From: Polaribacter gangjinensis
GTDB taxonomy: Bacteria; Bacteroidota; Bacteroidia; Flavobacteriales; Flavobacteriaceae
Length of the DNA: 64,000 nt
Assembly: GCF_038024125.1 (NCBI RefSeq)
Contig: NZ_CP150662.1
Location: 203,501-267,500, forward strand
Direction: 5' to 3'
Shown: in pieces, positions 1-64,000 of the stretch
Numbering within the stretch: the first letter of the stretch is position 1
Layout: each line of letters begins with the position of its first letter
Notes under the pieces: generated by a model
The model's input: only the letters and a program-made list of their open reading frames with translations
Databases searched by the model: none
Told to the model about the DNA's origin: nothing
Program-made: the position numbers and the translations under genes

Positions 1-660
1 GCAACAGTTGTTTCAGAATTGAAAGAGATAAACAAAGGCATCAAAGACGACGAAAATGTAGGGAAAATTGTAGCAAAGTGGCAAACAATTTTAACAGATA
101 ATATCAAAAAAATCATTGATAATCCGAATGAAATTATTTTCAATGCCAATCCTGGCTTGGATGGTAGAGATACGCCAATTCGCAGTGAGCAAACCAATTT
201 AGGAGTGTTGATTACAAAATCTATGTCTTTTTCTTTTAATGATGAAGTTGATTGTGCTTTGGTAAATGGAGGTTCTATTCGTATTGATGATGTTTTAGTA
301 GGGAATATAACGCCTGTTGATATTTTTAGAGTGTTGCCATATGGAGGTGCAATTTTAAAAGTACAAATCAAAGGAAGATTGCTAAAAAGAGTCCTTGATT
401 ATGGGGTTTTAGCAGCTGGAACAGGTGCTTATTTGCAACGTTTCAATGTTGAAAAAGTAGGAGAGCAGTGGCTTATTAAAGGTAAAAGTTTAGATATTCA
501 AAAAACATATACAGTAGCATTTTCTGATTATTTATTGAAAGGTTTTGACATTCCTTTTTTAACAGAAACACACAAAGAAGTGCTTTCTGTGTATCATCCA
601 AAAGAGAGTGAAATGGCTTTTGATATCCGAAAAGCAGTAGTTGCATATTTGAAAAAATAA
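1..660 (+). CDS. 5'-nucleotidase C-terminal domain protein (5' end outside window)
   Basis: The frame is open from base 1, so this is the 3' part of a longer gene. The visible 219 residues match the C-terminal substrate-binding domain of UshA/5'-nucleotidase family phosphoesterases: NPGLDGRD, the LG.L.T..M pattern, then ALVNGGSIR and the Asp-Ile-F-x-V-LPYGG segment near residues 115-125. The family hydrolyses nucleotides or sugar nucleotides in the periplasm; the metallophosphatase domain would lie upstream. It ends against a convergent helicase gene, separated by a bidirectional terminator. Confidence 0.85.
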   Translation, partial: ATVVSELKEINKGIKDDENVGKIVAKWQTILTDNIKKIIDNPNEIIFNANPGLDGRDTPIRSEQTNLGVLITKSMSFSFNDEVDCALVNGGSIRIDDVLVGNITPVDIFRVLPYGGAILKVQIKGRLLKRVLDYGVLAAGTGAYLQRFNVEKVGEQWLIKGKSLDIQKTYTVAFSDYLLKGFDIPFLTETHKEVLSVYHPKESEMAFDIRKAVVAYLKK

Positions 661-662
661 TA

Positions 663-698
663 AAAAAAAAAGCTTCACAATTTGTCAAGCTTTTTTTT
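663..698. terminator. Bidirectional Rho-independent terminator
   Basis: An A-tract plus AGCTT, a short loop and AAGCTTTTTTTT form a hairpin flanked by A and T runs, so it can serve both the upstream plus-strand gene and the convergent minus-strand helicase. Confidence 0.75.
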
Positions 699-717
699 AG
701 TTTTAAAGTGAGGTATA

Positions 718-2523
718 TTATTTTCTTTTTCTACCAAATCCACCTGCTTTTTTATCTACAGAACTTTTTGGACGATCACTAAATTTTCTGTCTGTTCTTT
801 TTCTTCCACTAAAATCAGCTCCTTTTTTTGCTGCCCCTTCATCACTTCTGCGTCTTCCAAAACCACCGTCTTTTTTAGCAAATGGTTTTTTACCATCTCT
901 TCTTGAATTTCCTGAACGCTCTTTTTTAGTGATTTCAACATTTACTGTTCGTCCTTCAAAATCTGGTTGGTTGGTAGCAAATGCTTCTAAAGTTTTTTCT
1001 TCGAAATTTTTATCGATTTCAAAAAACGAAAAAGTATCTAAAATATCAATCGCACCAATTTCAATTTTATGTCCGATGTTTTGATCATTGATCAATCCAA
1101 TCAATTTCGCAGGATTTAAATTGTCTTTTCTACCAACATTAATAAAAAAACGGGTCATATTTTCACTAGTAGATCTAGCTCTTGAAGTGTCTCTAGATAA
1201 ATCATTCAAATCTTTTGAATTTTCATAATATGATAAAAAGGTATTGAATTCAAGCGAAACAAATTTCTGAATCAATTCTTCTCTAGAAAAGTCAGCTAAT
1301 TTTTTATATATACTTGGTAAAAATTCTTGAATTTGAGTTTCATTTACGACAGTATTTTTTACTCTTTCTATCAAGTGCATTAATTGACTTTCGCAAATTT
1401 CTTTTCCAGAAGGAACTCTTGTTTCAATGAATTTCTTATTGATGATTTTTTCAATCGGTTTTAATTTGCTTTTTTCTTTATTGTTTACCAAAACCAATGA
1501 AATTCCTTTTTTTCCAGCACGTCCAGTTCGTCCACTTCTATGGTTATAGTTTTCAATTTGGTCTGGTAATTTGTGGTTGATAACGTGTGTCAAGTTGTTT
1601 ACATCAATTCCACGTGCAGCTACATCAGTAGCAACCAGTAATTGCACACTTTTATTATGGAATTTATCCATCACAGAATCTCTTTGTGCTTGAGATAAAT
1701 CTCCGTGCAATGCATCTGCATTATAACCGTCTTTGATTAATTTATCAGCAACTTCTTGGGTTTCCCTTCTCGTTCTACAGAAAATGATTCCATAAATATC
1801 AGGATTTAAATCTGCAATTCTTTTCAAAGCAAGGTAACGTGTACTTTCGTTTACCAAATAATATTCGTGACTAACATTGTCTGAGCTTTCATTTTTTTGA
1901 CCAGATGTAATTTCTACAGGTTTGGTCATATAGTTTTTAGAAATTGCCTCAACTTCCGCAGGAAAAGTTGCAGAAAATAACAATGTTTGTTTGGTTTTTG
2001 GTGTAACTTGTAAGATGCTGTCTAAATCTTCTTTAAAGCCCATATTCAGCATTTCATCAGCTTCATCCAACACCAACCAATCAATATTACCAAGCTTTAG
2101 CGCTTTTCTATTAATCAAATCTAAAGTTCTACCTGGTGTACCAACAATGATTTGTGCACCTTTGTTAAGAGAACGAATTTGTTCTTCCATACTTGCACCA
2201 CCATATACTGTTACAACTTTTAAATTTTTCAAGTATTTTGAAAAATCTTGGATGTTTTTACCTATTTGAACGGCTAATTCTCTTGTTGGCGATAAAATAA
2301 TTGCTTGTGTGTGAGGGTTGTTTTCATCTACCAACTGTAAAATTGGCAAACTAAAAGCGGCTGTTTTTCCTGTGCCTGTTTGTGCGAAAGCTTTTAAATC
2401 GCTCTTTGAAGAAATGATTTGCGGGATTGCTTTTTCTTGAATAATTGTAGGATTTTCATATCCTAAATCTAATAATGCTCTTGTGATAGGTTCTTTCAAA
2501 CCCAACTCTAAAAATGTTGACAT
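718..2523 (-). CDS. deaD: DEAD-box ATP-dependent RNA helicase
   Basis: 601 residues from the ATG at 2523; a GTG 21 bases further upstream is in frame but less likely. The motifs appear in order: Q motif (GYENPTIIQ), Walker A AQTGTGKT, PTRELA, TPGR, DEAD (VLDEADEM), SAT, then helicase C motifs ARGID and HRSGRTGRAG. A DbpA-like RNA-binding domain follows (FFINVGRKDNLNPAKLIGLI) and a basic Arg/Lys/Gly-rich tail. It fits CsdA/DeaD-type helicases that unwind structured RNA during ribosome assembly and cold adaptation. A consensus promoter and a structured leader lie upstream. Confidence 0.93.
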   Translation of the reverse strand: MSTFLELGLKEPITRALLDLGYENPTIIQEKAIPQIISSKSDLKAFAQTGTGKTAAFSLPILQLVDENNPHTQAIILSPTRELAVQIGKNIQDFSKYLKNLKVVTVYGGASMEEQIRSLNKGAQIIVGTPGRTLDLINRKALKLGNIDWLVLDEADEMLNMGFKEDLDSILQVTPKTKQTLLFSATFPAEVEAISKNYMTKPVEITSGQKNESSDNVSHEYYLVNESTRYLALKRIADLNPDIYGIIFCRTRRETQEVADKLIKDGYNADALHGDLSQAQRDSVMDKFHNKSVQLLVATDVAARGIDVNNLTHVINHKLPDQIENYNHRSGRTGRAGKKGISLVLVNNKEKSKLKPIEKIINKKFIETRVPSGKEICESQLMHLIERVKNTVVNETQIQEFLPSIYKKLADFSREELIQKFVSLEFNTFLSYYENSKDLNDLSRDTSRARSTSENMTRFFINVGRKDNLNPAKLIGLINDQNIGHKIEIGAIDILDTFSFFEIDKNFEEKTLEAFATNQPDFEGRTVNVEITKKERSGNSRRDGKKPFAKKDGGFGRRRSDEGAAKKGADFSGRKRTDRKFSDRPKSSVDKKAGGFGRKRK

Positions 2524-2585
2524 ACTGTGTTTTTTGTGATTCACAGACGCCCACCTGCAAACCGTTTGTTAAATTTCGACTTGAT

Positions 2586-2614
2586 TTTAAACGAAAAAAT
2601 CTCGTTTTAAAAAT
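2586..2614 (-). promoter_or_regulatory. Hairpin at the 5' end of the deaD leader
   Basis: TTTTAAAACGAGA and its near-complement TCGTTTAAAA form a stem at the predicted transcript start. A structured leader ahead of a cold-shock-type helicase suggests self-regulation; this is inference. Confidence 0.4.
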
Positions 2615-2618
2615 CGTG

Positions 2619-2648
2619 CAAAGGTAGTCTAAATTAAATGATTAGCAA
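2619..2648 (-). promoter_or_regulatory. Bacteroidota-type promoter for deaD
   Basis: Read on the minus strand this is TTG, 19 bases, TACCTTTG, matching the Bacteroidota sigma-A consensus (-33 TTG / -7 TAnnTTTG) exactly. It implies a leader of about 85-90 nt before the ATG at 2523. Confidence 0.65.
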
Positions 2649-2659
2649 CTAATTACTGA

Positions 2660-4054
2660 TTATTTTAATTTATTTAAATTTTCTAGGTATTCATCTAAGT
2701 TTGGTGATGAAATAGAGGCATAGCCATTCATTACTTTTCCTTGTTTATTTACAAGAATAGAACGCGGCATTTTTGAAGTTAAAAAATCATTTGCTTTACT
2801 ATCATCTGCTAAGTAAAATTGATTTTTGATATCTAGTTTTTCAATGCGTTCTGTTTTTACACCGTCAATTTTTATGGGAATGAAAGTAATGTTTTGATAG
2901 GTGTTTGATAAAAAATTGATCCGAGAAACTAAATAGGATTCCGATACGTATTCTGGACTCCAAAAGAAAAGAAAAGCATTTTTACCTCCAATCAACTCAT
3001 GAATTGATCTTGGCGTATATAAATAATCGTTGATGGTAAATTCGGGTAATTTACTATTCAAAAGAATGTATTTTGTATCTTCAATTAAGTTTTCAACCTG
3101 CTTTTTGTCTTCTTCATCTGTACTGAATTTCAAATACTTATCAAAAGGTATTTGATTTAAATTACAACTTGATTTATTGAAAAAATGACTTAAAATAGTT
3201 TGTTTTAAAAATGCATTTTTTGTGTCTTCATGTGAAATTTTCTTATTGATTATAGTCAACAAATCCGAAGTGAAATTGGCAGAATAATTTCGCTTCATAG
3301 GTGGGTATCCTAATGAATAGGTTTCGTTGTACAAATGATTTCTTACGTACTTTGAATACGGAGGATAATAAATCAACGAATCATCATCAATTTCTACAGT
3401 TTTTCTGTAATCGTAAAATGAATTGTCAATCTCAGGAAGTTTATCTGATTCCATCAGTTTCGCATGAATCATTGGATATTTTTCCAAACGTGCATACAAA
3501 GGATAGGTCAAAGCAACTTTCAATACTTTTCGGTAGCCATTACTTTCTTCAGGATGAGTTTTTACATATTCATCGTACAAAAAAAGTTTGTCTTTAAGTA
3601 AGGAATCAAATTTTTCTTTAAATTTCTTTGGGTCTAATTTATTGAATTCATACGTACTATTTGATTCTTTTTCTTCTTCTAAAAAGCAATCAATCAATAC
3701 ATTATTTCTGTCTGCACCTTTTCCTGCAAAAACAAGTGATTCATCAAAATCCCATGTATTTAAACGTAAAAGCAAACTGTCATTGGGTTGCAAATACATG
3801 TACTGATTTTCGTATCCGTGTGTAAAGTAAAACAGTCCTTCTGAAGCAATTTTTAATTCTCCAAAAAAATTATTGTTTTCATCAAGATAAAAAGTGTCTA
3901 TGGCTTGATCCATAGAATACAAAATAACATGATCAGATTTTGGATGGATTATTTTTCCACCAAAATAAGTATGTGTTTCTTTTGTCTCTGATTTACAATT
4001 AATTAAAGAAATAGAAACTATTAAAAATAATATATTTTTTAAATATGTAAACAT
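2660..4054 (-). CDS. Lipoprotein with degenerate thioredoxin-like domain
   Basis: 464 residues with a lipoprotein signal (VSISLINC, lipid Cys at residue 20). The N-terminal part resembles DUF4369-type beta domains that precede TlpA-like thioredoxin folds in Bacteroidota. The C-terminal third (from about LPEFTINDY) has the thioredoxin layout FLFFWSP..., PIKIDG and MPRSILVNKQGKV, including the cis-Pro region, but the CxxC redox pair is absent (FFWSPEYVSE). A periplasmic, membrane-anchored, probably non-redox role is likely. Monocistronic between divergent genes. Confidence 0.65.
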   Translation of the reverse strand: MFTYLKNILFLIVSISLINCKSETKETHTYFGGKIIHPKSDHVILYSMDQAIDTFYLDENNNFFGELKIASEGLFYFTHGYENQYMYLQPNDSLLLRLNTWDFDESLVFAGKGADRNNVLIDCFLEEEKESNSTYEFNKLDPKKFKEKFDSLLKDKLFLYDEYVKTHPEESNGYRKVLKVALTYPLYARLEKYPMIHAKLMESDKLPEIDNSFYDYRKTVEIDDDSLIYYPPYSKYVRNHLYNETYSLGYPPMKRNYSANFTSDLLTIINKKISHEDTKNAFLKQTILSHFFNKSSCNLNQIPFDKYLKFSTDEEDKKQVENLIEDTKYILLNSKLPEFTINDYLYTPRSIHELIGGKNAFLFFWSPEYVSESYLVSRINFLSNTYQNITFIPIKIDGVKTERIEKLDIKNQFYLADDSKANDFLTSKMPRSILVNKQGKVMNGYASISSPNLDEYLENLNKLK

Positions 4055-4124
4055 TTACCGGCTTTACTATAGACAACACAAATTTAGGTATTCAGAATAG
4101 CTATGATTGTTAATGCGCTGTTAA

Positions 4125-5843
<1,719 letters not shown>

Positions 5844-5845
5844 AT

Positions 5846-5919
5846 AGTCTGTAGTCAGTAGACTGTAGTTTGTAGTTTTGATGAACTTCTAAAGTCTACA
5901 GTCTACTGACTAAAGTCTA
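5846..5919. terminator. Long inverted repeat between convergent genes
   Basis: AGTCTGTAGTCAGTAGACTG and its near-complement CAGTCTACTGACTAAAGTCT flank a short spacer, with shorter internal repeats of CAGTAGACTGTAG. It sits exactly between the ABC-F gene and the convergent oxyR, so it probably terminates both. It may also be a copy of a dispersed palindrome. Confidence 0.55.
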
Positions 5920-5921
5920 CT

Positions 5922-6863
5922 CTATTTTTTCTGAATAGGACTAATAATCTTTACATCCGAAAATGAAATAGCACCTCTTACAACTCCATCAATGGTTTTT
6001 TTAAGCGCTTCAATCAATTGCATTTTCAGTTGCGATCTGTGATAAATCAAACTCACTTCTCTTGCAGGGGGTGGACTTTGAAATTCCCTGAGGTGTTTTT
6101 TATCTTTTTCAGACAAATCCAACGTGTGTAAATAAGGCAATAAAGTCATTCCTAAACCTTCTTTTGAGAGTTTGATAAGAGTATCAAAACTTCCACTTGC
6201 CAATTGAAAACCTTTTTTATTATCAACTTTGTAATTTCTGCATAAATTAATAATGCTGTCTTTAAAGCAATGTCCGTCTTCAAGGAGCAAAATATCTTCC
6301 ATTTCTAAATCTTCTACAGCAATATATTTTGATTGAAAAAGACGATGGTTTTCTGGAATCAAACCCACAAAAGGCTCGTAATATAAAGGACGTTCTTTAA
6401 TGGCTTCGTTTTCTAAAGGTGTAGCTACAATGGCAGCATCCAAATGACCATCTGTCAATTTTTTGATGATATCTTCTGTGGTCAATTCCTCAATAATCAA
6501 CTTTACTTTGGGATATTTCTTCGTAAAATTGTTCAAAAACATGGGCAGTAACGTAGGCATGATAGTTGGAATCATACCTAGTTTGAATTCGCCACCAACA
6601 TAGCCTTTTTGCTGGTGCACAATGTCTGTAATTCTATTGCTTTCGTCGACAATCACCTTGGCTTGCTGTACTATTTTTTTACCAACTTCGGTCAATTCTA
6701 TCGGTTTTTTAGAACGATTGAAGATTTTTACTTCCAACTCTTCTTCTAATTTTTGAATTTGCATGCTCAAAGTAGGCTGAGTTACAAAGCTGTGTTCAGC
6801 TGCTATGGTGAAATTTTGATATTCAGCAACCGATAAAACGTATTTTAATTGAGTGATTGTCAT
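5922..6863 (-). CDS. oxyR: Hydrogen peroxide-sensing LysR-type regulator OxyR
   Basis: 313 residues from the ATG at 6863; the upstream TTG start is unlikely. An N-terminal winged HTH (MTITQLKYVLSVAEYQNF, then FVTQPTLSMQIQKLE) precedes a periplasmic-binding-like effector domain. The redox pair Cys199 and Cys208 in EDGHCFKDSIINLC matches the E. coli OxyR positions exactly. It is divergent from dps, a classical OxyR target, so it probably controls the shared intergenic region. Confidence 0.92.
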   Translation of the reverse strand: MTITQLKYVLSVAEYQNFTIAAEHSFVTQPTLSMQIQKLEEELEVKIFNRSKKPIELTEVGKKIVQQAKVIVDESNRITDIVHQQKGYVGGEFKLGMIPTIMPTLLPMFLNNFTKKYPKVKLIIEELTTEDIIKKLTDGHLDAAIVATPLENEAIKERPLYYEPFVGLIPENHRLFQSKYIAVEDLEMEDILLLEDGHCFKDSIINLCRNYKVDNKKGFQLASGSFDTLIKLSKEGLGMTLLPYLHTLDLSEKDKKHLREFQSPPPAREVSLIYHRSQLKMQLIEALKKTIDGVVRGAISFSDVKIISPIQKK

Positions 6864-6968
6864 GTTAATAATAATATCTGATAAAGATATTAAAACTATC
6901 AATATTAATTATAGTTTGTTATGCTAAATTTTAGGTAAATTTACTTTGAATCAAAAAAACACTTCATT
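6864..6968. promoter_or_regulatory. oxyR-dps divergent regulatory region
   Basis: 105 bases between divergent genes. The segment 6880-6915 carries CTAT and ATAG half-sites typical of OxyR boxes, though the spacings do not fit the E. coli 7-base pattern cleanly. On the dps side TTG at 6916 and TTACTTTG at 6941 resemble a -33/-7 promoter. Regulation by OxyR is inferred from gene content. Confidence 0.45.
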
Positions 6969-7442
6969 ATGAGTATTTTAACTATAGGATTAGACAAACA
7001 AGAAAGTAAAAATCTTTCCGAAAAACTCAATAGTTTGCTCGCAAACTTTCAAATTTATTATCAAAATCTAAGAGGGTTGCATTGGAACATCAAAGGAAAA
7101 AACTTCTTTGAATTGCACCTGAAATTCGAAGAATTTTATACAGATGCACAAGTGAAGATTGATGAAATAGCAGAGCGAATTTTAACCTTGCAAGGAAAAC
7201 CATTGCATACTTTTCAAGATTACTTAAACGCCTCAACTGTGCCTGTTGGAAAAGACATTTCTAATGATGTTGAAACGGTTGAATTGGTGGTTAGTTCTTT
7301 ATCAAAATTATTGGTTTTAGAACGTGAAATTTTACATCTTTCAGATGAATCGAATGATGAAGGTACCAACTCTATGATGAGCGATTTTATTGCCGAGCAA
7401 GAAAAAACAATTTGGATGTTGAACTCTTGGTTGGGGAAATAA
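6969..7442 (+). CDS. dps: Dps ferritin-like DNA-protection protein
   Basis: 157 residues, the usual Dps length. The ferroxidase ligands His38, His50, Asp65 and Glu69 have the spacing 12-15-4 of Listeria-type Dps (LRGLHWN, FFELHLKFEEFY, KIDEIAERI). Dps dodecamers oxidise and store iron with peroxide and protect DNA. Its position opposite oxyR indicates peroxide induction. Confidence 0.94.
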   Translation: MSILTIGLDKQESKNLSEKLNSLLANFQIYYQNLRGLHWNIKGKNFFELHLKFEEFYTDAQVKIDEIAERILTLQGKPLHTFQDYLNASTVPVGKDISNDVETVELVVSSLSKLLVLEREILHLSDESNDEGTNSMMSDFIAEQEKTIWMLNSWLGK

Positions 7443-7451
7443 TTGTAAGAT

Positions 7452-8093
7452 TCACTTCAAAACAAAAGCATACCCAACATCAAAACCTAGAATATTATAG
7501 CCATCATTGGGTTTTTGAAAATCAAGGTTAGAGACATGTCCAAAATTAGTTCCAATGTAAAAATGATGTTTTGGAGTAGTTTTGTATAAAAATCCAAAAG
7601 ATAAATTTTCTATAAACGTAAATCCTTGTGCCAAACGTTCAGTTCGGGTATCAATTACCGAAAATCCCAAACTCAAACTTCCCTGAAAATAAAGATTTTG
7701 TATGATTTTTGTAATGCCACTGAATCCAAATTCAATACCATATAAGTGCATGGATTTAGGTTTGGTAAACTCAACGATTTTATCCTGATAATTTTCTTGA
7801 TCTGGTGTTACATACCATTCATTGAGAAGTTGATGACGTAAAAACTGAATTTGAGGTTGTACAATCAATTCAAAATCAATCCTTTTCCAAGAGCCAAGTT
7901 GATAAAATAGCTGTCCCTTATAGGTTTGTGTGCTATATGTATAGTCAGGATCATCAAAAATAAAGTTTTCATTAGATCCATTATTATATAAAAATCCGAT
8001 TTTGTAAGGGGTTAAAAAAGACTTCTTTGTATCTTGACTAAATCCTTTAAAAACAAGTAAAAGAACAATGAAAACTACAATTTTATTTTTCAT
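7452..8093 (-). CDS. Outer-membrane lipid A deacylase-like (PagL/acyloxyacyl hydrolase) protein
   Basis: 213 residues with a signal peptide (VLLLVFKGFSQ) and alternating beta-barrel segments ending in aromatic residues (GYAFVLK). Near the C-terminus, FGHVSNLDFQKPNDGYN fits the PagL catalytic pattern of His-x-Ser-Asn followed by a conserved Asn-x-Gly. PagL-type enzymes remove the 3-O acyl chain from lipid A in the outer membrane. It ends 9 bases after the next gene in the same direction. Confidence 0.7.
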   Translation of the reverse strand: MKNKIVVFIVLLLVFKGFSQDTKKSFLTPYKIGFLYNNGSNENFIFDDPDYTYSTQTYKGQLFYQLGSWKRIDFELIVQPQIQFLRHQLLNEWYVTPDQENYQDKIVEFTKPKSMHLYGIEFGFSGITKIIQNLYFQGSLSLGFSVIDTRTERLAQGFTFIENLSFGFLYKTTPKHHFYIGTNFGHVSNLDFQKPNDGYNILGFDVGYAFVLK

Positions 8094-8102
8094 TTACGCG
8101 GC

Positions 8103-8990
8103 TTATGAAAACATTTTGGCTACTTTTTCAGCTTTTTTACTTGCTGAATAGTCATAAAAACCTTCACCCGATTTTACACCAAATTTACCCGCTCTTACCA
8201 TGTTTACCAACAATGGACAAGGTGCATATTTCGGGTTTTTAAAGCCTTCATACATCACATTTAAGATAGATAAGCAAACATCTAATCCAATAAAATCAGC
8301 CAATTGCAATGGCCCCATAGGATGTGCCATTCCTAATTTCATAACCGTATCTATCTCTGAAACTCCAGCAACACCATTATATAAAGTTTCAATAGATTCG
8401 TTGATCATGGGCATTAAAATTCGATTCGCAACAAACCCAGGGTAATCATTTACTTCAACCGGAATTTTTCCAATCTTTTTAGACAAATCAACAATAAACT
8501 GAGTAACCTCATCACTGGTATTGTAACCTCTAATAATTTCTACCAATTGCATGATAGGCACAGGATTCATAAAATGCATTCCAATTACTTTGTCAGCTCT
8601 TTTGGTAGCAGCCCCAATTTGGGTAATGGAAATAGAAGAGGTGTTGGTAGCTAAAATGGTATCATCAGCACAAACTTCATCCAACTCTTTAAAAATTTGT
8701 GTTTTCAAAGCCACATTTTCAGTAGCAGCCTCTACAACCAAACTGGCATATTTTACACCCTCTTTGATAGAAGTAAACGTGGTGATATTCGCCAACGTTT
8801 TCTCTTTATCAGCTTGGGTAATTTTTTCTTTAGCCACCATTCTGTCTAAATTACTAGCAATAGTATTCAATCCACGTTGCAATGAAACTTCCGAAACATC
8901 AATCAATTGTACATTATAATCACATTGTGCAAAAGTGTGCGCAATGCCATTTCCCATAGTTCCTGCACCAATAACCGCTATATTTTTCAT
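8103..8990 (-). CDS. 3-hydroxybutyryl-CoA (3-hydroxyacyl-CoA) dehydrogenase
   Basis: 295 residues, typical for the monofunctional enzyme. The NAD-binding motif GAGTMGNG is at residues 8-15. The catalytic His lies in HFMNPVPIMQLVE and the C-terminal dimerisation domain starts around NRILMPMINE. It oxidises (S)-3-hydroxyacyl-CoA to 3-ketoacyl-CoA in beta-oxidation or butanoate metabolism in the cytoplasm. Confidence 0.92.
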   Translation of the reverse strand: MKNIAVIGAGTMGNGIAHTFAQCDYNVQLIDVSEVSLQRGLNTIASNLDRMVAKEKITQADKEKTLANITTFTSIKEGVKYASLVVEAATENVALKTQIFKELDEVCADDTILATNTSSISITQIGAATKRADKVIGMHFMNPVPIMQLVEIIRGYNTSDEVTQFIVDLSKKIGKIPVEVNDYPGFVANRILMPMINESIETLYNGVAGVSEIDTVMKLGMAHPMGPLQLADFIGLDVCLSILNVMYEGFKNPKYAPCPLLVNMVRAGKFGVKSGEGFYDYSASKKAEKVAKMFS

Positions 8991-9021
8991 AAAATAGAAT
9001 GTATAATTTGTTTATTTATTT

Positions 9022-9094
9022 GGGCGTTTTTCGGGCTTTCCACTGTATCTTTTTTTCGTTCCTCAAAAAAGGATGCCGTTTCAATCCCTAACGC
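9022..9094. repeat. Probable dispersed intergenic repeat
   Basis: A more GC-rich block beginning GGGCGTTTTTCGGGC and ending CAATCCCTAACGC encloses an imperfect hairpin (TCTTTTTTTCG / CAAAAAAGGAT). It resembles a repeat that recurs between genes in flavobacterial genomes, from memory only; a single copy is present here. Confidence 0.35.
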
Positions 9095-9142
9095 AAATTT
9101 GTAAATCTAAATAATTTTAGGACAAACAATCAAGAGTTTAGA

Positions 9143-10102
9143 CTAAAAACTATCAATCACCCACTGTGCAATTCTCAATGCTTCAGTCCCATTACTCAAT
9201 GTAACAACAGGAGAAGTGTTGTTATTAATGGCATCTGCAAAGGTTTCCAATTCGTCTAAAATGGCATTATTTTGTACAATCTCAGGATTTTCAAAATAAA
9301 TTTGTTTTTGTACACCTTCATCATTTTGCAAAATCATGGCATAATCATCAGGATTTTCGGGGGCATCTTTCATACGCACGACTTCTGTTTTTTTCTCTAA
9401 AAAATCAACAGAAATGTAAGCATCCTTCTGAAAAAAGCGCGTTTTACGCATGTTTTTCATGGATATTCTGCTCGATGTTAAGTTTGCCACACAACCATTT
9501 TCGAATTCAATGCGAGCATTGGCAATATCCGGAGTTTCAGAAATTACAGAAATGCCACTCGCATGGATATTTTTTACTTTCGATTTTACGACCGATAAAA
9601 TAATATCAATATCATGAATCATCAAATCCAATACTACAGGTACATCTGTACCTCTTGGATTGAATTCCGCTAAACGATGTGTTTCAATAAACATAGGATT
9701 ATTGATCATGTCTTTAACGGCTAAAAACGCAGGGTTGAAACGCTCTACATGTCCAACTTGCCCTAATACATGATATTGACTCGCCAAGGTTTTAATCGCT
9801 TCAGCCTCAATTACTGTTTTTGCAATAGGTTTTTCTACAAAAATATGACGACCTTTTTCAATGGCATTTTTGGCGCAATCAAAATGCGAAAGAGTAGGGG
9901 TAACAATGTCTACAATCTCCACAGCATCAATCAATTCATCAACTGAATTAAAAGATTTATACCCAAATTCGGCCACTACTTTCGATGTATTTTCAGGTGA
10001 TGGATCGTAAAAACCTACCAACTCATATTTTTCAGATTGTTGCAATAAGCGCAAATGAATTTTACCAAGATGACCAGCACCTAAAACTCCAACTTTCAAC
10101 AT
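9143..10102 (-). CDS. Gfo/Idh/MocA family oxidoreductase
   Basis: 319 residues. An N-terminal Rossmann fold (GVLGAGHLGKIH) and the conserved EKPIA segment (FVEKPIAKT, catalytic Lys) precede a C-terminal alpha/beta domain with DLMIHDIDIIL. Such enzymes oxidise or reduce sugar-like hydroxyls with NAD(P). The substrate cannot be told from the sequence. Divergent from pcm. Confidence 0.85.
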   Translation of the reverse strand: MLKVGVLGAGHLGKIHLRLLQQSEKYELVGFYDPSPENTSKVVAEFGYKSFNSVDELIDAVEIVDIVTPTLSHFDCAKNAIEKGRHIFVEKPIAKTVIEAEAIKTLASQYHVLGQVGHVERFNPAFLAVKDMINNPMFIETHRLAEFNPRGTDVPVVLDLMIHDIDIILSVVKSKVKNIHASGISVISETPDIANARIEFENGCVANLTSSRISMKNMRKTRFFQKDAYISVDFLEKKTEVVRMKDAPENPDDYAMILQNDEGVQKQIYFENPEIVQNNAILDELETFADAINNNTSPVVTLSNGTEALRIAQWVIDSF

Positions 10103-10228
10103 ACTCTCAAGATATTTATAAGGTTTTATTCAAAATCTATTACGAGATAATCCTTAGATTTCGAAAAAAACAAAGATACAATTTTATGAGTATTTAAATA
10201 AAAATATTGTTATTTTTAGCTTTCGTAA

Positions 10229-10882
10229 ATGGATATGACATTGAGAGATACTGTAAAACACCAAGGACTTCGCAATCAATTAGCTAGCGTTTTAAAAAAC
10301 AAAGGAATCACCGATGAAAAAGTATTGGATGCCATTCGTGCCATTCCACGACATTTATTTATCGATTCGAGTTTTGAAGATCATGCCTATCAAGACAAAG
10401 CATTTCCAATTGCTGCCGAGCAAACCATTTCTCAACCTTATACTGTGGCATTTCAATCACAAACATTGCAAATTGCTAAAGGAGATAAAATCTTAGAAAT
10501 CGGTACAGGCTCAGGATATCAAACGGCTGTGTTACTTGAAATGAAAGCACTAGTGTACACTATCGAAAGGCAACACGAACTGTTTAAAAAAACTTCCCTG
10601 TTTTTACCAAAATTAGGGTATTATCCTAAGAAATTTATTTTTGGGGATGGCTATAAAGGTCTACCAGAAGAGGCTCCTTTCGATAAAATCATTGTAACAG
10701 CAGGCGCTCCTTTTGTGCCTAAACCTCTTATGGCGCAATTAAAAATAGGAGGAATGTTATTGATTCCTGTAGGAGATCAAAAGCAAATCATGACCTTGTT
10801 TATTCGAAAATCTAATAAAGAATTTGAAAAACATGAATTAGGGGATTTTTCTTTTGTGCCTATGTTAGAAGAGCGCAGTTAA
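10229..10882 (+). CDS. pcm: Protein-L-isoaspartate O-methyltransferase
   Basis: 217 residues. The SAM motif LEIGTGSGYQTAVL, the family signature around QPYTVAFQ and the post-motif FDKIIVTAGAP are present. The enzyme methylates L-isoaspartyl residues of damaged proteins with S-adenosylmethionine, starting their repair in the cytoplasm. It is the last clearly housekeeping gene before the cassette region. Confidence 0.93.
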   Translation: MDMTLRDTVKHQGLRNQLASVLKNKGITDEKVLDAIRAIPRHLFIDSSFEDHAYQDKAFPIAAEQTISQPYTVAFQSQTLQIAKGDKILEIGTGSGYQTAVLLEMKALVYTIERQHELFKKTSLFLPKLGYYPKKFIFGDGYKGLPEEAPFDKIIVTAGAPFVPKPLMAQLKIGGMLLIPVGDQKQIMTLFIRKSNKEFEKHELGDFSFVPMLEERS

Positions 10883-11117
10883 AAAAAAGTCTCATAGTAT
10901 CTTTAAGTTAGATTGCTGATTGATATGAGTTATTTTTTAAACTAATTTTAGTGGCTTGCCAAATTAAATCTATAAAGTTTAACAAAATACGATGTTTTAC
11001 ACTTTTTAGCATTTATACTTATAATTTTAAGCAATTTTTACCCTAAACGAACTTTAATGATTTAAAAAAATGATGTAAAAGAAATATAAGTATTGGGTGT
11101 AAAGAAATTAAAAAAAA
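10883..11117. other. AT-rich intergenic region
   Basis: 235 bases between convergent genes with no ORF and no convincing hairpin. A weak TTGATAT match to the chromosomal flank of the outermost cassette site (bases just left of 12081) lies near 10919 and is probably chance. Confidence 0.4.
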
Positions 11118-11915
11118 TCAAATAAAATAAGTAGCTTTTTTAATATGCCTTTCATTCTCTATCAATTCAGAAATAGCATTCCAAAGTTCAATTCTTTTTT
11201 TTAATGATTGTTTAGCTACAGTTAGTGTTTCATCCCATTTTTGTTCATCATCTTTACACAATTCAGAAATCATCTCAAGAGATAGTGGGCCATGCTCATC
11301 TCCATCAAGTTCTATATGCCTTTTTAGGTAATAATTTACTTTACTGTATAATTTATTTTCAGAATCTGAACTTTTTAGTATTTCAATAAACATGTCTGGG
11401 ATAACATCTTCTCTGCCAAAAGTAAATGCAGAAGCTACAAGGTGAGTCTTATCTGTTTCAATTATTGAAAACGTGAATTTAACAAAGTCAGCTACTCTTT
11501 TATCAACATTGATTTGACTAAAGCAATAATCAATTGAATTTCCTAATTTAATGAGTGTCATAAAATCATTAATTTTATTTGTATTTGCATTTATTTGAAG
11601 CATTGCATCTAAATACATCTCAAAATGACTTTTTGGTTCACCCAACTCATTTATATCGCTTTCTTCTCCAAAAACAATTTCATTTATAAATCTTGAAAGT
11701 TTTGGATTTTTAGGTGGTGTCCAAGGCGTTGCAACTTTAGTAAGGTTTATTTGTAGATTTTTTAATAATGACATAAAATCCCATACAGCAAATACATGAT
11801 TTTCCATAAAAATTTTAATATCATTAATAGAGTGTAAATTTTTGTAAAGTTTATGATTTTTCAATTCATCTCTCAATCCTAAAATTTCATTTTCTATAAA
11901 TTCTAATTTATTCAT
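11118..11915 (-). CDS. DUF3050 family protein (heme-oxygenase-like fold)
   Basis: 265 residues matching DUF3050 throughout: an N-terminal [17 protein letters not shown] helix, then TPWTPP, then [13 protein letters not shown] and [16 protein letters not shown]. The His/Glu pattern suggests a metal- or heme-oxygenase-like helical bundle; the biochemical function is unknown. It is transcribed like the cassettes but lies beyond the outermost recognisable site, so whether it is a former cassette is unclear. Confidence 0.7.
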
Positions 11916-12331
11916 TTTTTACATTTCTATTTTTACAATAATTTAAAATCAAAATTATAACTTAATAAATGTAATATCTTGAATAAGCCATAAATTTATC
12001 AAATGATAAAATAGTAGAAAGTTTTGTTGACTAAAAGCAGTATAAATTATAAGTAGAATAGAATTGTGTATGAATATCAACGTTGTTGTATAAAATTTAT
12101 TAAAAGTACAGTTCCAAATTTCATTTAAATCTTCAACAGTTTTTTTGATTAGTTGAAATTTAGTTATTCATTCGTTTTTTTTTATTTCAACTCCTTTAGA
12201 TTTTGTTCCCATTCAAAGTCGTGCGCAATTCAACTATCTCTACTAATTTTGTAATTCTGAACAAAATAAGAAGCTAGCAAATGAGCAACTAACATTGGTT
12301 TTTTTATAAAACTAACAATCTTTATACACGG
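11916..12331. other. AT-rich spacer with degenerate terminal cassette site
   Basis: No ORF. A site-like start (AACGTTGTTGTATAA) lies at 12079 and a site-like right arm (TTTATACACGG) at 12321, abutting the insertion element. The spacing between them is about twice that of other sites, so this end of the array is decayed or carries a small insertion. Confidence 0.45.
12079..12331. repeat. Cassette site S1 (degenerate, split by IS110 copy 1)
   Basis: The left arm TTGTATAAAATTTATT and right arm TTTATACACGG are site-like, and the GTT end continues beyond the IS at 13622. GTTAGCATTT there is complementary to AATGCTAAC at 14218-14226, the other end of the 117-aa cassette, which identifies this as that cassette's site. 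Confidence 0.45.
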
Positions 12332-12375
12332 CTTAAGTTTACAATTCATAAATTTAAACAATAATCAGAAAGAAT

Positions 12376-12514
12376 AAAAGAGAGAATTAAGGTTAGTATA
12401 CACGGTGAAGCTAGAACTTCGACAACATTGATAATCCTCTCTCTTTTCTACTAAAAATCACGTTCAGTTCTGTGAGACCTAGATCTCGATTTCAAGTTGT
12501 TGTGATTCTAGTAG
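12376..12514 (+). ncRNA. Predicted bridge RNA of IS110 copy 1
   Basis: Two consecutive stem-loops precede the transposase. Stem 1 pairs AAAAGAGAG (12376) with CTCTCTTTT (12439); its loop holds TATACACGG (12397-12405), identical to the right arm of the cassette site occupied by this copy. Stem 2 pairs CTACTA/AATCAC with GTGATT/TAGTAG; its loop holds CAGTTCT (12465-12471), identical to the element's own right end. This is the target-loop/donor-loop layout of IS110 bridge RNAs. Confidence 0.7.
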
Positions 12515-12539
12515 TTTATTCTTTCATAAATCATTAGTT

Positions 12540-13508
12540 ATGAGTAAATATAAAGAAACTTTTGGAATTGACATCAGTAAAGATGTATTTGATTGTTATG
12601 GAAGTGTTCAGGGTCACTTACAATTTAACAATACAGAAAAAGGATTTCTAAAGTTTCAAAAGATTTTAGGAGAAAACAGTTTAGTTATCATGGAGGCTAC
12701 AGGCTATTACCATTATCGTTTAGCACAGTTTTTGTATCACAATGATCAAGATGTTTCAGTAGTAAATCCTTTGTCAGTAAAGCGTTTTATACAAATGCGA
12801 TTAGCAAAAGTTAAAACCGATAAAAGTGATTCAAAAGCGATTTGTGAGTATGGTCTAATCAATGAAGTTCCATTATACACAGCTCTCAACGAAGCTCAGA
12901 GTGAGTGTTTACAGTTATTTCGTTTGATGGATAGTTTACTAAAAAATCGAACAGCCAAAATGAATAAGATTCATGGCGAGGAGATTTTAGGGATTCCTTC
13001 AAAATATGTGTATAGTTCTTTAAAACGAGTTAAAAAACAGTTAGATAAAGAAATCACAGGGATAGAGCAGAAGCTACTTTCTTTAGTAAAACAAGACCAG
13101 CAAGTTCAATTAACCTTACTTCAAAGTATTCCTGGTATTGGAGTTAAAACAGCATTATTTTTAATAGTAGTAACAGATGGATTTAAAAAGTTTGAGAATG
13201 CTTCACAACTGTGCAGCTATGTGGGCATCACACCAACCATAAGAGAATCTGGCAGTAGTGTAAGAGCAAGAAGTAGAATAAGTAAGGTTGGAAACAGGAA
13301 ACTACGCAACTTATTGTTTTTATGTTCCTTTAGTGCTTGTAAGCAAAATAAGGCTTGCAGAGAAATTTACGAGCGAATCACAAACAAAGGTAAAAGTAAA
13401 AAGTTGGCATTAATAGCAGTATCAAATAAGCTGTTAAAACAGGCATTTGCTATTGCAAAATCTGGAAATCCTTACGAAGAAAGTTTTGTATCAGTAATGC
13501 CTAAATAA
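12540..13508 (+). CDS. IS110-family DEDD transposase (copy 1)
   Basis: 322 residues. The N-terminal RuvC-like domain carries Asp11 (FGIDISKD), Glu52 (IMEATGYY), Asp94 and Asp97 (KTDKSDSKA). The C-terminal Tnp domain has SIPGIGVKTA (helix-hairpin-helix-like) and the Ser-rich RESGSSVR (237-240) that contains the catalytic Ser, followed by GNRKLRN. These recombinases insert guided by a bridge RNA from their own non-coding end. The protein is identical to that of the second copy, implying recent transposition. Confidence 0.95.
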   Translation: MSKYKETFGIDISKDVFDCYGSVQGHLQFNNTEKGFLKFQKILGENSLVIMEATGYYHYRLAQFLYHNDQDVSVVNPLSVKRFIQMRLAKVKTDKSDSKAICEYGLINEVPLYTALNEAQSECLQLFRLMDSLLKNRTAKMNKIHGEEILGIPSKYVYSSLKRVKKQLDKEITGIEQKLLSLVKQDQQVQLTLLQSIPGIGVKTALFLIVVTDGFKKFENASQLCSYVGITPTIRESGSSVRARSRISKVGNRKLRNLLFLCSFSACKQNKACREIYERITNKGKSKKLALIAVSNKLLKQAFAIAKSGNPYEESFVSVMPK

Positions 13509-13620
13509 GTAGGTTTTAAATAAAAAAAATGATGGTTTAAAGGGTGAAAGCTACTTGTAAGCTTAGATAAATATTGCAGAAAAATTATTGAAAAATTGTT
13601 TGTTTTTTAACTCAGTTCTT

Positions 13621-13859
13621 TGTTAGCATTTCGTTGTTTTTTTAAATTATGATTTTGTTCTTAATTTCTTAAATTTTCTTTAAAAGTCAATTCTGACAGA
13701 CAATTTTTCACAATTTGTAAATTCTAACAAACAATTTAACTCCAAATTCAATTCCCACAAACACTAAATTCTGACAGATTCAATTCTGACTTTTTACTTT
13801 TTTGTAGATTTATTTCATTTAAATTTTCGTTTTTTATTCTTTTCCTACAACTTCCTTCT
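13621..13859. other. Non-coding 3' part of cassette with short repeats
   Basis: AT-rich, no ORF. ATTCTGACAG and close variants (ATTCTAACAAAC, ATTCTGAC) recur at least four times between 13690 and 13790. It begins with the GTT end of site S1. Confidence 0.4.
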
Positions 13860-14213
13860 TCAATTTTCTTTATTGTCCAATTCAATAATTTCAACGGATA
13901 TTGTCTTTTCTCTTATAGTTTCTGGCGGGTTTTCTTCTCCCCAACTGTGACATTCGAGAGTCAGTTTAGAATTCTCAATAAAAATTAAAAATCCAACTTC
14001 AATGTTGTCCGCACGTCCGAATAAAGTTGGCTCTGAAATAGCCCTTCTATCTTTTGGAAGTATATCATTAGTTAATTCAAGGAAATATCCTGCGCCCGTA
14101 AAATTATATCCTGTAATTGGACTATTCAAAATAGAATTCAATTCTTCATTACTGAACCTATCTCTCAACATTAGATTAAATACTTCTATTTCGTAATTGG
14201 TTAATTTCATCAT
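13860..14213 (-). CDS. Hypothetical cassette protein (117 aa)
   Basis: I start it at the ATG at 14213 because the longer frame to 14258 would run through the cassette site. No family recognised. The protein is acidic, starts MMKLTNYEIEVFNLML and has no signal peptide or membrane segment; a helical N-terminus is followed by predicted beta strands (ADNIEVGFLIFIENSKLTLE). Outermost recognisable cassette, with its site S1 broken by the IS110 copy. Confidence 0.6.
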   Translation of the reverse strand: MMKLTNYEIEVFNLMLRDRFSNEELNSILNSPITGYNFTGAGYFLELTNDILPKDRRAISEPTLFGRADNIEVGFLIFIENSKLTLECHSWGEENPPETIREKTISVEIIELDNKEN

Positions 14214-14223
14214 AATGAATGCT

Positions 14224-14347
14224 AACGTTTTGTATATGAAAAGTAGCAGAATAAACATACGATTATATTTAGTTTATAAGTTAAAATAGCAGAAAAGTAT
14301 AAGCCTTTAAAATTTACACTTAACTGCTATTTTTTATATACTTGGTT
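14224..14347. repeat. Cassette site S2 (attC-like)
   Basis: Arms TGTATATGAAAAGTAGCAG and CTGCTATTTTTTATATAC pair with two G-T wobbles on the plus strand. The GTTGTGGTTTGTATT end is complementary to the AATATAAACCACAAC end at 16451. Closely related to S9, which also follows a lipoprotein-toxin-like cassette. Confidence 0.85.
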
Positions 14348-14359
14348 GTGGTTTGTATT

Positions 14360-14746
14360 TTAATCTATTTCATATCTTGGCTCTAATTTTGTAAATTCTT
14401 TTCCTTTAACCAAAAAAATTATGTATTTATCCAAAAATTGATTTAACTTCCAATCATCTTTTTTACCTTTTTTATTATAAATATCTTTCTTTTTTAAAAA
14501 TTTCTTTAGACATTTAATTTTTTTATGTTTCAAATTATTATATTTTTTCTGTTCCAATAAATATACAAGACCATTATTACCAGTCCCTTTTATTCTATAA
14601 GAAAATTCATTATTATTTGGGTCTTGCCATTTTTTTAATAATAAATTATCGTTGTAATTAATAAATAATGTATCTCTTTTTTGTCCATAAATTGAACTAC
14701 TAGAAGATATAATAAGTATAATAAATAATATAAATGATTTTTTCAT
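14360..14746 (-). CDS. Small secreted protein, candidate immunity partner
   Basis: 128 residues with a signal peptide (FILFIILIISSSSSIYGQ), then a very Lys-rich mature part (KKFLKKKDIYNKKGKKDD). No family recognised. It starts 2 bases after the stop of the 532-aa metallopeptidase-like lipoprotein in the same cassette, so the two are almost certainly co-expressed. An exported inhibitor of an exported toxin is a reasonable inference. Confidence 0.6.
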   Translation of the reverse strand: MKKSFILFIILIISSSSSIYGQKRDTLFINYNDNLLLKKWQDPNNNEFSYRIKGTGNNGLVYLLEQKKYNNLKHKKIKCLKKFLKKKDIYNKKGKKDDWKLNQFLDKYIIFLVKGKEFTKLEPRYEID

Positions 14747-14748
14747 AA

Positions 14749-16347
14749 TTACTCTGGGCAGTTTTTTGTGGTACTATGATAGTAAAGGTTTAAACTATTT
14801 GTTAATTCAGCTTTTTTGGAAATTGATAAGTCAGTGTAAGGTTTCACATTATGTTCTTTTAATCCTTGCCAAGCTAATGCTTCATAAAAACTATCAGGTA
14901 ATGGGTTTGCTCCATTATTTGTAAGGTAATTGTAGTCTCCAACCAAAACATCTTTGTGGAAACTTTTTAAAGCATCTCTCATAGATGTAACATATAGCTC
15001 CCCCATTGTGTTATGTTGCTTTTCTATTTCGTATTTTTCGTATGTTGTTTTAAAATCTAAATCTCCATTTGTTGGATACTTTGTGTTTAATTTACTGAAA
15101 ATGTCTGCATGAATATATTCATGAATTAGAGTTCTAACAGCACCTAAAGCAGGCATATTGGAAAATTTGTCAGTACTAATATTGATTTCTATAATACCAT
15201 TAATAGGTTCTATAGTTTTTCCATTTAATTCAATACTTGTTCCGTTTCTATAAACTTTATCTTCAGATTTTATTTTAATATCAAATTCGGAATCTCCTTG
15301 AAACTTTCTTAAAATATCTTTTATAAAAGAATCACCTTTTTTGTCTAAATGGTAGTTTAAGCACTTTGCTTTCCCCGTAAGTTCATTAATAATTTTATCC
15401 TCTTCGACACAAGTACCCAAAACTGGGTCGTATACATAACCCTCACCACATTCAATAGGGTTTACAGATATCACATATTTACAAGGATTGCTTTCTTCTA
15501 CATATCTACCTTGATAATTTTTATTGCTATTTGACTGACAATCTTGATATGCAGGACTATTTCCTGGGTTTGTATAATAACCACCAGAATTACCACCACC
15601 ACCAATATTTAAATCTGGTAACCAATAAGACTCACAAATAGTTTCTGTACTTGTCCCATTAAATGTCGTACTAACATATGTATAAGGACCATTACCCCAT
15701 TTAATATAATTGTCAGTGTAATGATATGTTGTAACAGTATAGCAATCTTGCATCATTCTACTTTGATAATTATCTTTAGGTTTTTTCTTTTTAAATTCTT
15801 TATTAAAAAAAATATTTTCGTCTTTTTTACCGTTTTCAATTTTTTCAGCATATACTATTTCTCCTTCATTGTTTAGAATATGGTTTAAACCATATGAGAT
15901 TTCTTCTTCAAATAAAATGTTTTTCTCTTTTAGTTTTTTCTTATTTATATTTTCAGTATAAGATTTATAAATGTAAAAAGAGTGTTCTTGATTTTCGTTC
16001 TCAACTACAAAAACTTTATAAATAGTTGAATATTTACTAACATTTATAGTTTTAAAATTGTTAGGATTGAAAGAATTAGTGAAATTGATAGGAAATTCGT
16101 AATAATATATTTCTAATTCTTTATGATATTTTTTGTTTTCATTATTCCAAAGTACCTCAAATTCATAAGGTATTGCTTTTTTGAAACTTTCAGCATTAAA
16201 TTCGCTTTGAAGTTTGGATAATAAGTTGCTCTGATCTGGATTAGAAGTAAATTCATCTTTTTCACAATTCCATAGTAATAAAGAAACTCCAAAGAATAGA
16301 ATTCCTATTTTTAAAAGATTAGTAATTTTGTTTTTTTTGTTTTTCAT
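14749..16347 (-). CDS. Secreted lipoprotein with zinc-metallopeptidase motif
   Basis: 532 residues. A lipoprotein signal (FFGVSLLLWNC, lipid Cys28) is followed by acidic EKDEF, likely a surface-export signal. The middle is Tyr/Asn/Gly rich (WLPDLNIGGGGNSGG). The C-terminal region has HEYIH at 409-413 (HExxH zinc site) followed by TMGELYVTSMRDAL. The N-terminus is clearly related to the 643-aa protein encoded at 29038-30969 although the C-termini differ, as in polymorphic toxins. The function as toxin is inferred. Confidence 0.65.
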   Translation of the reverse strand: MKNKKNKITNLLKIGILFFGVSLLLWNCEKDEFTSNPDQSNLLSKLQSEFNAESFKKAIPYEFEVLWNNENKKYHKELEIYYYEFPINFTNSFNPNNFKTINVSKYSTIYKVFVVENENQEHSFYIYKSYTENINKKKLKEKNILFEEEISYGLNHILNNEGEIVYAEKIENGKKDENIFFNKEFKKKKPKDNYQSRMMQDCYTVTTYHYTDNYIKWGNGPYTYVSTTFNGTSTETICESYWLPDLNIGGGGNSGGYYTNPGNSPAYQDCQSNSNKNYQGRYVEESNPCKYVISVNPIECGEGYVYDPVLGTCVEEDKIINELTGKAKCLNYHLDKKGDSFIKDILRKFQGDSEFDIKIKSEDKVYRNGTSIELNGKTIEPINGIIEINISTDKFSNMPALGAVRTLIHEYIHADIFSKLNTKYPTNGDLDFKTTYEKYEIEKQHNTMGELYVTSMRDALKSFHKDVLVGDYNYLTNNGANPLPDSFYEALAWQGLKEHNVKPYTDLSISKKAELTNSLNLYYHSTTKNCPE

Positions 16348-16448
16348 TTTGGTTAAATTTATAAATTAATATTCAATTTTAGTAGTTTAACTAGTTGCAA
16401 TTTTTTGATTTTTTAATTCAGCTAGTAATTTGGTCAAATATAAACCAC

Positions 16449-16571
16449 AACGGTCTCGGCTATGAGTAGTTGCGTGGGTTAGCACTTAACTTTGCAAGTA
16501 CGCATCAAACTGAAAATCCGTGAGGATTTTCAGAAGTAGGCGTGAACAAGCAATTACTTATAGCCATTGTT
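16449..16571. repeat. Cassette site S3 (attC-like, duplicated as S5)
   Basis: Arms GGCTATGAGTAGTTGC and GCAATTACTTATAGCC pair with two G-T wobbles on the plus strand; the centre carries GAAAATCCGTGAGGATTTTC. It belongs to the 187-aa gene cassette; GTTGTAAAAC is complementary to GTTTTACAAC at 17207. Confidence 0.9.
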
Positions 16572-17207
16572 GTAAAACGTTTTTTATTCCGTTAAAATCG
16601 ATATCCAATTCTTAAATGTAAATTCAAAGCAGCTTCTCCTTCATTTTCTAAATATCCGACACTTTTAGCGAAAATATACCTGTATCCAACTCCAATTCCA
16701 GTTTCGTATGTAAAATGGTTTCCAATATTTCGTCTAATTCCCCAAGTTGGTATTATGGAAATTTGGTCAGCTACTTCTACATTATCATAATTTGAAATTA
16801 CAAACCAATTCGGATTGTAGCTTGTCTGTAATGTTAAAAAATTCCCACTGTTCCCACCAATATTTCTCGATTTAGATACTCTTTTGTTAAGGTTATAATA
16901 CCATCTAGGTTCTAATCTAATTACAGGTGTCATTAAATATCCATTTTCAGGATAGAAACTTCCGCCCCAAAAACCAGCATCCATTCCGATTTCTGCTCTT
17001 AAAGCTATTTGATTTGATAATTTCGTTTCTTTATGAGCCCAAATTCCTAAAACTCCTGTTTGTATTCCGTAGGTAGATTGTTCTACACTTGCGGTTTGTG
17101 ATTTCGCAATTAAAGTCAGTCCGCAAAATGTCAAGGTCAATAAGATTTTTTTCATTCAGTTTATTTTTTGTTATTAAGTTTATTTTTTAGTCAAAATGTT
17201 TTACAAC
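16452..17207 (-). mobile_element. Duplicated cassette, copy A
   Basis: Unit = 187-aa gene plus downstream site S3. It matches 19690-20445 with one difference noticed (GAACAAG here, GAATAAG there). Identity starts and stops at the AAC/GTT junctions on both sides, and the upstream sites differ (S4 here, S6 there). Confidence 0.85.
16592..17155 (-). CDS. Outer-membrane beta-barrel protein (cassette copy A)
   Basis: 187 residues with a signal peptide (LLTLTFCGLTLIAKSQ) and a barrel-like pattern ending in LHLRIGYRF. Resembles small Bacteroidota porin-like/outer-membrane family proteins; the exact role is unknown. The protein is identical to the copy at 19830-20393, and the surrounding 756-bp unit including its downstream site is also duplicated. 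Confidence 0.75.
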   Translation of the reverse strand: MKKILLTLTFCGLTLIAKSQTASVEQSTYGIQTGVLGIWAHKETKLSNQIALRAEIGMDAGFWGGSFYPENGYLMTPVIRLEPRWYYNLNKRVSKSRNIGGNSGNFLTLQTSYNPNWFVISNYDNVEVADQISIIPTWGIRRNIGNHFTYETGIGVGYRYIFAKSVGYLENEGEAALNLHLRIGYRF

Positions 17208-17328
17208 GTTTTGGCGCTTGGCGCAGTGGCGGATTTCGGGGCACAAAACTGTCAATACACCACAAAAGTTGATGTGAGGTAGAATGTTCAATTAACCACG
17301 TCACCCGCCATTGCGCCAAACGCCTGTT
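17205..17328. repeat. Cassette site S4 (attC-like, GC-rich variant)
   Basis: Arms GGCGCAGTGGCGG and CCGCCATTGCGCC pair with one G-T wobble on the plus strand. GTTAGCAGTAGGCTT is complementary to AGCTTACTGCTAAC at 19689. The composition differs strongly from its neighbours, suggesting its cassette came from another genome. Confidence 0.85.
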
Positions 17329-17342
17329 AGCAGTAGGCTTTT

Positions 17343-18251
17343 TTAGTTTAAGATTCTATATTCCATTGGTGTTTTACCGGTCTTTTGTTTAAAAAGTTTA
17401 TTGAAGTATTGTGGATATTCAAAACCTAAATTAAATGCAATTTCGCTAATATTTTTGTCGGAATTTAAGAGCAAACCTTTTGCTTCTTCAATAAGGTAAT
17501 AATGAATGTGTTCTTGTGCATTTTTGCCTGTTTCCTTTTTTAATAGGTCACTTAAATAACTGGGCGATAAATGAAGCTTGTCGGCTAAGAACTTAACAGT
17601 TGGCAATCCTTGTTCTTCTACTTTTGTTTTCGCAAAATACTCTGTCAGTATTGTTTCTATTTGGGAAATTGTTGATTTGTTGGCTTGGCTTCTTGTAATC
17701 ATTTGTCTGCCATAAAATCTTGAACAATAGTTTAGTAATAATTCTATTGTTGAAACAATAATATATTGGCTATGTACATCAATATTCTCTTGAAGTTCTA
17801 TTTGTATTTTTTGAATACATTCAAAAAGAATATTTTTTTCCTTGTCCGAAAGATGAAGTGCTTCAGAAACTTCGTAATGGAAAAAGCTATAACTCTTTAT
17901 TTTGTCATTTAAAGTGGTGGAGCGAATTAGGTCGGGATGAAAAAATAAACCCCAACCCATTATGTCTTCTCTTTCTTCTACTTCATTATCTATTTCTATG
18001 GTTTGATTGGGTGCTATACAAATTAAATTTCCGTCTTGAAAATCTATCGTTTTTCTCCCGTATTTAATATTATTCTTGCAATAGTTCTTGAACATAATTG
18101 AATAGAAATCGGTAGTGATTTTAGAATTATGCTCTAATTGCTCTGTAACTTTGCTAAAATCTAAAACAGTTACCAATGGATGGTAACTGTTTCCTATGTT
18201 AAACAACTTATGTAAATCTGTGATATTTTGAAGGTGTATTAGTTCTTTCAT
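17343..18251 (-). CDS. AraC-family transcriptional regulator
   Basis: 302 residues. The C-terminal AraC/XylS DNA-binding domain has two HTH units (LSPSYLSDLLKKETGKNAQEH, then ISEIAFNLGFEYPQYFNKLF). The N-terminal half is a sensor domain of cupin-like length. Its stop faces site S4; its ATG overlaps the stop of the 165-aa membrane protein by 4 bases (ATGA), so it is co-transcribed with it and with the short-chain dehydrogenase, which it may regulate. Confidence 0.85.
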   Translation of the reverse strand: MKELIHLQNITDLHKLFNIGNSYHPLVTVLDFSKVTEQLEHNSKITTDFYSIMFKNYCKNNIKYGRKTIDFQDGNLICIAPNQTIEIDNEVEEREDIMGWGLFFHPDLIRSTTLNDKIKSYSFFHYEVSEALHLSDKEKNILFECIQKIQIELQENIDVHSQYIIVSTIELLLNYCSRFYGRQMITRSQANKSTISQIETILTEYFAKTKVEEQGLPTVKFLADKLHLSPSYLSDLLKKETGKNAQEHIHYYLIEEAKGLLLNSDKNISEIAFNLGFEYPQYFNKLFKQKTGKTPMEYRILN

Positions 18252-18745
18252 AATTTTTCAGAGAATTCCGTTAAGTATTCCATATAATGATGCCCACGTC
18301 TTTCTGCAAAGAAATCTAAACATAATACAATGCTGGCTTGAATGAACAAGCCAAGTCCTATTCCTCTCCAAAATGTATCATTCATAGAACTATACATAAG
18401 TGTTATGCCTAAAATAATCAATGCTATTTCAGCGTATCTAAAAATCACAAAATTACTCATTACTTTTTCCATTCGAGGAATTTCAAGCGTTTTTATACTT
18501 TGTGGTTCTTTTTTGATGAAAGTTTCAACTCGTGTAATGTCTTTTGGACTTCTTGTTACAATTGTAAATCCTACTATAAATTCAAGTAATGCAACAATTA
18601 TAAAAGGAATAGCAACCCCTTTCCAAAATGAGGATTTCAACGCAAAAATGAAATAGAGAGCCATTGCCAATGCAATGACTCCTATTAAAATGAAAATATA
18701 GCTTTCGGCTTTTTCTCCATTAAAGTATTTTACAACTGGATTCAT
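18248..18745 (-). CDS. Four-helix integral membrane protein
   Basis: 165 residues with four hydrophobic stretches (about residues 14-32, 36-58, 95-120 and 125-145). No family recognised with certainty; it resembles small hypothetical proteins found next to AraC regulators and dehydrogenases. Second gene of a three-gene cassette operon; 11 bases separate it from the upstream dehydrogenase. Confidence 0.65.
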   Translation of the reverse strand: MNPVVKYFNGEKAESYIFILIGVIALAMALYFIFALKSSFWKGVAIPFIIVALLEFIVGFTIVTRSPKDITRVETFIKKEPQSIKTLEIPRMEKVMSNFVIFRYAEIALIILGITLMYSSMNDTFWRGIGLGLFIQASIVLCLDFFAERRGHHYMEYLTEFSEKL

Positions 18746-18756
18746 ATTAGGATGTT

Positions 18757-19572
18757 TTAAAGTCCAAATTGTGATTTAATGCCTCCTATAAATGTAGCGT
18801 CATCATATTGTTGACGGTTTGTAATAAGCATTTTCGCATCTTCGCCAGCGGTATATCGCAATTGCCTTTTTCCATCTGTCGCAGCTTCAAATATTACCTC
18901 CGCAACTACACTTGCAGGTGAAGCATTTTGTGCCATTACAGGCAAAGCAGCCATCAAAGCACCTACAATTGTTTGATATTCTGCCATATTTTCGTCATTA
19001 CTAAAATCAAAAGACCTACCGCCAAAATCTGTTGCTATCATACCTGGCTCTACAATTTTTACTTGTCCGCCAAATTGCTCTACTTCATAATTAAGAGATT
19101 CAGAAATACCCTCAACCGCAAATTTTGTCCCGTGGTATAATGAACCCAATGGGAAAGTCATTTTGCCACCAATTGACGAAATATTAATAATAATTCCTTT
19201 TTTGTTTTGTCTAAAAAGTGGAAGAACTGTTTTAGTAACGTCTAAAAGCCCAATAACATTGGTGTTGAATTGTCGTACAATTTTTTCTCTACTAAATGTT
19301 TCCAATGGTCCGTATGCACCATAGCCAGCATTATTAAGCAATACGTCAACACTTCCAAATTTTTGAACTCCGTCTTGAAATGCTTTTTGAATTGAATCCA
19401 AATCTAAAACATCAAGTTTGGCAACTAAAACATTATCTAAATGATTCAATTCAGTTTCGTTTTCTGGATTTCGCATTGTAGCAATTACATTCCAACCCTT
19501 AGAGTGAAATAATTTTGCAGTTTCTTTTCCTATGCCACTGCTTGCACCTGTAATTAAAATTGTCTTTTTCAT
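18757..19572 (-). CDS. Short-chain dehydrogenase/reductase
   Basis: 271 residues. The cofactor motif TGASSGIG (8-15), NNAG (80-83), Ser in INISSIGG and the Tyr146-x-x-x-Lys150 pair (YHGTK) define a classical SDR. Substrate unknown. First gene of the three-gene cassette with the AraC regulator; such SDR/AraC pairs often respond to reactive aldehydes or xenobiotics, which is inference. Confidence 0.88.
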   Translation of the reverse strand: MKKTILITGASSGIGKETAKLFHSKGWNVIATMRNPENETELNHLDNVLVAKLDVLDLDSIQKAFQDGVQKFGSVDVLLNNAGYGAYGPLETFSREKIVRQFNTNVIGLLDVTKTVLPLFRQNKKGIIINISSIGGKMTFPLGSLYHGTKFAVEGISESLNYEVEQFGGQVKIVEPGMIATDFGGRSFDFSNDENMAEYQTIVGALMAALPVMAQNASPASVVAEVIFEAATDGKRQLRYTAGEDAKMLITNRQQYDDATFIGGIKSQFGL

Positions 19573-19686
19573 TTCTTATGATTTTAAAATTATGGTGCAA
19601 AATTCACAAGAAACATTAGTTGCCTGATAATACAAATTCAGGTTGTTTGTATTCTTTTTACGGATTGTCGGTCTAAGCTTACTGCT

Positions 19687-19809
19687 AACGGTCTCGGCTA
19701 TGAGTAGTTGCGTGGGTTAGCACTTAACTTTGCAAGTACGCATCAAACTGAAAATCCGTGAGGATTTTCAGAAGTAGGCGTGAATAAGCAATTACTTATA
19801 GCCATTGTT
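19687..19809. repeat. Cassette site S5 (attC-like, copy of S3)
   Basis: Same arms and centre as S3, with one difference noticed. Its GTTGTAAAAC is complementary to GTTTTACAAC at 20445. Confidence 0.9.
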
Positions 19810-20445
19810 GTAAAACGTTTTTTATTCCGTTAAAATCGATATCCAATTCTTAAATGTAAATTCAAAGCAGCTTCTCCTTCATTTTCTAAATATCCGACAC
19901 TTTTAGCGAAAATATACCTGTATCCAACTCCAATTCCAGTTTCGTATGTAAAATGGTTTCCAATATTTCGTCTAATTCCCCAAGTTGGTATTATGGAAAT
20001 TTGGTCAGCTACTTCTACATTATCATAATTTGAAATTACAAACCAATTCGGATTGTAGCTTGTCTGTAATGTTAAAAAATTCCCACTGTTCCCACCAATA
20101 TTTCTCGATTTAGATACTCTTTTGTTAAGGTTATAATACCATCTAGGTTCTAATCTAATTACAGGTGTCATTAAATATCCATTTTCAGGATAGAAACTTC
20201 CGCCCCAAAAACCAGCATCCATTCCGATTTCTGCTCTTAAAGCTATTTGATTTGATAATTTCGTTTCTTTATGAGCCCAAATTCCTAAAACTCCTGTTTG
20301 TATTCCGTAGGTAGATTGTTCTACACTTGCGGTTTGTGATTTCGCAATTAAAGTCAGTCCGCAAAATGTCAAGGTCAATAAGATTTTTTTCATTCAGTTT
20401 ATTTTTTGTTATTAAGTTTATTTTTTAGTCAAAATGTTTTACAAC
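19690..20445 (-). mobile_element. Duplicated cassette, copy B
   Basis: 756-base unit matching 16452-17207, flanked upstream by a different site (S6). Confidence 0.85.
19830..20393 (-). CDS. Outer-membrane beta-barrel protein (cassette copy B)
   Basis: Identical in protein sequence to the copy at 16592-17155 (signal peptide, small porin-like barrel ending RIGYRF). Two identical copies separated by one other cassette point to recent cassette re-insertion or unequal recombination between sites. Confidence 0.75.
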   Translation of the reverse strand: MKKILLTLTFCGLTLIAKSQTASVEQSTYGIQTGVLGIWAHKETKLSNQIALRAEIGMDAGFWGGSFYPENGYLMTPVIRLEPRWYYNLNKRVSKSRNIGGNSGNFLTLQTSYNPNWFVISNYDNVEVADQISIIPTWGIRRNIGNHFTYETGIGVGYRYIFAKSVGYLENEGEAALNLHLRIGYRF

Positions 20446-20561
20446 TTAGTTGTGCATAGTTTGGTGCGTAAATTAAGAAATAAAACTAATAAATATAAAC
20501 AAAATGAGAAGTAAACGAGAATTTTCCAAAGTTGCTAAATGTAGCACTAAATTATGCACGG
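20443..20561. repeat. Cassette site S6 (attC-like, split by IS110 copy 2)
   Basis: Left arm TGTGCATAGTTTGGTGC, right arm GCACTAAATTATGCACG. The last bases (TGTTAGGC) lie beyond the IS at 21862. GTTAGGCATA there is complementary to TATGCCTAAC at 22594, so the site belongs to the CAAX protease cassette. Same subtype as S18. Confidence 0.85.
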
Positions 20562-20605
20562 CTTAAGTTTACAATTCATAAATTTAAACAATAATCAGAA
20601 AGAAT

Positions 20606-20755
20606 AAAAGAGAGAATTAAGGTTAGTATACACGGTGAAGCTAGAACTTCGACAATCCCGAAACTTCGGGAATAATCCTCTCTCTTTTCTACTAAAAATC
20701 ACGTTCAGTTCTGTGAGACCTAGATCTCGATTTCAAGTTGTTGTGATTCTAGTAG
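20606..20755 (+). ncRNA. Predicted bridge RNA of IS110 copy 2 (altered target loop)
   Basis: Same two stem-loops as copy 1: TATACACGG at 20627-20635 in loop 1 and CAGTTCT at 20706-20712 in loop 2. The right side of loop 1, expected to pair with the right half of the target, is replaced by a 16-base palindrome, so targeting may be changed or lost. Confidence 0.6.
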
Positions 20756-20780
20756 TTTATTCTTTCATAAATCATTAGTT

Positions 20781-21749
20781 ATGAGTAAATATAAAGAAAC
20801 TTTTGGAATTGACATCAGTAAAGATGTATTTGATTGTTATGGAAGTGTTCAGGGTCACTTACAATTTAACAATACAGAAAAAGGATTTCTAAAGTTTCAA
20901 AAGATTTTAGGAGAAAACAGTTTAGTTATCATGGAGGCTACAGGCTATTACCATTATCGTTTAGCACAGTTTTTGTATCACAATGATCAAGATGTTTCAG
21001 TAGTAAATCCTTTGTCAGTAAAGCGTTTTATACAAATGCGATTAGCAAAAGTTAAAACCGATAAAAGTGATTCAAAAGCGATTTGTGAGTATGGTCTAAT
21101 CAATGAAGTTCCATTATACACAGCTCTCAACGAAGCTCAGAGTGAGTGTTTACAGTTATTTCGTTTGATGGATAGTTTACTAAAAAATCGAACAGCCAAA
21201 ATGAATAAGATTCATGGCGAGGAGATTTTAGGGATTCCTTCAAAATATGTGTATAGTTCTTTAAAACGAGTTAAAAAACAGTTAGATAAAGAAATCACAG
21301 GGATAGAGCAGAAGCTACTTTCTTTAGTAAAACAAGACCAGCAAGTTCAATTAACCTTACTTCAAAGTATTCCTGGTATTGGAGTTAAAACAGCATTATT
21401 TTTAATAGTAGTAACAGATGGATTTAAAAAGTTTGAGAATGCTTCACAACTGTGCAGCTATGTGGGCATCACACCAACCATAAGAGAATCTGGCAGTAGT
21501 GTAAGAGCAAGAAGTAGAATAAGTAAGGTTGGAAACAGGAAACTACGCAACTTATTGTTTTTATGTTCCTTTAGTGCTTGTAAGCAAAATAAGGCTTGCA
21601 GAGAAATTTACGAGCGAATCACAAACAAAGGTAAAAGTAAAAAGTTGGCATTAATAGCAGTATCAAATAAGCTGTTAAAACAGGCATTTGCTATTGCAAA
21701 ATCTGGAAATCCTTACGAAGAAAGTTTTGTATCAGTAATGCCTAAATAA
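20781..21749 (+). CDS. IS110-family DEDD transposase (copy 2)
   Basis: 322 residues, identical in protein sequence to copy 1 (Asp11, Glu52, Asp94, Asp97 and the RESGSSVR serine motif all intact). Full length and probably active, unless the palindrome in its guide RNA impairs it. Confidence 0.95.
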   Translation: MSKYKETFGIDISKDVFDCYGSVQGHLQFNNTEKGFLKFQKILGENSLVIMEATGYYHYRLAQFLYHNDQDVSVVNPLSVKRFIQMRLAKVKTDKSDSKAICEYGLINEVPLYTALNEAQSECLQLFRLMDSLLKNRTAKMNKIHGEEILGIPSKYVYSSLKRVKKQLDKEITGIEQKLLSLVKQDQQVQLTLLQSIPGIGVKTALFLIVVTDGFKKFENASQLCSYVGITPTIRESGSSVRARSRISKVGNRKLRNLLFLCSFSACKQNKACREIYERITNKGKSKKLALIAVSNKLLKQAFAIAKSGNPYEESFVSVMPK

Positions 21750-21877
21750 GTAGGTTTTAAATAAAAAAAATGATGGTTTAAAGGGTGAAAGCTACTTGTA
21801 AGCTTAGATAAATATTGCAGAAAAATTATTGAAAAATTGTTTGTTTTTTAACTCAGTTCTTTGTTAGGCATAGTTTT

Positions 21878-22564
21878 TTATTCCGTTTGTTCTTTTACAA
21901 AATATCTTACGTAAATCAGAACTATAATAGGGACTATGACCAATCCACTGACAAAATTCAATAATGAAGCCCAATAGGTTAAGTCATTTCCACCTTTTGA
22001 AATTAATACTAATTCGCCTAAAGGTCCTTTTGAAAATATTGTGTTGTATATAAAATTCCAGCCCAAATGAAGTCCGAAAGGTAGCATTATTGATTTAGTT
22101 TTTGAAAAAGCCCAAGCCCAAGCGTAACCCATTAATCCAGTTCCGATAAAAACTAAAATCATTGCCATTACATTGCCTAAAACTCCATATGAGAACCAAT
22201 GATAAATTCCGAATGCGATTGCAGAAATCAAGATACTTTTTCTTGAGCCGATTTTTTGGATGAGAATATATAATAAAGCTCCACGAAAAATCAGTTCTTC
22301 TGTCAATACAGATTTAAAATCCCACCAAAAAGATTTTATTATAATTCCGCTCGAAATTTCTTTATTCAAAATCCAAGTCGAAGATTTTAGATATGATTCT
22401 AAATATTGAACAAGAACGCAAAGTATTCCAGTAATTAAAAATCCGATTAAGAATTGTTTTAATCTTTTGCCAATTGGAAGAAATCCTAATGCTAAAATAT
22501 TCTTCTTTTCAATCAGATATAAAAGTAACCACGAAATGGCAATTGCTACTAAAATTCCTATCAT
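21878..22564 (-). CDS. CPBP (CAAX-type) intramembrane metalloprotease
   Basis: 228 residues with about six to seven membrane helices. The family motifs are Glu89-Glu90-x-x-x-Arg94 (EELIFRG), His122 in GIYHW, and His166/Asn170 in HLGWN. Related proteins process prenylated proteins or bacteriocins, or confer bacteriocin self-immunity. As a single-gene cassette an immunity or defence role is plausible but unproven. Confidence 0.85.
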   Translation of the reverse strand: MIGILVAIAISWLLLYLIEKKNILALGFLPIGKRLKQFLIGFLITGILCVLVQYLESYLKSSTWILNKEISSGIIIKSFWWDFKSVLTEELIFRGALLYILIQKIGSRKSILISAIAFGIYHWFSYGVLGNVMAMILVFIGTGLMGYAWAWAFSKTKSIMLPFGLHLGWNFIYNTIFSKGPLGELVLISKGGNDLTYWASLLNFVSGLVIVPIIVLIYVRYFVKEQTE

Positions 22565-22591
22565 TTACTTGGTTGGTTTTAAATTATGCCT

Positions 22592-22716
22592 AACGGTTTG
22601 CGTGTATGAGAAGTAGCGGATTAAAAAGCACTTCACTTACGGGCTGGCACAGACTTTTATTAAAAGTAAAGACCTTTGATTTAGCACTTAACCCGCTATT
22701 TCTTATAAACGCTGTT
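22592..22716. repeat. Cassette site S7 (attC-like)
   Basis: Arms GTGTATGAGAAGTAGCGG and CCGCTATTTCTTATAAAC; GTTATGGGC is complementary to GCCCATAAC at 24504. Same subtype as S16 (shared AAAAGCACTTCACT centre). Confidence 0.9.
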
Positions 22717-22726
22717 ATGGGCTGGT

Positions 22727-22924
22727 TTATTTCATTTTATATAACCCTCTTTTTATCCAAATAAAGTATACTTTTCCTTTTAATTTCTTGTTTTTATCAG
22801 AGTGTTTCCAAATAAAATTTGTAGAATTGGGTTTCAAAAAATCAAAGTCTGATGCTCGGAAATGTTTTACATCCCTTTTATTAATATCATGCTTGATTTG
22901 ATCAATTAAATTATTTTGTCTCAT
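22727..22924 (-). CDS. Hypothetical small basic protein (65 aa)
   Basis: Starts MRQNNLIDQIKHDINKRD and is Lys/Arg rich, without signal or membrane segment. It lies 21 bases after the 105-aa gene in the same direction, last of a three-gene cassette. Unknown function; the coding status is supported mainly by position. Confidence 0.5.
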   Translation of the reverse strand: MRQNNLIDQIKHDINKRDVKHFRASDFDFLKPNSTNFIWKHSDKNKKLKGKVYFIWIKRGLYKMK

Positions 22925-22945
22925 TTAATTTACAATACCAGATTT

Positions 22946-23263
22946 TCAAATACGATTCAACAGTACTCTTAATACTGAAAGATTACAAGGTCTAGTGTTA
23001 TACTCATTTTGGTTATAATTAATATACCATTGAGCATTTATTTCTTCTCCAGTATTAAAAGCTTCTAAGGCAGCATTAATAGTATTTAAGGGCAGAGTTT
23101 TTTGATTTTGGTTTATAGAATAAGTAACTCCAAAATCATTACTTCGTTCGATAAATAAATATTGAGTTCCATTTGCAGTTGTGTACAGTAATTCACCAAC
23201 GAACAAGTTGTTTAATATTTCTTCCATACTAAATTTTTTTAACACCTCTTTTTTGATTATCAA
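22946..23263 (-). CDS. Hypothetical cassette protein (105 aa)
   Basis: Not recognised. Contains a beta-rich stretch (ELLYTTANGTQYLFIERSNDFGVTYSI) and a C-terminal RPCNLSVLRVLL helix. Its ATG overlaps the stop of the 352-aa membrane coiled-coil gene by 4 bases, indicating coupled translation. Confidence 0.6.
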   Translation of the reverse strand: MIIKKEVLKKFSMEEILNNLFVGELLYTTANGTQYLFIERSNDFGVTYSINQNQKTLPLNTINAALEAFNTGEEINAQWYINYNQNEYNTRPCNLSVLRVLLNRI

Positions 23264-24318
23264 TTTCTTAATGATTTAGTATTCTTGTTAATTCTCCAAG
23301 TTTGATAAGCATTAATGGCTTGAAGCATATTGTTGGTCATAATACTGCTATTTATTTCTTTAAGTTCTGAAATAACATTTTCGCTTGATTCAACAAGAGA
23401 AATGAAATTTTGATTTAACTCTGTTAACTGATTGCTTATTTGAGCTAATCGAATTTCAATATTATCAAGCTTGTTCAATACGTTTTTCTGCCATGTGCTA
23501 TCAAAAACACCAAGTTTTTCAAAAGCTTCATATATTTCAAAATATCTAATTTTTTTGTCATTTAAGTAAAAAACAATCATTGCTACAGCCATGTTTCTAT
23601 AATATTCCATAGTTTTTATTTGATTTTCTAATGCCGGTTTCATTACATCTCCTAATTCAAACAATTTATCTACATTAGAATCAAAACCTTTTGTTCTTCC
23701 ACCTTCTAGTTTAGCTGACATGTCATCCAGATTTTCAATGATTTTATCTAAATCATTTCTTTGACCTTCTAATTGTATTCTTGATTTGAGCCATTCAATG
23801 TCAAGGACTTCGTTCAGACCAGATTGGTCTGAAATTATCCTTCCACGATAGTCACGTAAAAATGTATCAATTTTCATAAATGAAAATAATTGATTATCAC
23901 CTCCTTTGTCAAGAATACTTTTTTCATTATCAATTATTATATTTTTGTAATCTGAAACATCAATTATCTTAATGTCCTGAATTTCTGATAATTTTATTTT
24001 AAGATTGTCAGCTTTTATTAATTTAATTTTAATTTCATTATTTTTCTGAATATTGATTTCTTCTCTTCTAATGATAGATTTTTCTTTTTCTTCTTTCTTA
24101 TATTTTTCTTCTTTTTCTATTTTCCTTTTAAAATCCTGATGTTTCTTAATACCTAAATAGATTAGGAAACCTCCTAAAGGTATCATAAAGAAACTTCCAA
24201 TGCCATCAAATCCATCTTGACCAATCCATTGAATACCAGCAATTCCGGTCATTAAGAATACACCACCTAAAAACCAAAAAACGGCAGGCAAACAACCTAT
24301 CTTGTTCTGTTCTTTCAT
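23260..24318 (-). CDS. Membrane-anchored coiled-coil protein
   Basis: 352 residues. Two hydrophobic segments near the N-terminus (about residues 9-27 and 36-54) are followed by a long Lys/Glu-rich coiled coil (KRKIEKEEKYKKEEKEKS), a globular middle and a second coiled coil near 290-335 (NKLDNIEIRLAQISNQLTEL). No family recognised. First gene of a three-gene cassette that could be a membrane-associated defence or stress module. Confidence 0.6.
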   Translation of the reverse strand: MKEQNKIGCLPAVFWFLGGVFLMTGIAGIQWIGQDGFDGIGSFFMIPLGGFLIYLGIKKHQDFKRKIEKEEKYKKEEKEKSIIRREEINIQKNNEIKIKLIKADNLKIKLSEIQDIKIIDVSDYKNIIIDNEKSILDKGGDNQLFSFMKIDTFLRDYRGRIISDQSGLNEVLDIEWLKSRIQLEGQRNDLDKIIENLDDMSAKLEGGRTKGFDSNVDKLFELGDVMKPALENQIKTMEYYRNMAVAMIVFYLNDKKIRYFEIYEAFEKLGVFDSTWQKNVLNKLDNIEIRLAQISNQLTELNQNFISLVESSENVISELKEINSSIMTNNMLQAINAYQTWRINKNTKSLRN

Positions 24319-24501
24319 ATTTATAAATTATTTTTTTCCTACTCCTTTGGCTTTTCGGTTCTGCCCCGTTTTTTAAAGTTGTTTCTGGTCTCAACTTTTT
24401 TCTTTTTTACAAAATATGTTTTAGGAACTATCAAAGTTTTCCTTTGGCGGTTCTTTTGTCTGTCTTTTTCCGTTTGGTTGTCTTTTCATAAACTTGCCCA
24501 T

Positions 24502-24627
24502 AACGGTTCTCAGCTATACGCAGGCAGGGATTTTAAACACTGAACTTCCTACGAAGAACTGAACTTTAAATTTACCACTTTCCTGTCCTACGAAGCACGA
24601 AACCCCTGCTTGCGTATAGGTGATGTT
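24502..24627. repeat. Cassette site S8 (attC-like)
   Basis: Arms CTATACGCAGGCAGGG and CCCTGCTTGCGTATAG pair with one G-T wobble on the plus strand. GTTGTGCCTT is complementary to GAGGCACAAC at 28597, so S8 closes the DarT/helicase cassette. Confidence 0.88.
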
Positions 24628-24689
24628 GTGCCTTCGTTGTTCTTTTTCTGTCGTTGGTTTGTCTGTCGTTTTGGTCGTGCGATGGGGTA

Positions 24690-24768
24690 GACACACTCTT
24701 TGCCAAGCTTTGGTTTTAGCGTTGGCTGGTGCGGCTTGGCAATGTATGTGACTGCTAGCGTTTGGCAT
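24690..24768. repeat. B element 1 (second palindrome family)
   Basis: Stem TGCCAAGC / GCTTGGCA around a loop containing TAGCGTTGGCTGGTGCG, with a weaker outer stem and a GCGTTTGGC box. It overlaps the last codons and stop of the ADP-ribosylglycohydrolase gene. Confidence 0.7.
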
Positions 24769-26302
24769 TCTTCTCAATTTGGTTTAAGATTTCTCTGAAT
24801 TCCTTTTGTTGCTCTTTGTTTAATCCATTCAAAAATTTGTCAATTCGTTCTTTTGTTTGGAAGTCTATTTTTAGAGAATTTAAAAAGTTTATATCCTTTT
24901 CAATCTCGTCAAGGTTGTCAATGGATTCAGATTTAGAAATTTCCTTTTCTGTTTTATTCAATATTTGGGCGAATCGACAACTTTGTCCCAAGTCAAATTC
25001 AACATCAATTATTAGATTATACTTCCCTTTAGTTAAAGTATCCTGCCTATCAATATGAACGACCTTGCCTTTGCCAAGAGGTAAGAAAAATACATATTCA
25101 CCTAATTCAAAATTGTCTTTGTTAATAGGATTTATTGACTTTAACTCTGAATGTCTTTCAGTTTTTATTTCTGTTGCCCTGCTCTCTGAAATCTCTAATA
25201 ACCTTACAGCTATATTTTCAAGATAATCTGAATCTTGAATTGATTTAAACCTATCAGGAATAATGGATGTGCCGTGTAGTGAGCCAATTAATCCACCTGT
25301 GAAGGCTGCAATGCTATCAGTATCAGTTCCAATTGAGTTAACAGCTTGTTCTATTCCCTTTATTGGTTCTTTATGATATTTACAACAAAGAAAAATACCT
25401 GCAATTACAGTTGACGTTCCCGAACCTTTTGTATCTGAATGGTAACAGCCTAAAGTTCTAAGTGCCTTTTCGTCTTCGATTTTATTAGTCAGACTCTTAT
25501 ATACATCTCGCAAATACTGTTGGGTTTCATCGAGAATCGTTTGATATTGCTCTTTGAATGGTATTTTGGCTTTACTATTCCATTCTTTTTCCCAAATGCT
25601 AAAATTGGCTTTTTGAATAAATGGAATTGAAAGCTTAAGATGAATGTCTTTTCCAAGTTCTGTTAAAAATGCTTCGTATGTAAAATGTTCAGGTCGAAAT
25701 TTTAGAATTGTATCAACTGCATAACCGTAAAGCATAGCCCCAATAATTGCTCTTGGGTGTCCGTGTGTTACAATACTGTTTGCAAAAATTTCTTCTTTGA
25801 TTTTATCAATTTCTCCAAAGTTAGCTAGAGCTATAGGAAGAATTCGCATTGCTGCACCATTTGCTCCGCTTTCTCTATAATCTATCGTTGTATTACCTGC
25901 CTTGTAACTAAAAAAATTACTATTCCATTTTGCTGATTTTCGTTCAATCTTTCTCGCTGCATTTTTGATAGTTCGACCTGCTCCACGTGCATACAAAAGC
26001 CAATTTGGTAATTCTATTTTAGAAAAATATTCACGGTCAATAGTGCCGTCAACTTTAATTGACCTTGCAACAGAAAGCAAAAGTTGGGTGTCGTCTGAAT
26101 ACGAACCTTTTGTCAAATTATCTATGTATCCATTGAATCTCCCACCAACTTCCTTTTTCCATCCGTAGAAATTGGAAACATAATCAGTTCCATATTTTAA
26201 CTTCAATGAATCAGAGCTTTTCTCAAACTCTGTTATCCAACCAAGTGCATCCCCAATTGCAGCTAGCTTAACCGCTCCCTTATATTTAGTTTCTGGTTTC
26301 AT
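24755..26302 (-). CDS. ADP-ribosylglycohydrolase (DraG/ARH family)
   Basis: 515 residues. ARH metal and substrate motifs: GDALGWITEF, SDDT at 69-72, GANGAAMRILPI, HGHPRA and GTDTDSIA at 325-332 (Asp327 and Asp329 as likely Mg ligands). A C-terminal extension of about 150 residues follows the catalytic domain. The family removes ADP-ribose from proteins or nucleic acids. It overlaps the DarT-like gene by 4 bases, so it is probably the antidote to that enzyme, a role filled by a macrodomain (DarG) in standard DarTG. Confidence 0.88.
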   Translation of the reverse strand: MKPETKYKGAVKLAAIGDALGWITEFEKSSDSLKLKYGTDYVSNFYGWKKEVGGRFNGYIDNLTKGSYSDDTQLLLSVARSIKVDGTIDREYFSKIELPNWLLYARGAGRTIKNAARKIERKSAKWNSNFFSYKAGNTTIDYRESGANGAAMRILPIALANFGEIDKIKEEIFANSIVTHGHPRAIIGAMLYGYAVDTILKFRPEHFTYEAFLTELGKDIHLKLSIPFIQKANFSIWEKEWNSKAKIPFKEQYQTILDETQQYLRDVYKSLTNKIEDEKALRTLGCYHSDTKGSGTSTVIAGIFLCCKYHKEPIKGIEQAVNSIGTDTDSIAAFTGGLIGSLHGTSIIPDRFKSIQDSDYLENIAVRLLEISESRATEIKTERHSELKSINPINKDNFELGEYVFFLPLGKGKVVHIDRQDTLTKGKYNLIIDVEFDLGQSCRFAQILNKTEKEISKSESIDNLDEIEKDINFLNSLKIDFQTKERIDKFLNGLNKEQQKEFREILNQIEKNAKR

Positions 26303-26961
26303 ATTGCTCGATTTGGCGAAAAAATTTCTTTATCAACAACGAAATTACTTGTATTAAACTCTGACAATGCAGCTTTTGCAGATGCTAAACTTTCCTGAGA
26401 ATCAAAACACACTTGAATAATACTTTCAATTGGTATTTCATCCTTTACTAGCACTTCGGCTTGAACATTCGTTGGGAACTTTGAATTTAACCTGCCACGG
26501 ACACCAAAGGGAATGTTTATGTTGTTAGCAAAAAGCATTTTAAATTTTTCAATGTCCCCCGTTACTCCAATTGACTTTGCAGCATTTGATGCCGCATTAG
26601 TTACCGCAAACTTTGTCTCCTTTTCATAGATGTGTTTTGGGTCAATTTTCAAGACACACCAATTTATTGTTATGTCATCTTTTGTTCTCTCTTGGAATTT
26701 AGAAAACAGAAAAGTGTTTGGGCCTGAAATAGATAAATTTATAAAGCTTTTATCATCATATCTGACACTATCAGTAAATTGTACATAGTCCAATATATCG
26801 AATTGTTCAATATCTAAATTTTCAAGAACTCTTCTTGACATTAGTTTTTCCTGCTCTAAAATGCTGTACAGGTTAATAGTTGGCGTAAAGTGTATTAAAT
26901 ACTCAATTCCCCGCCTTGATATTTCGCTTTGAAATTCTATGTAATCTTTTTTTAATTCCAT
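26299..26961 (-). CDS. DarT-like DNA ADP-ribosyltransferase (DUF4433)
   Basis: 220 residues. LIHFTPTINLYSIL (residues 22-35) matches the NAD-binding start of DarT proteins. FINLSIS and a Glu in QAEVLVKDEIP (Glu169) match the catalytic region. DarT enzymes attach ADP-ribose to bases in single-stranded DNA using NAD and stall replication, often as anti-phage toxins. It sits between a helicase and an ADP-ribosylglycohydrolase with 2-base and overlapping junctions, implying a single transcript. Confidence 0.8.
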   Translation of the reverse strand: MELKKDYIEFQSEISRRGIEYLIHFTPTINLYSILEQEKLMSRRVLENLDIEQFDILDYVQFTDSVRYDDKSFINLSISGPNTFLFSKFQERTKDDITINWCVLKIDPKHIYEKETKFAVTNAASNAAKSIGVTGDIEKFKMLFANNINIPFGVRGRLNSKFPTNVQAEVLVKDEIPIESIIQVCFDSQESLASAKAALSEFNTSNFVVDKEIFSPNRAI

Positions 26962-26963
26962 AA

Positions 26964-28472
26964 TTAGAAAGGTAGGCCATCATCTTCAAAATCGTCATCC
27001 GAAGAAGATTCTGTAACATTATTCAATAAATCGTCATCAATCTCGGCTATGTATCTTGAGGGGTTATCCTTATCGCCTATTAGATAAAGACCTGTTCTTG
27101 CTCTAGTCATACAGGTATATAAAAGCCTTCTTTCAGTTGAAATATGAAATTCATCATCGGTCTCAATAAAGCCTGGGGGATAGGGAATAACATCATCTGT
27201 TAAATCCATTATGAAGACATTATTGAACTCTAACCCTTTAATAGAAGACATTGTGCAGATTTTGATGCTGTCACTATTGTAGTTTACAGCCTGATTTGAT
27301 TTTACAAGTTCGGTCTGTAAACCATTATTATTAAGGTAGTTTTGAATCCTTCTCACGCCATCATTAGTCCTGTGTAAAACAATCGTACTACTTATTTTTC
27401 CTTCATTTTTTATGTTTTGTAATTCTCCTTTCAAATAAGCAAGTTGGTCATCAAAGTCTTCAAAATAACCTACAATTGGTTTTTGACCACCTGAAAGAGC
27501 TGTTTCTACATCTGTAAATTCTGATTTATCTTCTTCATTAGCCAACAAGGAAAGAGCTGCACGAGCAATGTGTACAGAATTCCGGTAATTTTTTTTGAAT
27601 TCTATAGTCCTACCACCACGAACATTTAGTCCAACTTCCGACCAAGTAAAACCACTCTTAAAAATTCTCTGGGCGGCATCTGCAATGATTGAAATACTCT
27701 CTGTTTCTTGAGATACCAATTTTGAAATAACTAGGATTTGAGCTTTGTTTAAATCTTGGGCTTCATCAATAATTATATGAGTGAAGGGTGGTTTCCAAAA
27801 TGGGTCGTTTTCTATTTTTTGTAAACTTTTTATCGCATAATCATCAAAATCAACTTTCCCCCTGTTTTTAAGCTCTTGATTATATTTTAAGTAGACATTC
27901 CATATTACTTCTTTGTCACTTGCAGTAACTCTATCCGAAGTTCCCCTGCCTGTCCGTTTTGCTTCTACATACTCCGTTTTTGAATTGAATAGCTTACCCT
28001 TTATCCAAGAAATCTCTTCTTGAAAAAACTCTGAACTTTTAGTTAATACGTTAGAGCTTGTAGATGTTAGTGAGGTTTTTATGCTTTCTATAATTTCAAT
28101 CTGTTCCCATTGCATAACAGTTGTGTTGTACCCAATTCCTGCAAAATGATATGCCCAACTGTGGAAATTCACAATCGTGACATTAAGTCCATCTGGTGTT
28201 TTAGGTTTTATCTCGTCAGAGTCTTTCTGATACCCACCATTTATATAAGGACTTACTGCTCTTATGTAGGCTGCTAATGTCTTATTGAAAGTGAAAATTA
28301 CGATTTTAGCTTCTTGAAAAAGAGTGTTCTGCGTTTCTAGTAGGTGCTTTGCTCTATATAGTGCAACAGTTGTCTTGCCACTTCCTGCAACTCCCTTTAT
28401 TTGAATGGGATTTGTCGGTGGTAAGAATAGCACCTTCTTTTGTTCTCCTTTTAAAGTTATCTTTTTTAACAT
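26964..28472 (-). CDS. UvrD-like superfamily I DNA helicase
   Basis: 502 residues. Walker A GVAGSGKTT (27-35), motif Ia FTFNKTLAAYI, Walker B IIDEAQD (235-240), motif IV/V SIKGLEFNNVFI and motif VI YTCMTRARTGL are intact. The C-terminus is acidic (SSDDDFEDDG). Likely a DNA-acting helicase serving the same defence-like module as the DarT-like gene 2 bases downstream. First gene of the operon, with B element 2 just upstream. Confidence 0.88.
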   Translation of the reverse strand: MLKKITLKGEQKKVLFLPPTNPIQIKGVAGSGKTTVALYRAKHLLETQNTLFQEAKIVIFTFNKTLAAYIRAVSPYINGGYQKDSDEIKPKTPDGLNVTIVNFHSWAYHFAGIGYNTTVMQWEQIEIIESIKTSLTSTSSNVLTKSSEFFQEEISWIKGKLFNSKTEYVEAKRTGRGTSDRVTASDKEVIWNVYLKYNQELKNRGKVDFDDYAIKSLQKIENDPFWKPPFTHIIIDEAQDLNKAQILVISKLVSQETESISIIADAAQRIFKSGFTWSEVGLNVRGGRTIEFKKNYRNSVHIARAALSLLANEEDKSEFTDVETALSGGQKPIVGYFEDFDDQLAYLKGELQNIKNEGKISSTIVLHRTNDGVRRIQNYLNNNGLQTELVKSNQAVNYNSDSIKICTMSSIKGLEFNNVFIMDLTDDVIPYPPGFIETDDEFHISTERRLLYTCMTRARTGLYLIGDKDNPSRYIAEIDDDLLNNVTESSSDDDFEDDGLPF

Positions 28473-28483
28473 ATCATTTCAGT

Positions 28484-28578
28484 TTCTGTCGAGCGTTGGC
28501 AAAATTCAAGCTCTTTTGGTTTTTTGTTTGGGTTATGCGTTTGGCAAAAACCAAATGTGCTTGAATGTGCGGTTGGCT
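28484..28578. repeat. B element 2 (second palindrome family)
   Basis: Outer stem TTCAAGC / GCTTGAA, inner stem TTTTGGTTTTT / AAAAACCAAA, a GCGTTGGC box on the left and a TTGGC box on the right. It lies between the helicase start codon and site S9, so the defence genes sit between two B elements in the same orientation. Confidence 0.75.
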
Positions 28579-28594
28579 TTCTACAATGAGGCAC

Positions 28595-28718
28595 AACGTA
28601 GTTGTGTATGAAAAGTAGCAGAGTAAAATTGTGATTACTTTCGATTTTGCAATAAAGATAGCAGACAAGTACAAACCTTGTAGTTTGCACTTAACTGCTA
28701 TTTTTTATACACGTGGTT
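28595..28718. repeat. Cassette site S9 (attC-like)
   Basis: Arms TGTGTATGAAAAGTAGCAG and CTGCTATTTTTTATACACG; GTTGTGGTTTGTAT is complementary to ATATAAACCACAAC at 31069. Same subtype as S2. Confidence 0.9.
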
Positions 28719-28728
28719 GTGGTTTGTA

Positions 28729-29037
28729 TTATTTGTTGAACAATTCAATTACTTCATTTATTTTTGGATTTTTCATATTTAACCATTCAGTATATTTTGT
28801 ATATTCAAATTTCTTATTGTAAAATGTTTTTTCATTAAATTTTTCAAATAGCTTTTCGCAGTATTCTTCTAAACTCAATTCTTTATTCTTATGTCTTTTA
28901 GATAATTCTAAATTACCAGATATAAAGTATTCTAAAAAGAAATCCAATCTTATCCAAAATAAATTGTCATTACCCAACCAACCTTCAACACCATCCCATC
29001 TTTGGTCAATGTATTTTACTTTTAAATTACTATTCAT
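28729..29037 (-). CDS. Candidate cytoplasmic immunity protein (102 aa)
   Basis: No signal peptide; aromatic and acidic (RWDGVEGWLGNDNLFWIRLDFF). No family recognised. It begins directly after the stop of the 643-aa lipoprotein toxin candidate, the usual place for an immunity gene, and lack of export fits a toxin acting in the cytoplasm. Confidence 0.6.
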   Translation of the reverse strand: MNSNLKVKYIDQRWDGVEGWLGNDNLFWIRLDFFLEYFISGNLELSKRHKNKELSLEEYCEKLFEKFNEKTFYNKKFEYTKYTEWLNMKNPKINEVIELFNK

Positions 29038-30969
29038 TTATTTTGTATATGTGTAAGTTAATGGATTATACGTATAGCCTAAACCTCCTTGTGAAACAGG
29101 TGTTGTTAAAAGATTATGTTCTCTTGCAAAAAATGAAATTTGTCCTTTATCATTAATAAGATTGATTGGATTATTTGGGTCAGAAATAACTCTAATTATA
29201 TCATTTCTACTTGCTGCGTCTCTTAACCAAGGTTCATTTATATTGTCCCAAATTTGTTGATCGGTAGTCCAATTTGGGTTTGGAACTTCATTCAAAACAT
29301 TAAAAGTTGTTTTAGAGGTTACGCCATTAATACTTTCAGTTAATCCACTTTTAATGAGAGCATCAGTGCCATTAGGTTGATCTTTAGCGAATTTTCCTAT
29401 GATAGTAGTAGTTTTAGATGGATGTGAAATGATATCACCACCATAAGCAGGGAATTTTAAACGTAATACATTGCTCAAAACACTTCCTATTTCATTTCCA
29501 GTTTTATTAAATAATTTAACTGTATTATTATCTAAAGTAATTTTTAATCCATTTTTTAGGGCTATGCGAATTGTTTTAGCATATTTATAAATAATTTTAA
29601 AAGAAGTAAATGCGTTTAATACCACCTTACTAGCTTTAGCAAATCCTTTAAAAATACTTCCGCCAAATGCATCTACTAATAAACCAGCAATACCTAAAGT
29701 TACAGTAATTGCGTCTGCTTTATTTATTCCAGATATAACATCTAAAGCACTACTTCCAGGAACAAAACCTAAAATTAACTCTGGTAAAAATTGCTTAATA
29801 AGGTCATTAATTACCATCCATTCTTCATCGTTTTTAGGCCAATATTGACCAACTATAGAAGTTACATTTGGCAGAAGAGAAAGAAATAATGAATTTGTTG
29901 CAACAATTTTTTGACTGCTTATTGACAATTGGTCAAAATTATCTATATTTTTTATTAGATTCAGAATCTCAACAGTTTTTGAAGCCATAAGAGCGGCTTC
30001 ATTTTGATTTACAGTAGTTTGATTGATGGATAAATCAAATAACACTTCACCTAATTCATAAAATTCAGTTTGTTTAAGAAATTTACCAACTGCACCTAAA
30101 TAACTAAATTGGGTTTCTACACTTTCAAATCTTGATGGAACGAAATTTATTGCATCTTCAAATGAAGTAATTATTTCATAAAATTTTATAGGGCTTATAT
30201 TTGAAATAATGGGTGTAGTATAAATACTAGTTGAACTTCCACCTCCAACTCCTGTTGAACCACCACTTGTTCCACCTCCTCCTGTGTCTATAGTATCAGG
30301 TCCATCATCATAAGTAATACATTCTGATTTTGGTTTTTGATATAATCTTTCTGGATGATTATAGCAGGATGGACCAGCTACATGCTCAAATTGATATGGG
30401 CAATATGTTACCCAAATAGTTCTACATTCTTCAATTATTTTAGATTGTGTATTGTCATAAATTATTGGTGTTACCGTAATTTCAGTATCTTGCTCAAATG
30501 AATGATGGTCTTCATGGGGTGTTAATTGAGATCTTAATTTATACTTTAAAATATAAGCTTTAGTGTTGTTTAAACTGTCAATTTGAATTATTAAATTTTC
30601 ATAAAAAGTTTCATCATTAACTGACCTATGGATAAGCATTGTATAAGAAGTAAACTTATCTGACGAGATTATATTTACAGCATTTGTATCTATCGTAAAA
30701 CCGTAATTTACCTCCATAACTGTTTTAAGTCTATTATCTGAGGTTAAAGCTTGCTTTTTAGTTTTAAAAACCTTATTAAAAGCTTCTTTAAATTTTTCTG
30801 TTTTTTGAATGTTTCCAAACGTTTTTTGTGAATAACTAGTGTTCTTCTCTTGGTTTGAGGAATTAATAATAAATTCATCATTTTCACAACTACTAAATAG
30901 TAGGGATATGCAAAAGGATAAAATTCCAATTTTAAATAATTTGGTTAGGTTGATTTTTTCTGTTTTCAT
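29038..30969 (-). CDS. Lipoprotein with putative polymorphic-toxin C-terminus
   Basis: 643 residues. A lipoprotein signal ending FSSC (Cys28) and acidic ENDEF. A Gly/Ser-rich hinge lies near 230-245 (GGGGTSGGSTGVGGGSS), a hydrophobic middle near 395-450 (SALDVISGINKADAITVTLGIAGLLVDAFGG is helical and pretoxin-like), then a C-terminal domain from about 510. The N-terminus resembles the 532-aa metallopeptidase cassette protein. Architecture and the adjacent small gene suggest a contact-dependent toxin; the activity of the C-terminal domain is not recognised. Confidence 0.62.
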   Translation of the reverse strand: MKTEKINLTKLFKIGILSFCISLLFSSCENDEFIINSSNQEKNTSYSQKTFGNIQKTEKFKEAFNKVFKTKKQALTSDNRLKTVMEVNYGFTIDTNAVNIISSDKFTSYTMLIHRSVNDETFYENLIIQIDSLNNTKAYILKYKLRSQLTPHEDHHSFEQDTEITVTPIIYDNTQSKIIEECRTIWVTYCPYQFEHVAGPSCYNHPERLYQKPKSECITYDDGPDTIDTGGGGTSGGSTGVGGGSSTSIYTTPIISNISPIKFYEIITSFEDAINFVPSRFESVETQFSYLGAVGKFLKQTEFYELGEVLFDLSINQTTVNQNEAALMASKTVEILNLIKNIDNFDQLSISSQKIVATNSLFLSLLPNVTSIVGQYWPKNDEEWMVINDLIKQFLPELILGFVPGSSALDVISGINKADAITVTLGIAGLLVDAFGGSIFKGFAKASKVVLNAFTSFKIIYKYAKTIRIALKNGLKITLDNNTVKLFNKTGNEIGSVLSNVLRLKFPAYGGDIISHPSKTTTIIGKFAKDQPNGTDALIKSGLTESINGVTSKTTFNVLNEVPNPNWTTDQQIWDNINEPWLRDAASRNDIIRVISDPNNPINLINDKGQISFFAREHNLLTTPVSQGGLGYTYNPLTYTYTK

Positions 30970-31066
30970 ATTGTTTAAATTTAAAATTAATATTCAATTT
31001 TTTTTATTAACAAGGTGCAATTTTTAGGTATTAAATATCGCTTGCAATTAAGCGAATATAAACCAC

Positions 31067-31190
31067 AACGTTGTTGTATAAGATTAGTTGCGTGTTTTAA
31101 GTACTAAAGTTAGCAAATAAATCACAGATAGAAAGTCCGCGAGGACTTTCGTAAATTGGCTAAAACTAGCAATTAATTTTATACGGTGTT
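31067..31190. repeat. Cassette site S10 (attC-like)
   Basis: Arms TGTATAAGATTAGTTGC and GCAATTAATTTTATACG pair with two G-T wobbles on the plus strand; centre GAAAGTCCGCGAGGACTTTC. GTTAGCCAC is complementary to GTGGCTAAC at 31932. Confidence 0.92.
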
Positions 31191-31216
31191 AGCCACTGGC
31201 TTTTAAATTCCAAATT

Positions 31217-31903
31217 CTATTTTTTTAATATTTTTTTGTTTTGTATTCCAAATTCCGAATAAATTTTCATCATATAAACTCCAGCAGATAAATTAGAAAT
31301 ATCTATAGTTTCAAATTTACTTTTAATAATTCTCATATTTTGCCCAAAAGAATTATAAAATTCAATTTTCGTAATAGAAGTATTTTTTGATTTAATGTAA
31401 ATAATAGAGTTTGTCGGATTTGGATAAATTTCAGTTTTATTTAAATCAAAATCTTTTGTATTTAGTGTGAAGTTTTTAAAAACGGCATTCCCAAAAATAC
31501 CTGTTGATAAATTTAAAACTAAACCATCATTTTCTGAAGTTATTTGGTATCCAATAGCATATTCCATAAAATTAAAATATTCTGTTTCAAATGAGTTATG
31601 AATTTGAATTCCACAGTCATTAGTTAAATTTGAAAATTGGTCAGTACTTAAAGTGTTATTCAAGAATGTGAATGTTCCATTGAATGAATTACAAGCTCCT
31701 ATTCCACTAAAAGTTAAATCTTCGACAATTGTTAATGAAGGCGTTATTGTGGGGTTTATTTCGGAAACTATATATGGACCTGGACTTGCATCGCTTTCCA
31801 TAACAGAATACAAATACCAAGTTTGAAATAATTCAGGATTTGGTTCTTGTCCAAAACAGTTTATAGAATAAATTATTGAAATTAATATTAATAAATGTTT
31901 CAT
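31217..31903 (-). CDS. META-domain protein with type IX sorting signal (paralogue 1)
   Basis: 228 residues: signal peptide (LILISIIYSINCFGQ), a META/HslJ-like domain (FSGIGACNSFNGTF, then NDCGIQI) and a C-terminal type IX secretion sorting domain (IYPNPTNSIIYIK ... AGVYMMKIYSE ... KKILKK). It should be exported through the Por system to the cell surface. Close paralogue at 34359-35045. Confidence 0.8.
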   Translation of the reverse strand: MKHLLILISIIYSINCFGQEPNPELFQTWYLYSVMESDASPGPYIVSEINPTITPSLTIVEDLTFSGIGACNSFNGTFTFLNNTLSTDQFSNLTNDCGIQIHNSFETEYFNFMEYAIGYQITSENDGLVLNLSTGIFGNAVFKNFTLNTKDFDLNKTEIYPNPTNSIIYIKSKNTSITKIEFYNSFGQNMRIIKSKFETIDISNLSAGVYMMKIYSEFGIQNKKILKK

Positions 31904-31929
31904 TATTTTTCGTTTTTTAGCTTGTGGCT

Positions 31930-32055
31930 AACGTGTTTGTACAAAATTAGTTGCGTGGTTAAAGCACTAAAGTTAGTAAATAATAACTGACGAAGAAAAT
32001 CCGCGAGGATTTTCGTAAGTAAGCAAAAAGCAAGCAATTAATTTTGTACGGTGTT
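31930..32055. repeat. Cassette site S11 (attC-like)
   Basis: Arms TGTACAAAATTAGTTGC and GCAATTAATTTTGTACG; centre GAAAATCCGCGAGGATTTTC. GTTGTAGGTA is complementary to TACCTACAAC at 32610. Confidence 0.92.
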
Positions 32056-32090
32056 GTAGGTAGTTTTTATTCAGTCATTATTCTTTCAAA

Positions 32091-32591
32091 TTAACGATAA
32101 TTAAAACCATAAACTTCCTGTAATTTATGATTCATAATATTGTCAGATGGAAAAACTTTCCATTTTATGTTTTCATTTTTTGATTTCAAGAATTTTATAA
32201 ATTCCACATATTCATTTGAGTCTGCAACACTCAAAAATTTTAATTTCTTAATGCTCCCATTTAGTTTGAATTCAATTTTGTTTCTTGTTGGGTTTTTGGT
32301 AGTTGAAATATATTCAACAGTTAGTAATTCAGCATAGTCAATTTCAATTTTATTACTGTTGTAAACATATTCAATTCTTATTTTTTCTTTCTCAAATATT
32401 ATTTCAAAAACTTTTTTTCTTTGATATAAAACTAGCCAAATACTCAATAAAATACTTCCAATTATGATTAAGATTTGAATTCCAATTTTTTCAATTGAAA
32501 TGCCTAAGAAGATTCCAATTCCTAAAATCATTAAAGAAGCTAAAATAGATTCAAAAAAAGCAAAAGATGAAGATGAACTGTATTTTTTCAT
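32091..32591 (-). CDS. Small membrane protein with PH-like domain
   Basis: 166 residues. A Ser-rich start (MKKYSSSSSF), two hydrophobic helices (about 14-30 and 36-53) and a cytoplasmic beta-rich part (KEKIRIEYVYNSNKIEIDYAELLTVEYIS) resembling bacterial PH/YdbS-like domains. Single-gene cassette; function unknown. Confidence 0.6.
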   Translation of the reverse strand: MKKYSSSSSFAFFESILASLMILGIGIFLGISIEKIGIQILIIIGSILLSIWLVLYQRKKVFEIIFEKEKIRIEYVYNSNKIEIDYAELLTVEYISTTKNPTRNKIEFKLNGSIKKLKFLSVADSNEYVEFIKFLKSKNENIKWKVFPSDNIMNHKLQEVYGFNYR

Positions 32592-32607
32592 TCCGTTAAT
32601 TACCTAC

Positions 32608-32733
32608 AACGTGTTTGTACAAGATTAGTTGCTGTGTTTAAGTAATAAATTTACTAAATAATTACTGACAAAGAAAATCCGCGAGGATTTTCGTAAGTAA
32701 GCCAAAAGCAAGCAATTAATTTTGTACGGTGTT
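32608..32733. repeat. Cassette site S12 (attC-like)
   Basis: Arms TGTACAAGATTAGTTGC and GCAATTAATTTTGTACG, two inner G-T wobbles on the plus strand. GTTGGGTAAC is complementary to GTTACCCAAC at 33462. Shares its centre with S10, S11 and S15. Confidence 0.93.
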
Positions 32734-32746
32734 GGGTAACGTATTA

Positions 32747-33436
32747 TTAATTCCTTTCTACAAAATCTTTTATAATTTTACAATTATCAACTAAATAGGT
32801 TGTCAAATCTTTCATAAATATTAAAGAACCTTCTTCAAATGACAAGTCATATATTTTCAACATTTTCTCAATATTTTTAGAACTTTCAGAAACGATTACA
32901 TTTGATAGGTCTTTCTCGCTAAAATTTTCAGGCTTATTTTTTGATAAAACTTTACAAGCATTTATTCCATTAGTTTCAATGAAATCTCTTTTTTTCTTGT
33001 TTCTTTTTCTTTCCTTCTTACTCAATGATTTATTAATATCTAAAGAAAGTTCAATGATTAAATTTTCTTTAAGATGATTTAATTCTTCTTCATTAGGCTT
33101 TGTGTTTTTATAATATATTTCTAAAGCGTGACAAGTTTCAAACGCAGTAATTTTACTCAAATTATTTTTAATTCCAATAGTGGAAATTACTTGAGCAATT
33201 TCCTTAGGGTTTAATTTTTCATTAAGATTAGAAACAATTAAAATTCCTTCACTAAATTCAAAAGTTTCTTTTGTATATAACTTTCGAGAGGAAATTATTT
33301 TAAACCTAACTGTCTTCTGCAATTCAACTTCCGTTTCAATTTCATCGAAATCATTCACACAGTTGTATTCAGATTTATTCTGTGAAAAAATTCCGGATGA
33401 ATAAGTTAAAAATATTAAAGCTAGCAATTTTTTCAT
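32747..33436 (-). CDS. Hypothetical secreted protein (229 aa)
   Basis: I start it at the ATG at 33436, giving a clear signal peptide (MKKLLALIFLTYSSGIFSQ); the longer frame would begin inside site S13. The mature part is Lys/Glu rich, with KKERKRNKKKRDF near the middle. No family recognised. Single-gene cassette. Confidence 0.62.
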   Translation of the reverse strand: MKKLLALIFLTYSSGIFSQNKSEYNCVNDFDEIETEVELQKTVRFKIISSRKLYTKETFEFSEGILIVSNLNEKLNPKEIAQVISTIGIKNNLSKITAFETCHALEIYYKNTKPNEEELNHLKENLIIELSLDINKSLSKKERKRNKKKRDFIETNGINACKVLSKNKPENFSEKDLSNVIVSESSKNIEKMLKIYDLSFEEGSLIFMKDLTTYLVDNCKIIKDFVERN

Positions 33437-33459
33437 AAATTTTCTTTCATATGTTACCC

Positions 33460-33585
33460 AACGTGTTTGTGTTATGAAAAGTTGCGTATTTGACAACGAG
33501 GAATTTCCAACGGAAATTCTGAAGTTGGCAAAGAAGCAACAACTTTTGGGTAAGCTAAAAATAGCAATTTTTTATACACGGTGTT
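33460..33585. repeat. Cassette site S13 (attC-like)
   Basis: Arms TGTTATGAAAAGTTGC and GCAATTTTTTATACACG, with a bulged T on the left arm. GTTGTACGTA is complementary to TACGTACAAC at 34209. Centre GACAACGAGGAATTTCC is shared only with S14. Confidence 0.9.
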
Positions 33586-33625
33586 GTACGTAGTTTTTTT
33601 AAAATGAAAATTAATTTTTAGTTTT

Positions 33626-34156
33626 TTATGTGTCAATTCCTTTCGGAAATCTTTTGTTTACCTCTTTTACTAATTCCATAAATGTACAATTTAGAAATGA
33701 AGAATGTATAAAATGACCTGTTCCAAATGTTGATATGTTTAACTTATGAGCAAGATAATCAAAACCTCTTTTTTTTCCGAATTCATTTTTTTTTAGAAAA
33801 AAACCAAGATAAAGATTTTGATTGTATTTGATTAATCTAATACTTTCAATTTCATTCCATTTAAGATTTTTTTTATTTGAGAAGAAAAAATCGTTATAAA
33901 TTCCTTCATTATTAATTTTCACATAACCTTTTTTAAGAATTAATTTGAACATTACAATTATTGAAAAACTAATTACTATATATCCAAAAATTGAGAACAT
34001 TAAAACATAGATTTCTGATGGCATTCTCCACCATATGTGTTCACTTGGACTTATGTAAAAAAGTGTTAATGGGTAATAAAAAGCAATTAAAGGTAAAACT
34101 AAAAGTATTCTAAAAATGTCATTTTTTTTATTTTTATAATAGTACTTTGTGCTCAT
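33626..34156 (-). CDS. Two-helix membrane protein, STM3941-like
   Basis: 176 residues. Two hydrophobic segments (about 15-33 and 50-75), then a beta-rich domain (KINNEGIYNDFFFSNKKNLKWNEIESI) of the bacterial PH-like type and a short helical end (LVKEVNKRF). Similar to hypothetical STM3941-type proteins. Unknown role; single-gene cassette. Confidence 0.6.
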   Translation of the reverse strand: MSTKYYYKNKKNDIFRILLVLPLIAFYYPLTLFYISPSEHIWWRMPSEIYVLMFSIFGYIVISFSIIVMFKLILKKGYVKINNEGIYNDFFFSNKKNLKWNEIESIRLIKYNQNLYLGFFLKKNEFGKKRGFDYLAHKLNISTFGTGHFIHSSFLNCTFMELVKEVNKRFPKGIDT

Positions 34157-34206
34157 TAAAAGTTTATTAATTTTTTGTTGTAATACGCAATTTTAAAATT
34201 ACGTAC

Positions 34207-34332
34207 AACGTTTATGTATAAAGAAAGTTGCGGTTTTGACAACGAGGAATTTCCGAAGGAAATTCAGAAGTTGGCAAAAATGCAACTACCTTTGGTGAAG
34301 CTAAAAATAAGCAATTTTTTTTATACGGTGTT
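34207..34332. repeat. Cassette site S14 (attC-like)
   Basis: Arms TGTATAAAGAAAGTTGC and GCAATTTTTTTTATAC. GTTAGCCACTG is complementary to GTGGCTAAC at 35074 and has the same end sequence as S10, whose cassette carries the paralogous gene. Confidence 0.9.
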
Positions 34333-34358
34333 AGCCACTGGCTTTTAAATTCAAAATT

Positions 34359-35045
34359 CTATTTTTTTAATATTTTTCTGTTTTGTATTCCAAATTCCGA
34401 ATAAATTTTCATCATATAAATTCCAGCAGATAAATTAGAAATATCTATAGATTCAAACTTACTTTTAATAATTCTCATAGTTTGCCCAAAAGAATTTAAA
34501 AATTCAATTTTCGTAATAGAGGTATTTTTTGATTTAATGTAAATAATTGAATTTGTTGGATTTGGATAAATTTCAATTTTATTTAAATCAAAATCTTTTA
34601 TATTTAGTTTGAAGTTTTTAAAAACAGCTTCCCCAAAAACAGCTGTTGATAAATTTAAAACTAAACCATCATTTTCTGAAGTTATTTGGTAACCAATAGC
34701 ATATTCCATAAAATTAAAATATTCTGTTTCAAATGATTTATGAATTTGAATTCCACATTCATTAGTTAAATTTGAAAATTGGTCAGTACTTAAAGTGTTA
34801 TTCGAGAATATGAATGTTCCATTGAATGAATTACAAGCTCCTATTCCACTAAAAGTTAAATCTTCGACAATTGTTAGTGAAGGTGTTATATTGGGATTTA
34901 TCTCGGAAACTATATATGGACTTGGACTACCATCACTTGCCATAACTGAATATAAATACCAAGTTTGAAATAATTCAGGATTTGGCTCTTGTCCGAAACA
35001 GTTAATAGAATAAATTATTGAAATTAATATTAATAAATGTTTCAT
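34359..35045 (-). CDS. META-domain protein with type IX sorting signal (paralogue 2)
   Basis: 228 residues, over 85% identical by eye to the protein at 31217-31903 with the same layout of signal peptide, META-like domain (GIGACNSFNGTF) and sorting domain (YPNPTNS, KKILKK end). The cassettes share the same terminal bases but carry different site bodies, so gene and site have diverged separately. Confidence 0.8.
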   Translation of the reverse strand: MKHLLILISIIYSINCFGQEPNPELFQTWYLYSVMASDGSPSPYIVSEINPNITPSLTIVEDLTFSGIGACNSFNGTFIFSNNTLSTDQFSNLTNECGIQIHKSFETEYFNFMEYAIGYQITSENDGLVLNLSTAVFGEAVFKNFKLNIKDFDLNKIEIYPNPTNSIIYIKSKNTSITKIEFLNSFGQTMRIIKSKFESIDISNLSAGIYMMKIYSEFGIQNRKILKK

Positions 35046-35071
35046 TATTTTTCTTTTTTTAGCTTGTGGCT

Positions 35072-35195
35072 AACGGTTTTGTGTATGATTAGTGGCGTGT
35101 TTAAGCACCTAATTTAGCAAATAAAAATCGAATAGAAAATCCGCGAGGATTTTCGTAAGTAGGCGATAACCAAGCCATTAATTATACACGGTGTT
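35072..35195. repeat. Cassette site S15 (attC-like)
   Basis: Arms TGTGTATGATTAGTGGC and GCCATTAATTATACACG, three plus-strand wobble pairs. GTTGGCAATA is complementary to TATTGCCAAC at 35778. Confidence 0.92.
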
Positions 35196-35207
35196 GGCAA
35201 TAGTTTT

Positions 35208-35738
35208 TTATTTTTTTCCATAAATGTCCGTAAACTTATAATTGTTACTTGGACTCCATAAAATTATTAAATGAGCACCTTCTCTTTTTTCAATTCCATT
35301 CATTATTAAACTTCCCGATTTAGAAAGTCCGAATTCATATTTTCGGATTTCATAATCTCCAAAAATCCAAGGAATTCCGTGTAATCTAAAGTTCTTGTTT
35401 CGCAAAAGTAAGAATCCGTCATTTTGCAATTTGTATTTCACGATTTTTGAATCAATTTCCATTTGGTTTTGTAAAAATGAAAATCGAATTTCTTTGTCAT
35501 TTAGAACTTCTATTTTTACTTCGGAAATTGTGTCTTTTAATTTTAAAGATGTCAATCTTCCTGAAAGAGTGAGATGTATGTATTTTTCTGAATTTTCTGC
35601 AAAATTGCTGTAAATTCCATTTAATTTCGCAATATTTTTTTCCGTTATATGTTGTAGGTCTTCTGATTCAATTTTTGGAAGTGATGCACAATTTATAAAT
35701 AGAAGACAAATTCCGATTATTGTCAATTTTTTCATCAT
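35208..35738 (-). CDS. Hypothetical lipoprotein (176 aa)
   Basis: Lipoprotein signal IIGICLLFINC with the lipid Cys at residue 17. The mature domain is beta-rich (IEVLNDKEIRFSFLQNQMEI). No family recognised. Single-gene cassette, probably in the periplasm or at the outer membrane. Confidence 0.65.
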   Translation of the reverse strand: MMKKLTIIGICLLFINCASLPKIESEDLQHITEKNIAKLNGIYSNFAENSEKYIHLTLSGRLTSLKLKDTISEVKIEVLNDKEIRFSFLQNQMEIDSKIVKYKLQNDGFLLLRNKNFRLHGIPWIFGDYEIRKYEFGLSKSGSLIMNGIEKREGAHLIILWSPSNNYKFTDIYGKK

Positions 35739-35775
35739 TTCGTTTAGAGTTCGAGTCTGTTTTTAAATTATTGCC

Positions 35776-35900
35776 AACGTTTCGCGTGTATGAGAAGTAG
35801 CGGATTAAAAAGCACTTCACTATCAGTTTGGCACTGACTTTTATTAAAAGCACCGACCTTTGATTTAACACTAAACCCGCTATTTCTTATACACGCTGTT
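35776..35900. repeat. Cassette site S16 (attC-like)
   Basis: The best stem in the array: 20 consecutive pairs, GCGTGTATGAGAAGTAGCGG with CCGCTATTTCTTATACACGC, two of them G-T on the plus strand. GTTGTGCGT is complementary to ACGCACAAC at 40568, closing the restriction-modification cassette. Confidence 0.95.
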
Positions 35901-35929
35901 GTGCGTTCGGTGTTCTTTTTCGGTCGTCT

Positions 35930-36022
35930 GTCAGCGTTGGCAAAGACATACTCTTTTGCAATTTTGGGCTTGCGAGTTGGCTGGTGCGAATTGCAAATGT
36001 GTATGACTTTTGGCGTTGGCAT
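35930..36022. repeat. B element 3 (second palindrome family)
   Basis: Inner stem TTGCAATT / AATTGCAA, outer CATAC / GTATG, with GCGTTGGC boxes at both ends and GAGTTGGCTGGTGCG in the loop. Lies between site S16 and the stop of the RAMA-domain gene. Confidence 0.75.
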
Positions 36023-36327
36023 TACTTTTTTCTTTCCTTATAGATTTGTCTTAATTCTGAAATTTCCTTCAGTTCATCATTGATTTTTATTTTCCAAAAT
36101 TTCCACCCATTAACACTTAAGTTAACTAATGCCCTTGCTGCACCACTCGGAAATGGATAAAGTTTCTGACTCCCGTCAATTTTCAAGTCAATAAAACCGT
36201 CCGAATTTATCTTTGCCGTTTTAGTAGGATTAGTGTCAGAATATAAAACTGTTCCATTTTCAATAATTCCTTCGTCTAAAAGCATTTTTAACGTTATTTC
36301 AGTCAGGTCATTTGTCTTTGCCTCCAT
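36022..36327 (-). CDS. RAMA-domain protein of restriction-modification cassette
   Basis: 101 residues from the ATG at 36327. The frame extends 30 bases upstream, overlapping the methylase gene. LLDEGIIENGTVLYSDTNPT and YPFPSGAARALVNLSVNGWKFWKI match the RAMA domain associated with restriction systems, usually fused to adenine methylases or nucleases and probably involved in DNA or effector recognition. Here it stands alone as the last gene of the module. Confidence 0.65.
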   Translation of the reverse strand: MEAKTNDLTEITLKMLLDEGIIENGTVLYSDTNPTKTAKINSDGFIDLKIDGSQKLYPFPSGAARALVNLSVNGWKFWKIKINDELKEISELRQIYKERKK

Positions 36328-36337
36328 TTTCAAATAA

Positions 36338-39103
36338 TTAGATATTCTTAACTGCAAATCTTATATTGTATAGATCCAATAAGGATGATTTTATCGCTTC
36401 AAAGTGTTCATCAATTCCGAATGCTTCCAATAGAACTTTTTCAAAATTCACTCTGTCTGCTTGCTCAATTTCTTGCTTTAAAGGCAATCTATTTCTATTG
36501 GCAATTGGTTGAAAAGCATTTATAATTCTTTGTTTTTGGTCGTTAGATAAAAGCTGGAAATTCAAAAGTTTAAAATCTCGTTCAAATTTTGTTGCTCTCA
36601 AATCAAGTGCACCTAAACCTCTTCCAAAACCAAAACTCTCAATGAAAAACATACTTAAAACGCTATTCAATAAGGCAAGCAATAAAATTCTGTTTTCATT
36701 TTGAAAATCTTCTTTTAGCGAAAGACCAATCATTCTTTGGTCAATGAATGAACGATTCTCAAAGGTTGCAATAAATAAACTTCTATCGTAATTTACATTG
36801 GCGACAAAGTCAGCCATATTTTCGGTTTTCATTTCATACCATAACATATTTGCTTTGCGCAAAGATTGAGTAAGCGGAACGCCTGTTTCATTGTTTTGAT
36901 TTTCAAAATTTCTAATCCATTGCAAAGCACCTGAATGATTGAGTTGCTCTAATTCTGCAATACTTCTTGAACAACAAAATGCTTCTCCATCTGCTGAACA
37001 ATAAAGTCCTGATGTTCCTCTTAGGTTTTTCAGAACTGGTCTTATGTATTCCGCTTCAATGTTATGACCAAATGCAGGATAAAATAAGGCATTCCAACCT
37101 CTTCTTTCGCCACGAGTAAAATTGAAAAACTGATTGCAATCAATTAGTTTTTCTGAAACTTCTGTAAGCCAATTAAGATTTGCAAAGTAACCGCACCAAG
37201 GAACACCAATAGTTTCAAAGTTGGCTATCTCATTGACTGAATAATTCTGAATAGCTACAATTTCATTTTCTGTTTCTAACAAAATATTTTCACTCAATTG
37301 TTTGATGTCAGGTATTTCATTTATGCTTTCTTTTAGGGTGCAAAATGAAATTGTTCTGTTTTGGTCTATTGGAGTATTTGGGTTTCGCTTTTTTGCAATT
37401 AGAAAAGTAGTCACTACATCTGCGTTGTCAAACCATTTTCCTTTTCCTGAAATTACAACAGTTTCAATGTCATAGAATTTTTGAATAAGCTCTAAGAAAA
37501 TTTCTCCGTAATCAGTTCCCAACCAAGCATTAGAAAGTATAAGCCCAATTTTTCCGTTTTCAGAAAGTAGCTGATGTAAATAAAAGGGGATGTAAGCGAA
37601 AATATCACTTTTGCCACTTAATGATTTTGTGGTGTAAGCTTCTTCTTCAATGAAACTGTTTATTTCTGTGATGTTCGGGTTTAAAACCTGAATTTCTTTA
37701 CTCTTGATAAAAGGTAAGTTTGAAACAACATAATCAATGGTAGGAAAAAGCTTTACAATATCGTTTCCATTGTTCGGGTCTTTGAAAGTTACATTCTGCC
37801 CTGTTACTAATTCAATCACATCCTTTCTGAAAATGTTTAACACTTTGCCGATGTTATTTGGCTTAGCCAAAGTAAGTGTAGATAATTGAATAGGGAAAGA
37901 ATGTTTGTCTGATGCCCAAATGCTGTTTATTATTTCGTCTTGGTTAAACTCGTATTCTTCTTTGAGCAAATATGCTTGATTGATTATTGTTCCTGTTCCA
38001 CAACAAGGGTCAATTACAACTCCTTCTTTGTCTTCAACGGTTAACCTCACTAATAAATCTGCTAATTTTTTAGGTGTTGCGAATTGTCCTGCAACCTTTC
38101 GTTTTGCAGATACTATCGAAGATTGGAGTAAATTATGGAGGATTTCTATTTCAATTCCTGCAATGTTGATTGATGAAAGAAACTGATTTAACTGGATAAT
38201 CTGTTTCCAAGCAGAAGTTGAAATGAACTCAATTGCAAGGTTATCGCTGAAAATGTTCCAAAAATTACAATGCTCGGATATTGAGGCAATTATTTCCTTC
38301 GCTTGCTCAACCGAGGTTTCATTGTTTATTGATTCTATTGCTCTTGCTTCATTAAAATGCCTTTTCAGAACATTTGCGAAGATAATTTTAAAAACCCAAT
38401 CTGTTAATATTACTTTTGAAATAGTAGGTAATTTATTTGAAGCGTCTTTTACTGCTGATGGATTATAACCATATTCAGTTGCAGAGGATAACCACCAATT
38501 ATTTATTTTGGCTTCAAGTCTTGAGTTTCTCCTAAAATTAGCTCTTATATTTTCTGCTGTCGAGGATATATTTTCGAGAATAACATCAATGATTGCATCA
38601 ACAGCTAAAATTTCTGAAGAAACTTCATCTGATATTTCTCCTGATTCAAAATAGCCGTTTAAGTCTGAAAGTATGGTATGTAGTAATGACTTCCAAAGAG
38701 ATTCTTTTGGTTTTACTTCTGTTCGTTTATTAATGTCAATGTCATTCCAAGTTTTTAAAATTGCGAATGAATCTCCTTGTTTAGAATAAAGAACGGCACT
38801 CTTTACATTCCACAGAATAAAACTGTCTCTTTGTAAAATTTTGGCTTTTTTGATTGCATTGACAATGAGTTCAGCATCATTAATTGGTGTGTCAGGCATT
38901 TTCAATTCCCAACCTTGTAAAATGATATTTCTTGTTTGGTCTTTGAAAATCAACACATCAGGAAATAGACTTGACTTTTCGTTGCTTATGGTACTTTCAC
39001 CACCTGCACTTTTAAAGTGCCAACTCTTATTTGCAAGGTGTAAGCCTATTTCACTTATTACGTCTATTGCCCAACTTCTTTCGTTGTATGTAACTTTTGC
39101 CAT
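36338..39103 (-). CDS. Fused restriction endonuclease-adenine methyltransferase (type IIG/I-like)
   Basis: 921 residues. The N-terminus looks like a PD-(D/E)xK nuclease (Pro48-Asp49 ... Glu66-x-Lys68 in QGWELKMPD). The gamma-class N6-adenine methylase domain follows: AGQFATP at about 338, motif I DPCCGTGT (364-371) and motif IV SNLPF (461-465, an NPPF variant). The C-terminal third resembles a specificity/target-recognition region (LLALLNSVLSMFFIES). Such enzymes methylate and cut DNA as one polypeptide. Confidence 0.82.
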   Translation of the reverse strand: MAKVTYNERSWAIDVISEIGLHLANKSWHFKSAGGESTISNEKSSLFPDVLIFKDQTRNIILQGWELKMPDTPINDAELIVNAIKKAKILQRDSFILWNVKSAVLYSKQGDSFAILKTWNDIDINKRTEVKPKESLWKSLLHTILSDLNGYFESGEISDEVSSEILAVDAIIDVILENISSTAENIRANFRRNSRLEAKINNWWLSSATEYGYNPSAVKDASNKLPTISKVILTDWVFKIIFANVLKRHFNEARAIESINNETSVEQAKEIIASISEHCNFWNIFSDNLAIEFISTSAWKQIIQLNQFLSSINIAGIEIEILHNLLQSSIVSAKRKVAGQFATPKKLADLLVRLTVEDKEGVVIDPCCGTGTIINQAYLLKEEYEFNQDEIINSIWASDKHSFPIQLSTLTLAKPNNIGKVLNIFRKDVIELVTGQNVTFKDPNNGNDIVKLFPTIDYVVSNLPFIKSKEIQVLNPNITEINSFIEEEAYTTKSLSGKSDIFAYIPFYLHQLLSENGKIGLILSNAWLGTDYGEIFLELIQKFYDIETVVISGKGKWFDNADVVTTFLIAKKRNPNTPIDQNRTISFCTLKESINEIPDIKQLSENILLETENEIVAIQNYSVNEIANFETIGVPWCGYFANLNWLTEVSEKLIDCNQFFNFTRGERRGWNALFYPAFGHNIEAEYIRPVLKNLRGTSGLYCSADGEAFCCSRSIAELEQLNHSGALQWIRNFENQNNETGVPLTQSLRKANMLWYEMKTENMADFVANVNYDRSLFIATFENRSFIDQRMIGLSLKEDFQNENRILLLALLNSVLSMFFIESFGFGRGLGALDLRATKFERDFKLLNFQLLSNDQKQRIINAFQPIANRNRLPLKQEIEQADRVNFEKVLLEAFGIDEHFEAIKSSLLDLYNIRFAVKNI

Positions 39104-39117
39104 TTCAGGTAATTCAA

Positions 39118-40035
39118 TTAATAAATTGCTGGACTTGCTTTTGCCTTTCCGTTTTTGTAATTAAGTGTATGATATTTTGCAATTGGCTCATTGAATAATC
39201 TTAAAGTTGATTCTTCAATTTCCTTGCGTTTAAGTGTTTCTTGAATTCTGTCAGTGCAAATTTTTATGTAATCAACTGGCTTAACTTTATGTAGCAGAAC
39301 ATCTTCATTCTTTTCAATCCCAATAAATTGTCTGTTTTCAAGAATTGCAGAAAGTAGGAAACTACCACTACCACAAGCATTGTCAAGAACAACATCTCCT
39401 GGTTTTGTGAAGGTCTTTATAAGGTATCTTCCTAATTCAATTGGTTTTTGTGTCGGATGCAAAACAGGCCCTTCGGATTCCGCTGTTTTCACATATACAA
39501 AATCGTCAATGGGTTGTTCTTCATAGCAAACAACATCATTCGGGTATCTCTCACCATTGCTTTTTACGTGTTTTGGTTTAAAATCTCCGTAACTACCTGT
39601 AAATTGGTCTTTTCTAATACCTTTGTCGTATGCCTCTCCGTTCGTCATCTGAGGATTGTATGATGGTTGTTTTTTATAAAAAAGACAGATGTCCTCGTGT
39701 TTACGAAGTGGCTGTTTTTTTGCATTAAGGAAATTTGTTGATTTTGACTTAATCCAAACAATTTTGTATTTAAACAATTTTTCGTTGCTCATAATTAACT
39801 TAGCTGTAAAAAGTCCTTGTGAGGTCAAGGCTATTGCTCCATTATCTTTGATGATTCTCTCATAATGTTCCCACAGTTGGTCTAAATCAATCACGGAATC
39901 CCATTTGTTTTGTGTTGTTCCGTATGGTAAATCACAAAGAATCATATCTATTGACTTGCTTGGTATGTTTTTCATAACCTCTAAGCAGTCGCCTTGAATA
40001 ACTTTGTTAATATATTGGTCTATTGATTTTGCCAT
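39118..40035 (-). CDS. DNA methyltransferase (N4-cytosine/N6-adenine, beta class)
   Basis: 305 residues. Motif IV Asp35-Leu-Pro-Tyr38 (CDLPYGTTQNKWDS), then PLRKHEDICLFYKK, HPTQKP and motif I DNACGSGSFLLSA near the C-terminus: the order typical of beta-class enzymes. It lies 14 bases upstream of the fused enzyme and 3 bases after the XRE regulator, forming one operon; it probably gives additional protective modification. Confidence 0.88.
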   Translation of the reverse strand: MAKSIDQYINKVIQGDCLEVMKNIPSKSIDMILCDLPYGTTQNKWDSVIDLDQLWEHYERIIKDNGAIALTSQGLFTAKLIMSNEKLFKYKIVWIKSKSTNFLNAKKQPLRKHEDICLFYKKQPSYNPQMTNGEAYDKGIRKDQFTGSYGDFKPKHVKSNGERYPNDVVCYEEQPIDDFVYVKTAESEGPVLHPTQKPIELGRYLIKTFTKPGDVVLDNACGSGSFLLSAILENRQFIGIEKNEDVLLHKVKPVDYIKICTDRIQETLKRKEIEESTLRLFNEPIAKYHTLNYKNGKAKASPAIY

Positions 40036-40038
40036 TTT

Positions 40039-40365
40039 TTAAAATTTTAAATTTCCCTGTTTAAACTTAGACAACCTGTAATATTTTGCCTTTTCCTCTG
40101 CCAATGTCAACAATTCTGTTGAGTCTGGAACTCGGTAAATCATTTCAGCGATTTTTTCGCTGTAAAACTCCTTTTCAAGAGAAGTAATGTCAAGCTTGAA
40201 AACTTTAGCAAGTTTAGGAAGTATTTCCTCTGGAACATTGCGTTTTTTATTTTCAATCTTGGAAAGTGTTGATTGGTCTATATCAAGTGCTGCAGCAAGT
40301 TTTGTTAGCGTTAAGCCTTTCTCAACCCGCAAATTGTGAATGTATTCTCCAAATGTTTCTTTCAT
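40039..40365 (-). CDS. XRE-family HTH regulator (controller-like)
   Basis: 108 residues. The HTH is GEYIHNLRVEKGLTLTKLAAALDIDQSTLSKIENKKR, followed by a C-terminal extension. Placed first in the restriction-modification operon, as controller proteins are. A palindromic TTGACAATTTTGTCAA just upstream (near 40384-40399) could be its operator. Confidence 0.82.
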   Translation of the reverse strand: MKETFGEYIHNLRVEKGLTLTKLAAALDIDQSTLSKIENKKRNVPEEILPKLAKVFKLDITSLEKEFYSEKIAEMIYRVPDSTELLTLAEEKAKYYRLSKFKQGNLKF

Positions 40366-40383
40366 TACCTTGAATATTTTGCC

Positions 40384-40399
40384 TTGACAATTTTGTCAA
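40384..40399. promoter_or_regulatory. Candidate operator of the restriction-modification operon
   Basis: TTGACAATTTTGTCAA is a 16-base perfect palindrome about 20 bases before the regulator start codon, the usual place for a controller operator. Confidence 0.5.
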
Positions 40400-40460
40400 A
40401 AATACTAATATTTATCTACAATCAGAATTCTTGAGAAGTTTTTTTTAGCTACGGATTATG

Positions 40461-40552
40461 TCAGAGCGGTGGCAAAAAATGGCTCTTTTGGTTTTTTTAG
40501 CGTTGGCTCGTGTGTCGGCAAAAACCAAATGTGCCATTTGCGGGTCGGCTTT
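40461..40552. repeat. B element 4 (second palindrome family)
   Basis: Outer stem ATGGC / GCCAT, inner TTTTGGTTTTT / AAAAACCAAA, loop TAGCGTTGGCTCGTGTG. Lies between the restriction-modification operon and site S17. Confidence 0.75.
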
Positions 40553-40565
40553 TACACTGACGCAC

Positions 40566-40688
40566 AACGGTTAGTATATGAAAAGTAGGCGATTACGAAG
40601 AACGTCAGTTTCGGCTAAGCACAAAGTTTGATACGAGCTTTGAAGCTCAAATTTAGCACTGTCTCGCCTATTTTTTATATACATTGTT
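40566..40688. repeat. Cassette site S17 (attC-like)
   Basis: Arms GTATATGAAAAGTAGGCGA and TCGCCTATTTTTTATATAC, with two G-T wobbles on the plus strand; the centre is unique (GCTTTGAAGCTC palindrome). GTTGTAGCCA is complementary to TGGCTACAAC at 42171. Confidence 0.92.
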
Positions 40689-40701
40689 GTAGCCAGTTTT
40701 T

Positions 40702-41778
40702 CTATCGGATTATTTTTTTCATTATCCATTCTACAGGTCCATTTTCTCTACTTTTCAGCCAATAAGTTGCAAAGAATACACATAAAACACTAAAAATTAA
40801 AGCATACGCAACTGAAAATTCTATTGGATAATTCCCCATTTTTTCTGGGTTAATTGCTTCAATAAGTCCCATACCAATTATTACGTGTGCAACATAAAAA
40901 GTTAGAGCTAATTGTCCCGTTTTATTTAGAGCCAAAAGTATTTTGTTTGTTGAAAATCTTTTTCCGATAATGATACAAGCTGATATTATTAATACGGAAA
41001 TTGCAATACCATTAAACATATAAATTGGTAATGGTGGCATTGGGTTTGTTCCAATAATTTCTGATAATTCACTTGCTATTTGTTCGTTTCCTTCTGATAA
41101 AAATGAAATTGACACGTGTGATAAAATTTGAATTACAACAAAAGTAATTGAACTAACCAAAAATGCTTTTTTGATAAATCGGTCACTTTTCAAGTCTTGT
41201 TTGCCAAACCAAAAACCAAAAAGCATAAAAGCTGTCCAAGGTATTACTGGGTGAAAACCATTGAAGAATAGATTTCTAAAAAATCCATTAACTGTCCAAA
41301 AATCGAGATAATCTAAAGTGTCAAAATTCCAACCTGTTTCGTAATTCCAAAAGCCAATTAATAATGGATAAAACAGTATTAATGCAATTGCCGAAATTAA
41401 AATAGTTTTTTCATTGCTTTTTAGTAGAAGCAAAATAGCAAGCATATAAATTCCATAAAAATGCAAAATGTCCGCTGGCCAAATTACTATATATGAAAGA
41501 CCAACAATGAATAGGAACAATGCTCTTTTTGCAATTCTTATCCGAGCAGTTTTTAATTTTTGGCTGTCATTATTTTTCAATGCAGAATTTGTCATTAAAG
41601 CAAGTCCAACGCCTGCTAAAACCACAAAAGTTGCTGCTGCCTTTCCATCAAAAGCACTTGCAAATGATTTAACCCAACTCAATCCATTTTCGCCAAACAC
41701 GATTTTAAAATTAACGATTATCATTCCGATAACTGCTAATGCTCTTGCTATATCAATTCCGATTATTCTTTCTTTCAT
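40702..41778 (-). CDS. DUF418/heparan-acetyltransferase-like membrane protein
   Basis: 358 residues with about nine to ten hydrophobic helices. The N-terminus RIIGIDIARALAVIGMIIVNF matches the DUF1624/HGSNAT family start, and FYVAHVIIGMGLIEAI the DUF418 C-terminal signature. The family is thought to move acetyl or acyl groups across the membrane. Its ATG overlaps the stop of the lipocalin-like gene by 4 bases. Confidence 0.75.
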   Translation of the reverse strand: MKERIIGIDIARALAVIGMIIVNFKIVFGENGLSWVKSFASAFDGKAAATFVVLAGVGLALMTNSALKNNDSQKLKTARIRIAKRALFLFIVGLSYIVIWPADILHFYGIYMLAILLLLKSNEKTILISAIALILFYPLLIGFWNYETGWNFDTLDYLDFWTVNGFFRNLFFNGFHPVIPWTAFMLFGFWFGKQDLKSDRFIKKAFLVSSITFVVIQILSHVSISFLSEGNEQIASELSEIIGTNPMPPLPIYMFNGIAISVLIISACIIIGKRFSTNKILLALNKTGQLALTFYVAHVIIGMGLIEAINPEKMGNYPIEFSVAYALIFSVLCVFFATYWLKSRENGPVEWIMKKIIR

Positions 41779-42152
41779 TTTTCTGCCAGAAATTTAAGTT
41801 TTATACTGTCTTCATTGTCTTTTAATAAAAGAATGAGTTCATTCTTTGTCACTTTAATTATTCCAAATATTATTGGTTTGTTTGATTTGCTATCGCATAA
41901 ATGAAGTGATTTATTTTTTAAATCCCATTTCCAAGTTCCGTTTTCCAATTTTCCTTCATCAACACTAATAAATGTTCCATCTTCTATAAAATTCAAATAG
42001 TCATTTTTTTCTGTCTCTTCGGGAGAAAAGGTAATTCCCCAATAAATATATCCTTCCAAATTCCATTTTTTACAGAAATCAAGTTTAGATTGACTTTTTG
42101 CATTTATACTTAAAGCTAAAATCGTTATTGTAATTGTAAATATCCTGTTCAT
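41775..42152 (-). CDS. Secreted lipocalin-like protein
   Basis: 125 residues with a signal peptide (ITITILALSINAKSQ). KWNLEGYIYWG..., LNFIEDGTFISVDEGKLENGTWKWD and a run of short strands match Bacteroidota lipocalin-like (DUF4488/5004-type) proteins. First gene of a two-gene cassette; ligand unknown. Confidence 0.68.
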   Translation of the reverse strand: MNRIFTITITILALSINAKSQSKLDFCKKWNLEGYIYWGITFSPEETEKNDYLNFIEDGTFISVDEGKLENGTWKWDLKNKSLHLCDSKSNKPIIFGIIKVTKNELILLLKDNEDSIKLKFLAEK

Positions 42153-42168
42153 TCTTAAAATTGGCTAC

Positions 42169-42291
42169 AACGTGTTTGTGCATGGTTTGGTGCGTAAATT
42201 AAGAAATAAAACTAATAAATAAAAACAAGATTATGAGTAAACAAAAATTTTCCAAAGTGGCTAAAAGTAGCACTAAATTATGCACGGTGTT
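42169..42291. repeat. Cassette site S18 (attC-like, first site after integrase)
   Basis: Arms TGTGCATGGTTTGGTGC and GCACTAAATTATGCACG differ only by plus-strand wobble pairs. GTTGGGCAAC is complementary to GTTGCCCAAC at 42752-42761 next to the integrase. Same subtype as S6. Confidence 0.92.
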
Positions 42292-42416
42292 GGGCAACGT
42301 TTTTTATAAAATCAAGGTTAAATATTATTTCCTTAAAGTAAAGTTACACCTTAAATTCAAAAGAAATGGAATACAAGTTCCTGTTTCTTTCTCAGAAAAA
42401 CAACTTAAAGAATTAA

Positions 42417-42734
42417 CTAAGGTTTAAAATCATTTGGATTGATTGATTCTATTTTTTCTCCATTCATAAAAAGTTTAATTTCTGATGGACTCCAAGCCAC
42501 AGCTATTTTGTTAAGTCCTTTTTCAGGTAAAATATTAGTTTTGAAAATTAAAAATTCATCATCAGTTCCAACAAAAATTTTAACACTTAAAGTCTGACCT
42601 ATGGAAGTAATAATTCCTTTATTGTCGTCAATTTCAAAATCTACCCAATTTATAAAATTAGGTTCTTTAAATGCTTTTGGATTTTCTTCAGTATCGAATG
42701 AAAAGAATACTGTTCCTTCTTTGTTTATTTTCAT
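42417..42734 (-). CDS. LamG/concanavalin-like small protein (105 aa)
   Basis: No signal peptide. KGLNKIAVAWSPSEIKLFMNGEKIE matches the conserved strand pair of LamG-type jelly-roll domains (W.....LY.NG). It may be a fragment of a larger carbohydrate- or protein-binding domain. First cassette behind the integrase. Confidence 0.6.
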   Translation of the reverse strand: MKINKEGTVFFSFDTEENPKAFKEPNFINWVDFEIDDNKGIITSIGQTLSVKIFVGTDDEFLIFKTNILPEKGLNKIAVAWSPSEIKLFMNGEKIESINPNDFKP

Positions 42735-42751
42735 AGGTTTATTTTTTAAAT

Positions 42752-42790
42752 GTTGCCCAACTGGTTATATCAAGAACAAAATTCTTTTTT
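42752..42790 (-). other. Candidate attI (primary integration site)
   Basis: On the minus strand, directly after the integrase stop, TTGATATAACCA precedes GTTGGGCAAC, the first cassette junction. Only one junction is present, with no long hairpin arms, as in integron attI; the bases before GTT resemble the sequence before the GTT in S17 (ATACTAACC). Confidence 0.6.
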
Positions 42791-43958
42791 ATATCGGATT
42801 ATTTCCGGATAATAGGAAGTTTTGTTCATCTTTTGTATTTCGGCTTAAAGTTAATAAAATTGTATCTAACGGACTCTTAATTTCTAATAAATCTTTTTTT
42901 GCAACATGAGTATAAATCATGGTAGTCTCTGGTTTAGCATGCCCTAACAACTCTTGTATATGTCGCAAACCAACACCATTCTCCAATAAATGAGTAGCAT
43001 AACTATGACGCAATGTATGTGGCGTTACTTTTTTCGAAATCTTTGCCAAAGCAACACTTTTCTCTAAAAATTTACGAATACTACTTTCAGAATATCGCTC
43101 TCCCTCAGGTCCTTCAATAAAATAAACTTTTGGTACATAGGTCGTTAAATAATTCATTAATAAAGGTAAAAACGAACTTGCCAATACAACAAACCTGTCT
43201 TTTCTCCCTTTGCCACTCACTACTTTTACTTGCCTACGCTCAACATCAATATTTTTTAATTGCAAACTGGTAATTTCCCCAATGCGCAATCCAGACGAAT
43301 ACAACAATACAATAATTGCGCGATGCTTTAAATTTTTTGTAACCTGTACAATCCGTAAAACTTCTTCTTGAGACAATACATTGGGCAATATTCTCGATTT
43401 TTTAGGACGCTCTAATTGCAAATCATTGATTTTTGTATGAGGATAAAAAACAGTAAAAACCTTCAATGCACTAATAAACTGTCTTTGCGAACTAATAGAA
43501 TACTTTCTGGGGATAAAAACCTTTTCAATAAAAACTTCTACAGATCTATTGGTAAGTTCTTCTAAAGCTGTTTCTGTATGAAAATTCACAAAATCTGCCA
43601 CAAAAAAAGTATACGTCTGTATCGTACTTTCACTATACCTTTTGCCTTTCAAATACAAGTAAAAATTATTCAATAACGTTCGTTGAGCCTCTGTTAAATT
43701 GCGCCTAAAAACCTCATTAGTGCCAATTTTTGATATATCTACAGTAGCAACATCCTTAAAAATAGCAATAATCGAAGCCAAATTCTCTTTCGTATCAGCT
43801 ACATGCCATACACGCAAGGTTTTGCTCCAAGTAGCTCCATCAATTTGCCGAACATGTTGAATCAGTAAAGAATCGTAAGGAAAACGAATCAAAAGCCTCG
43901 GATTTTTCTTATAAACCGCTTGCTCTAAAACAATAGTGGGTAGATTTTTCAATAGCAT
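42789..43958 (-). CDS. Tyrosine recombinase (XerC/D-type integrase of the cassette array)
   Basis: 389 residues. An N-terminal domain of about 80 residues (GATWSKTLRVWHV) precedes a SAM-like core-binding domain (about 88-180) and the catalytic domain, with Arg225 (SGLRIGE), Lys250 (SGKGRKD), His314-x-x-Arg317 (HTLRHSYATHLLE), His340 (LLGHAKPETT) and Tyr349 all present. I see no extra helix insertion near the second Arg, which defines classical IntI. It is transcribed in the same direction as the cassettes and lies at their upstream end, so it probably inserts and excises them. Confidence 0.88.
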   Translation of the reverse strand: MLLKNLPTIVLEQAVYKKNPRLLIRFPYDSLLIQHVRQIDGATWSKTLRVWHVADTKENLASIIAIFKDVATVDISKIGTNEVFRRNLTEAQRTLLNNFYLYLKGKRYSESTIQTYTFFVADFVNFHTETALEELTNRSVEVFIEKVFIPRKYSISSQRQFISALKVFTVFYPHTKINDLQLERPKKSRILPNVLSQEEVLRIVQVTKNLKHRAIIVLLYSSGLRIGEITSLQLKNIDVERRQVKVVSGKGRKDRFVVLASSFLPLLMNYLTTYVPKVYFIEGPEGERYSESSIRKFLEKSVALAKISKKVTPHTLRHSYATHLLENGVGLRHIQELLGHAKPETTMIYTHVAKKDLLEIKSPLDTILLTLSRNTKDEQNFLLSGNNPI

Positions 43959-44108
43959 TCTTTTTAAATAGCATTGAAATATACAAAATAAATGCTTACA
44001 AAATCGTAATACATTAACTAATTTTTAAAACTTTCTCGTTCATAAATAAGCATCTAAAAAAAACAAGCAAACACAAAAAATAGCAATTTTTCTAGTATGT
44101 AAAAAAAG

Positions 44109-44139
44109 CAGCGCAGCAAAAAAAAAGTACAGCGCAGCA
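44109..44139. repeat. GC-rich direct repeat upstream of integrase
   Basis: CAGCGCAGCA occurs twice, 21 bases apart (two helical turns), in otherwise AT-rich DNA about 150 bases before the integrase start. A protein-binding site is possible; the gap 43959-44237 contains nothing else recognisable. Confidence 0.45.
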
Positions 44140-44237
44140 ATTTTGTAAAGACTTTTGCAGAGGGGATTATTTTAAAATAATAACATAAATGTATACATCA
44201 ATAGAAATAATAATTTCTTATTTATTAAGAATGAAAT

Positions 44238-45233
44238 TTAAAAATAAGAAACACATTTATAACGATCTAGTAGTCTTATATTAACTTCAAAATCATATCC
44301 AACAGAAAACTCATGAATACCCCCAGTATTGATAATTTTAGAAGTATTAAAATCATACGAATAACCAAATCGAAAACCTTGCCATTTGATTCCAACAAAA
44401 CTACTAATAGATGAAATAAATGGATTTTCATCAACATTTTTCATTGGATTAGTTGCTGCAACAATACCAAATGAAAACTGGTCATCAAAAATATATTGCA
44501 TACCAATATCCAATCTATTTGTTGAGCCTTGCATCATAAAATTAGATAAAAAATAAATCTTACTTTTATTGGTAAACCAAGTTGGGTTATTTTCTAAAAT
44601 AGGTAAATAATATTTGGTGTGTATTGATAAAAAAACATCCAAAGGAACATTACCATTAGCAGTTAATGAAATATTTGGTTTGTTAAGGTGTCTTAAAGTA
44701 ATACCAATCCAAGAATCATCATTATTGAATAGAATAGAGGAACTAAAATCAAAAAAACTTCTTCGGTTTTGAAGCAAAACAGGATCAATACTTGATGTGT
44801 TGATGATGTTACTATTTGCGTTAATTTGATCCTCTAAAAGAATATTTTGAAATCCATAACTTTTCATTCCGAAACCTGCAGAAATGCTAGGTCTAAAAAA
44901 CCACGAATCGCTAATTTGAAATGCCACGGAATAGTTCAAATTTATTTTATTGAAATTATAATTTGATCCACTTTCTTCATGATTGATAAAAGAAAAACCT
45001 AACCCAGACCTATAACCTTCGAACCACGTATCAAAATATACATAATTTGAGTTGATTTTCAATCCATAATTGCGCCATTGCGATCTATGTAATGTTCCTA
45101 CTTTAGATGATTTTGTTGCGCCTGTAAATGAAGAGCTCAAGGTTTCTGGTACAAGAAAATTTTGTGAAAAAATAACATCTTGCGCATTTGTAACACCTAC
45201 AGTAAATAAAAAGACTATAATAATTTTTTTCAT
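44238..45233 (-). CDS. PorP/SprF family type IX secretion protein
   Basis: 331 residues with a signal peptide (IIIVFLFTVGVTNAQ) and a porin-like beta barrel; QDVIFSQNFLVPETLSSSFTGATKSSKVGTL is the family start and IGMQYIFDDQFSFGIVA a conserved strand. PorP/SprF proteins are paired with large gliding adhesins and help anchor or export them. It starts 2 bases after the adhesin stop. Confidence 0.85.
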   Translation of the reverse strand: MKKIIIVFLFTVGVTNAQDVIFSQNFLVPETLSSSFTGATKSSKVGTLHRSQWRNYGLKINSNYVYFDTWFEGYRSGLGFSFINHEESGSNYNFNKINLNYSVAFQISDSWFFRPSISAGFGMKSYGFQNILLEDQINANSNIINTSSIDPVLLQNRRSFFDFSSSILFNNDDSWIGITLRHLNKPNISLTANGNVPLDVFLSIHTKYYLPILENNPTWFTNKSKIYFLSNFMMQGSTNRLDIGMQYIFDDQFSFGIVAATNPMKNVDENPFISSISSFVGIKWQGFRFGYSYDFNTSKIINTGGIHEFSVGYDFEVNIRLLDRYKCVSYF

Positions 45234-45235
45234 TT

Positions 45236-48200
45236 TTATTTAATTAAGGTGATTGAAGTATTCGCTGAGATTTCTTTTCCATAAAAGGTTGTTCCTTTTA
45301 CAATCATAACATAGTTTCCATTTTCTGCGGGTTTGCCTTTTACATTTCCGTCCCAACCATTAAGAGTGGTCGTTCCTTTTTCTGTATAAACAAGTGTTCC
45401 CCAAATATCAAAAATACTCATCTCAATGGATGAAAATCCTAAAAATGAAGGACGTATGGTTTCATTAAAACCATCTCCATTTGGTGTAAATGCATTCGGA
45501 TTAATTAATGTATATCCAAGGGTAATTTTCAAAATCCTTTCAATAAAATAAGTACATCCTGCTTCATATTCAACAGTCAATCTCACCGTAAATTCGCCCG
45601 TATTATCATAAGTATAAATTGGATTCTCTTCGTTTGACGTTGGCTTTCCATCACCAAAATCCCAAATAACTTTGGTAAAATTTCCTGTTGATGTATTTGT
45701 AAACTGAATAGGATCTTCAACCGATAAAAAATTATAAGTGTTTTGTGAAAAAGCACTAAATTGAAAATCTGGTGTTCCTATACTAGGCACAGATACTGCA
45801 AATGATTTTTGAATTGTGCATCCTTGATTATCTGTTATCAAAAGTGTATAAGAACCATTTTGCGATGTTGTCATAATGCTATTATCAGTAGTAGAGACAG
45901 TGCCATCTGACCAAGTATAAGTATATGGTAAAAAACCACCGGTAACTTTAGCTTTCGTTTGCTGACTAACTATTTTTGTTTCGCAATTAGTTAAAAGAAT
46001 TGTTTCAAATTCAATTTGCAAAGGTTCTTGTCTAAAAATAGAAAATTGTCTTGTAGTTTTACAACCATTTGAGTCTGTGATTTCAACAGCATAATTTCCC
46101 GCAGCTAAATTACTAACATTGGCTGTCGTTTGTCCATTGCTCCATTTATAAAAATAAGGAGCTGTTCCTCCAGCTACTATTAAGTCAATACTACCACTAT
46201 CTATAACGTCACATTCAGTAGCATCCACAACTGTGCTTGAAACAACTAAAGCAGGTGGTTCTGTAAAAATAAAAGTTTGTTCAATTGGGCACTGTTTTGG
46301 GTCGCTATCTTTAATTAAAACTCGATAGATTCCTGCGCCTAAATTATTTCTTTCAATTCCTGCAGATGGGTCATCATCCCACAATACTGTAAATGGAGCA
46401 ATTCCACCAGTTAGATTTAATTTTATACTTCCATCTTTTTCTCCATTACAAGAAATAGGCGTTACAATAGGATCTATAAAAAATATGGGCTGATTAATAT
46501 CAATAGTCACTTTACTTTCGCAATTATTTGCATCTGTAATAGTTGCAATATAAGTACCTGCAGAAAGGTTATTCAAAGAAAATCCATTGGCTAGGTTGCT
46601 CCATTGTATTTGATATGGAGCTACGCCTCCTGTAACCGAAATGGCAATACTTCCATCAGTTTCTCCATAACAAGAAACATCATTTTTGGTGACTATTGGT
46701 TCAATTTTAGTAGCCTCAGTTACACTAAAAGTAGCATTGGTAACACATCCTTGTTGGTCTGTAACTTTAACTAAATAATTTCCTGCAATAAGATTTGCAA
46801 TATTTTTATTAAAACTTGTAAATCCATTTGGACCCGTCCAAGCATATTGATAATCAAAAATACCAGTAGAAATTTCAAAAGGAGTTCCTCCAATGACATT
46901 GATAGAGATACTTCCTGTTGCTTCTCCAAAACATAACACATTTTCAATATTTTGAGCACTGATTTCAAGACCATCAGGTTCTGTTAAGACAAAATCTAAA
47001 GTGGTACTGCAATTATTTTTATCAATAACTTCTAAAGTATAATTTCCAGCTGTAAGTCCATTTTGAGAATTTGTATTTTGTACCAAACCACTACCATTCA
47101 AAGTAGTCCAATTGTAGGTGTATGGAGTAGTTCCGCCTGTTACAGTAACCTTAATTGATCCATCATTTCCTTGAAAACAAGATATGTTTTTGGTGGAATC
47201 TGTATTGATAATAAGATTATCTGGTTGAGTAATAGTGAAATTTCGAGTGATAAAATAACCTTCCTTATCTTCAATTCGTAAAGTATAACTTCCTGCCACT
47301 AAATTAAATATACTAGAGTCTGTTGATAAAAATCCATTAGGTCCAGTCCAATTAATCAGGTAAGGTTTCCCAGTTTCAAAGGGAATTCCTCCTGTAATAT
47401 TGGTAGTGATAGAAGCATCATTAGAGTTAAAGCAACTATTATTTGTTATCACTTCATTAGGGGTTATTGTTGGATTTACTACTACTTCAAGTGTAAAATC
47501 AGATCCTTTACACTTATCTGTAAATGGTGAAATAGTATAAGTTACCCTTGCAGGAGTTGTGCCTGTATTCTCTAAAGTCTGACTGATGATATTTTGGCCA
47601 GAAATTGCATTAGAACTTCCAATAATACTTCCTGCTGGATTTATAGAACTTACAATCCAAGTATATTGTGTATTGTTTGGAACTATATTTCCATTGAGTA
47701 TTGAAGGATTATAAGTAAAAGTTTCACTACTGTAAATAGTTATACTATCATTAGCAATCACAGGAATTTGATTTACAATTACAGCAGCAACATCAGAAAC
47801 TATTTTTGAGCAACCACCGTCTGTAAAATTGATTTCAACATAATAGTAGATTGTTCCGATTGCATTTGTTGGAGGTATATATGAGGTATTGGTTGCTCCT
47901 ATAATAGCAGTTCCTCCAGTGTTAGAATTAACTGAATTTAAGAACCATTGATGAGTTGCAATACCAACACCGTTTTGGTAAGCAACTTCAAGTGTTGTAG
48001 CGTTATCACCCAAACAAACCTCCGAAGATTGAGGTTGGGTTGTTACAATGGGCGCTTCGTTAATTTTCACTGTAGCAACACTACTTGTTACACTACAACC
48101 CGAATCCGATTGAGAAATAATCACATAATAATATTGAGTTCCAATGGTTGTAGAAGAGGGAGTGTATGAGCTATTGGTTGCACCCACAATAGCAGTACCT

Positions 48201-51200
48201 CCAATGGTTGAATTGGTGTTATTTCGATACCATTGATAGGTTTTATTAGAAGCAGTTCCACCACTAGCAACGACACTTAAATCAGCAGGAATTGCATTTT
48301 GACACAATTCTTGCGAAGCCAAAGGTTGTGCATCAATGATTGGGTCAGGGATGACGTTTACTTGATAAACATTGCTATTAGCACTATTACATCCATTACC
48401 ACTTAAAGAAACAGTAGCATAATAGAAAAAACTACCATCTGTGTTGAAAGGGGCAGGAGTATATTTAGCATTGGTAGCCCCAGCAATGGCAGTTCCACCA
48501 GAATTTGAGTTAATAGTATTCGAAAACCATTGATATGAAGGTGTTCCAGTTCCCCCTGTAAAAGTAACTTCAAATTCAGCGGCAGTTCCGCCTATACAAA
48601 TAGATTGATTTGTAGCAACAGAATCGATAGTTAATTGAGGAGTAACAGTAACAGTAGCAACATCAGAAACAATTTTATCACATCCCCCAGAGTCGAAAGA
48701 AATCTCAACATAATAATAGTTAGTTCCCACAGTATCAGTTGGAGGGTCATAGCTACTTGCAGTAGCACCATCAATACTTGTTCCTCCAGAGGCAACATTA
48801 GTAGTATTAACAAACCATTGATAAGCAGGAGTTCCTGTGCCTTTTTCATAAACCACCTCCAAAAGAGTAGCATCACCATCCAAACAAACCTCCGAAGATT
48901 GAGGTTGGGTTGTTACAATGGGCGCTTCGTTAATTTTCACTGTAGCAACACTACTTGTTACACTACAACCCGAATCCGATTGAGAAATAATCACATAATA
49001 ATATTGAGTTCCAATGGTTGTAGAAGAGGGAGTGTATGAGCTATTGGTTGCACCCACAATAGCAGTACCTCCAATGGTTGAATTGGTGTTATTTCGATAC
49101 CATTGATAGGTTTTATTAGAAGCAGTTCCACCACTAGCAACGACACTTAAATCAGCAGGAATTGCATTTTGACACAATTCTTGCGAAGCCAAAGGTTGTG
49201 CATCAATGATTGGGTCAGGGATGACGTTTACTTGATAAACATTGCTATTAGCACTATTACATCCATTACCACTTAAAGAAACAGTAGCATAATAGAAAAA
49301 ACTACCATCTGTGTTGAAAGGGGCAGGAGTATATTTAGCATTGGTAGCCCCAGCAATGGCAGTTCCACCAGAATTTGAGTTAATAGTATTCGAAAACCAT
49401 TGATATGAAGGTGTTCCAGTTCCCCCTGTAAAAGTAACTTCAAATTCAGCGGCAGTTCCGCCTATACAAATAGATTGATTTGTAGCAACAGAATCGATAG
49501 TTAATTGAGGAGTAACAGTAACAGTAGCAACATCAGAAACAATTTTATCACATCCCCCAGAGTCGAAAGAAATCTCAACATAATAATAGTTAGTTCCCAC
49601 AGTATCAGTTGGAGGGTCATAGCTACTTGCAGTAGCACCATCAATACTTGTTCCTCCAGAGGCAACATTAGTAGTATTAACAAACCATTGATAAGCAGGA
49701 GTTCCTGTGCCTTTTTCATAAACCACCTCCAAAAGAGTAGCATCACCATCCAAACAAACCTCCGAAGATTGAGGTTGGGTTGTTACAATGGGCGCTTCGT
49801 TAATTTTCACTGTAGCAACACTACTTGTTACACTACAACCCGAATCCGATTGAGAAATAATCACATAATAATATTGAGTTCCAATGGTTGTAGAAGAGGG
49901 AGTGTATGAGCTATTGGTTGCACCCACAATAGCAGTACCTCCAATGGTTGAATTGGTGTTATTTCGATACCATTGATAGGTTTTATTAGAAGCAGTTCCA
50001 CCACTAGCAACGACACTTAAATCAGCAGGAATTGCATTTTGACACAATTCTTGCGAAGCCAAAGGTTGTGCATCAATGATTGGGTCAGGGATGACGTTTA
50101 CTTGATAAACATTGCTATTAGCACTATTACATCCATTACCACTTAAAGAAACAGTAGCATAATAGAAAAAACTACCATCTGTGTTGAAAGGGGCAGGAGT
50201 ATATTTAGCATTGGTAGCCCCAGCAATGGCAGTTCCACCAGAATTTGAGTTAATAGTATTCGAAAACCATTGATATGAAGGTGTTCCAGTTCCCCCTGTA
50301 AAAGTAACTTCAAATTCAGCGGCAGTTCCGCCTATACAAATAGATTGATTTGTAGCAACAGAATCGATAGTTAATTGAGGAGTAACAGTAACAGTAGCAA
50401 CATCAGAAACAATTTTATCACATCCCCCAGAGTCGAAAGAAATCTCAACATAATAATAGTTAGTTCCCACAGTATCAGTTGGAGGGTCATAGCTACTTGC
50501 AGTAGCACCATCAATACTTGTTCCTCCAGAGGCAACATTAGTAGTATTAACAAACCATTGATAAGCAGGAGTTCCTGTGCCTTTTTCATAAACCACCTCC
50601 AAAAGAGTAGCATCACCATCCAAACAAACCTCCGAAGATTGAGGTTGGGTTGTTACAATGGGCGCTTCGTTAATTTTCACTGTAGCAACACTACTTGTTA
50701 CACTACAACCCGAATCCGATTGAGAAATAATCACATAATAATATTGAGTTCCAATGGTTGTAGAAGAGGGAGTGTATGAGCTATTGGTTGCACCCACAAT
50801 AGCAGTACCTCCAATGGTTGAATTGGTGTTATTTCGATACCATTGATAGGTTTTATTAGAAGCAGTTCCGCCACTAGCAACGACACTTAAATCAGTAGGA
50901 ATTGCATTTTGACACAATTCTTGCGAAGCCAAAGGTTGTGCATCAATGATTGCGTCAGGGATGACGTTTACTTGATAAACATTGCTATTAGCACTAGTAC
51001 ATCCATTACCACTTAAAGAAACAGTAGCATAATAGAAAAAACTACCATCTGTGTTGAAAGGGGCAGGAGTATATTTAGCATTGGTAGCCCCAGCAATGGC
51101 AGTTCCGCCAGAATTTGAGTTAATAGTATTCGAAAACCATTGATACGAAGGTGTTCCAGTTCCCCCTGTAAAAGTAACTTCAAATTCAGCGGCAGTTCCC

Positions 51201-53935
51201 CCTACACAAATAGATTGATTTGTAGCAACAGAATCGATAGTTAATTGAGGAGTAACAGTAACAGTAGCAACATCAGAAACTATTTTATCACATCCCCCAG
51301 AGGTAAAAGAAATCTCAACATAATAATAGTTAGTTCCTACAGTATCTGTTGGAGGGTCATAGCTACTAGCAGTAGCACCATCAATACTTGTTCCTCCAGA
51401 GGCAACATTAGTGGTATTCACAAACCATTGATAAGCAGGCGTTCCTGCTCTTCGAGTGTAATCTATTTCTAGAGTAGTGGCAATACCATTTAAGCAGACT
51501 TCAGATGATTGTGGTTGCTTAGAGATAATAGGATTTGGATAAACAGTTATAACAAAATCTACAGGATCACCGACGCATGAATTTAAAGTAGGTGTTACTC
51601 TATAGGTTATTGTCTCTTTATTATTTCCATTGTCATCGTTTATAAGGGTTTGTGATGGTATTGAGTTTGTATTCCCATTTGGTATAAAACCAACTATATT
51701 TCCATTAGTAATTGCAACCCAACTATAAACAGTTTCAGGATTATTTGAGTTGAAAATAATTTCGTTTGTATTTTCTCCTGAACAAATTTCTTGAATTAAA
51801 TCAGTATTATTGATTGTAGGTGTTTCAAAAACTTCAAATGTTTGAGTTGCTGTATTTGAAACTCCACACTCATTAGTAACCTCTAGACTAATAGTATAAA
51901 TTCCAGGAGTGTTAAACACAATCTCTCCAGGATTTAATGATGTTGAGCTAGCAGGTATTCCACCAGGAAAAGTCCATTTATAAATAACTCCATCAGGGTT
52001 TTGAGTGCAATTCTCAATAACTGCAGTCGGATTTATTTTAGAATTTTCACAAAAATCACTAATTGGATTAATAGTTGTAATAGGAGGTTTCTTTACAGTA
52101 ATAACTTTACTGGTAAATTTATCACCACATTCTGTTGAAATTTTTCTTGTTATGGTATATATTCCTGCTTTTTTAAATAAGAATTTAGGGTTTTCAGAGG
52201 TTTTATCCGAACTATCAATAAATTCCCAATCAGAAGCTGTTTCACAATTTGCTGCTTGATAACTTATTGTCCAGTCATAAGTCGGAGCACTGCATAATTG
52301 TGATAAATCTGTAGTATTGGTAGTGTTTAATTGAAATGGAATACATCCTTCAAGAGCGTTTACATCAAAACTTGGAGTAATTTCGGGTTCTATACAGATT
52401 TCTTTTGTAAAAGAACTAATACCACATTTAGTATTGATAGATAAGGTAACATCATACGTACCCGGAACCGTATATAAATGTTGTATGTTATTAATTGTAT
52501 TTACAGAAAAAAATTTTTTAATAGTGCCATCTCCAAAATTCCAGGTGACATCAGCATTTTTAATACATCCGGATTCTTCTCCTAAAATTGAATTATTTTG
52601 AAATATAATATTAGTATTGACACAAGTTTTTTCAATAGAAGAAAATTCAGCTTTAGATGATTCTAAAATAACAATATTATCAACTGTAAAAGTCGTAGTA
52701 TCGCAAGCGTTTTGTACTGCTAATGTAGCTATAAATTCACCATTTACTTCATTACAACTTCCTTTTAAATACTTGTGTGTAATTTTATTATTATTTTGTA
52801 TTTCATCTTGTGTATATGTCTCTTTTGGTGTTCCATCTCCAAAATCAATTGTATAAGTTGTATCAAATGAATTTAACTCATAATTTGTAATTGGAAAGGT
52901 TAGTTCTGAATTTACCAAACATAAATTACTCGTATTTCCAGGACTTGCCAAACCACCTGCAGGATTACTTACGTTTTTTACTTCATAAGTAACTTCATTT
53001 TCACATCCATTAGAACCTAATCCTTTAATTTTCAATTTATAAACGCCTATGTTTAAATAGGTATGTTTAGCCGGAAAACTAGCTGATATTGTTGTGTTTC
53101 CATCTCCCCAATCAATAAAAAAGGAATCTAAACAGCTACTTGTAGAGATATTTTCTACAGATATTTCATAAGTTGAACTTGATGCTGATGCATTATCGCA
53201 ATTACTAAAAATATCACTTCTAGTTAGTTCGTCTCTAAACTTAATATCAGGTCTTTCTAACACTCTAACAACTTGTGAAGTAGTATTTATACATCCATTA
53301 GCGTCAGTTACAGTTAATTTTACAGTGAAATTTCGAGTACCACAGCCTAGTAAGTCATTATAAATAGTTGTTGGGTTTTTAAGTGTTGATGTCTTTCCAT
53401 CACCAAAATCCCATAAATAAGATAAAGTGTCACTTTCTAATACATTCGAATTAAATTCAACAGTTTCCCCACTGCAAGAATTATCATTGGTAATAGTAAA
53501 AGTAGCATCTGGTGGGGCATTTACGTTTATGGTGGTTTGTTCATCTAAAACAACTGGTGCATCACCACTATTATCAGTAATTTTTATCAACTTGTAAACA
53601 AAAACACCAGCAGTATTTTTTGCATCAAAATTTAAAGATACTGTTTTTGCTTCACCAATAGTAAGAATATCAGTTTCTGCCCCTCCATTAATTTGATAAG
53701 TAAAAGTGTAGGGAGGTATCCCATCAATTGCTTCAAAAGTAATTAAGGTGCTTTCATTGATGCAAACCTCACTTTTTTCTGCTTTAATTGTAGCGCTTAA
53801 ACTGTAAAAATGATTTAAAAGTGTGGTAAGCCTTACAATTCCATAAGCGTTAAGTAAAATAACACTTACCGCTAGAAAAGTTAAAATTTGTGTTTTTTTT
53901 GTGATAACTTTTCTGAGTTTCTTTTTAAACTTCAT
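45236..53935 (-). CDS. Giant SprB-like adhesin, gliding motility-associated C-terminal domain
   Basis: 2,899 residues. An N-terminal membrane/signal segment (LTFLAVSVILLNAYGIV) is followed by PKD-like domains (YLWDFGDGKTST; WNFGDGT), then four 290-residue units, each of three Ig-like modules starting QPQSSEVCL, SVATNQSIC and ASQELCQNA, then SprB-type repeats (GGTxPYxYxWxxG, LxAGxYxxxVTDxxGC), a PKD domain and the type B C-terminal domain (NPNAFTPNGDGFNETI). It should be exported by the type IX system and act as a surface adhesin in gliding or attachment. Confidence 0.9.
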   Translation of the reverse strand: MKFKKKLRKVITKKTQILTFLAVSVILLNAYGIVRLTTLLNHFYSLSATIKAEKSEVCINESTLITFEAIDGIPPYTFTYQINGGAETDILTIGEAKTVSLNFDAKNTAGVFVYKLIKITDNSGDAPVVLDEQTTINVNAPPDATFTITNDNSCSGETVEFNSNVLESDTLSYLWDFGDGKTSTLKNPTTIYNDLLGCGTRNFTVKLTVTDANGCINTTSQVVRVLERPDIKFRDELTRSDIFSNCDNASASSSTYEISVENISTSSCLDSFFIDWGDGNTTISASFPAKHTYLNIGVYKLKIKGLGSNGCENEVTYEVKNVSNPAGGLASPGNTSNLCLVNSELTFPITNYELNSFDTTYTIDFGDGTPKETYTQDEIQNNNKITHKYLKGSCNEVNGEFIATLAVQNACDTTTFTVDNIVILESSKAEFSSIEKTCVNTNIIFQNNSILGEESGCIKNADVTWNFGDGTIKKFFSVNTINNIQHLYTVPGTYDVTLSINTKCGISSFTKEICIEPEITPSFDVNALEGCIPFQLNTTNTTDLSQLCSAPTYDWTISYQAANCETASDWEFIDSSDKTSENPKFLFKKAGIYTITRKISTECGDKFTSKVITVKKPPITTINPISDFCENSKINPTAVIENCTQNPDGVIYKWTFPGGIPASSTSLNPGEIVFNTPGIYTISLEVTNECGVSNTATQTFEVFETPTINNTDLIQEICSGENTNEIIFNSNNPETVYSWVAITNGNIVGFIPNGNTNSIPSQTLINDDNGNNKETITYRVTPTLNSCVGDPVDFVITVYPNPIISKQPQSSEVCLNGIATTLEIDYTRRAGTPAYQWFVNTTNVASGGTSIDGATASSYDPPTDTVGTNYYYVEISFTSGGCDKIVSDVATVTVTPQLTIDSVATNQSICVGGTAAEFEVTFTGGTGTPSYQWFSNTINSNSGGTAIAGATNAKYTPAPFNTDGSFFYYATVSLSGNGCTSANSNVYQVNVIPDAIIDAQPLASQELCQNAIPTDLSVVASGGTASNKTYQWYRNNTNSTIGGTAIVGATNSSYTPSSTTIGTQYYYVIISQSDSGCSVTSSVATVKINEAPIVTTQPQSSEVCLDGDATLLEVVYEKGTGTPAYQWFVNTTNVASGGTSIDGATASSYDPPTDTVGTNYYYVEISFDSGGCDKIVSDVATVTVTPQLTIDSVATNQSICIGGTAAEFEVTFTGGTGTPSYQWFSNTINSNSGGTAIAGATNAKYTPAPFNTDGSFFYYATVSLSGNGCNSANSNVYQVNVIPDPIIDAQPLASQELCQNAIPADLSVVASGGTASNKTYQWYRNNTNSTIGGTAIVGATNSSYTPSSTTIGTQYYYVIISQSDSGCSVTSSVATVKINEAPIVTTQPQSSEVCLDGDATLLEVVYEKGTGTPAYQWFVNTTNVASGGTSIDGATASSYDPPTDTVGTNYYYVEISFDSGGCDKIVSDVATVTVTPQLTIDSVATNQSICIGGTAAEFEVTFTGGTGTPSYQWFSNTINSNSGGTAIAGATNAKYTPAPFNTDGSFFYYATVSLSGNGCNSANSNVYQVNVIPDPIIDAQPLASQELCQNAIPADLSVVASGGTASNKTYQWYRNNTNSTIGGTAIVGATNSSYTPSSTTIGTQYYYVIISQSDSGCSVTSSVATVKINEAPIVTTQPQSSEVCLDGDATLLEVVYEKGTGTPAYQWFVNTTNVASGGTSIDGATASSYDPPTDTVGTNYYYVEISFDSGGCDKIVSDVATVTVTPQLTIDSVATNQSICIGGTAAEFEVTFTGGTGTPSYQWFSNTINSNSGGTAIAGATNAKYTPAPFNTDGSFFYYATVSLSGNGCNSANSNVYQVNVIPDPIIDAQPLASQELCQNAIPADLSVVASGGTASNKTYQWYRNNTNSTIGGTAIVGATNSSYTPSSTTIGTQYYYVIISQSDSGCSVTSSVATVKINEAPIVTTQPQSSEVCLGDNATTLEVAYQNGVGIATHQWFLNSVNSNTGGTAIIGATNTSYIPPTNAIGTIYYYVEINFTDGGCSKIVSDVAAVIVNQIPVIANDSITIYSSETFTYNPSILNGNIVPNNTQYTWIVSSINPAGSIIGSSNAISGQNIISQTLENTGTTPARVTYTISPFTDKCKGSDFTLEVVVNPTITPNEVITNNSCFNSNDASITTNITGGIPFETGKPYLINWTGPNGFLSTDSSIFNLVAGSYTLRIEDKEGYFITRNFTITQPDNLIINTDSTKNISCFQGNDGSIKVTVTGGTTPYTYNWTTLNGSGLVQNTNSQNGLTAGNYTLEVIDKNNCSTTLDFVLTEPDGLEISAQNIENVLCFGEATGSISINVIGGTPFEISTGIFDYQYAWTGPNGFTSFNKNIANLIAGNYLVKVTDQQGCVTNATFSVTEATKIEPIVTKNDVSCYGETDGSIAISVTGGVAPYQIQWSNLANGFSLNNLSAGTYIATITDANNCESKVTIDINQPIFFIDPIVTPISCNGEKDGSIKLNLTGGIAPFTVLWDDDPSAGIERNNLGAGIYRVLIKDSDPKQCPIEQTFIFTEPPALVVSSTVVDATECDVIDSGSIDLIVAGGTAPYFYKWSNGQTTANVSNLAAGNYAVEITDSNGCKTTRQFSIFRQEPLQIEFETILLTNCETKIVSQQTKAKVTGGFLPYTYTWSDGTVSTTDNSIMTTSQNGSYTLLITDNQGCTIQKSFAVSVPSIGTPDFQFSAFSQNTYNFLSVEDPIQFTNTSTGNFTKVIWDFGDGKPTSNEENPIYTYDNTGEFTVRLTVEYEAGCTYFIERILKITLGYTLINPNAFTPNGDGFNETIRPSFLGFSSIEMSIFDIWGTLVYTEKGTTTLNGWDGNVKGKPAENGNYVMIVKGTTFYGKEISANTSITLIK
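48011..51490. repeat. Four 870-bp tandem repeats in the adhesin gene
   Basis: Period exactly 870 bases: CAAACAAACCTCCGAAG recurs at 48011, 48881, 49751 and 50621. The middle copies look identical at the DNA level; the highest-coordinate (N-terminal) copy has scattered changes. The period keeps the frame (290 codons). Confidence 0.92.
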
Positions 53936-54092
53936 GCTGTAGTAAGCAATCCTTTTCTAATAAAATACGAATTCATACATTAAAAATTATTGGAGAGGGA
54001 TTTAATTTTTAAATAGTTAATAATTTGTTAAAACGCAAATGTAATAAAGATTCTATCAAATAGCTTTTTTTTGTGATAGTTATTATTTTTAT

Positions 54093-54848
54093 TTATGAAC
54101 ACACCTCCATAACCAGCAACCCAATACTTTCTTTAGCATTCAATAAGTAGAATGATGACTCCTGTTGCTGATAATAACGCACACCCAACAAACAAATATG
54201 AAAAGGCAGGGTAGAGGCTATTGGGGTTTCAAGAGGTACATCAAATGAACCAGTATCCGTAGACAAAGGCAAAACCAAAGCAGCTGCTTGAGATAATTGT
54301 GTTGCAAATCCATCAAAATCAATAGCCAACACTCCATACTGCAAAGAAATATGGGTAGCTCCCTTTGGCGCTTTTACAGAGGATAATGATAACTGTCGCA
54401 AATGCAATCCATACGTTGCTGCATCAATGCTAAAATCAAAAGGCTTTTGGTTCGCAAAAGCACAATCGGGTGTAAAAGCAAATTTTTTAAATAACTGTTT
54501 GCCTTCAACACGAGCCAAACCTTCACTTACTTTTCGTTGACCTCTAATATTCAAAGTATCCAAAGATTTTAGTTGTGCAAACAAGGGCATCAAATGCCGA
54601 TGAAAATTCGCAAAAGGACTTCCATCGGTTAACGAAAGAATCGCATTCCGAAAAACACGGTTTGCGCTTGAGCTATGCCCAAATTCACTACCATTTTCAC
54701 GAACACGTTGCATAGTTGGACTCGTTTTAATCGTTTTTCCGTTAAAACCACCACCTGCTTTGCGCACCACAGGCGTACCATTCAGTTGATAAAAATTCAA
54801 CCCACCAATAGTGCCTTTTAGCGCTATAATACCTTTTTGCCTTGCCAT
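54093..54848 (-). CDS. Conserved flavobacterial hypothetical protein
   Basis: 251 residues. The start MARQKGIIALKGTIGGLNFY followed by VRKAGGGF and an Asn/Arg-rich FGHSSSANRVFR segment is a recurrent family in Flavobacteriaceae, of unknown role. No signal peptide or membrane helix. Relatively GC-richer than its surroundings. Confidence 0.65.
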   Translation of the reverse strand: MARQKGIIALKGTIGGLNFYQLNGTPVVRKAGGGFNGKTIKTSPTMQRVRENGSEFGHSSSANRVFRNAILSLTDGSPFANFHRHLMPLFAQLKSLDTLNIRGQRKVSEGLARVEGKQLFKKFAFTPDCAFANQKPFDFSIDAATYGLHLRQLSLSSVKAPKGATHISLQYGVLAIDFDGFATQLSQAAALVLPLSTDTGSFDVPLETPIASTLPFHICLLGVRYYQQQESSFYLLNAKESIGLLVMEVCS

Positions 54849-54970
54849 AGTTAAATTACAATTTTACAGCAAAATACAACAAAAATTCTAAAGTTTACTA
54901 AAAGTCAATTCAAAGCCCATGTAAACAGCATGCAAAGTGTCTTGTCCTAAAATAGCTATACACAAAACCA

Positions 54971-55522
54971 GTGTATATGAAACACGAAGAACAAGAGATT
55001 TATTCAAATCGCGAGAACAAACAAAGTCGTTATGACAAGCGTTTAATTTTAAAGATTGTACAAGAAGTTGAAAATGGATTGCCTAGAAAAGAGGCTAACC
55101 GGATTTATGATTTAGGAAAGAATTCAATAAGTTCCTGGATGCGCGAGTATGGCTCTTCCACATATCAAGAAACTATCAAACGAAGAAGCTATACAAAGCT
55201 TCAAAAGCGTACCATTGTAAATGCTATAGAACAAGGCAGATTCACTTTAAAAGAGGCTAAAACTGCCTATAATATAAAGACAGAAAAAATAATTCGTGGC
55301 TGGATTCTACAGTTTAAATCAGAAAAAGTCGAGATTTGTACTGCAAATACTTCTGCAATGACTCAAGATAGATCATCTTCAAATGAAATAGAGAAAGAAG
55401 CTCTGCAAAAAGCTTTACAAGAAGCAGAGCTTAAAATTAAAGCCCTGAACACGCTCATTGATGTGGCTGAAGAACAACTCAAAATTGAGATTAGAAAAAA
55501 GTCTGGTGCCAAACAGTCTTAA
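54971..55522 (+). CDS. IS3-family transposase OrfA
   Basis: 183 residues. HTH region RYDKRLILKIVQEVENGLPRKEANRIYDL..., a second helix-turn-helix-like unit and a C-terminal leucine-zipper-like coiled coil (LQKALQEAELKIKALNTLI). OrfB starts 3 bases after its stop. Production of a fused OrfAB by frameshifting is common in the family, but no slippery sequence is obvious here. Confidence 0.88.
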   Translation: MYMKHEEQEIYSNRENKQSRYDKRLILKIVQEVENGLPRKEANRIYDLGKNSISSWMREYGSSTYQETIKRRSYTKLQKRTIVNAIEQGRFTLKEAKTAYNIKTEKIIRGWILQFKSEKVEICTANTSAMTQDRSSSNEIEKEALQKALQEAELKIKALNTLIDVAEEQLKIEIRKKSGAKQS

Positions 55523-55524
55523 GA

Positions 55525-56427
55525 ATGAAACAAGACTTTCCTAAGTTAGGAATAGCTGTTTTATGTCGATTGTTTGGCAAAACAAGGCATGCCTATTACG
55601 ATTGTTTATGGCGAAAAGAAAGTAGTTTAGTCAAAGAAGATATCATCCTTCAGGAAGTGCTTAACATTAGGAAACACTTACCAAGGCTAGGAACAAGAAA
55701 ATTACATTATGTATTGCAAAACAATTTGATGTCACATCAAATAAGCTTTGGTAGGGATTATTTATTTGATTTATTGTCAGAACATAAACTGTTAATCCGC
55801 CAAAGAAAAAGAAAAGCGATAACAACTGATTCTAGGCATTGGATGAGAAAGTATAGTAATCTAATAAAAGAGGTTGATATAACAAGACCAGAGCAAGTTT
55901 GGGTTAGTGATATTACTTATATTCGATTACCCAACCAATGGGGCTATTTAAGTTTGATAACAGATGCTTATTCTAGAAAAATAATGGGCTATAGTTTTCG
56001 TCAGGACTTAGCAGCAGAAGGGTGTATTAATGCATTAAAAATGGCTCTCAGTAACAGATTATATGATAAATCAATCATACATCATTCAGATAGAGGCTCA
56101 CAGTATTGTTCCCATAACTATGTTGATTTATTACTAAAAAACAACATCAGTATTAGCATGACCGAAAATGGAGATCCATATGAAAATGCATTGGCAGAAA
56201 GAGTAAATGGAATCATTAAAACAGAGTTTAATCTTTACGCTAGTTCCTTAGGTTTTGAACAAACAGGGTCTCAAGTTAACAAAAGTATAAAGTCTTATAA
56301 TGAATTAAGACCTCATGCAAGTTGTGATTATTTAACTCCGAATCAAGCACATTTGCAATCAGAGAAATTAAACAAACGATGGAAAAAATATTATAAAAAT
56401 TTTAATCATGAAAAAACAGATGTATAG
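55525..56427 (+). CDS. IS3-family transposase OrfB (DDE integrase)
   Basis: 300 residues. An HTH_21-like start (IRKHLPRLGTRKLHYVL) and the rve integrase core: Asp in WVSDITYI, Asp in HHSDRGSQY and Glu in NALAERVNGIIKTEF, the DDE triad with the usual 35-residue final spacing region. Intact and probably active. Confidence 0.93.
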   Translation: MKQDFPKLGIAVLCRLFGKTRHAYYDCLWRKESSLVKEDIILQEVLNIRKHLPRLGTRKLHYVLQNNLMSHQISFGRDYLFDLLSEHKLLIRQRKRKAITTDSRHWMRKYSNLIKEVDITRPEQVWVSDITYIRLPNQWGYLSLITDAYSRKIMGYSFRQDLAAEGCINALKMALSNRLYDKSIIHHSDRGSQYCSHNYVDLLLKNNISISMTENGDPYENALAERVNGIIKTEFNLYASSLGFEQTGSQVNKSIKSYNELRPHASCDYLTPNQAHLQSEKLNKRWKKYYKNFNHEKTDV

Positions 56428-56509
56428 TTCGTTTAGGATTAAAATTTATATTTGTATAACTATAATAGGATTTATTTAATAACCTGTATAGTTATTTTAG
56501 GACGGGTCA

Positions 56510-56785
56510 AAGTATAGGATCAAAGCAGGTTATAGCATAGTTATAGCGTAGTTATAGCGTACTCTACTATAGGTTATAACGTACCTTACCCAAGTAGAAC
56601 TCATAGTTACTTATAGTGTCATACAATAAATACAACAAAGCAACCCATCATTCAACACAACTAAATTTGCAATGCTCCTCTTTATGTTTGATATTTGCTT
56701 TTACAAATAAAATGCCATTCAAAATATAAAATTTCAACCCAGCTTTAAACCTTGAACCATAAACCCTGAACCTTGAATAGAAAAC
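56510..56785. other. Intergenic region with short repeats
   Basis: TAGTTATAGCGTAGTTATAGCGTA-like direct repeats lie at 56538-56562 with further TATAGGTTATA variants, and AACCTTGAACCATAAACCCTGAACCTTGAA-like repeats at 56748-56775. No gene seen; the recG start lies directly behind. Confidence 0.45.
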
Positions 56786-59047
56786 ATGCATAATCTCAAC
56801 AATCCCATTACGTACATCAACGGCATTAGCGTGCAAAGAGCTACTTTGTTGTACACAGAGTTGGGCATCAAAACCTGTAGAGATTTACTGCACTTTTTTC
56901 CTTTCAGATATATTGACAAAACTCAATTTTACCAAATCAATCAATTACAACCTTCCAATGCCGAGGTGCAAATTGTAGGAAAAATCACACACATCAAATC
57001 AGTAGCTCAACAAAAAGGAAGTAGGCTAGTGGCAACCTTTCAAGACGCCACAGGTACTATGGAATTGGTGTGGTTCAAAGGTCAAAAATGGATTGCAAAT
57101 GCCCTAAAAATCAATGAGCCCTATGTGATTTATGGCAAACTGAATCATTTTAACGGCAGTTTCAGCATGCCGCATCCTGAAATGCAATTGGTAACAGAAT
57201 ATCAAAAAAAGCTGCAATCAGCCATGCAACCAGTCTATGCCTCCACAGAAAAATTGGCAAGTGCAGGCATCAGCAATAAACTAATCAGAACCTATATAGA
57301 GAGTCTTTTCAAGCAATTTTATGACGGAATTGAAGAAACGCTTTCGCACGAGATACTAAAAGAGCAACAGCTCATTTCCAAAAAAGAAGCCTTACTCAAT
57401 GTACATTTTCCTAAAAGTCAAGAAGCATTGGCAAAAGGACAATATCGCTTAAAGTTCGAAGAATTGTTTTTCATTCAATTGCAATTGGTAAGGAAAAACC
57501 TACTTCATAAAACTAGAATAAAAGGGATTGTTTTTAAAAGTGTGGGCGATAACTTCAATAATTTTTACAAATACCATTTGCCCTTTCAACTTACAGGTGC
57601 ACAAAAAAGAGTTCTCAAAGAAATCCGAAAAGATGTGGCTTCGGGCATTCACATGAACCGTTTATTGCAAGGAGATGTAGGCTCAGGAAAAACAATAGTA
57701 GCCCTGCTAAGCATGTTATTGGCAATAGACAATGGTTTTCAAGCAGCATTAATGGCACCTACAGAAATTTTAGCAACCCAACATTTCAATGCCATAGCAA
57801 CAATGTTAAAAGACATGCCGATTACAGTCGATTTGCTAACAGGATCAACAAAAACCAAGAAAAGAAGAACCATTCACGAAGCACTAGAAAACGGCTCTTT
57901 GCACATTTTAATAGGCACACATGCCTTATTAGAAGAAAAAGTACAATTCTACAATCTAGGATTGGCAATTGTTGACGAACAACATCGATTTGGAGTCGCA
58001 CAACGCGCTAAACTTTGGATGAAAAGCCCATCCCCAACCCTTCCCAAAGGGAAGGGAGTTAGTACAGAAAATAATAATATTATAAATTCTACAACTAAAT
58101 TAAAAAGCCTCCCCTTGGGGAGTCCCGAAACTTCGGGAGGAGGGGAAGCACAATTGGAAAACACCCTCCCTTTGGGAGGGAAGGGGTGGGCTCCACCTCC
58201 CCACATCCTAGTAATGACAGCCACTCCAATTCCAAGAACATTAGCCATGTCTTTGTATGGTGATTTAGACATATCAGTGATTGACGAGTTGCCTCCAGGA
58301 AGAAAAGAAATCAAAACAGTACATCGTTTTGACAGTCAACGATTATCCGTCTTAAAATTTATGAGGGATGAAATCGCCAAAGGAAGACAAATTTATGTGG
58401 TATATCCACTCATTGAAGAATCAGAAGTATTGGATTACAAAGATTTGATGGATGGTTTTGAAAGCATTTCAAGAGAGTTTCCCATGCCAAAATACCAAAT
58501 AAGCATTGTACATGGAAAAATGACTGCCGAAAAGAAAGAATTCGAAATGCAGCGTTTTGTAAAAGGCGAAACGCATATTATGGTAGCAACCACTGTAATT
58601 GAAGTAGGCGTAAATGTACCCAATGCCAGTGTAATGATTGTAGAAAGTGCCGAACGTTTTGGACTCAGTCAATTGCACCAATTACGAGGCAGAGTAGGGA
58701 GAGGTGCTGAGCAAAGCTATTGCATTTTAATGACCAGCGCAAAGCTGTCAGATGAGGCAAAAACAAGGGTAAAAACCATGGTCGAAACCACTGACGGATT
58801 TAAAATAGCAGAGGTAGATTTAAAATTACGAGGTCCTGGAAATCTCATGGGTACACAACAAAGTGGCGTGTTAAATCTTAAAATTGCAGACCTAATTAAA
58901 GATGGCGAAATCTTGCACCTAGCAAGAAAAACAGCCATCAAATTGCTAGAGCAAGACCCAAATATGCAGCAAGAATCAAACGAACGAATCAAAAAGGCAT
59001 TCAACGAAATGACAAAGACTGCAAAAGTGTGGAGTAGAATTTCCTAA
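56786..59047 (+). CDS. recG: ATP-dependent DNA helicase RecG with in-frame insertion
   Basis: 753 residues, about 55-60 more than usual. Wedge/OB domain first (VQIVGKITHIKSVAQQKGSRLVATFQD), Walker A QGDVGSGKT, DEQHRFG, TATPIPRTLAM, then helicase C with VATTVIEVGVNVPNA and HQLRGRVGRG. RecG remodels stalled forks and Holliday junctions. The extra residues lie between KLWMK and PHILVMTATPIP and are encoded by palindromic repeats; the frame stays open, so the protein may still work. Confidence 0.92.
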   Translation: MHNLNNPITYINGISVQRATLLYTELGIKTCRDLLHFFPFRYIDKTQFYQINQLQPSNAEVQIVGKITHIKSVAQQKGSRLVATFQDATGTMELVWFKGQKWIANALKINEPYVIYGKLNHFNGSFSMPHPEMQLVTEYQKKLQSAMQPVYASTEKLASAGISNKLIRTYIESLFKQFYDGIEETLSHEILKEQQLISKKEALLNVHFPKSQEALAKGQYRLKFEELFFIQLQLVRKNLLHKTRIKGIVFKSVGDNFNNFYKYHLPFQLTGAQKRVLKEIRKDVASGIHMNRLLQGDVGSGKTIVALLSMLLAIDNGFQAALMAPTEILATQHFNAIATMLKDMPITVDLLTGSTKTKKRRTIHEALENGSLHILIGTHALLEEKVQFYNLGLAIVDEQHRFGVAQRAKLWMKSPSPTLPKGKGVSTENNNIINSTTKLKSLPLGSPETSGGGEAQLENTLPLGGKGWAPPPHILVMTATPIPRTLAMSLYGDLDISVIDELPPGRKEIKTVHRFDSQRLSVLKFMRDEIAKGRQIYVVYPLIEESEVLDYKDLMDGFESISREFPMPKYQISIVHGKMTAEKKEFEMQRFVKGETHIMVATTVIEVGVNVPNASVMIVESAERFGLSQLHQLRGRVGRGAEQSYCILMTSAKLSDEAKTRVKTMVETTDGFKIAEVDLKLRGPGNLMGTQQSGVLNLKIADLIKDGEILHLARKTAIKLLEQDPNMQQESNERIKKAFNEMTKTAKVWSRIS
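58024..58200. repeat. In-frame palindromic insertion in recG
   Basis: About 59 codons containing CCCTTCCCAAAGGGAAGGG (58038-58056), CTCCCCTTGGGGAG, TCCCGAAACTTCGGGA (58123-58138) and CCCTCCCTTTGGGAGGG (58164-58180). It is Gly/Pro/Ser-rich in translation, unlike the rest of the protein. Confidence 0.8.
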
Positions 59048-59070
59048 TGTGTGGCAAAAGCCATAAAAAG

Positions 59071-59104
59071 AAAAGAGCTTGCCAAACCAATGACAAACTC
59101 TTTT
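59071..59104. terminator. Bidirectional terminator between recG and the efflux operon
   Basis: AAAAGAG...TTG and CAA...CTCTTTT form a hairpin with flanking A and T runs between convergent genes. Confidence 0.65.
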
Positions 59105-59127
59105 CAAAAGACAAAATTCAAATACAG

Positions 59128-60561
59128 TTATTGCCAACCACCACCCAGAAATTTATACAGGTGGATGTTTGCCATCAATTGATCTTTCTTAGTATCAACC
59201 AAAGCAATTTTGGCTTCCAAAGCTTCGCGTTGGGTAAGCAAAACTTCCAAATAATCTGCCCTTGCTGAGGTAAATAATCTGGTTGATAGCGTAATAGATT
59301 CAGTTAGTGTAGTTACTTGACCTTCTTTAAAAGCATATACATTCTTCAAATTCTGAATATTAGAGAGTTCAGTAGCCACTTCTATGTAAGCATTTAAAAT
59401 CGTTTTCTCATATTCAAATATCGCCTGAATTTGTTTGCTATTGGCATTTTTATAAATAGCTTTTATAGCATTTCTATTGATGATAGGCCCCACAATATCT
59501 CCTGCAAAACTATACACTAATGATTCTGGAGTTTTGGTTAAAAGTCCGGTTTTAAAAGCATTCAAACCAACACCAGCAGATATACCTAAAGAAGGATAAA
59601 AATTAGCTTTGGCAACTTTGGTATTCAATTTAGAGGCTTCCAATTCTAAAGAGGCTTTTTTGATATCCGTTCTATTTTCCAACAATTGCGAAGGAATTCC
59701 TGCATAAACCGAATCAATAGGAATGTTTAAAAAGCTAGCAGAATTTCTACTGATTTTACTAGGAGATTTTCCAAGTAAAAAACTGATTTTATTCTCTGTT
59801 TCTGTAATCTTCTGCGCAATTTCAAAGGTTTCACTTTGAGTTTTTTGTACCTCTGCAGTAAACCTTCTCACAGCCAATTCAGTAGTTTTAGCAGCTTCTT
59901 TTTGAAGTTTTACAATCTTCAACGCATTTTGTTGCAACTGTAAATTCTGATGTAAAATATCCAATTGATTGTCAAGTGCCATCAATTCATAATACGCATC
60001 TGCAATTTCTGCTACTAAGTTGGTAATCATAAAGTTTTTACCTTCTACTGAAGATAAATACTCTAAAACGGCAGCTTTCTTTTCATTGCGCAATTGTTTC
60101 CAAATATCCAATTCCCAAGAAGCAACCAATCCAACAGAATAATTGCGCAAAGGCTCAGGAAATTCCTCGCCATCTATGTGCAAACTTTCTTCAACAGCGC
60201 CATTTCTGGTATGTTTACCAACTTTCTCAACATCTGCACTTCCTTTGATATTTACAAAAGGAAGATATTCTCCTTTTTTAGCCTGAATCTGATTTTCAAA
60301 CAAGGCAACAGATTGTGTCATGATATTCAGTTCTTGATTGCGAACCAAAGCAGTATCAATCAATGCAATAAGATAAGGGTCTGCAAAGAATTGTTTCCAA
60401 GAAGTTTTGGCAGTATTTAAAGAATCAATGGGTGTTGTTCCATAATTTTCAGGAACATTTGTTTGTGCTTTTCGGATGTCTTTCACAGGCACACAAGCAT
60501 GCAGTACCAATGCCAAAATACCCACAAAAAACAGCGATTTATAGTGATGTAAATTATTCAT
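59128..60561 (-). CDS. TolC-like outer-membrane efflux lipoprotein (NodT/OprM family)
   Basis: 477 residues with a lipoprotein signal (ILALVLHAC). Two OEP repeats follow, each with long helices; the second starts after PSQLLENRTDIKKASLELEASK, the conserved IPSxLLxxRPDI segment. It forms the trimeric exit duct of a tripartite RND pump. Its start overlaps the pump gene's end by 8 bases, so the operon is adaptor, pump, channel. Confidence 0.9.
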   Translation of the reverse strand: MNNLHHYKSLFFVGILALVLHACVPVKDIRKAQTNVPENYGTTPIDSLNTAKTSWKQFFADPYLIALIDTALVRNQELNIMTQSVALFENQIQAKKGEYLPFVNIKGSADVEKVGKHTRNGAVEESLHIDGEEFPEPLRNYSVGLVASWELDIWKQLRNEKKAAVLEYLSSVEGKNFMITNLVAEIADAYYELMALDNQLDILHQNLQLQQNALKIVKLQKEAAKTTELAVRRFTAEVQKTQSETFEIAQKITETENKISFLLGKSPSKISRNSASFLNIPIDSVYAGIPSQLLENRTDIKKASLELEASKLNTKVAKANFYPSLGISAGVGLNAFKTGLLTKTPESLVYSFAGDIVGPIINRNAIKAIYKNANSKQIQAIFEYEKTILNAYIEVATELSNIQNLKNVYAFKEGQVTTLTESITLSTRLFTSARADYLEVLLTQREALEAKIALVDTKKDQLMANIHLYKFLGGGWQ

Positions 60562-63500
60562 CTTCTTTTCGTTTGGTTAATTTTTTGATTACTAGTTTCA
60601 ACTCTTTCAATTTGAGTTTCAATTTACCCTTGGTATTGTCTTCACTACTTTTCATAATTTCTTCTGATAGTGGCTCACTCTTTTCATCTTTAATCAAATT
60701 TTTTCCATCTGATATAGTGGCAAAAATGTAATACAATCCAGGGATGATAAGAACTCCGAATACAGTTCCAATCAACATTCCACCCAAAGCAGAGCCCCCA
60801 ATAGTTCTGTTACCAATAGCACCAGCTCCAGAGGCAATTACCAAAGGAATCAATCCTGCAACAAAGGCAAAAGAGGTCATTAAAATAGGACGGAATCTGG
60901 CTTTAGAACCTTCAATAGCTGCTGCTAAAATGGTAGCACCTTGCCTGCGTTTTTGCACAGCAAACTCTACAATCAATACCGCATTTTTTCCCAGCAAACC
61001 AACCAACATGATAATCCCAATTTGTGCATACACGTCATTGGCAAGTCCCATGCCTTTCAGCACAATCAGCGAACCAAAAACACCCACAGGAAGTGATAAA
61101 ATAACCGCAAAAGGCAATAAAAAACTTTCATATTGTGCCGCCAAAACGAAGTACACAAAAATGATCACAATGATAAATATATAGAGTGATTCATTACCTC
61201 TTCGTGCTTCATCAAATGTTAAATCTTCCCAGCCAACATCATATCCTCTAGGCAATTCTTTGGCAGCAACTTCTTTGATTGCTGCAATGGCATCACCACT
61301 GGTATATCCTTTAGCAGGTAATCCTCTAATAGATGCCGAATTGTATAAATTGTATCGCGTAATTTCGTTAGGGCCAAGTTGTTTGGTGATGCTCATAAAA
61401 GACGAATACGGAACCATTTCGCCCGCTTCATTTTTTACAAACAGCTTTTCCAAATCTGTGGGAAGCCTTCTGTATTCAGGAGCAGCTTGTGTATAAACTT
61501 TAAAAAATCGACCAAAACGAATAAATCCTTGTTCGTAAGTACTACCAATTAAAATATTCAAGTTTTCCATGGCGTTTCCAATAGTTACGCCTTTTTGCAT
61601 TGCTTTTTTATTGTCTATTTTCAATTTATATTGTGGATAATTGGCAGAATAAAAAGTAAACAATCCTGTAATTTCTTTGCGTTTCGCCAAAGCAGCCATA
61701 AACTCATTATTGATTCTCTCAAACTCATGATAATCAGTTCCGTTGGTTTTGTCTAACAAACGCATAGAAAATCCGCCAGAAGAACCAAATCCAGGAACTG
61801 CAGGAGGTTCAAAGTACTCAATAATGGCTCCTAAATCTTTGGTTTTTTCTTCCAATTCTTCCATAATTTCATGAACGGTATGTGCTCGTTCAGACCATGG
61901 TTTTAAATTGATCAAACAAGTTCCTGCGTTTGAGCCTCTTCCTTCTGTCATAATTTCATAACCGGCTAAAGACGAAACCGATTCAACTCCTTCAGTTTCT
62001 TCGCAAATGGCTTGTAATTTTTTAGCCACATCATTGGTTCTCTCTAAAGTGGCTCCTGGAGGAGTTTGAATGATGGCATAAATCATCCCTTGATCTTCAT
62101 TGGGAATAAATCCTGCAGGCAATACCTTACTTGTAAAAAAGATTCCCACACAAAAGGCAGCTAAAATGCCAAAGGTGATGATTCTTCTTGCAACAATTTT
62201 ATTCAAAATTGTTACGTATTTGCCTGTTATTTTTTCAAATCCGTTGTTGAACCAATAAATAAATTTATCAATAGGCGATTTCTTTTTGGGTTTTCCATGA
62301 TTGTTTTGCAATAGCATCGCACACAAAACAGGCGTCAACGTCAAAGCTACAATTGCCGAAATCACAATAGAACCTGCCATGGTAATGGAAAACTGACGAT
62401 AGAAAACTCCTACAGGTCCTGTCATAAATGAAATCGGAATAAATACAGACACCATTACCAAAGTAATGGCAATAATGGCTCCACCAATTTCTCCTAAAAC
62501 TTCGTACGATGCTTGATATGGAGTTACATTCTTTTCTTCCATTTTTACATGGACAGCTTCAACCACAACAATGGCATTGTCCACCACAATTCCAATGGCC
62601 AAAACCAAGGCAAAAAGCGTAATCAAGTTGATGGATAACCCAAAAAGTTGCATCACAAAAAAGGCACCAATCAAAGAAACAGGCACTGCAATAATGGGGA
62701 TTAAGGTAGAACGCCAATCACCTAAAAATAAGAAAACTACAATAGCAACAAGAATAAATGCATCTCGTAAAGTGTGCAATACTTGGTCTATAGAAGCATT
62801 TAAAAAGTTAGATACATCATAACTGATTTGAAACTCAATCCCTGGAGGAAGTTCAGCTTCCAATTCTTTTAGTTTTTCTTTTACTTGATGAATTACCTCA
62901 CTACCATTACTTCCTAAGGTTTGTTTTAAAACGATAGATGCAGAAGGATTTCCGTCTAAATTAGAGTAAATATCAAAAAACTCACTGCCCAATTCTACAT
63001 CAGCAATGTCTGCTAATTTGATCAATTGTCCTTCTTCATTGGCTCTAATAATGATTTCTTTGTATTGCTCTGGTTTGTTAAAACGGTTTTCATACGTCAA
63101 TACATATTCTAAAGCTTGCGAGGTTTTTCCTCCATCACTTCGTCCCAATCTTCCGGGTCTTGCCAAAATACTTTGGTCTTGCATGGCTTCCAACACTTCT
63201 TCTGCAGAAATGTTATAGGCACGCATTCTGTCTGGTTTTAACCAAACTCTCATAGCATATTTTCTACTTCCTAAAATTTGTGCACTCGCAATTCCATTGA
63301 TACGTTGAATCTCAGGAATGATTTTAGTATAAGAATAGTTGTATAAAAACTTTTCATCAATACTTTTTTCTTTGCCATAAAGGTTTACGTACATCAACAT
63401 ACTGGGTTGCACTGGGGTAATGATAACACCCTCTCTTTGCACCAATTCAGGCAACAAAGGCATTACTTGATCTACTCTTGTTTTAACCCTTACTACTGCC

Positions 63501-63805
63501 TGATTTGGGTCAGTGCCTGGTTCAAAAATTACACGCAAGGTTCCTTCACCTGCACTAGTAGCATCCGAAGCAACATAACGCATTCCTTCCACACCATTAA
63601 TGGCTGTTTCTAAAGGAATCAAGGTTGAGTTTACCAAAACATCGGCACTTGATCCTGGATACGCAATAAAAATATTGACGGTTGTTGGCGCAATTTCAGG
63701 AAACTGTGATATGGGTAATTGTTTGATAGCAAGCAATCCTGTAAATACTATCATTACAGAAATTACAATGGCTAAAACGGGTCTTTTTATAAATTTACTA
63801 AACAT
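60554..63805 (-). CDS. RND efflux pump inner-membrane transporter (AcrB/MexB, HAE1 type)
   Basis: 1,083 residues. 12 membrane helices with two large periplasmic loops; start FIKRPVLAIVISVMIVFTGLLAI. Helix 4 carries the proton-relay LALVLAIGIVVDNAIVVVE Asp-Asp-type region, and GFIPNEDQG and PVLCAMLL are typical. It exports hydrophobic drugs by proton antiport. The C-terminal tail (after about 1040) is charged, Lys/Glu rich. Confidence 0.93.
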   Translation of the reverse strand: MFSKFIKRPVLAIVISVMIVFTGLLAIKQLPISQFPEIAPTTVNIFIAYPGSSADVLVNSTLIPLETAINGVEGMRYVASDATSAGEGTLRVIFEPGTDPNQAVVRVKTRVDQVMPLLPELVQREGVIITPVQPSMLMYVNLYGKEKSIDEKFLYNYSYTKIIPEIQRINGIASAQILGSRKYAMRVWLKPDRMRAYNISAEEVLEAMQDQSILARPGRLGRSDGGKTSQALEYVLTYENRFNKPEQYKEIIIRANEEGQLIKLADIADVELGSEFFDIYSNLDGNPSASIVLKQTLGSNGSEVIHQVKEKLKELEAELPPGIEFQISYDVSNFLNASIDQVLHTLRDAFILVAIVVFLFLGDWRSTLIPIIAVPVSLIGAFFVMQLFGLSINLITLFALVLAIGIVVDNAIVVVEAVHVKMEEKNVTPYQASYEVLGEIGGAIIAITLVMVSVFIPISFMTGPVGVFYRQFSITMAGSIVISAIVALTLTPVLCAMLLQNNHGKPKKKSPIDKFIYWFNNGFEKITGKYVTILNKIVARRIITFGILAAFCVGIFFTSKVLPAGFIPNEDQGMIYAIIQTPPGATLERTNDVAKKLQAICEETEGVESVSSLAGYEIMTEGRGSNAGTCLINLKPWSERAHTVHEIMEELEEKTKDLGAIIEYFEPPAVPGFGSSGGFSMRLLDKTNGTDYHEFERINNEFMAALAKRKEITGLFTFYSANYPQYKLKIDNKKAMQKGVTIGNAMENLNILIGSTYEQGFIRFGRFFKVYTQAAPEYRRLPTDLEKLFVKNEAGEMVPYSSFMSITKQLGPNEITRYNLYNSASIRGLPAKGYTSGDAIAAIKEVAAKELPRGYDVGWEDLTFDEARRGNESLYIFIIVIIFVYFVLAAQYESFLLPFAVILSLPVGVFGSLIVLKGMGLANDVYAQIGIIMLVGLLGKNAVLIVEFAVQKRRQGATILAAAIEGSKARFRPILMTSFAFVAGLIPLVIASGAGAIGNRTIGGSALGGMLIGTVFGVLIIPGLYYIFATISDGKNLIKDEKSEPLSEEIMKSSEDNTKGKLKLKLKELKLVIKKLTKRKEDE

Positions 63806-63828
63806 GTTTTTGTAGTTTTAGTACTGCT

Positions 63829-64000
63829 TATTCAGCAAATAATTTAAGATTAGAAAAGACGGTTTTTGGGTTTAAATACTCGCTCTCAATCTTTTCATTG
63901 TTTTTTACTTTACGAATGCCATCCAACAAAATTTTGTCATTTTTTGATAGTCCTTTGCCAATGATAAAAATATTTTCAAGCTCGGCACTTACTTGTATTT
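63829..64000 (-). CDS. RND periplasmic adaptor (membrane fusion protein), C-terminal part
   Basis: Only the last 56 codons are in the window; the reading frame continues past base 64000. IFIIGKGLSKNDKILLDGIRKVKNNEKIE matches the conserved C-terminal GLxxGDxVVxxGxxKVxxGxxV region of AcrA/MexA-type adaptors. It starts the efflux operon, 23 bases before the pump gene. Confidence 0.85.

Follow-up and report, generated by a model that had tools for sequence, protein, structure and literature searches.

The window, by which we mean the whole stretch of 64,000 nucleotides from Polaribacter gangjinensis analysed here, very probably holds a tandem array of 18 cassettes with sites of the attC kind, likely captured and reshuffled by a neighbouring tyrosine recombinase that lacks the IntI domain. 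The array is integron-like in its working and, by IntI criteria, lies outside the IntI-type integrons. It occupies 12079-42758 on the minus strand (Table 1) and comprises 18 gene units, each closed by an AAC...GTT hairpin site (S1-S18, boundaries placed by hand). This bears out the preliminary description of about 18 gene units, nearly all on the minus strand, alternating with sites, and of a tyrosine recombinase at their upstream end with a candidate attI behind its stop codon; the overall reading given there, an integron-like array beside a Xer-like recombinase in a flavobacterium, is likewise supported by our tests. Its site length of 122-126 bp holds for the 16 of 18 sites that are intact (123-126 nt) and fails for S13 and S18, each interrupted by an IS110 element. 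The two elements are nearly identical, and apart from their transposase genes the array has no plus-strand open reading frame above 110 aa. A tRNA scan of the window returned none.

Table 1. Coordinates and content of the recombinase gene, attI and the 18 cassettes in the window.
Feature	Position	Strand	Content	Site
Array recombinase	42789-43958	(-)	389 aa tyrosine recombinase; SAM_4 and catalytic domains, no IntI additional domain, ~90 aa N-terminal extension	
attI	42759-42788	(-)	...TTCTTGATATAACCAGTT, directly 3' of recombinase stop	
C1	42169-42758	(-)	gene 42417-42734	S1 42169-42291
C2	40566-42168	(-)	lipocalin-like; DUF418 membrane protein	S2 40566-40688
C3	35776-40565	(-)	HTH regulator, N6/N4 methylase, type IIG-like restriction-modification enzyme, small gene	S3 35776-35900
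C4	35072-35775	(-)		S4 35072-35195
C5	34207-35071	(-)	META domain and Por secretion tail	S5 34207-34332
C6	33460-34206	(-)		S6 33460-33585
C7	32608-33459	(-)		S7 32608-32733
C8	31930-32607	(-)		S8 31930-32055
C9	31067-31929	(-)	paralogue of C5 gene	S9 31067-31190
C10	28595-31066	(-)	643 aa protein; 102 aa ORF	S10 28595-28718
C11	24502-28594	(-)	UvrD-like helicase, DarT, ADP-ribosylglycohydrolase	S11 24502-24627
C12	22592-24501	(-)	DUF805 RNA, then 352 aa gene; 105 aa gene	S12 22592-22716
C13	20443-22591	(-)	Rce1-like protease	S13 20443-21865, split by IS110 ~20565-21867, transposase 20781-21749 (+)
C14	19687-20442	(-)	187 aa gene; 755/756 identical to C16	S14 19687-19809
C15	17205-19686	(-)	short-chain dehydrogenase, 165 aa protein, AraC regulator	S15 17205-17328
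C16	16449-17204	(-)	second copy of C14	S16 16449-16571
C17	14224-16448	(-)	532 aa and 128 aa genes	S17 14224-14347
C18	12079-14223	(-)	132 aa gene	S18 12079-13624, split by IS110 ~12335-13630, transposase 12540-13508 (+)

Our data on the sites reveal an AAC/GTT crossover triplet and a palindromic single-strand fold in which the bottom strand is favoured, all of them traits of attC and shared with IntI-type integrons. The bottom strand is more stable than the top one in 16 of 16 intact sites (consensus fold energy -21.7 vs -12.6) and keeps a G.T wobble in every one of them, while in their alignment 96.1% of cells are paired, double changes occur in 14 of 21 pairs and the covariation score is 0.480 vs at most 0.117 when slid. 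In contrast to IntI-type integrons, the sites carry a 5-to-1 asymmetric loop between their stems and, as had been noted before, are not standard GTTRRRY: 10 of 18 sites have T as the second base after GTT, which departs from the R box (RYYYAAC / GTTRRRY). A constant extrahelical base, sought across the 16 intact sites, was not found; bulge column 14 is occupied in only three of them. An Rfam search of the window returned no family covering the sites.

Each cassette start is complementary to the end of its own cassette (153 of 180 positions in total; maximum 115 in 200,000 shuffles) and not to the opposite flank of the repeat that it borders (42 of 170), with a complementary run of at least six at the ends of 18/18 cassettes. 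The preliminary view of palindromic sites needs one correction: the outer bases pair across the gene unit rather than within the repeat, the arrangement of circular cassettes. End complementarity is a trait shared by IntI-type integrons; what differs here is that pairing reaches 6-7 bases past AAC, and that base 8 forms a T.G wobble in 15 of 18 cassettes. In relatives, end complementarity recurs in 74 of the 86 cassettes open to the test, where it covers 704 of 860 positions (shuffles: no more than 366). Moreover, the near-identity of C14 and C16 runs precisely from GTT to GTT between unrelated flanks. When the cassette genes of the window were compared with loci of other species and genera (blastn, E 1e-20), no DNA recurred beyond IS, sites and short stretches. 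To our minds, a scenario in which the sites are static hairpins, REP-like elements or terminators that never move, is hardly credible: they are indeed intergenic and foldable, and some do lie elsewhere in the genome, yet complementarity that spans gene units, an exact cassette duplication, a single direction of sites, the presence of attI, and a bottom-strand wobble kept throughout all speak against it.

Both genomic copies of the IS110 element, whose transposase matches model NF033542 above its cut-off, sit at the identical point of the site. This resembles the IS1111-attC group, described in part of PMC11187229 as DEDD-type IS that target one attC end, except that here the element is of the IS110 family and its target is this new type of site.

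As for the enzyme, an alignment count shows that the interval separating KDR from HTLRH comprises 61-62 residues in each of the 40 array-type recombinases (36 of which we observed beside sites), as opposed to 103 in 14 of 14 IntI proteins, all from Bacteroidota, and 65-69 in four Xer proteins; the IntI additional domain of ~42 residues is thus absent from all of the former and present in all of the IntI. R225, K250, H314, R317, H340 and Y349, which we take to be the catalytic RKHRH residues and the tyrosine, are invariant in 16 of 16 recombinases. Against the IntI model TIGR02249 the array recombinase reaches 203.7 bits, below the cut-off of 265, and it matches both this model and VchIntIA (2a3v) in split form; by score it is Xer-like. 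An AlphaFold model (mean pLDDT 78.1, pTM 0.50) finds its closest folds in XerA and archaeal Xer, followed by IntI 2a3v, and fold comparison gave no identity for the N-terminal domain, an extension that is a further difference from IntI-type integrons. In the tree, the 14 IntI form one clade (support 100/100) with no array recombinase inside, Xer rows stand apart from array rows (100/100), and array recombinases group with IntI. The tree does not fix how the array, class-level and IntI groups branch from one another, so that ancestral lack and secondary loss of the domain are both compatible with it. Nor does the complete 2.94-Mb genome encode any IntI above cut-off (all 7 first-look candidates scored), in agreement with the earlier statement that no classical IntI was seen. 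By this grouping, with IntI and apart from Xer, the array recombinases may resemble the integron-like subgroup that Smyshlyaev et al. (2021, PMC8138268) recognise among tyrosine recombinases. The parts of that paper drawn on here tie the insertion to integron function and mention no cassette arrays in members that lack it. Our literature search found no cassette-array system lacking the IntI domain. Published papers, PMC8138268 among them, term this domain necessary or essential in the sections we cite, and we count this against our explanation.

The position of attI points to the adjacent recombinase. Its GTT begins at 42761, 28 nt beyond the recombinase stop codon, and attI next to the integrase gene, like same-direction tandem cassettes, is common to IntI-type integrons. 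In 21 of 23 loci, a core ATAA-N3-GTT follows the stop at a distance of no more than ~60 nt, after which the sequences diverge; it is missing in L002 and L020, which have one site and none, respectively, although the recombinase gene is intact in both. While conservation marks this element as attI, that cassettes are joined there we infer from sequence. A TAnnTTTG box precedes the core in 16 of the 21 loci, which are related to each other, but not in this window (random 36-nt windows: 192 of 9200). Its sequence is that of the Bacteroidetes -7 motif, and it may belong to a Pc promoter driving the cassettes; it may instead be a recombinase-binding sequence.

Could the chromosomal Xer pair move the cassettes, with the adjacent recombinase being incidental? 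Cassettes moved by Xer are exemplified by pdif modules, two other Xer-like genes are present in the genome and the array recombinase itself is Xer-like in score. We nonetheless consider this very improbable, since each site is a ~124-nt hairpin, the array recombinase lies upstream of 89 of the 90 sites in related loci, attI is conserved behind its stop and the Xer genes form a separate clade, the array recombinase lying outside that of dimer-resolution Xer. The genome's own Xer proteins could, however, contribute.

How widespread is the system? To find sites we built a covariance model (R1) from the 16 intact ones. Genome searches scored a subset of the first-look candidates (150 of 4321 for R1 in this genome; 5, 6, 11 or 17 per genome elsewhere), so that all genome and site counts are lower bounds. 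At least 27 matches occur in this genome, 17 of them in the array, 16 of these being model input. Confinement of the repeats to such integrases, as implied by the preliminary description, therefore stands for 17 of 27 matches and not for the others, as at least 10 lie away from the array in small clusters, several with decayed ends. In these clusters, GTT has a six-base mate upstream in three of five lead units, and among five inner units we found one run of 7 and one 11-base match shifted by one, with three failing. Scattered clusters without integrase are common to IntI-type integrons, too. Independently of model input, 22 related loci (L001-L022) yield 90 R1 matches (E up to 0.1), the 89 mentioned above being downstream of the recombinase. 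Sites are present at 17 of these loci, and in four of the other five the contig ends within ~500 nt, so the genomic partners of the integrase do not point to an unrelated element; recombinase genes are broken in L015 and L021. Furthermore, every one of 203 sites on 20 stretches from 19 additional genomes of the family, and 12 of 12 in 19 short loci (the L066 site repeats a stretch from the 20), lie downstream of the recombinase and in its direction. Counted separately across the family, R1 sites occur in at least 251 of 299 genomes (11 candidates scored per genome) and recombinase relatives in at least 185 of 299.

Beyond the class, R1 matches occur in at least 35 of 98 and at least 22 of 80 genomes from other classes of the phylum. 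Some of these also have true IntI, in L129 ~4 kb from R1 sites, so the acting enzyme cannot be told from the sites by themselves, and R1 as a marker of IntI-less genomes only is ruled out. Among 19 stretches with R1 sites (L138 repeats L130; L120/L137 and L135/L136 overlap), six have a recombinase reading frame: five without the domain, one being a 156-aa piece, and one IntI. R1 gave one weak match in seven IntI stretches of 19-20 kb (L110-L116). Neither 15 short IntI loci nor two stretches from E. coli gave any, a result that is weak evidence because the IntI loci reach only ~1.5 kb. Within the phylum, a further case is Salinibacter ruber M1, presumably from another class, with an integron that we take to have been called by IntI profile. 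It is given as complete in the part of the IntegronFinder 2.0 paper used here (PMC9024848).

These counts also bear on a scenario that sees the array as a canonical one moved in trans by a true IntI encoded elsewhere (CALIN). Sites that resemble attC would suit it, as would the finding of IntI above cut-off in at least 105 of 395 phylum genomes (up to five candidates scored per genome). Polaribacter phage P12002L, which has a CALIN with sites and no integrase, supports it further: two of its attC sites were tested, and IntI1 recombined one of them, from the bottom strand only (Qi et al. 2023, PMC9892861). The phage has five R1 matches, two flanking methyltransferase gp54, and these are not equated with the tested sites, whose coordinates are absent from the material consulted. 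Against this, the complete genome encodes no such IntI, IntI occurs in one of 98 sampled genomes of the class and 0 of 49 of the order (up to five candidates scored each), yet R1 sites pervade the family, and the conserved attI adjoins the array recombinase. We therefore regard movement by a distant IntI as highly improbable.

Movement of cassettes by the array recombinase is, judging from the sequence traces in the array and its relatives, the likely explanation. In each ~124-nt site the bottom strand would fold as a hairpin, in line with folding potential and covariation; the recombinase would bind the folded strand and cut at or beside the invariant GTT/AAC, a position suggested by the cassette boundaries. 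Next, a circular cassette would be joined at attI directly behind the recombinase's own stop codon, making C1 the newest, and the chromosome would gain and lose cargo such as the restriction-modification cassette C3 and the DarT-containing C11.

More tentatively, with a confidence somewhat short of even, we propose that Bacteroidota may harbour a second, phylum-wide integron lineage whose recombinases have lacked the IntI domain from the outset. These might be living relatives of proto-integrons that recombine single-strand cassettes without it, and a class deemed nearly integron-free might be full of them. Integrons are recognised through the IntI domain. A cassette system that spans the family and lacks this domain would account for the seeming near-absence of integrons in the class and imply that flavobacteria carry a large reservoir of mobile cassettes hitherto hidden from view. 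It would also render the origin of integrons testable, namely whether site folding or the additional domain came first in the single-strand pathway.

The 64-kb window comes from a complete genome (2,937,607 bases), and the layout set out in the preliminary description, about 18 minus-strand gene units (cassettes C1-C18) with intervening sites (S1-S18) and a tyrosine recombinase at the upstream end, is borne out by the coordinates listed below. Its near-constant site length of 122-126 nt holds for the 16 of 18 sites that are intact (123-126 nt) and fails for S13 and S18, each interrupted by one of two near-identical IS110-family elements. Both copies occupy the same insertion point within an attC-like site, and in this they resemble IS1111-type elements in attC, for which the consulted part of PMC11187229 likewise gives a fixed insertion point; a relative of the window element in another genome (L091) also ends at a site matched by R1, our covariance model trained on the 16 intact sites in bottom-strand orientation. 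As for cargo, C3 is a restriction-modification cassette, C11 carries a helicase, DarT and an ADP-ribosylglycohydrolase, and C12 appears to bring along a regulatory RNA of its own. Next to the 2899-aa protein that adjoins the array lies a 331-aa gene, PorP/SprF-like by eye, and the pair looks related to gliding or secretion.

Features in and around the cassette array (window positions)
Feature	Position	Strand	Remarks
Cassette array, 18 gene units alternating with 18 sites	42758 to 12079	minus	sites open with AAC and close with GTT
Tyrosine recombinase, 389 aa	42789-43958	minus (same strand as array)	upstream of array
IS110-family elements, two copies	12335-13630; 20565-21867		only copies found in the genome
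DUF805 RNA	24332-24400	minus	within C12, just 5' of its first gene; Rfam RF03081, 77.7 bits
2899-aa protein	45236-53935	minus	near-identical internal repeats
Flavo-1 sRNA	9025-9099	minus	Rfam RF01705, 51.9 bits

Ordinary palindromic repeats would have matching flanks; here, the flanks of a single repeat match each other at 42 of 170 positions, which argues that cassettes rather than repeats are the units. When the end of each unit (before AAC) is reverse-complemented and set against the start of that unit (after GTT), 153 of 180 positions agree (maximum 115 when partners were shuffled 200,000 times). Match runs are 6 or 7 bases long in all 18 window units; at base 8, 15 of 18 place A opposite G, which makes a T.G wobble on the bottom strand. 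Among related loci, 704 of 860 end positions agree (maximum 366 in 20,000 shuffles) and runs of 6 or more bases occur in 74 of the 86 units that could be tested; the 86 come from 90 sites, as a defined unit start was required, and one of the 86 has Ns at its start. C14 and C16 share 755 of their 756 positions, from the first base after one GTT through the next GTT, between unrelated flanks, a duplication best explained by movement of one whole cassette. In Polaribacter sp. BM10 (L014:13688-19852), three sites have equal scores (70.2 bits), equal-length units and the same ends; these are likely cassette copies.

The bottom strand is the better fold in 16/16 intact sites, each extended by its own cassette ends, and the consensus energy of the stem is -21.7 for this strand versus -12.6 for the top strand. 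With the AAC/GTT stem included, 96.1% of 336 cells are paired (at most 51.5% in any slid register), 14 of 21 base pairs vary in both partners and a single G.T pair is retained in 16/16 sites. Between the stems, about five bases on one arm face one on the other, and no constant extrahelical base was found among the 16 sites. The recombinase would probably carry out cassette recombination on these sites, presumably using the bottom strand and cutting at or beside the GTT/AAC triplet.

Suspicions that the recombinase is no classical IntI, that the sites are not standard attC throughout and that a candidate attI lies behind the recombinase stop codon all gain support. Against the IntI profile, whose cut-off is 265, the recombinase reaches 203.7 bits, matching in two stretches with some 60 model positions skipped between them, and its alignment to VchIntIA (2a3v) has a gap at the same place; the IntI domain, the ~42-residue insertion of integron integrases, is missing. 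KDR-to-HTLRH spacing is 61-62 residues in 40/40 array-type recombinases, 103 in 14/14 IntI and 65-69 in four Xer. In a 72-row tree, IntI form one clade (100/100) and Xer rows stand apart (100/100), with array recombinases outside both. R1 sites adjoin 36 of the 40, the others (L017, L059, L064, L065) being site-less within the short stretch examined. Among the best 120 of 7974 relatives, where the source names them, names are XerD, integrase and tyrosine-type recombinase. An attI core, ATAA-N3-GTT, occurs within ~60 nt 3' of the recombinase stop codon in 21/23 loci, and sequences part immediately after it. It is missing in L002 (one site) and L020 (no site) and retained in L015 and L021 despite broken recombinase genes; a TAnnTTTG box precedes it in 16 of the 21 loci, the window not being among them. 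On three features (domain, clade and the R-box consensus of IntI-type integrons, which the window sites do not match) the system falls outside the IntI type, and so we class the array, which judging from its sequence works like an integron, as an integron variant with an IntI-domain-less recombinase.

The proposed search of flavobacterial genomes found R1 sites in 251 of 299 Flavobacteriaceae genomes (E 1e-5) and recombinase relatives in 185 of the same 299 (E 1e-60). At 22 loci of recombinase relatives, 89 of 90 R1 matches lie downstream of the recombinase; 17 loci have at least one match, and in four of the five site-less loci the contig ends within ~500 nt. Twenty stretches from 19 further family genomes hold 203 matches, every one of them downstream of the recombinase and oriented as it is (compared by eye), direction being the weightier since these stretches extend further downstream than upstream. 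Nineteen short loci add 12 matches, with the same position and orientation throughout, the one in L066 duplicating a stretch of the previous set. R1 is also positive in 134/198 genomes of the class Bacteroidia, and in 35/98 and 22/80 genomes outside it. IntI above cut-off was found in 105/395 Bacteroidota genomes but 1/98 in the class and 0/49 in the order (counted by hand, scoring no more than five candidates in each genome), and none in the window's complete genome. Among the site-bearing stretches examined that include a recombinase ORF, five have an ORF lacking the IntI domain and one (L129) has a true IntI, ~4 kb from the R1 sites and not on their attI side.

R1-like arrays adjoin recombinases without the IntI domain in further classes and families within the phylum (L120-L137); the recombinase reads away from the array in L121 and L137 and towards it in L126 and L136. 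Arrays of the same sites are headed by a second recombinase type (~270-345 bits to the A3 profile) in L087-L096, L104 and L105, with a perfect palindrome, read by eye, before the attI GTT in L090 and L092. The window's own genome has a small three-site cluster away from the recombinase (L143:2140-5423; G000:C1 ~673.6-676.9 kb), whose ORFs include one that is TIR-domain-like and one that is nucleotidyltransferase-like by eye, possibly defence cargo.

Save for IS and short stretches, no window cassette gene recurred as DNA in the other loci examined (E 1e-20), a comparison made between species and genera and confined to DNA. Identity of single sites between genera reaches 96.8% (S16 versus L019); S14 and S16 are ~93-97% identical to sites in L019, L091 and L102, the last from another family, with differing genes attached, a pattern suggestive of travelling sites or of strong constraint on them.

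The preliminary description knew of no described system with this recombinase type in the phylum, and the literature searched (few subscription papers or preprints, and sources in part) yielded no description of an integron-like cassette system with an IntI-domain-less recombinase. For Bacteroidetes proper, the sections consulted of the IntegronFinder 2.0 survey (PMC9024848) give a single complete integron. In Polaribacter phage P12002L, two of the R1 matches lie on either side of a methyltransferase, and according to the available text of Qi et al. (PMC9892861), one of two tested P12002L attC recombined with IntI1, on the bottom strand only, which suggests that sites of this type may be active. 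Ghaly et al. 2022 (PMC9668308), in the part consulted, term the IntI domain necessary, and Smyshlyaev et al. 2021 (PMC8138268) link it to integron function; going by its genes and sites, the Polaribacter array seems to be a natural cassette system that does without it.
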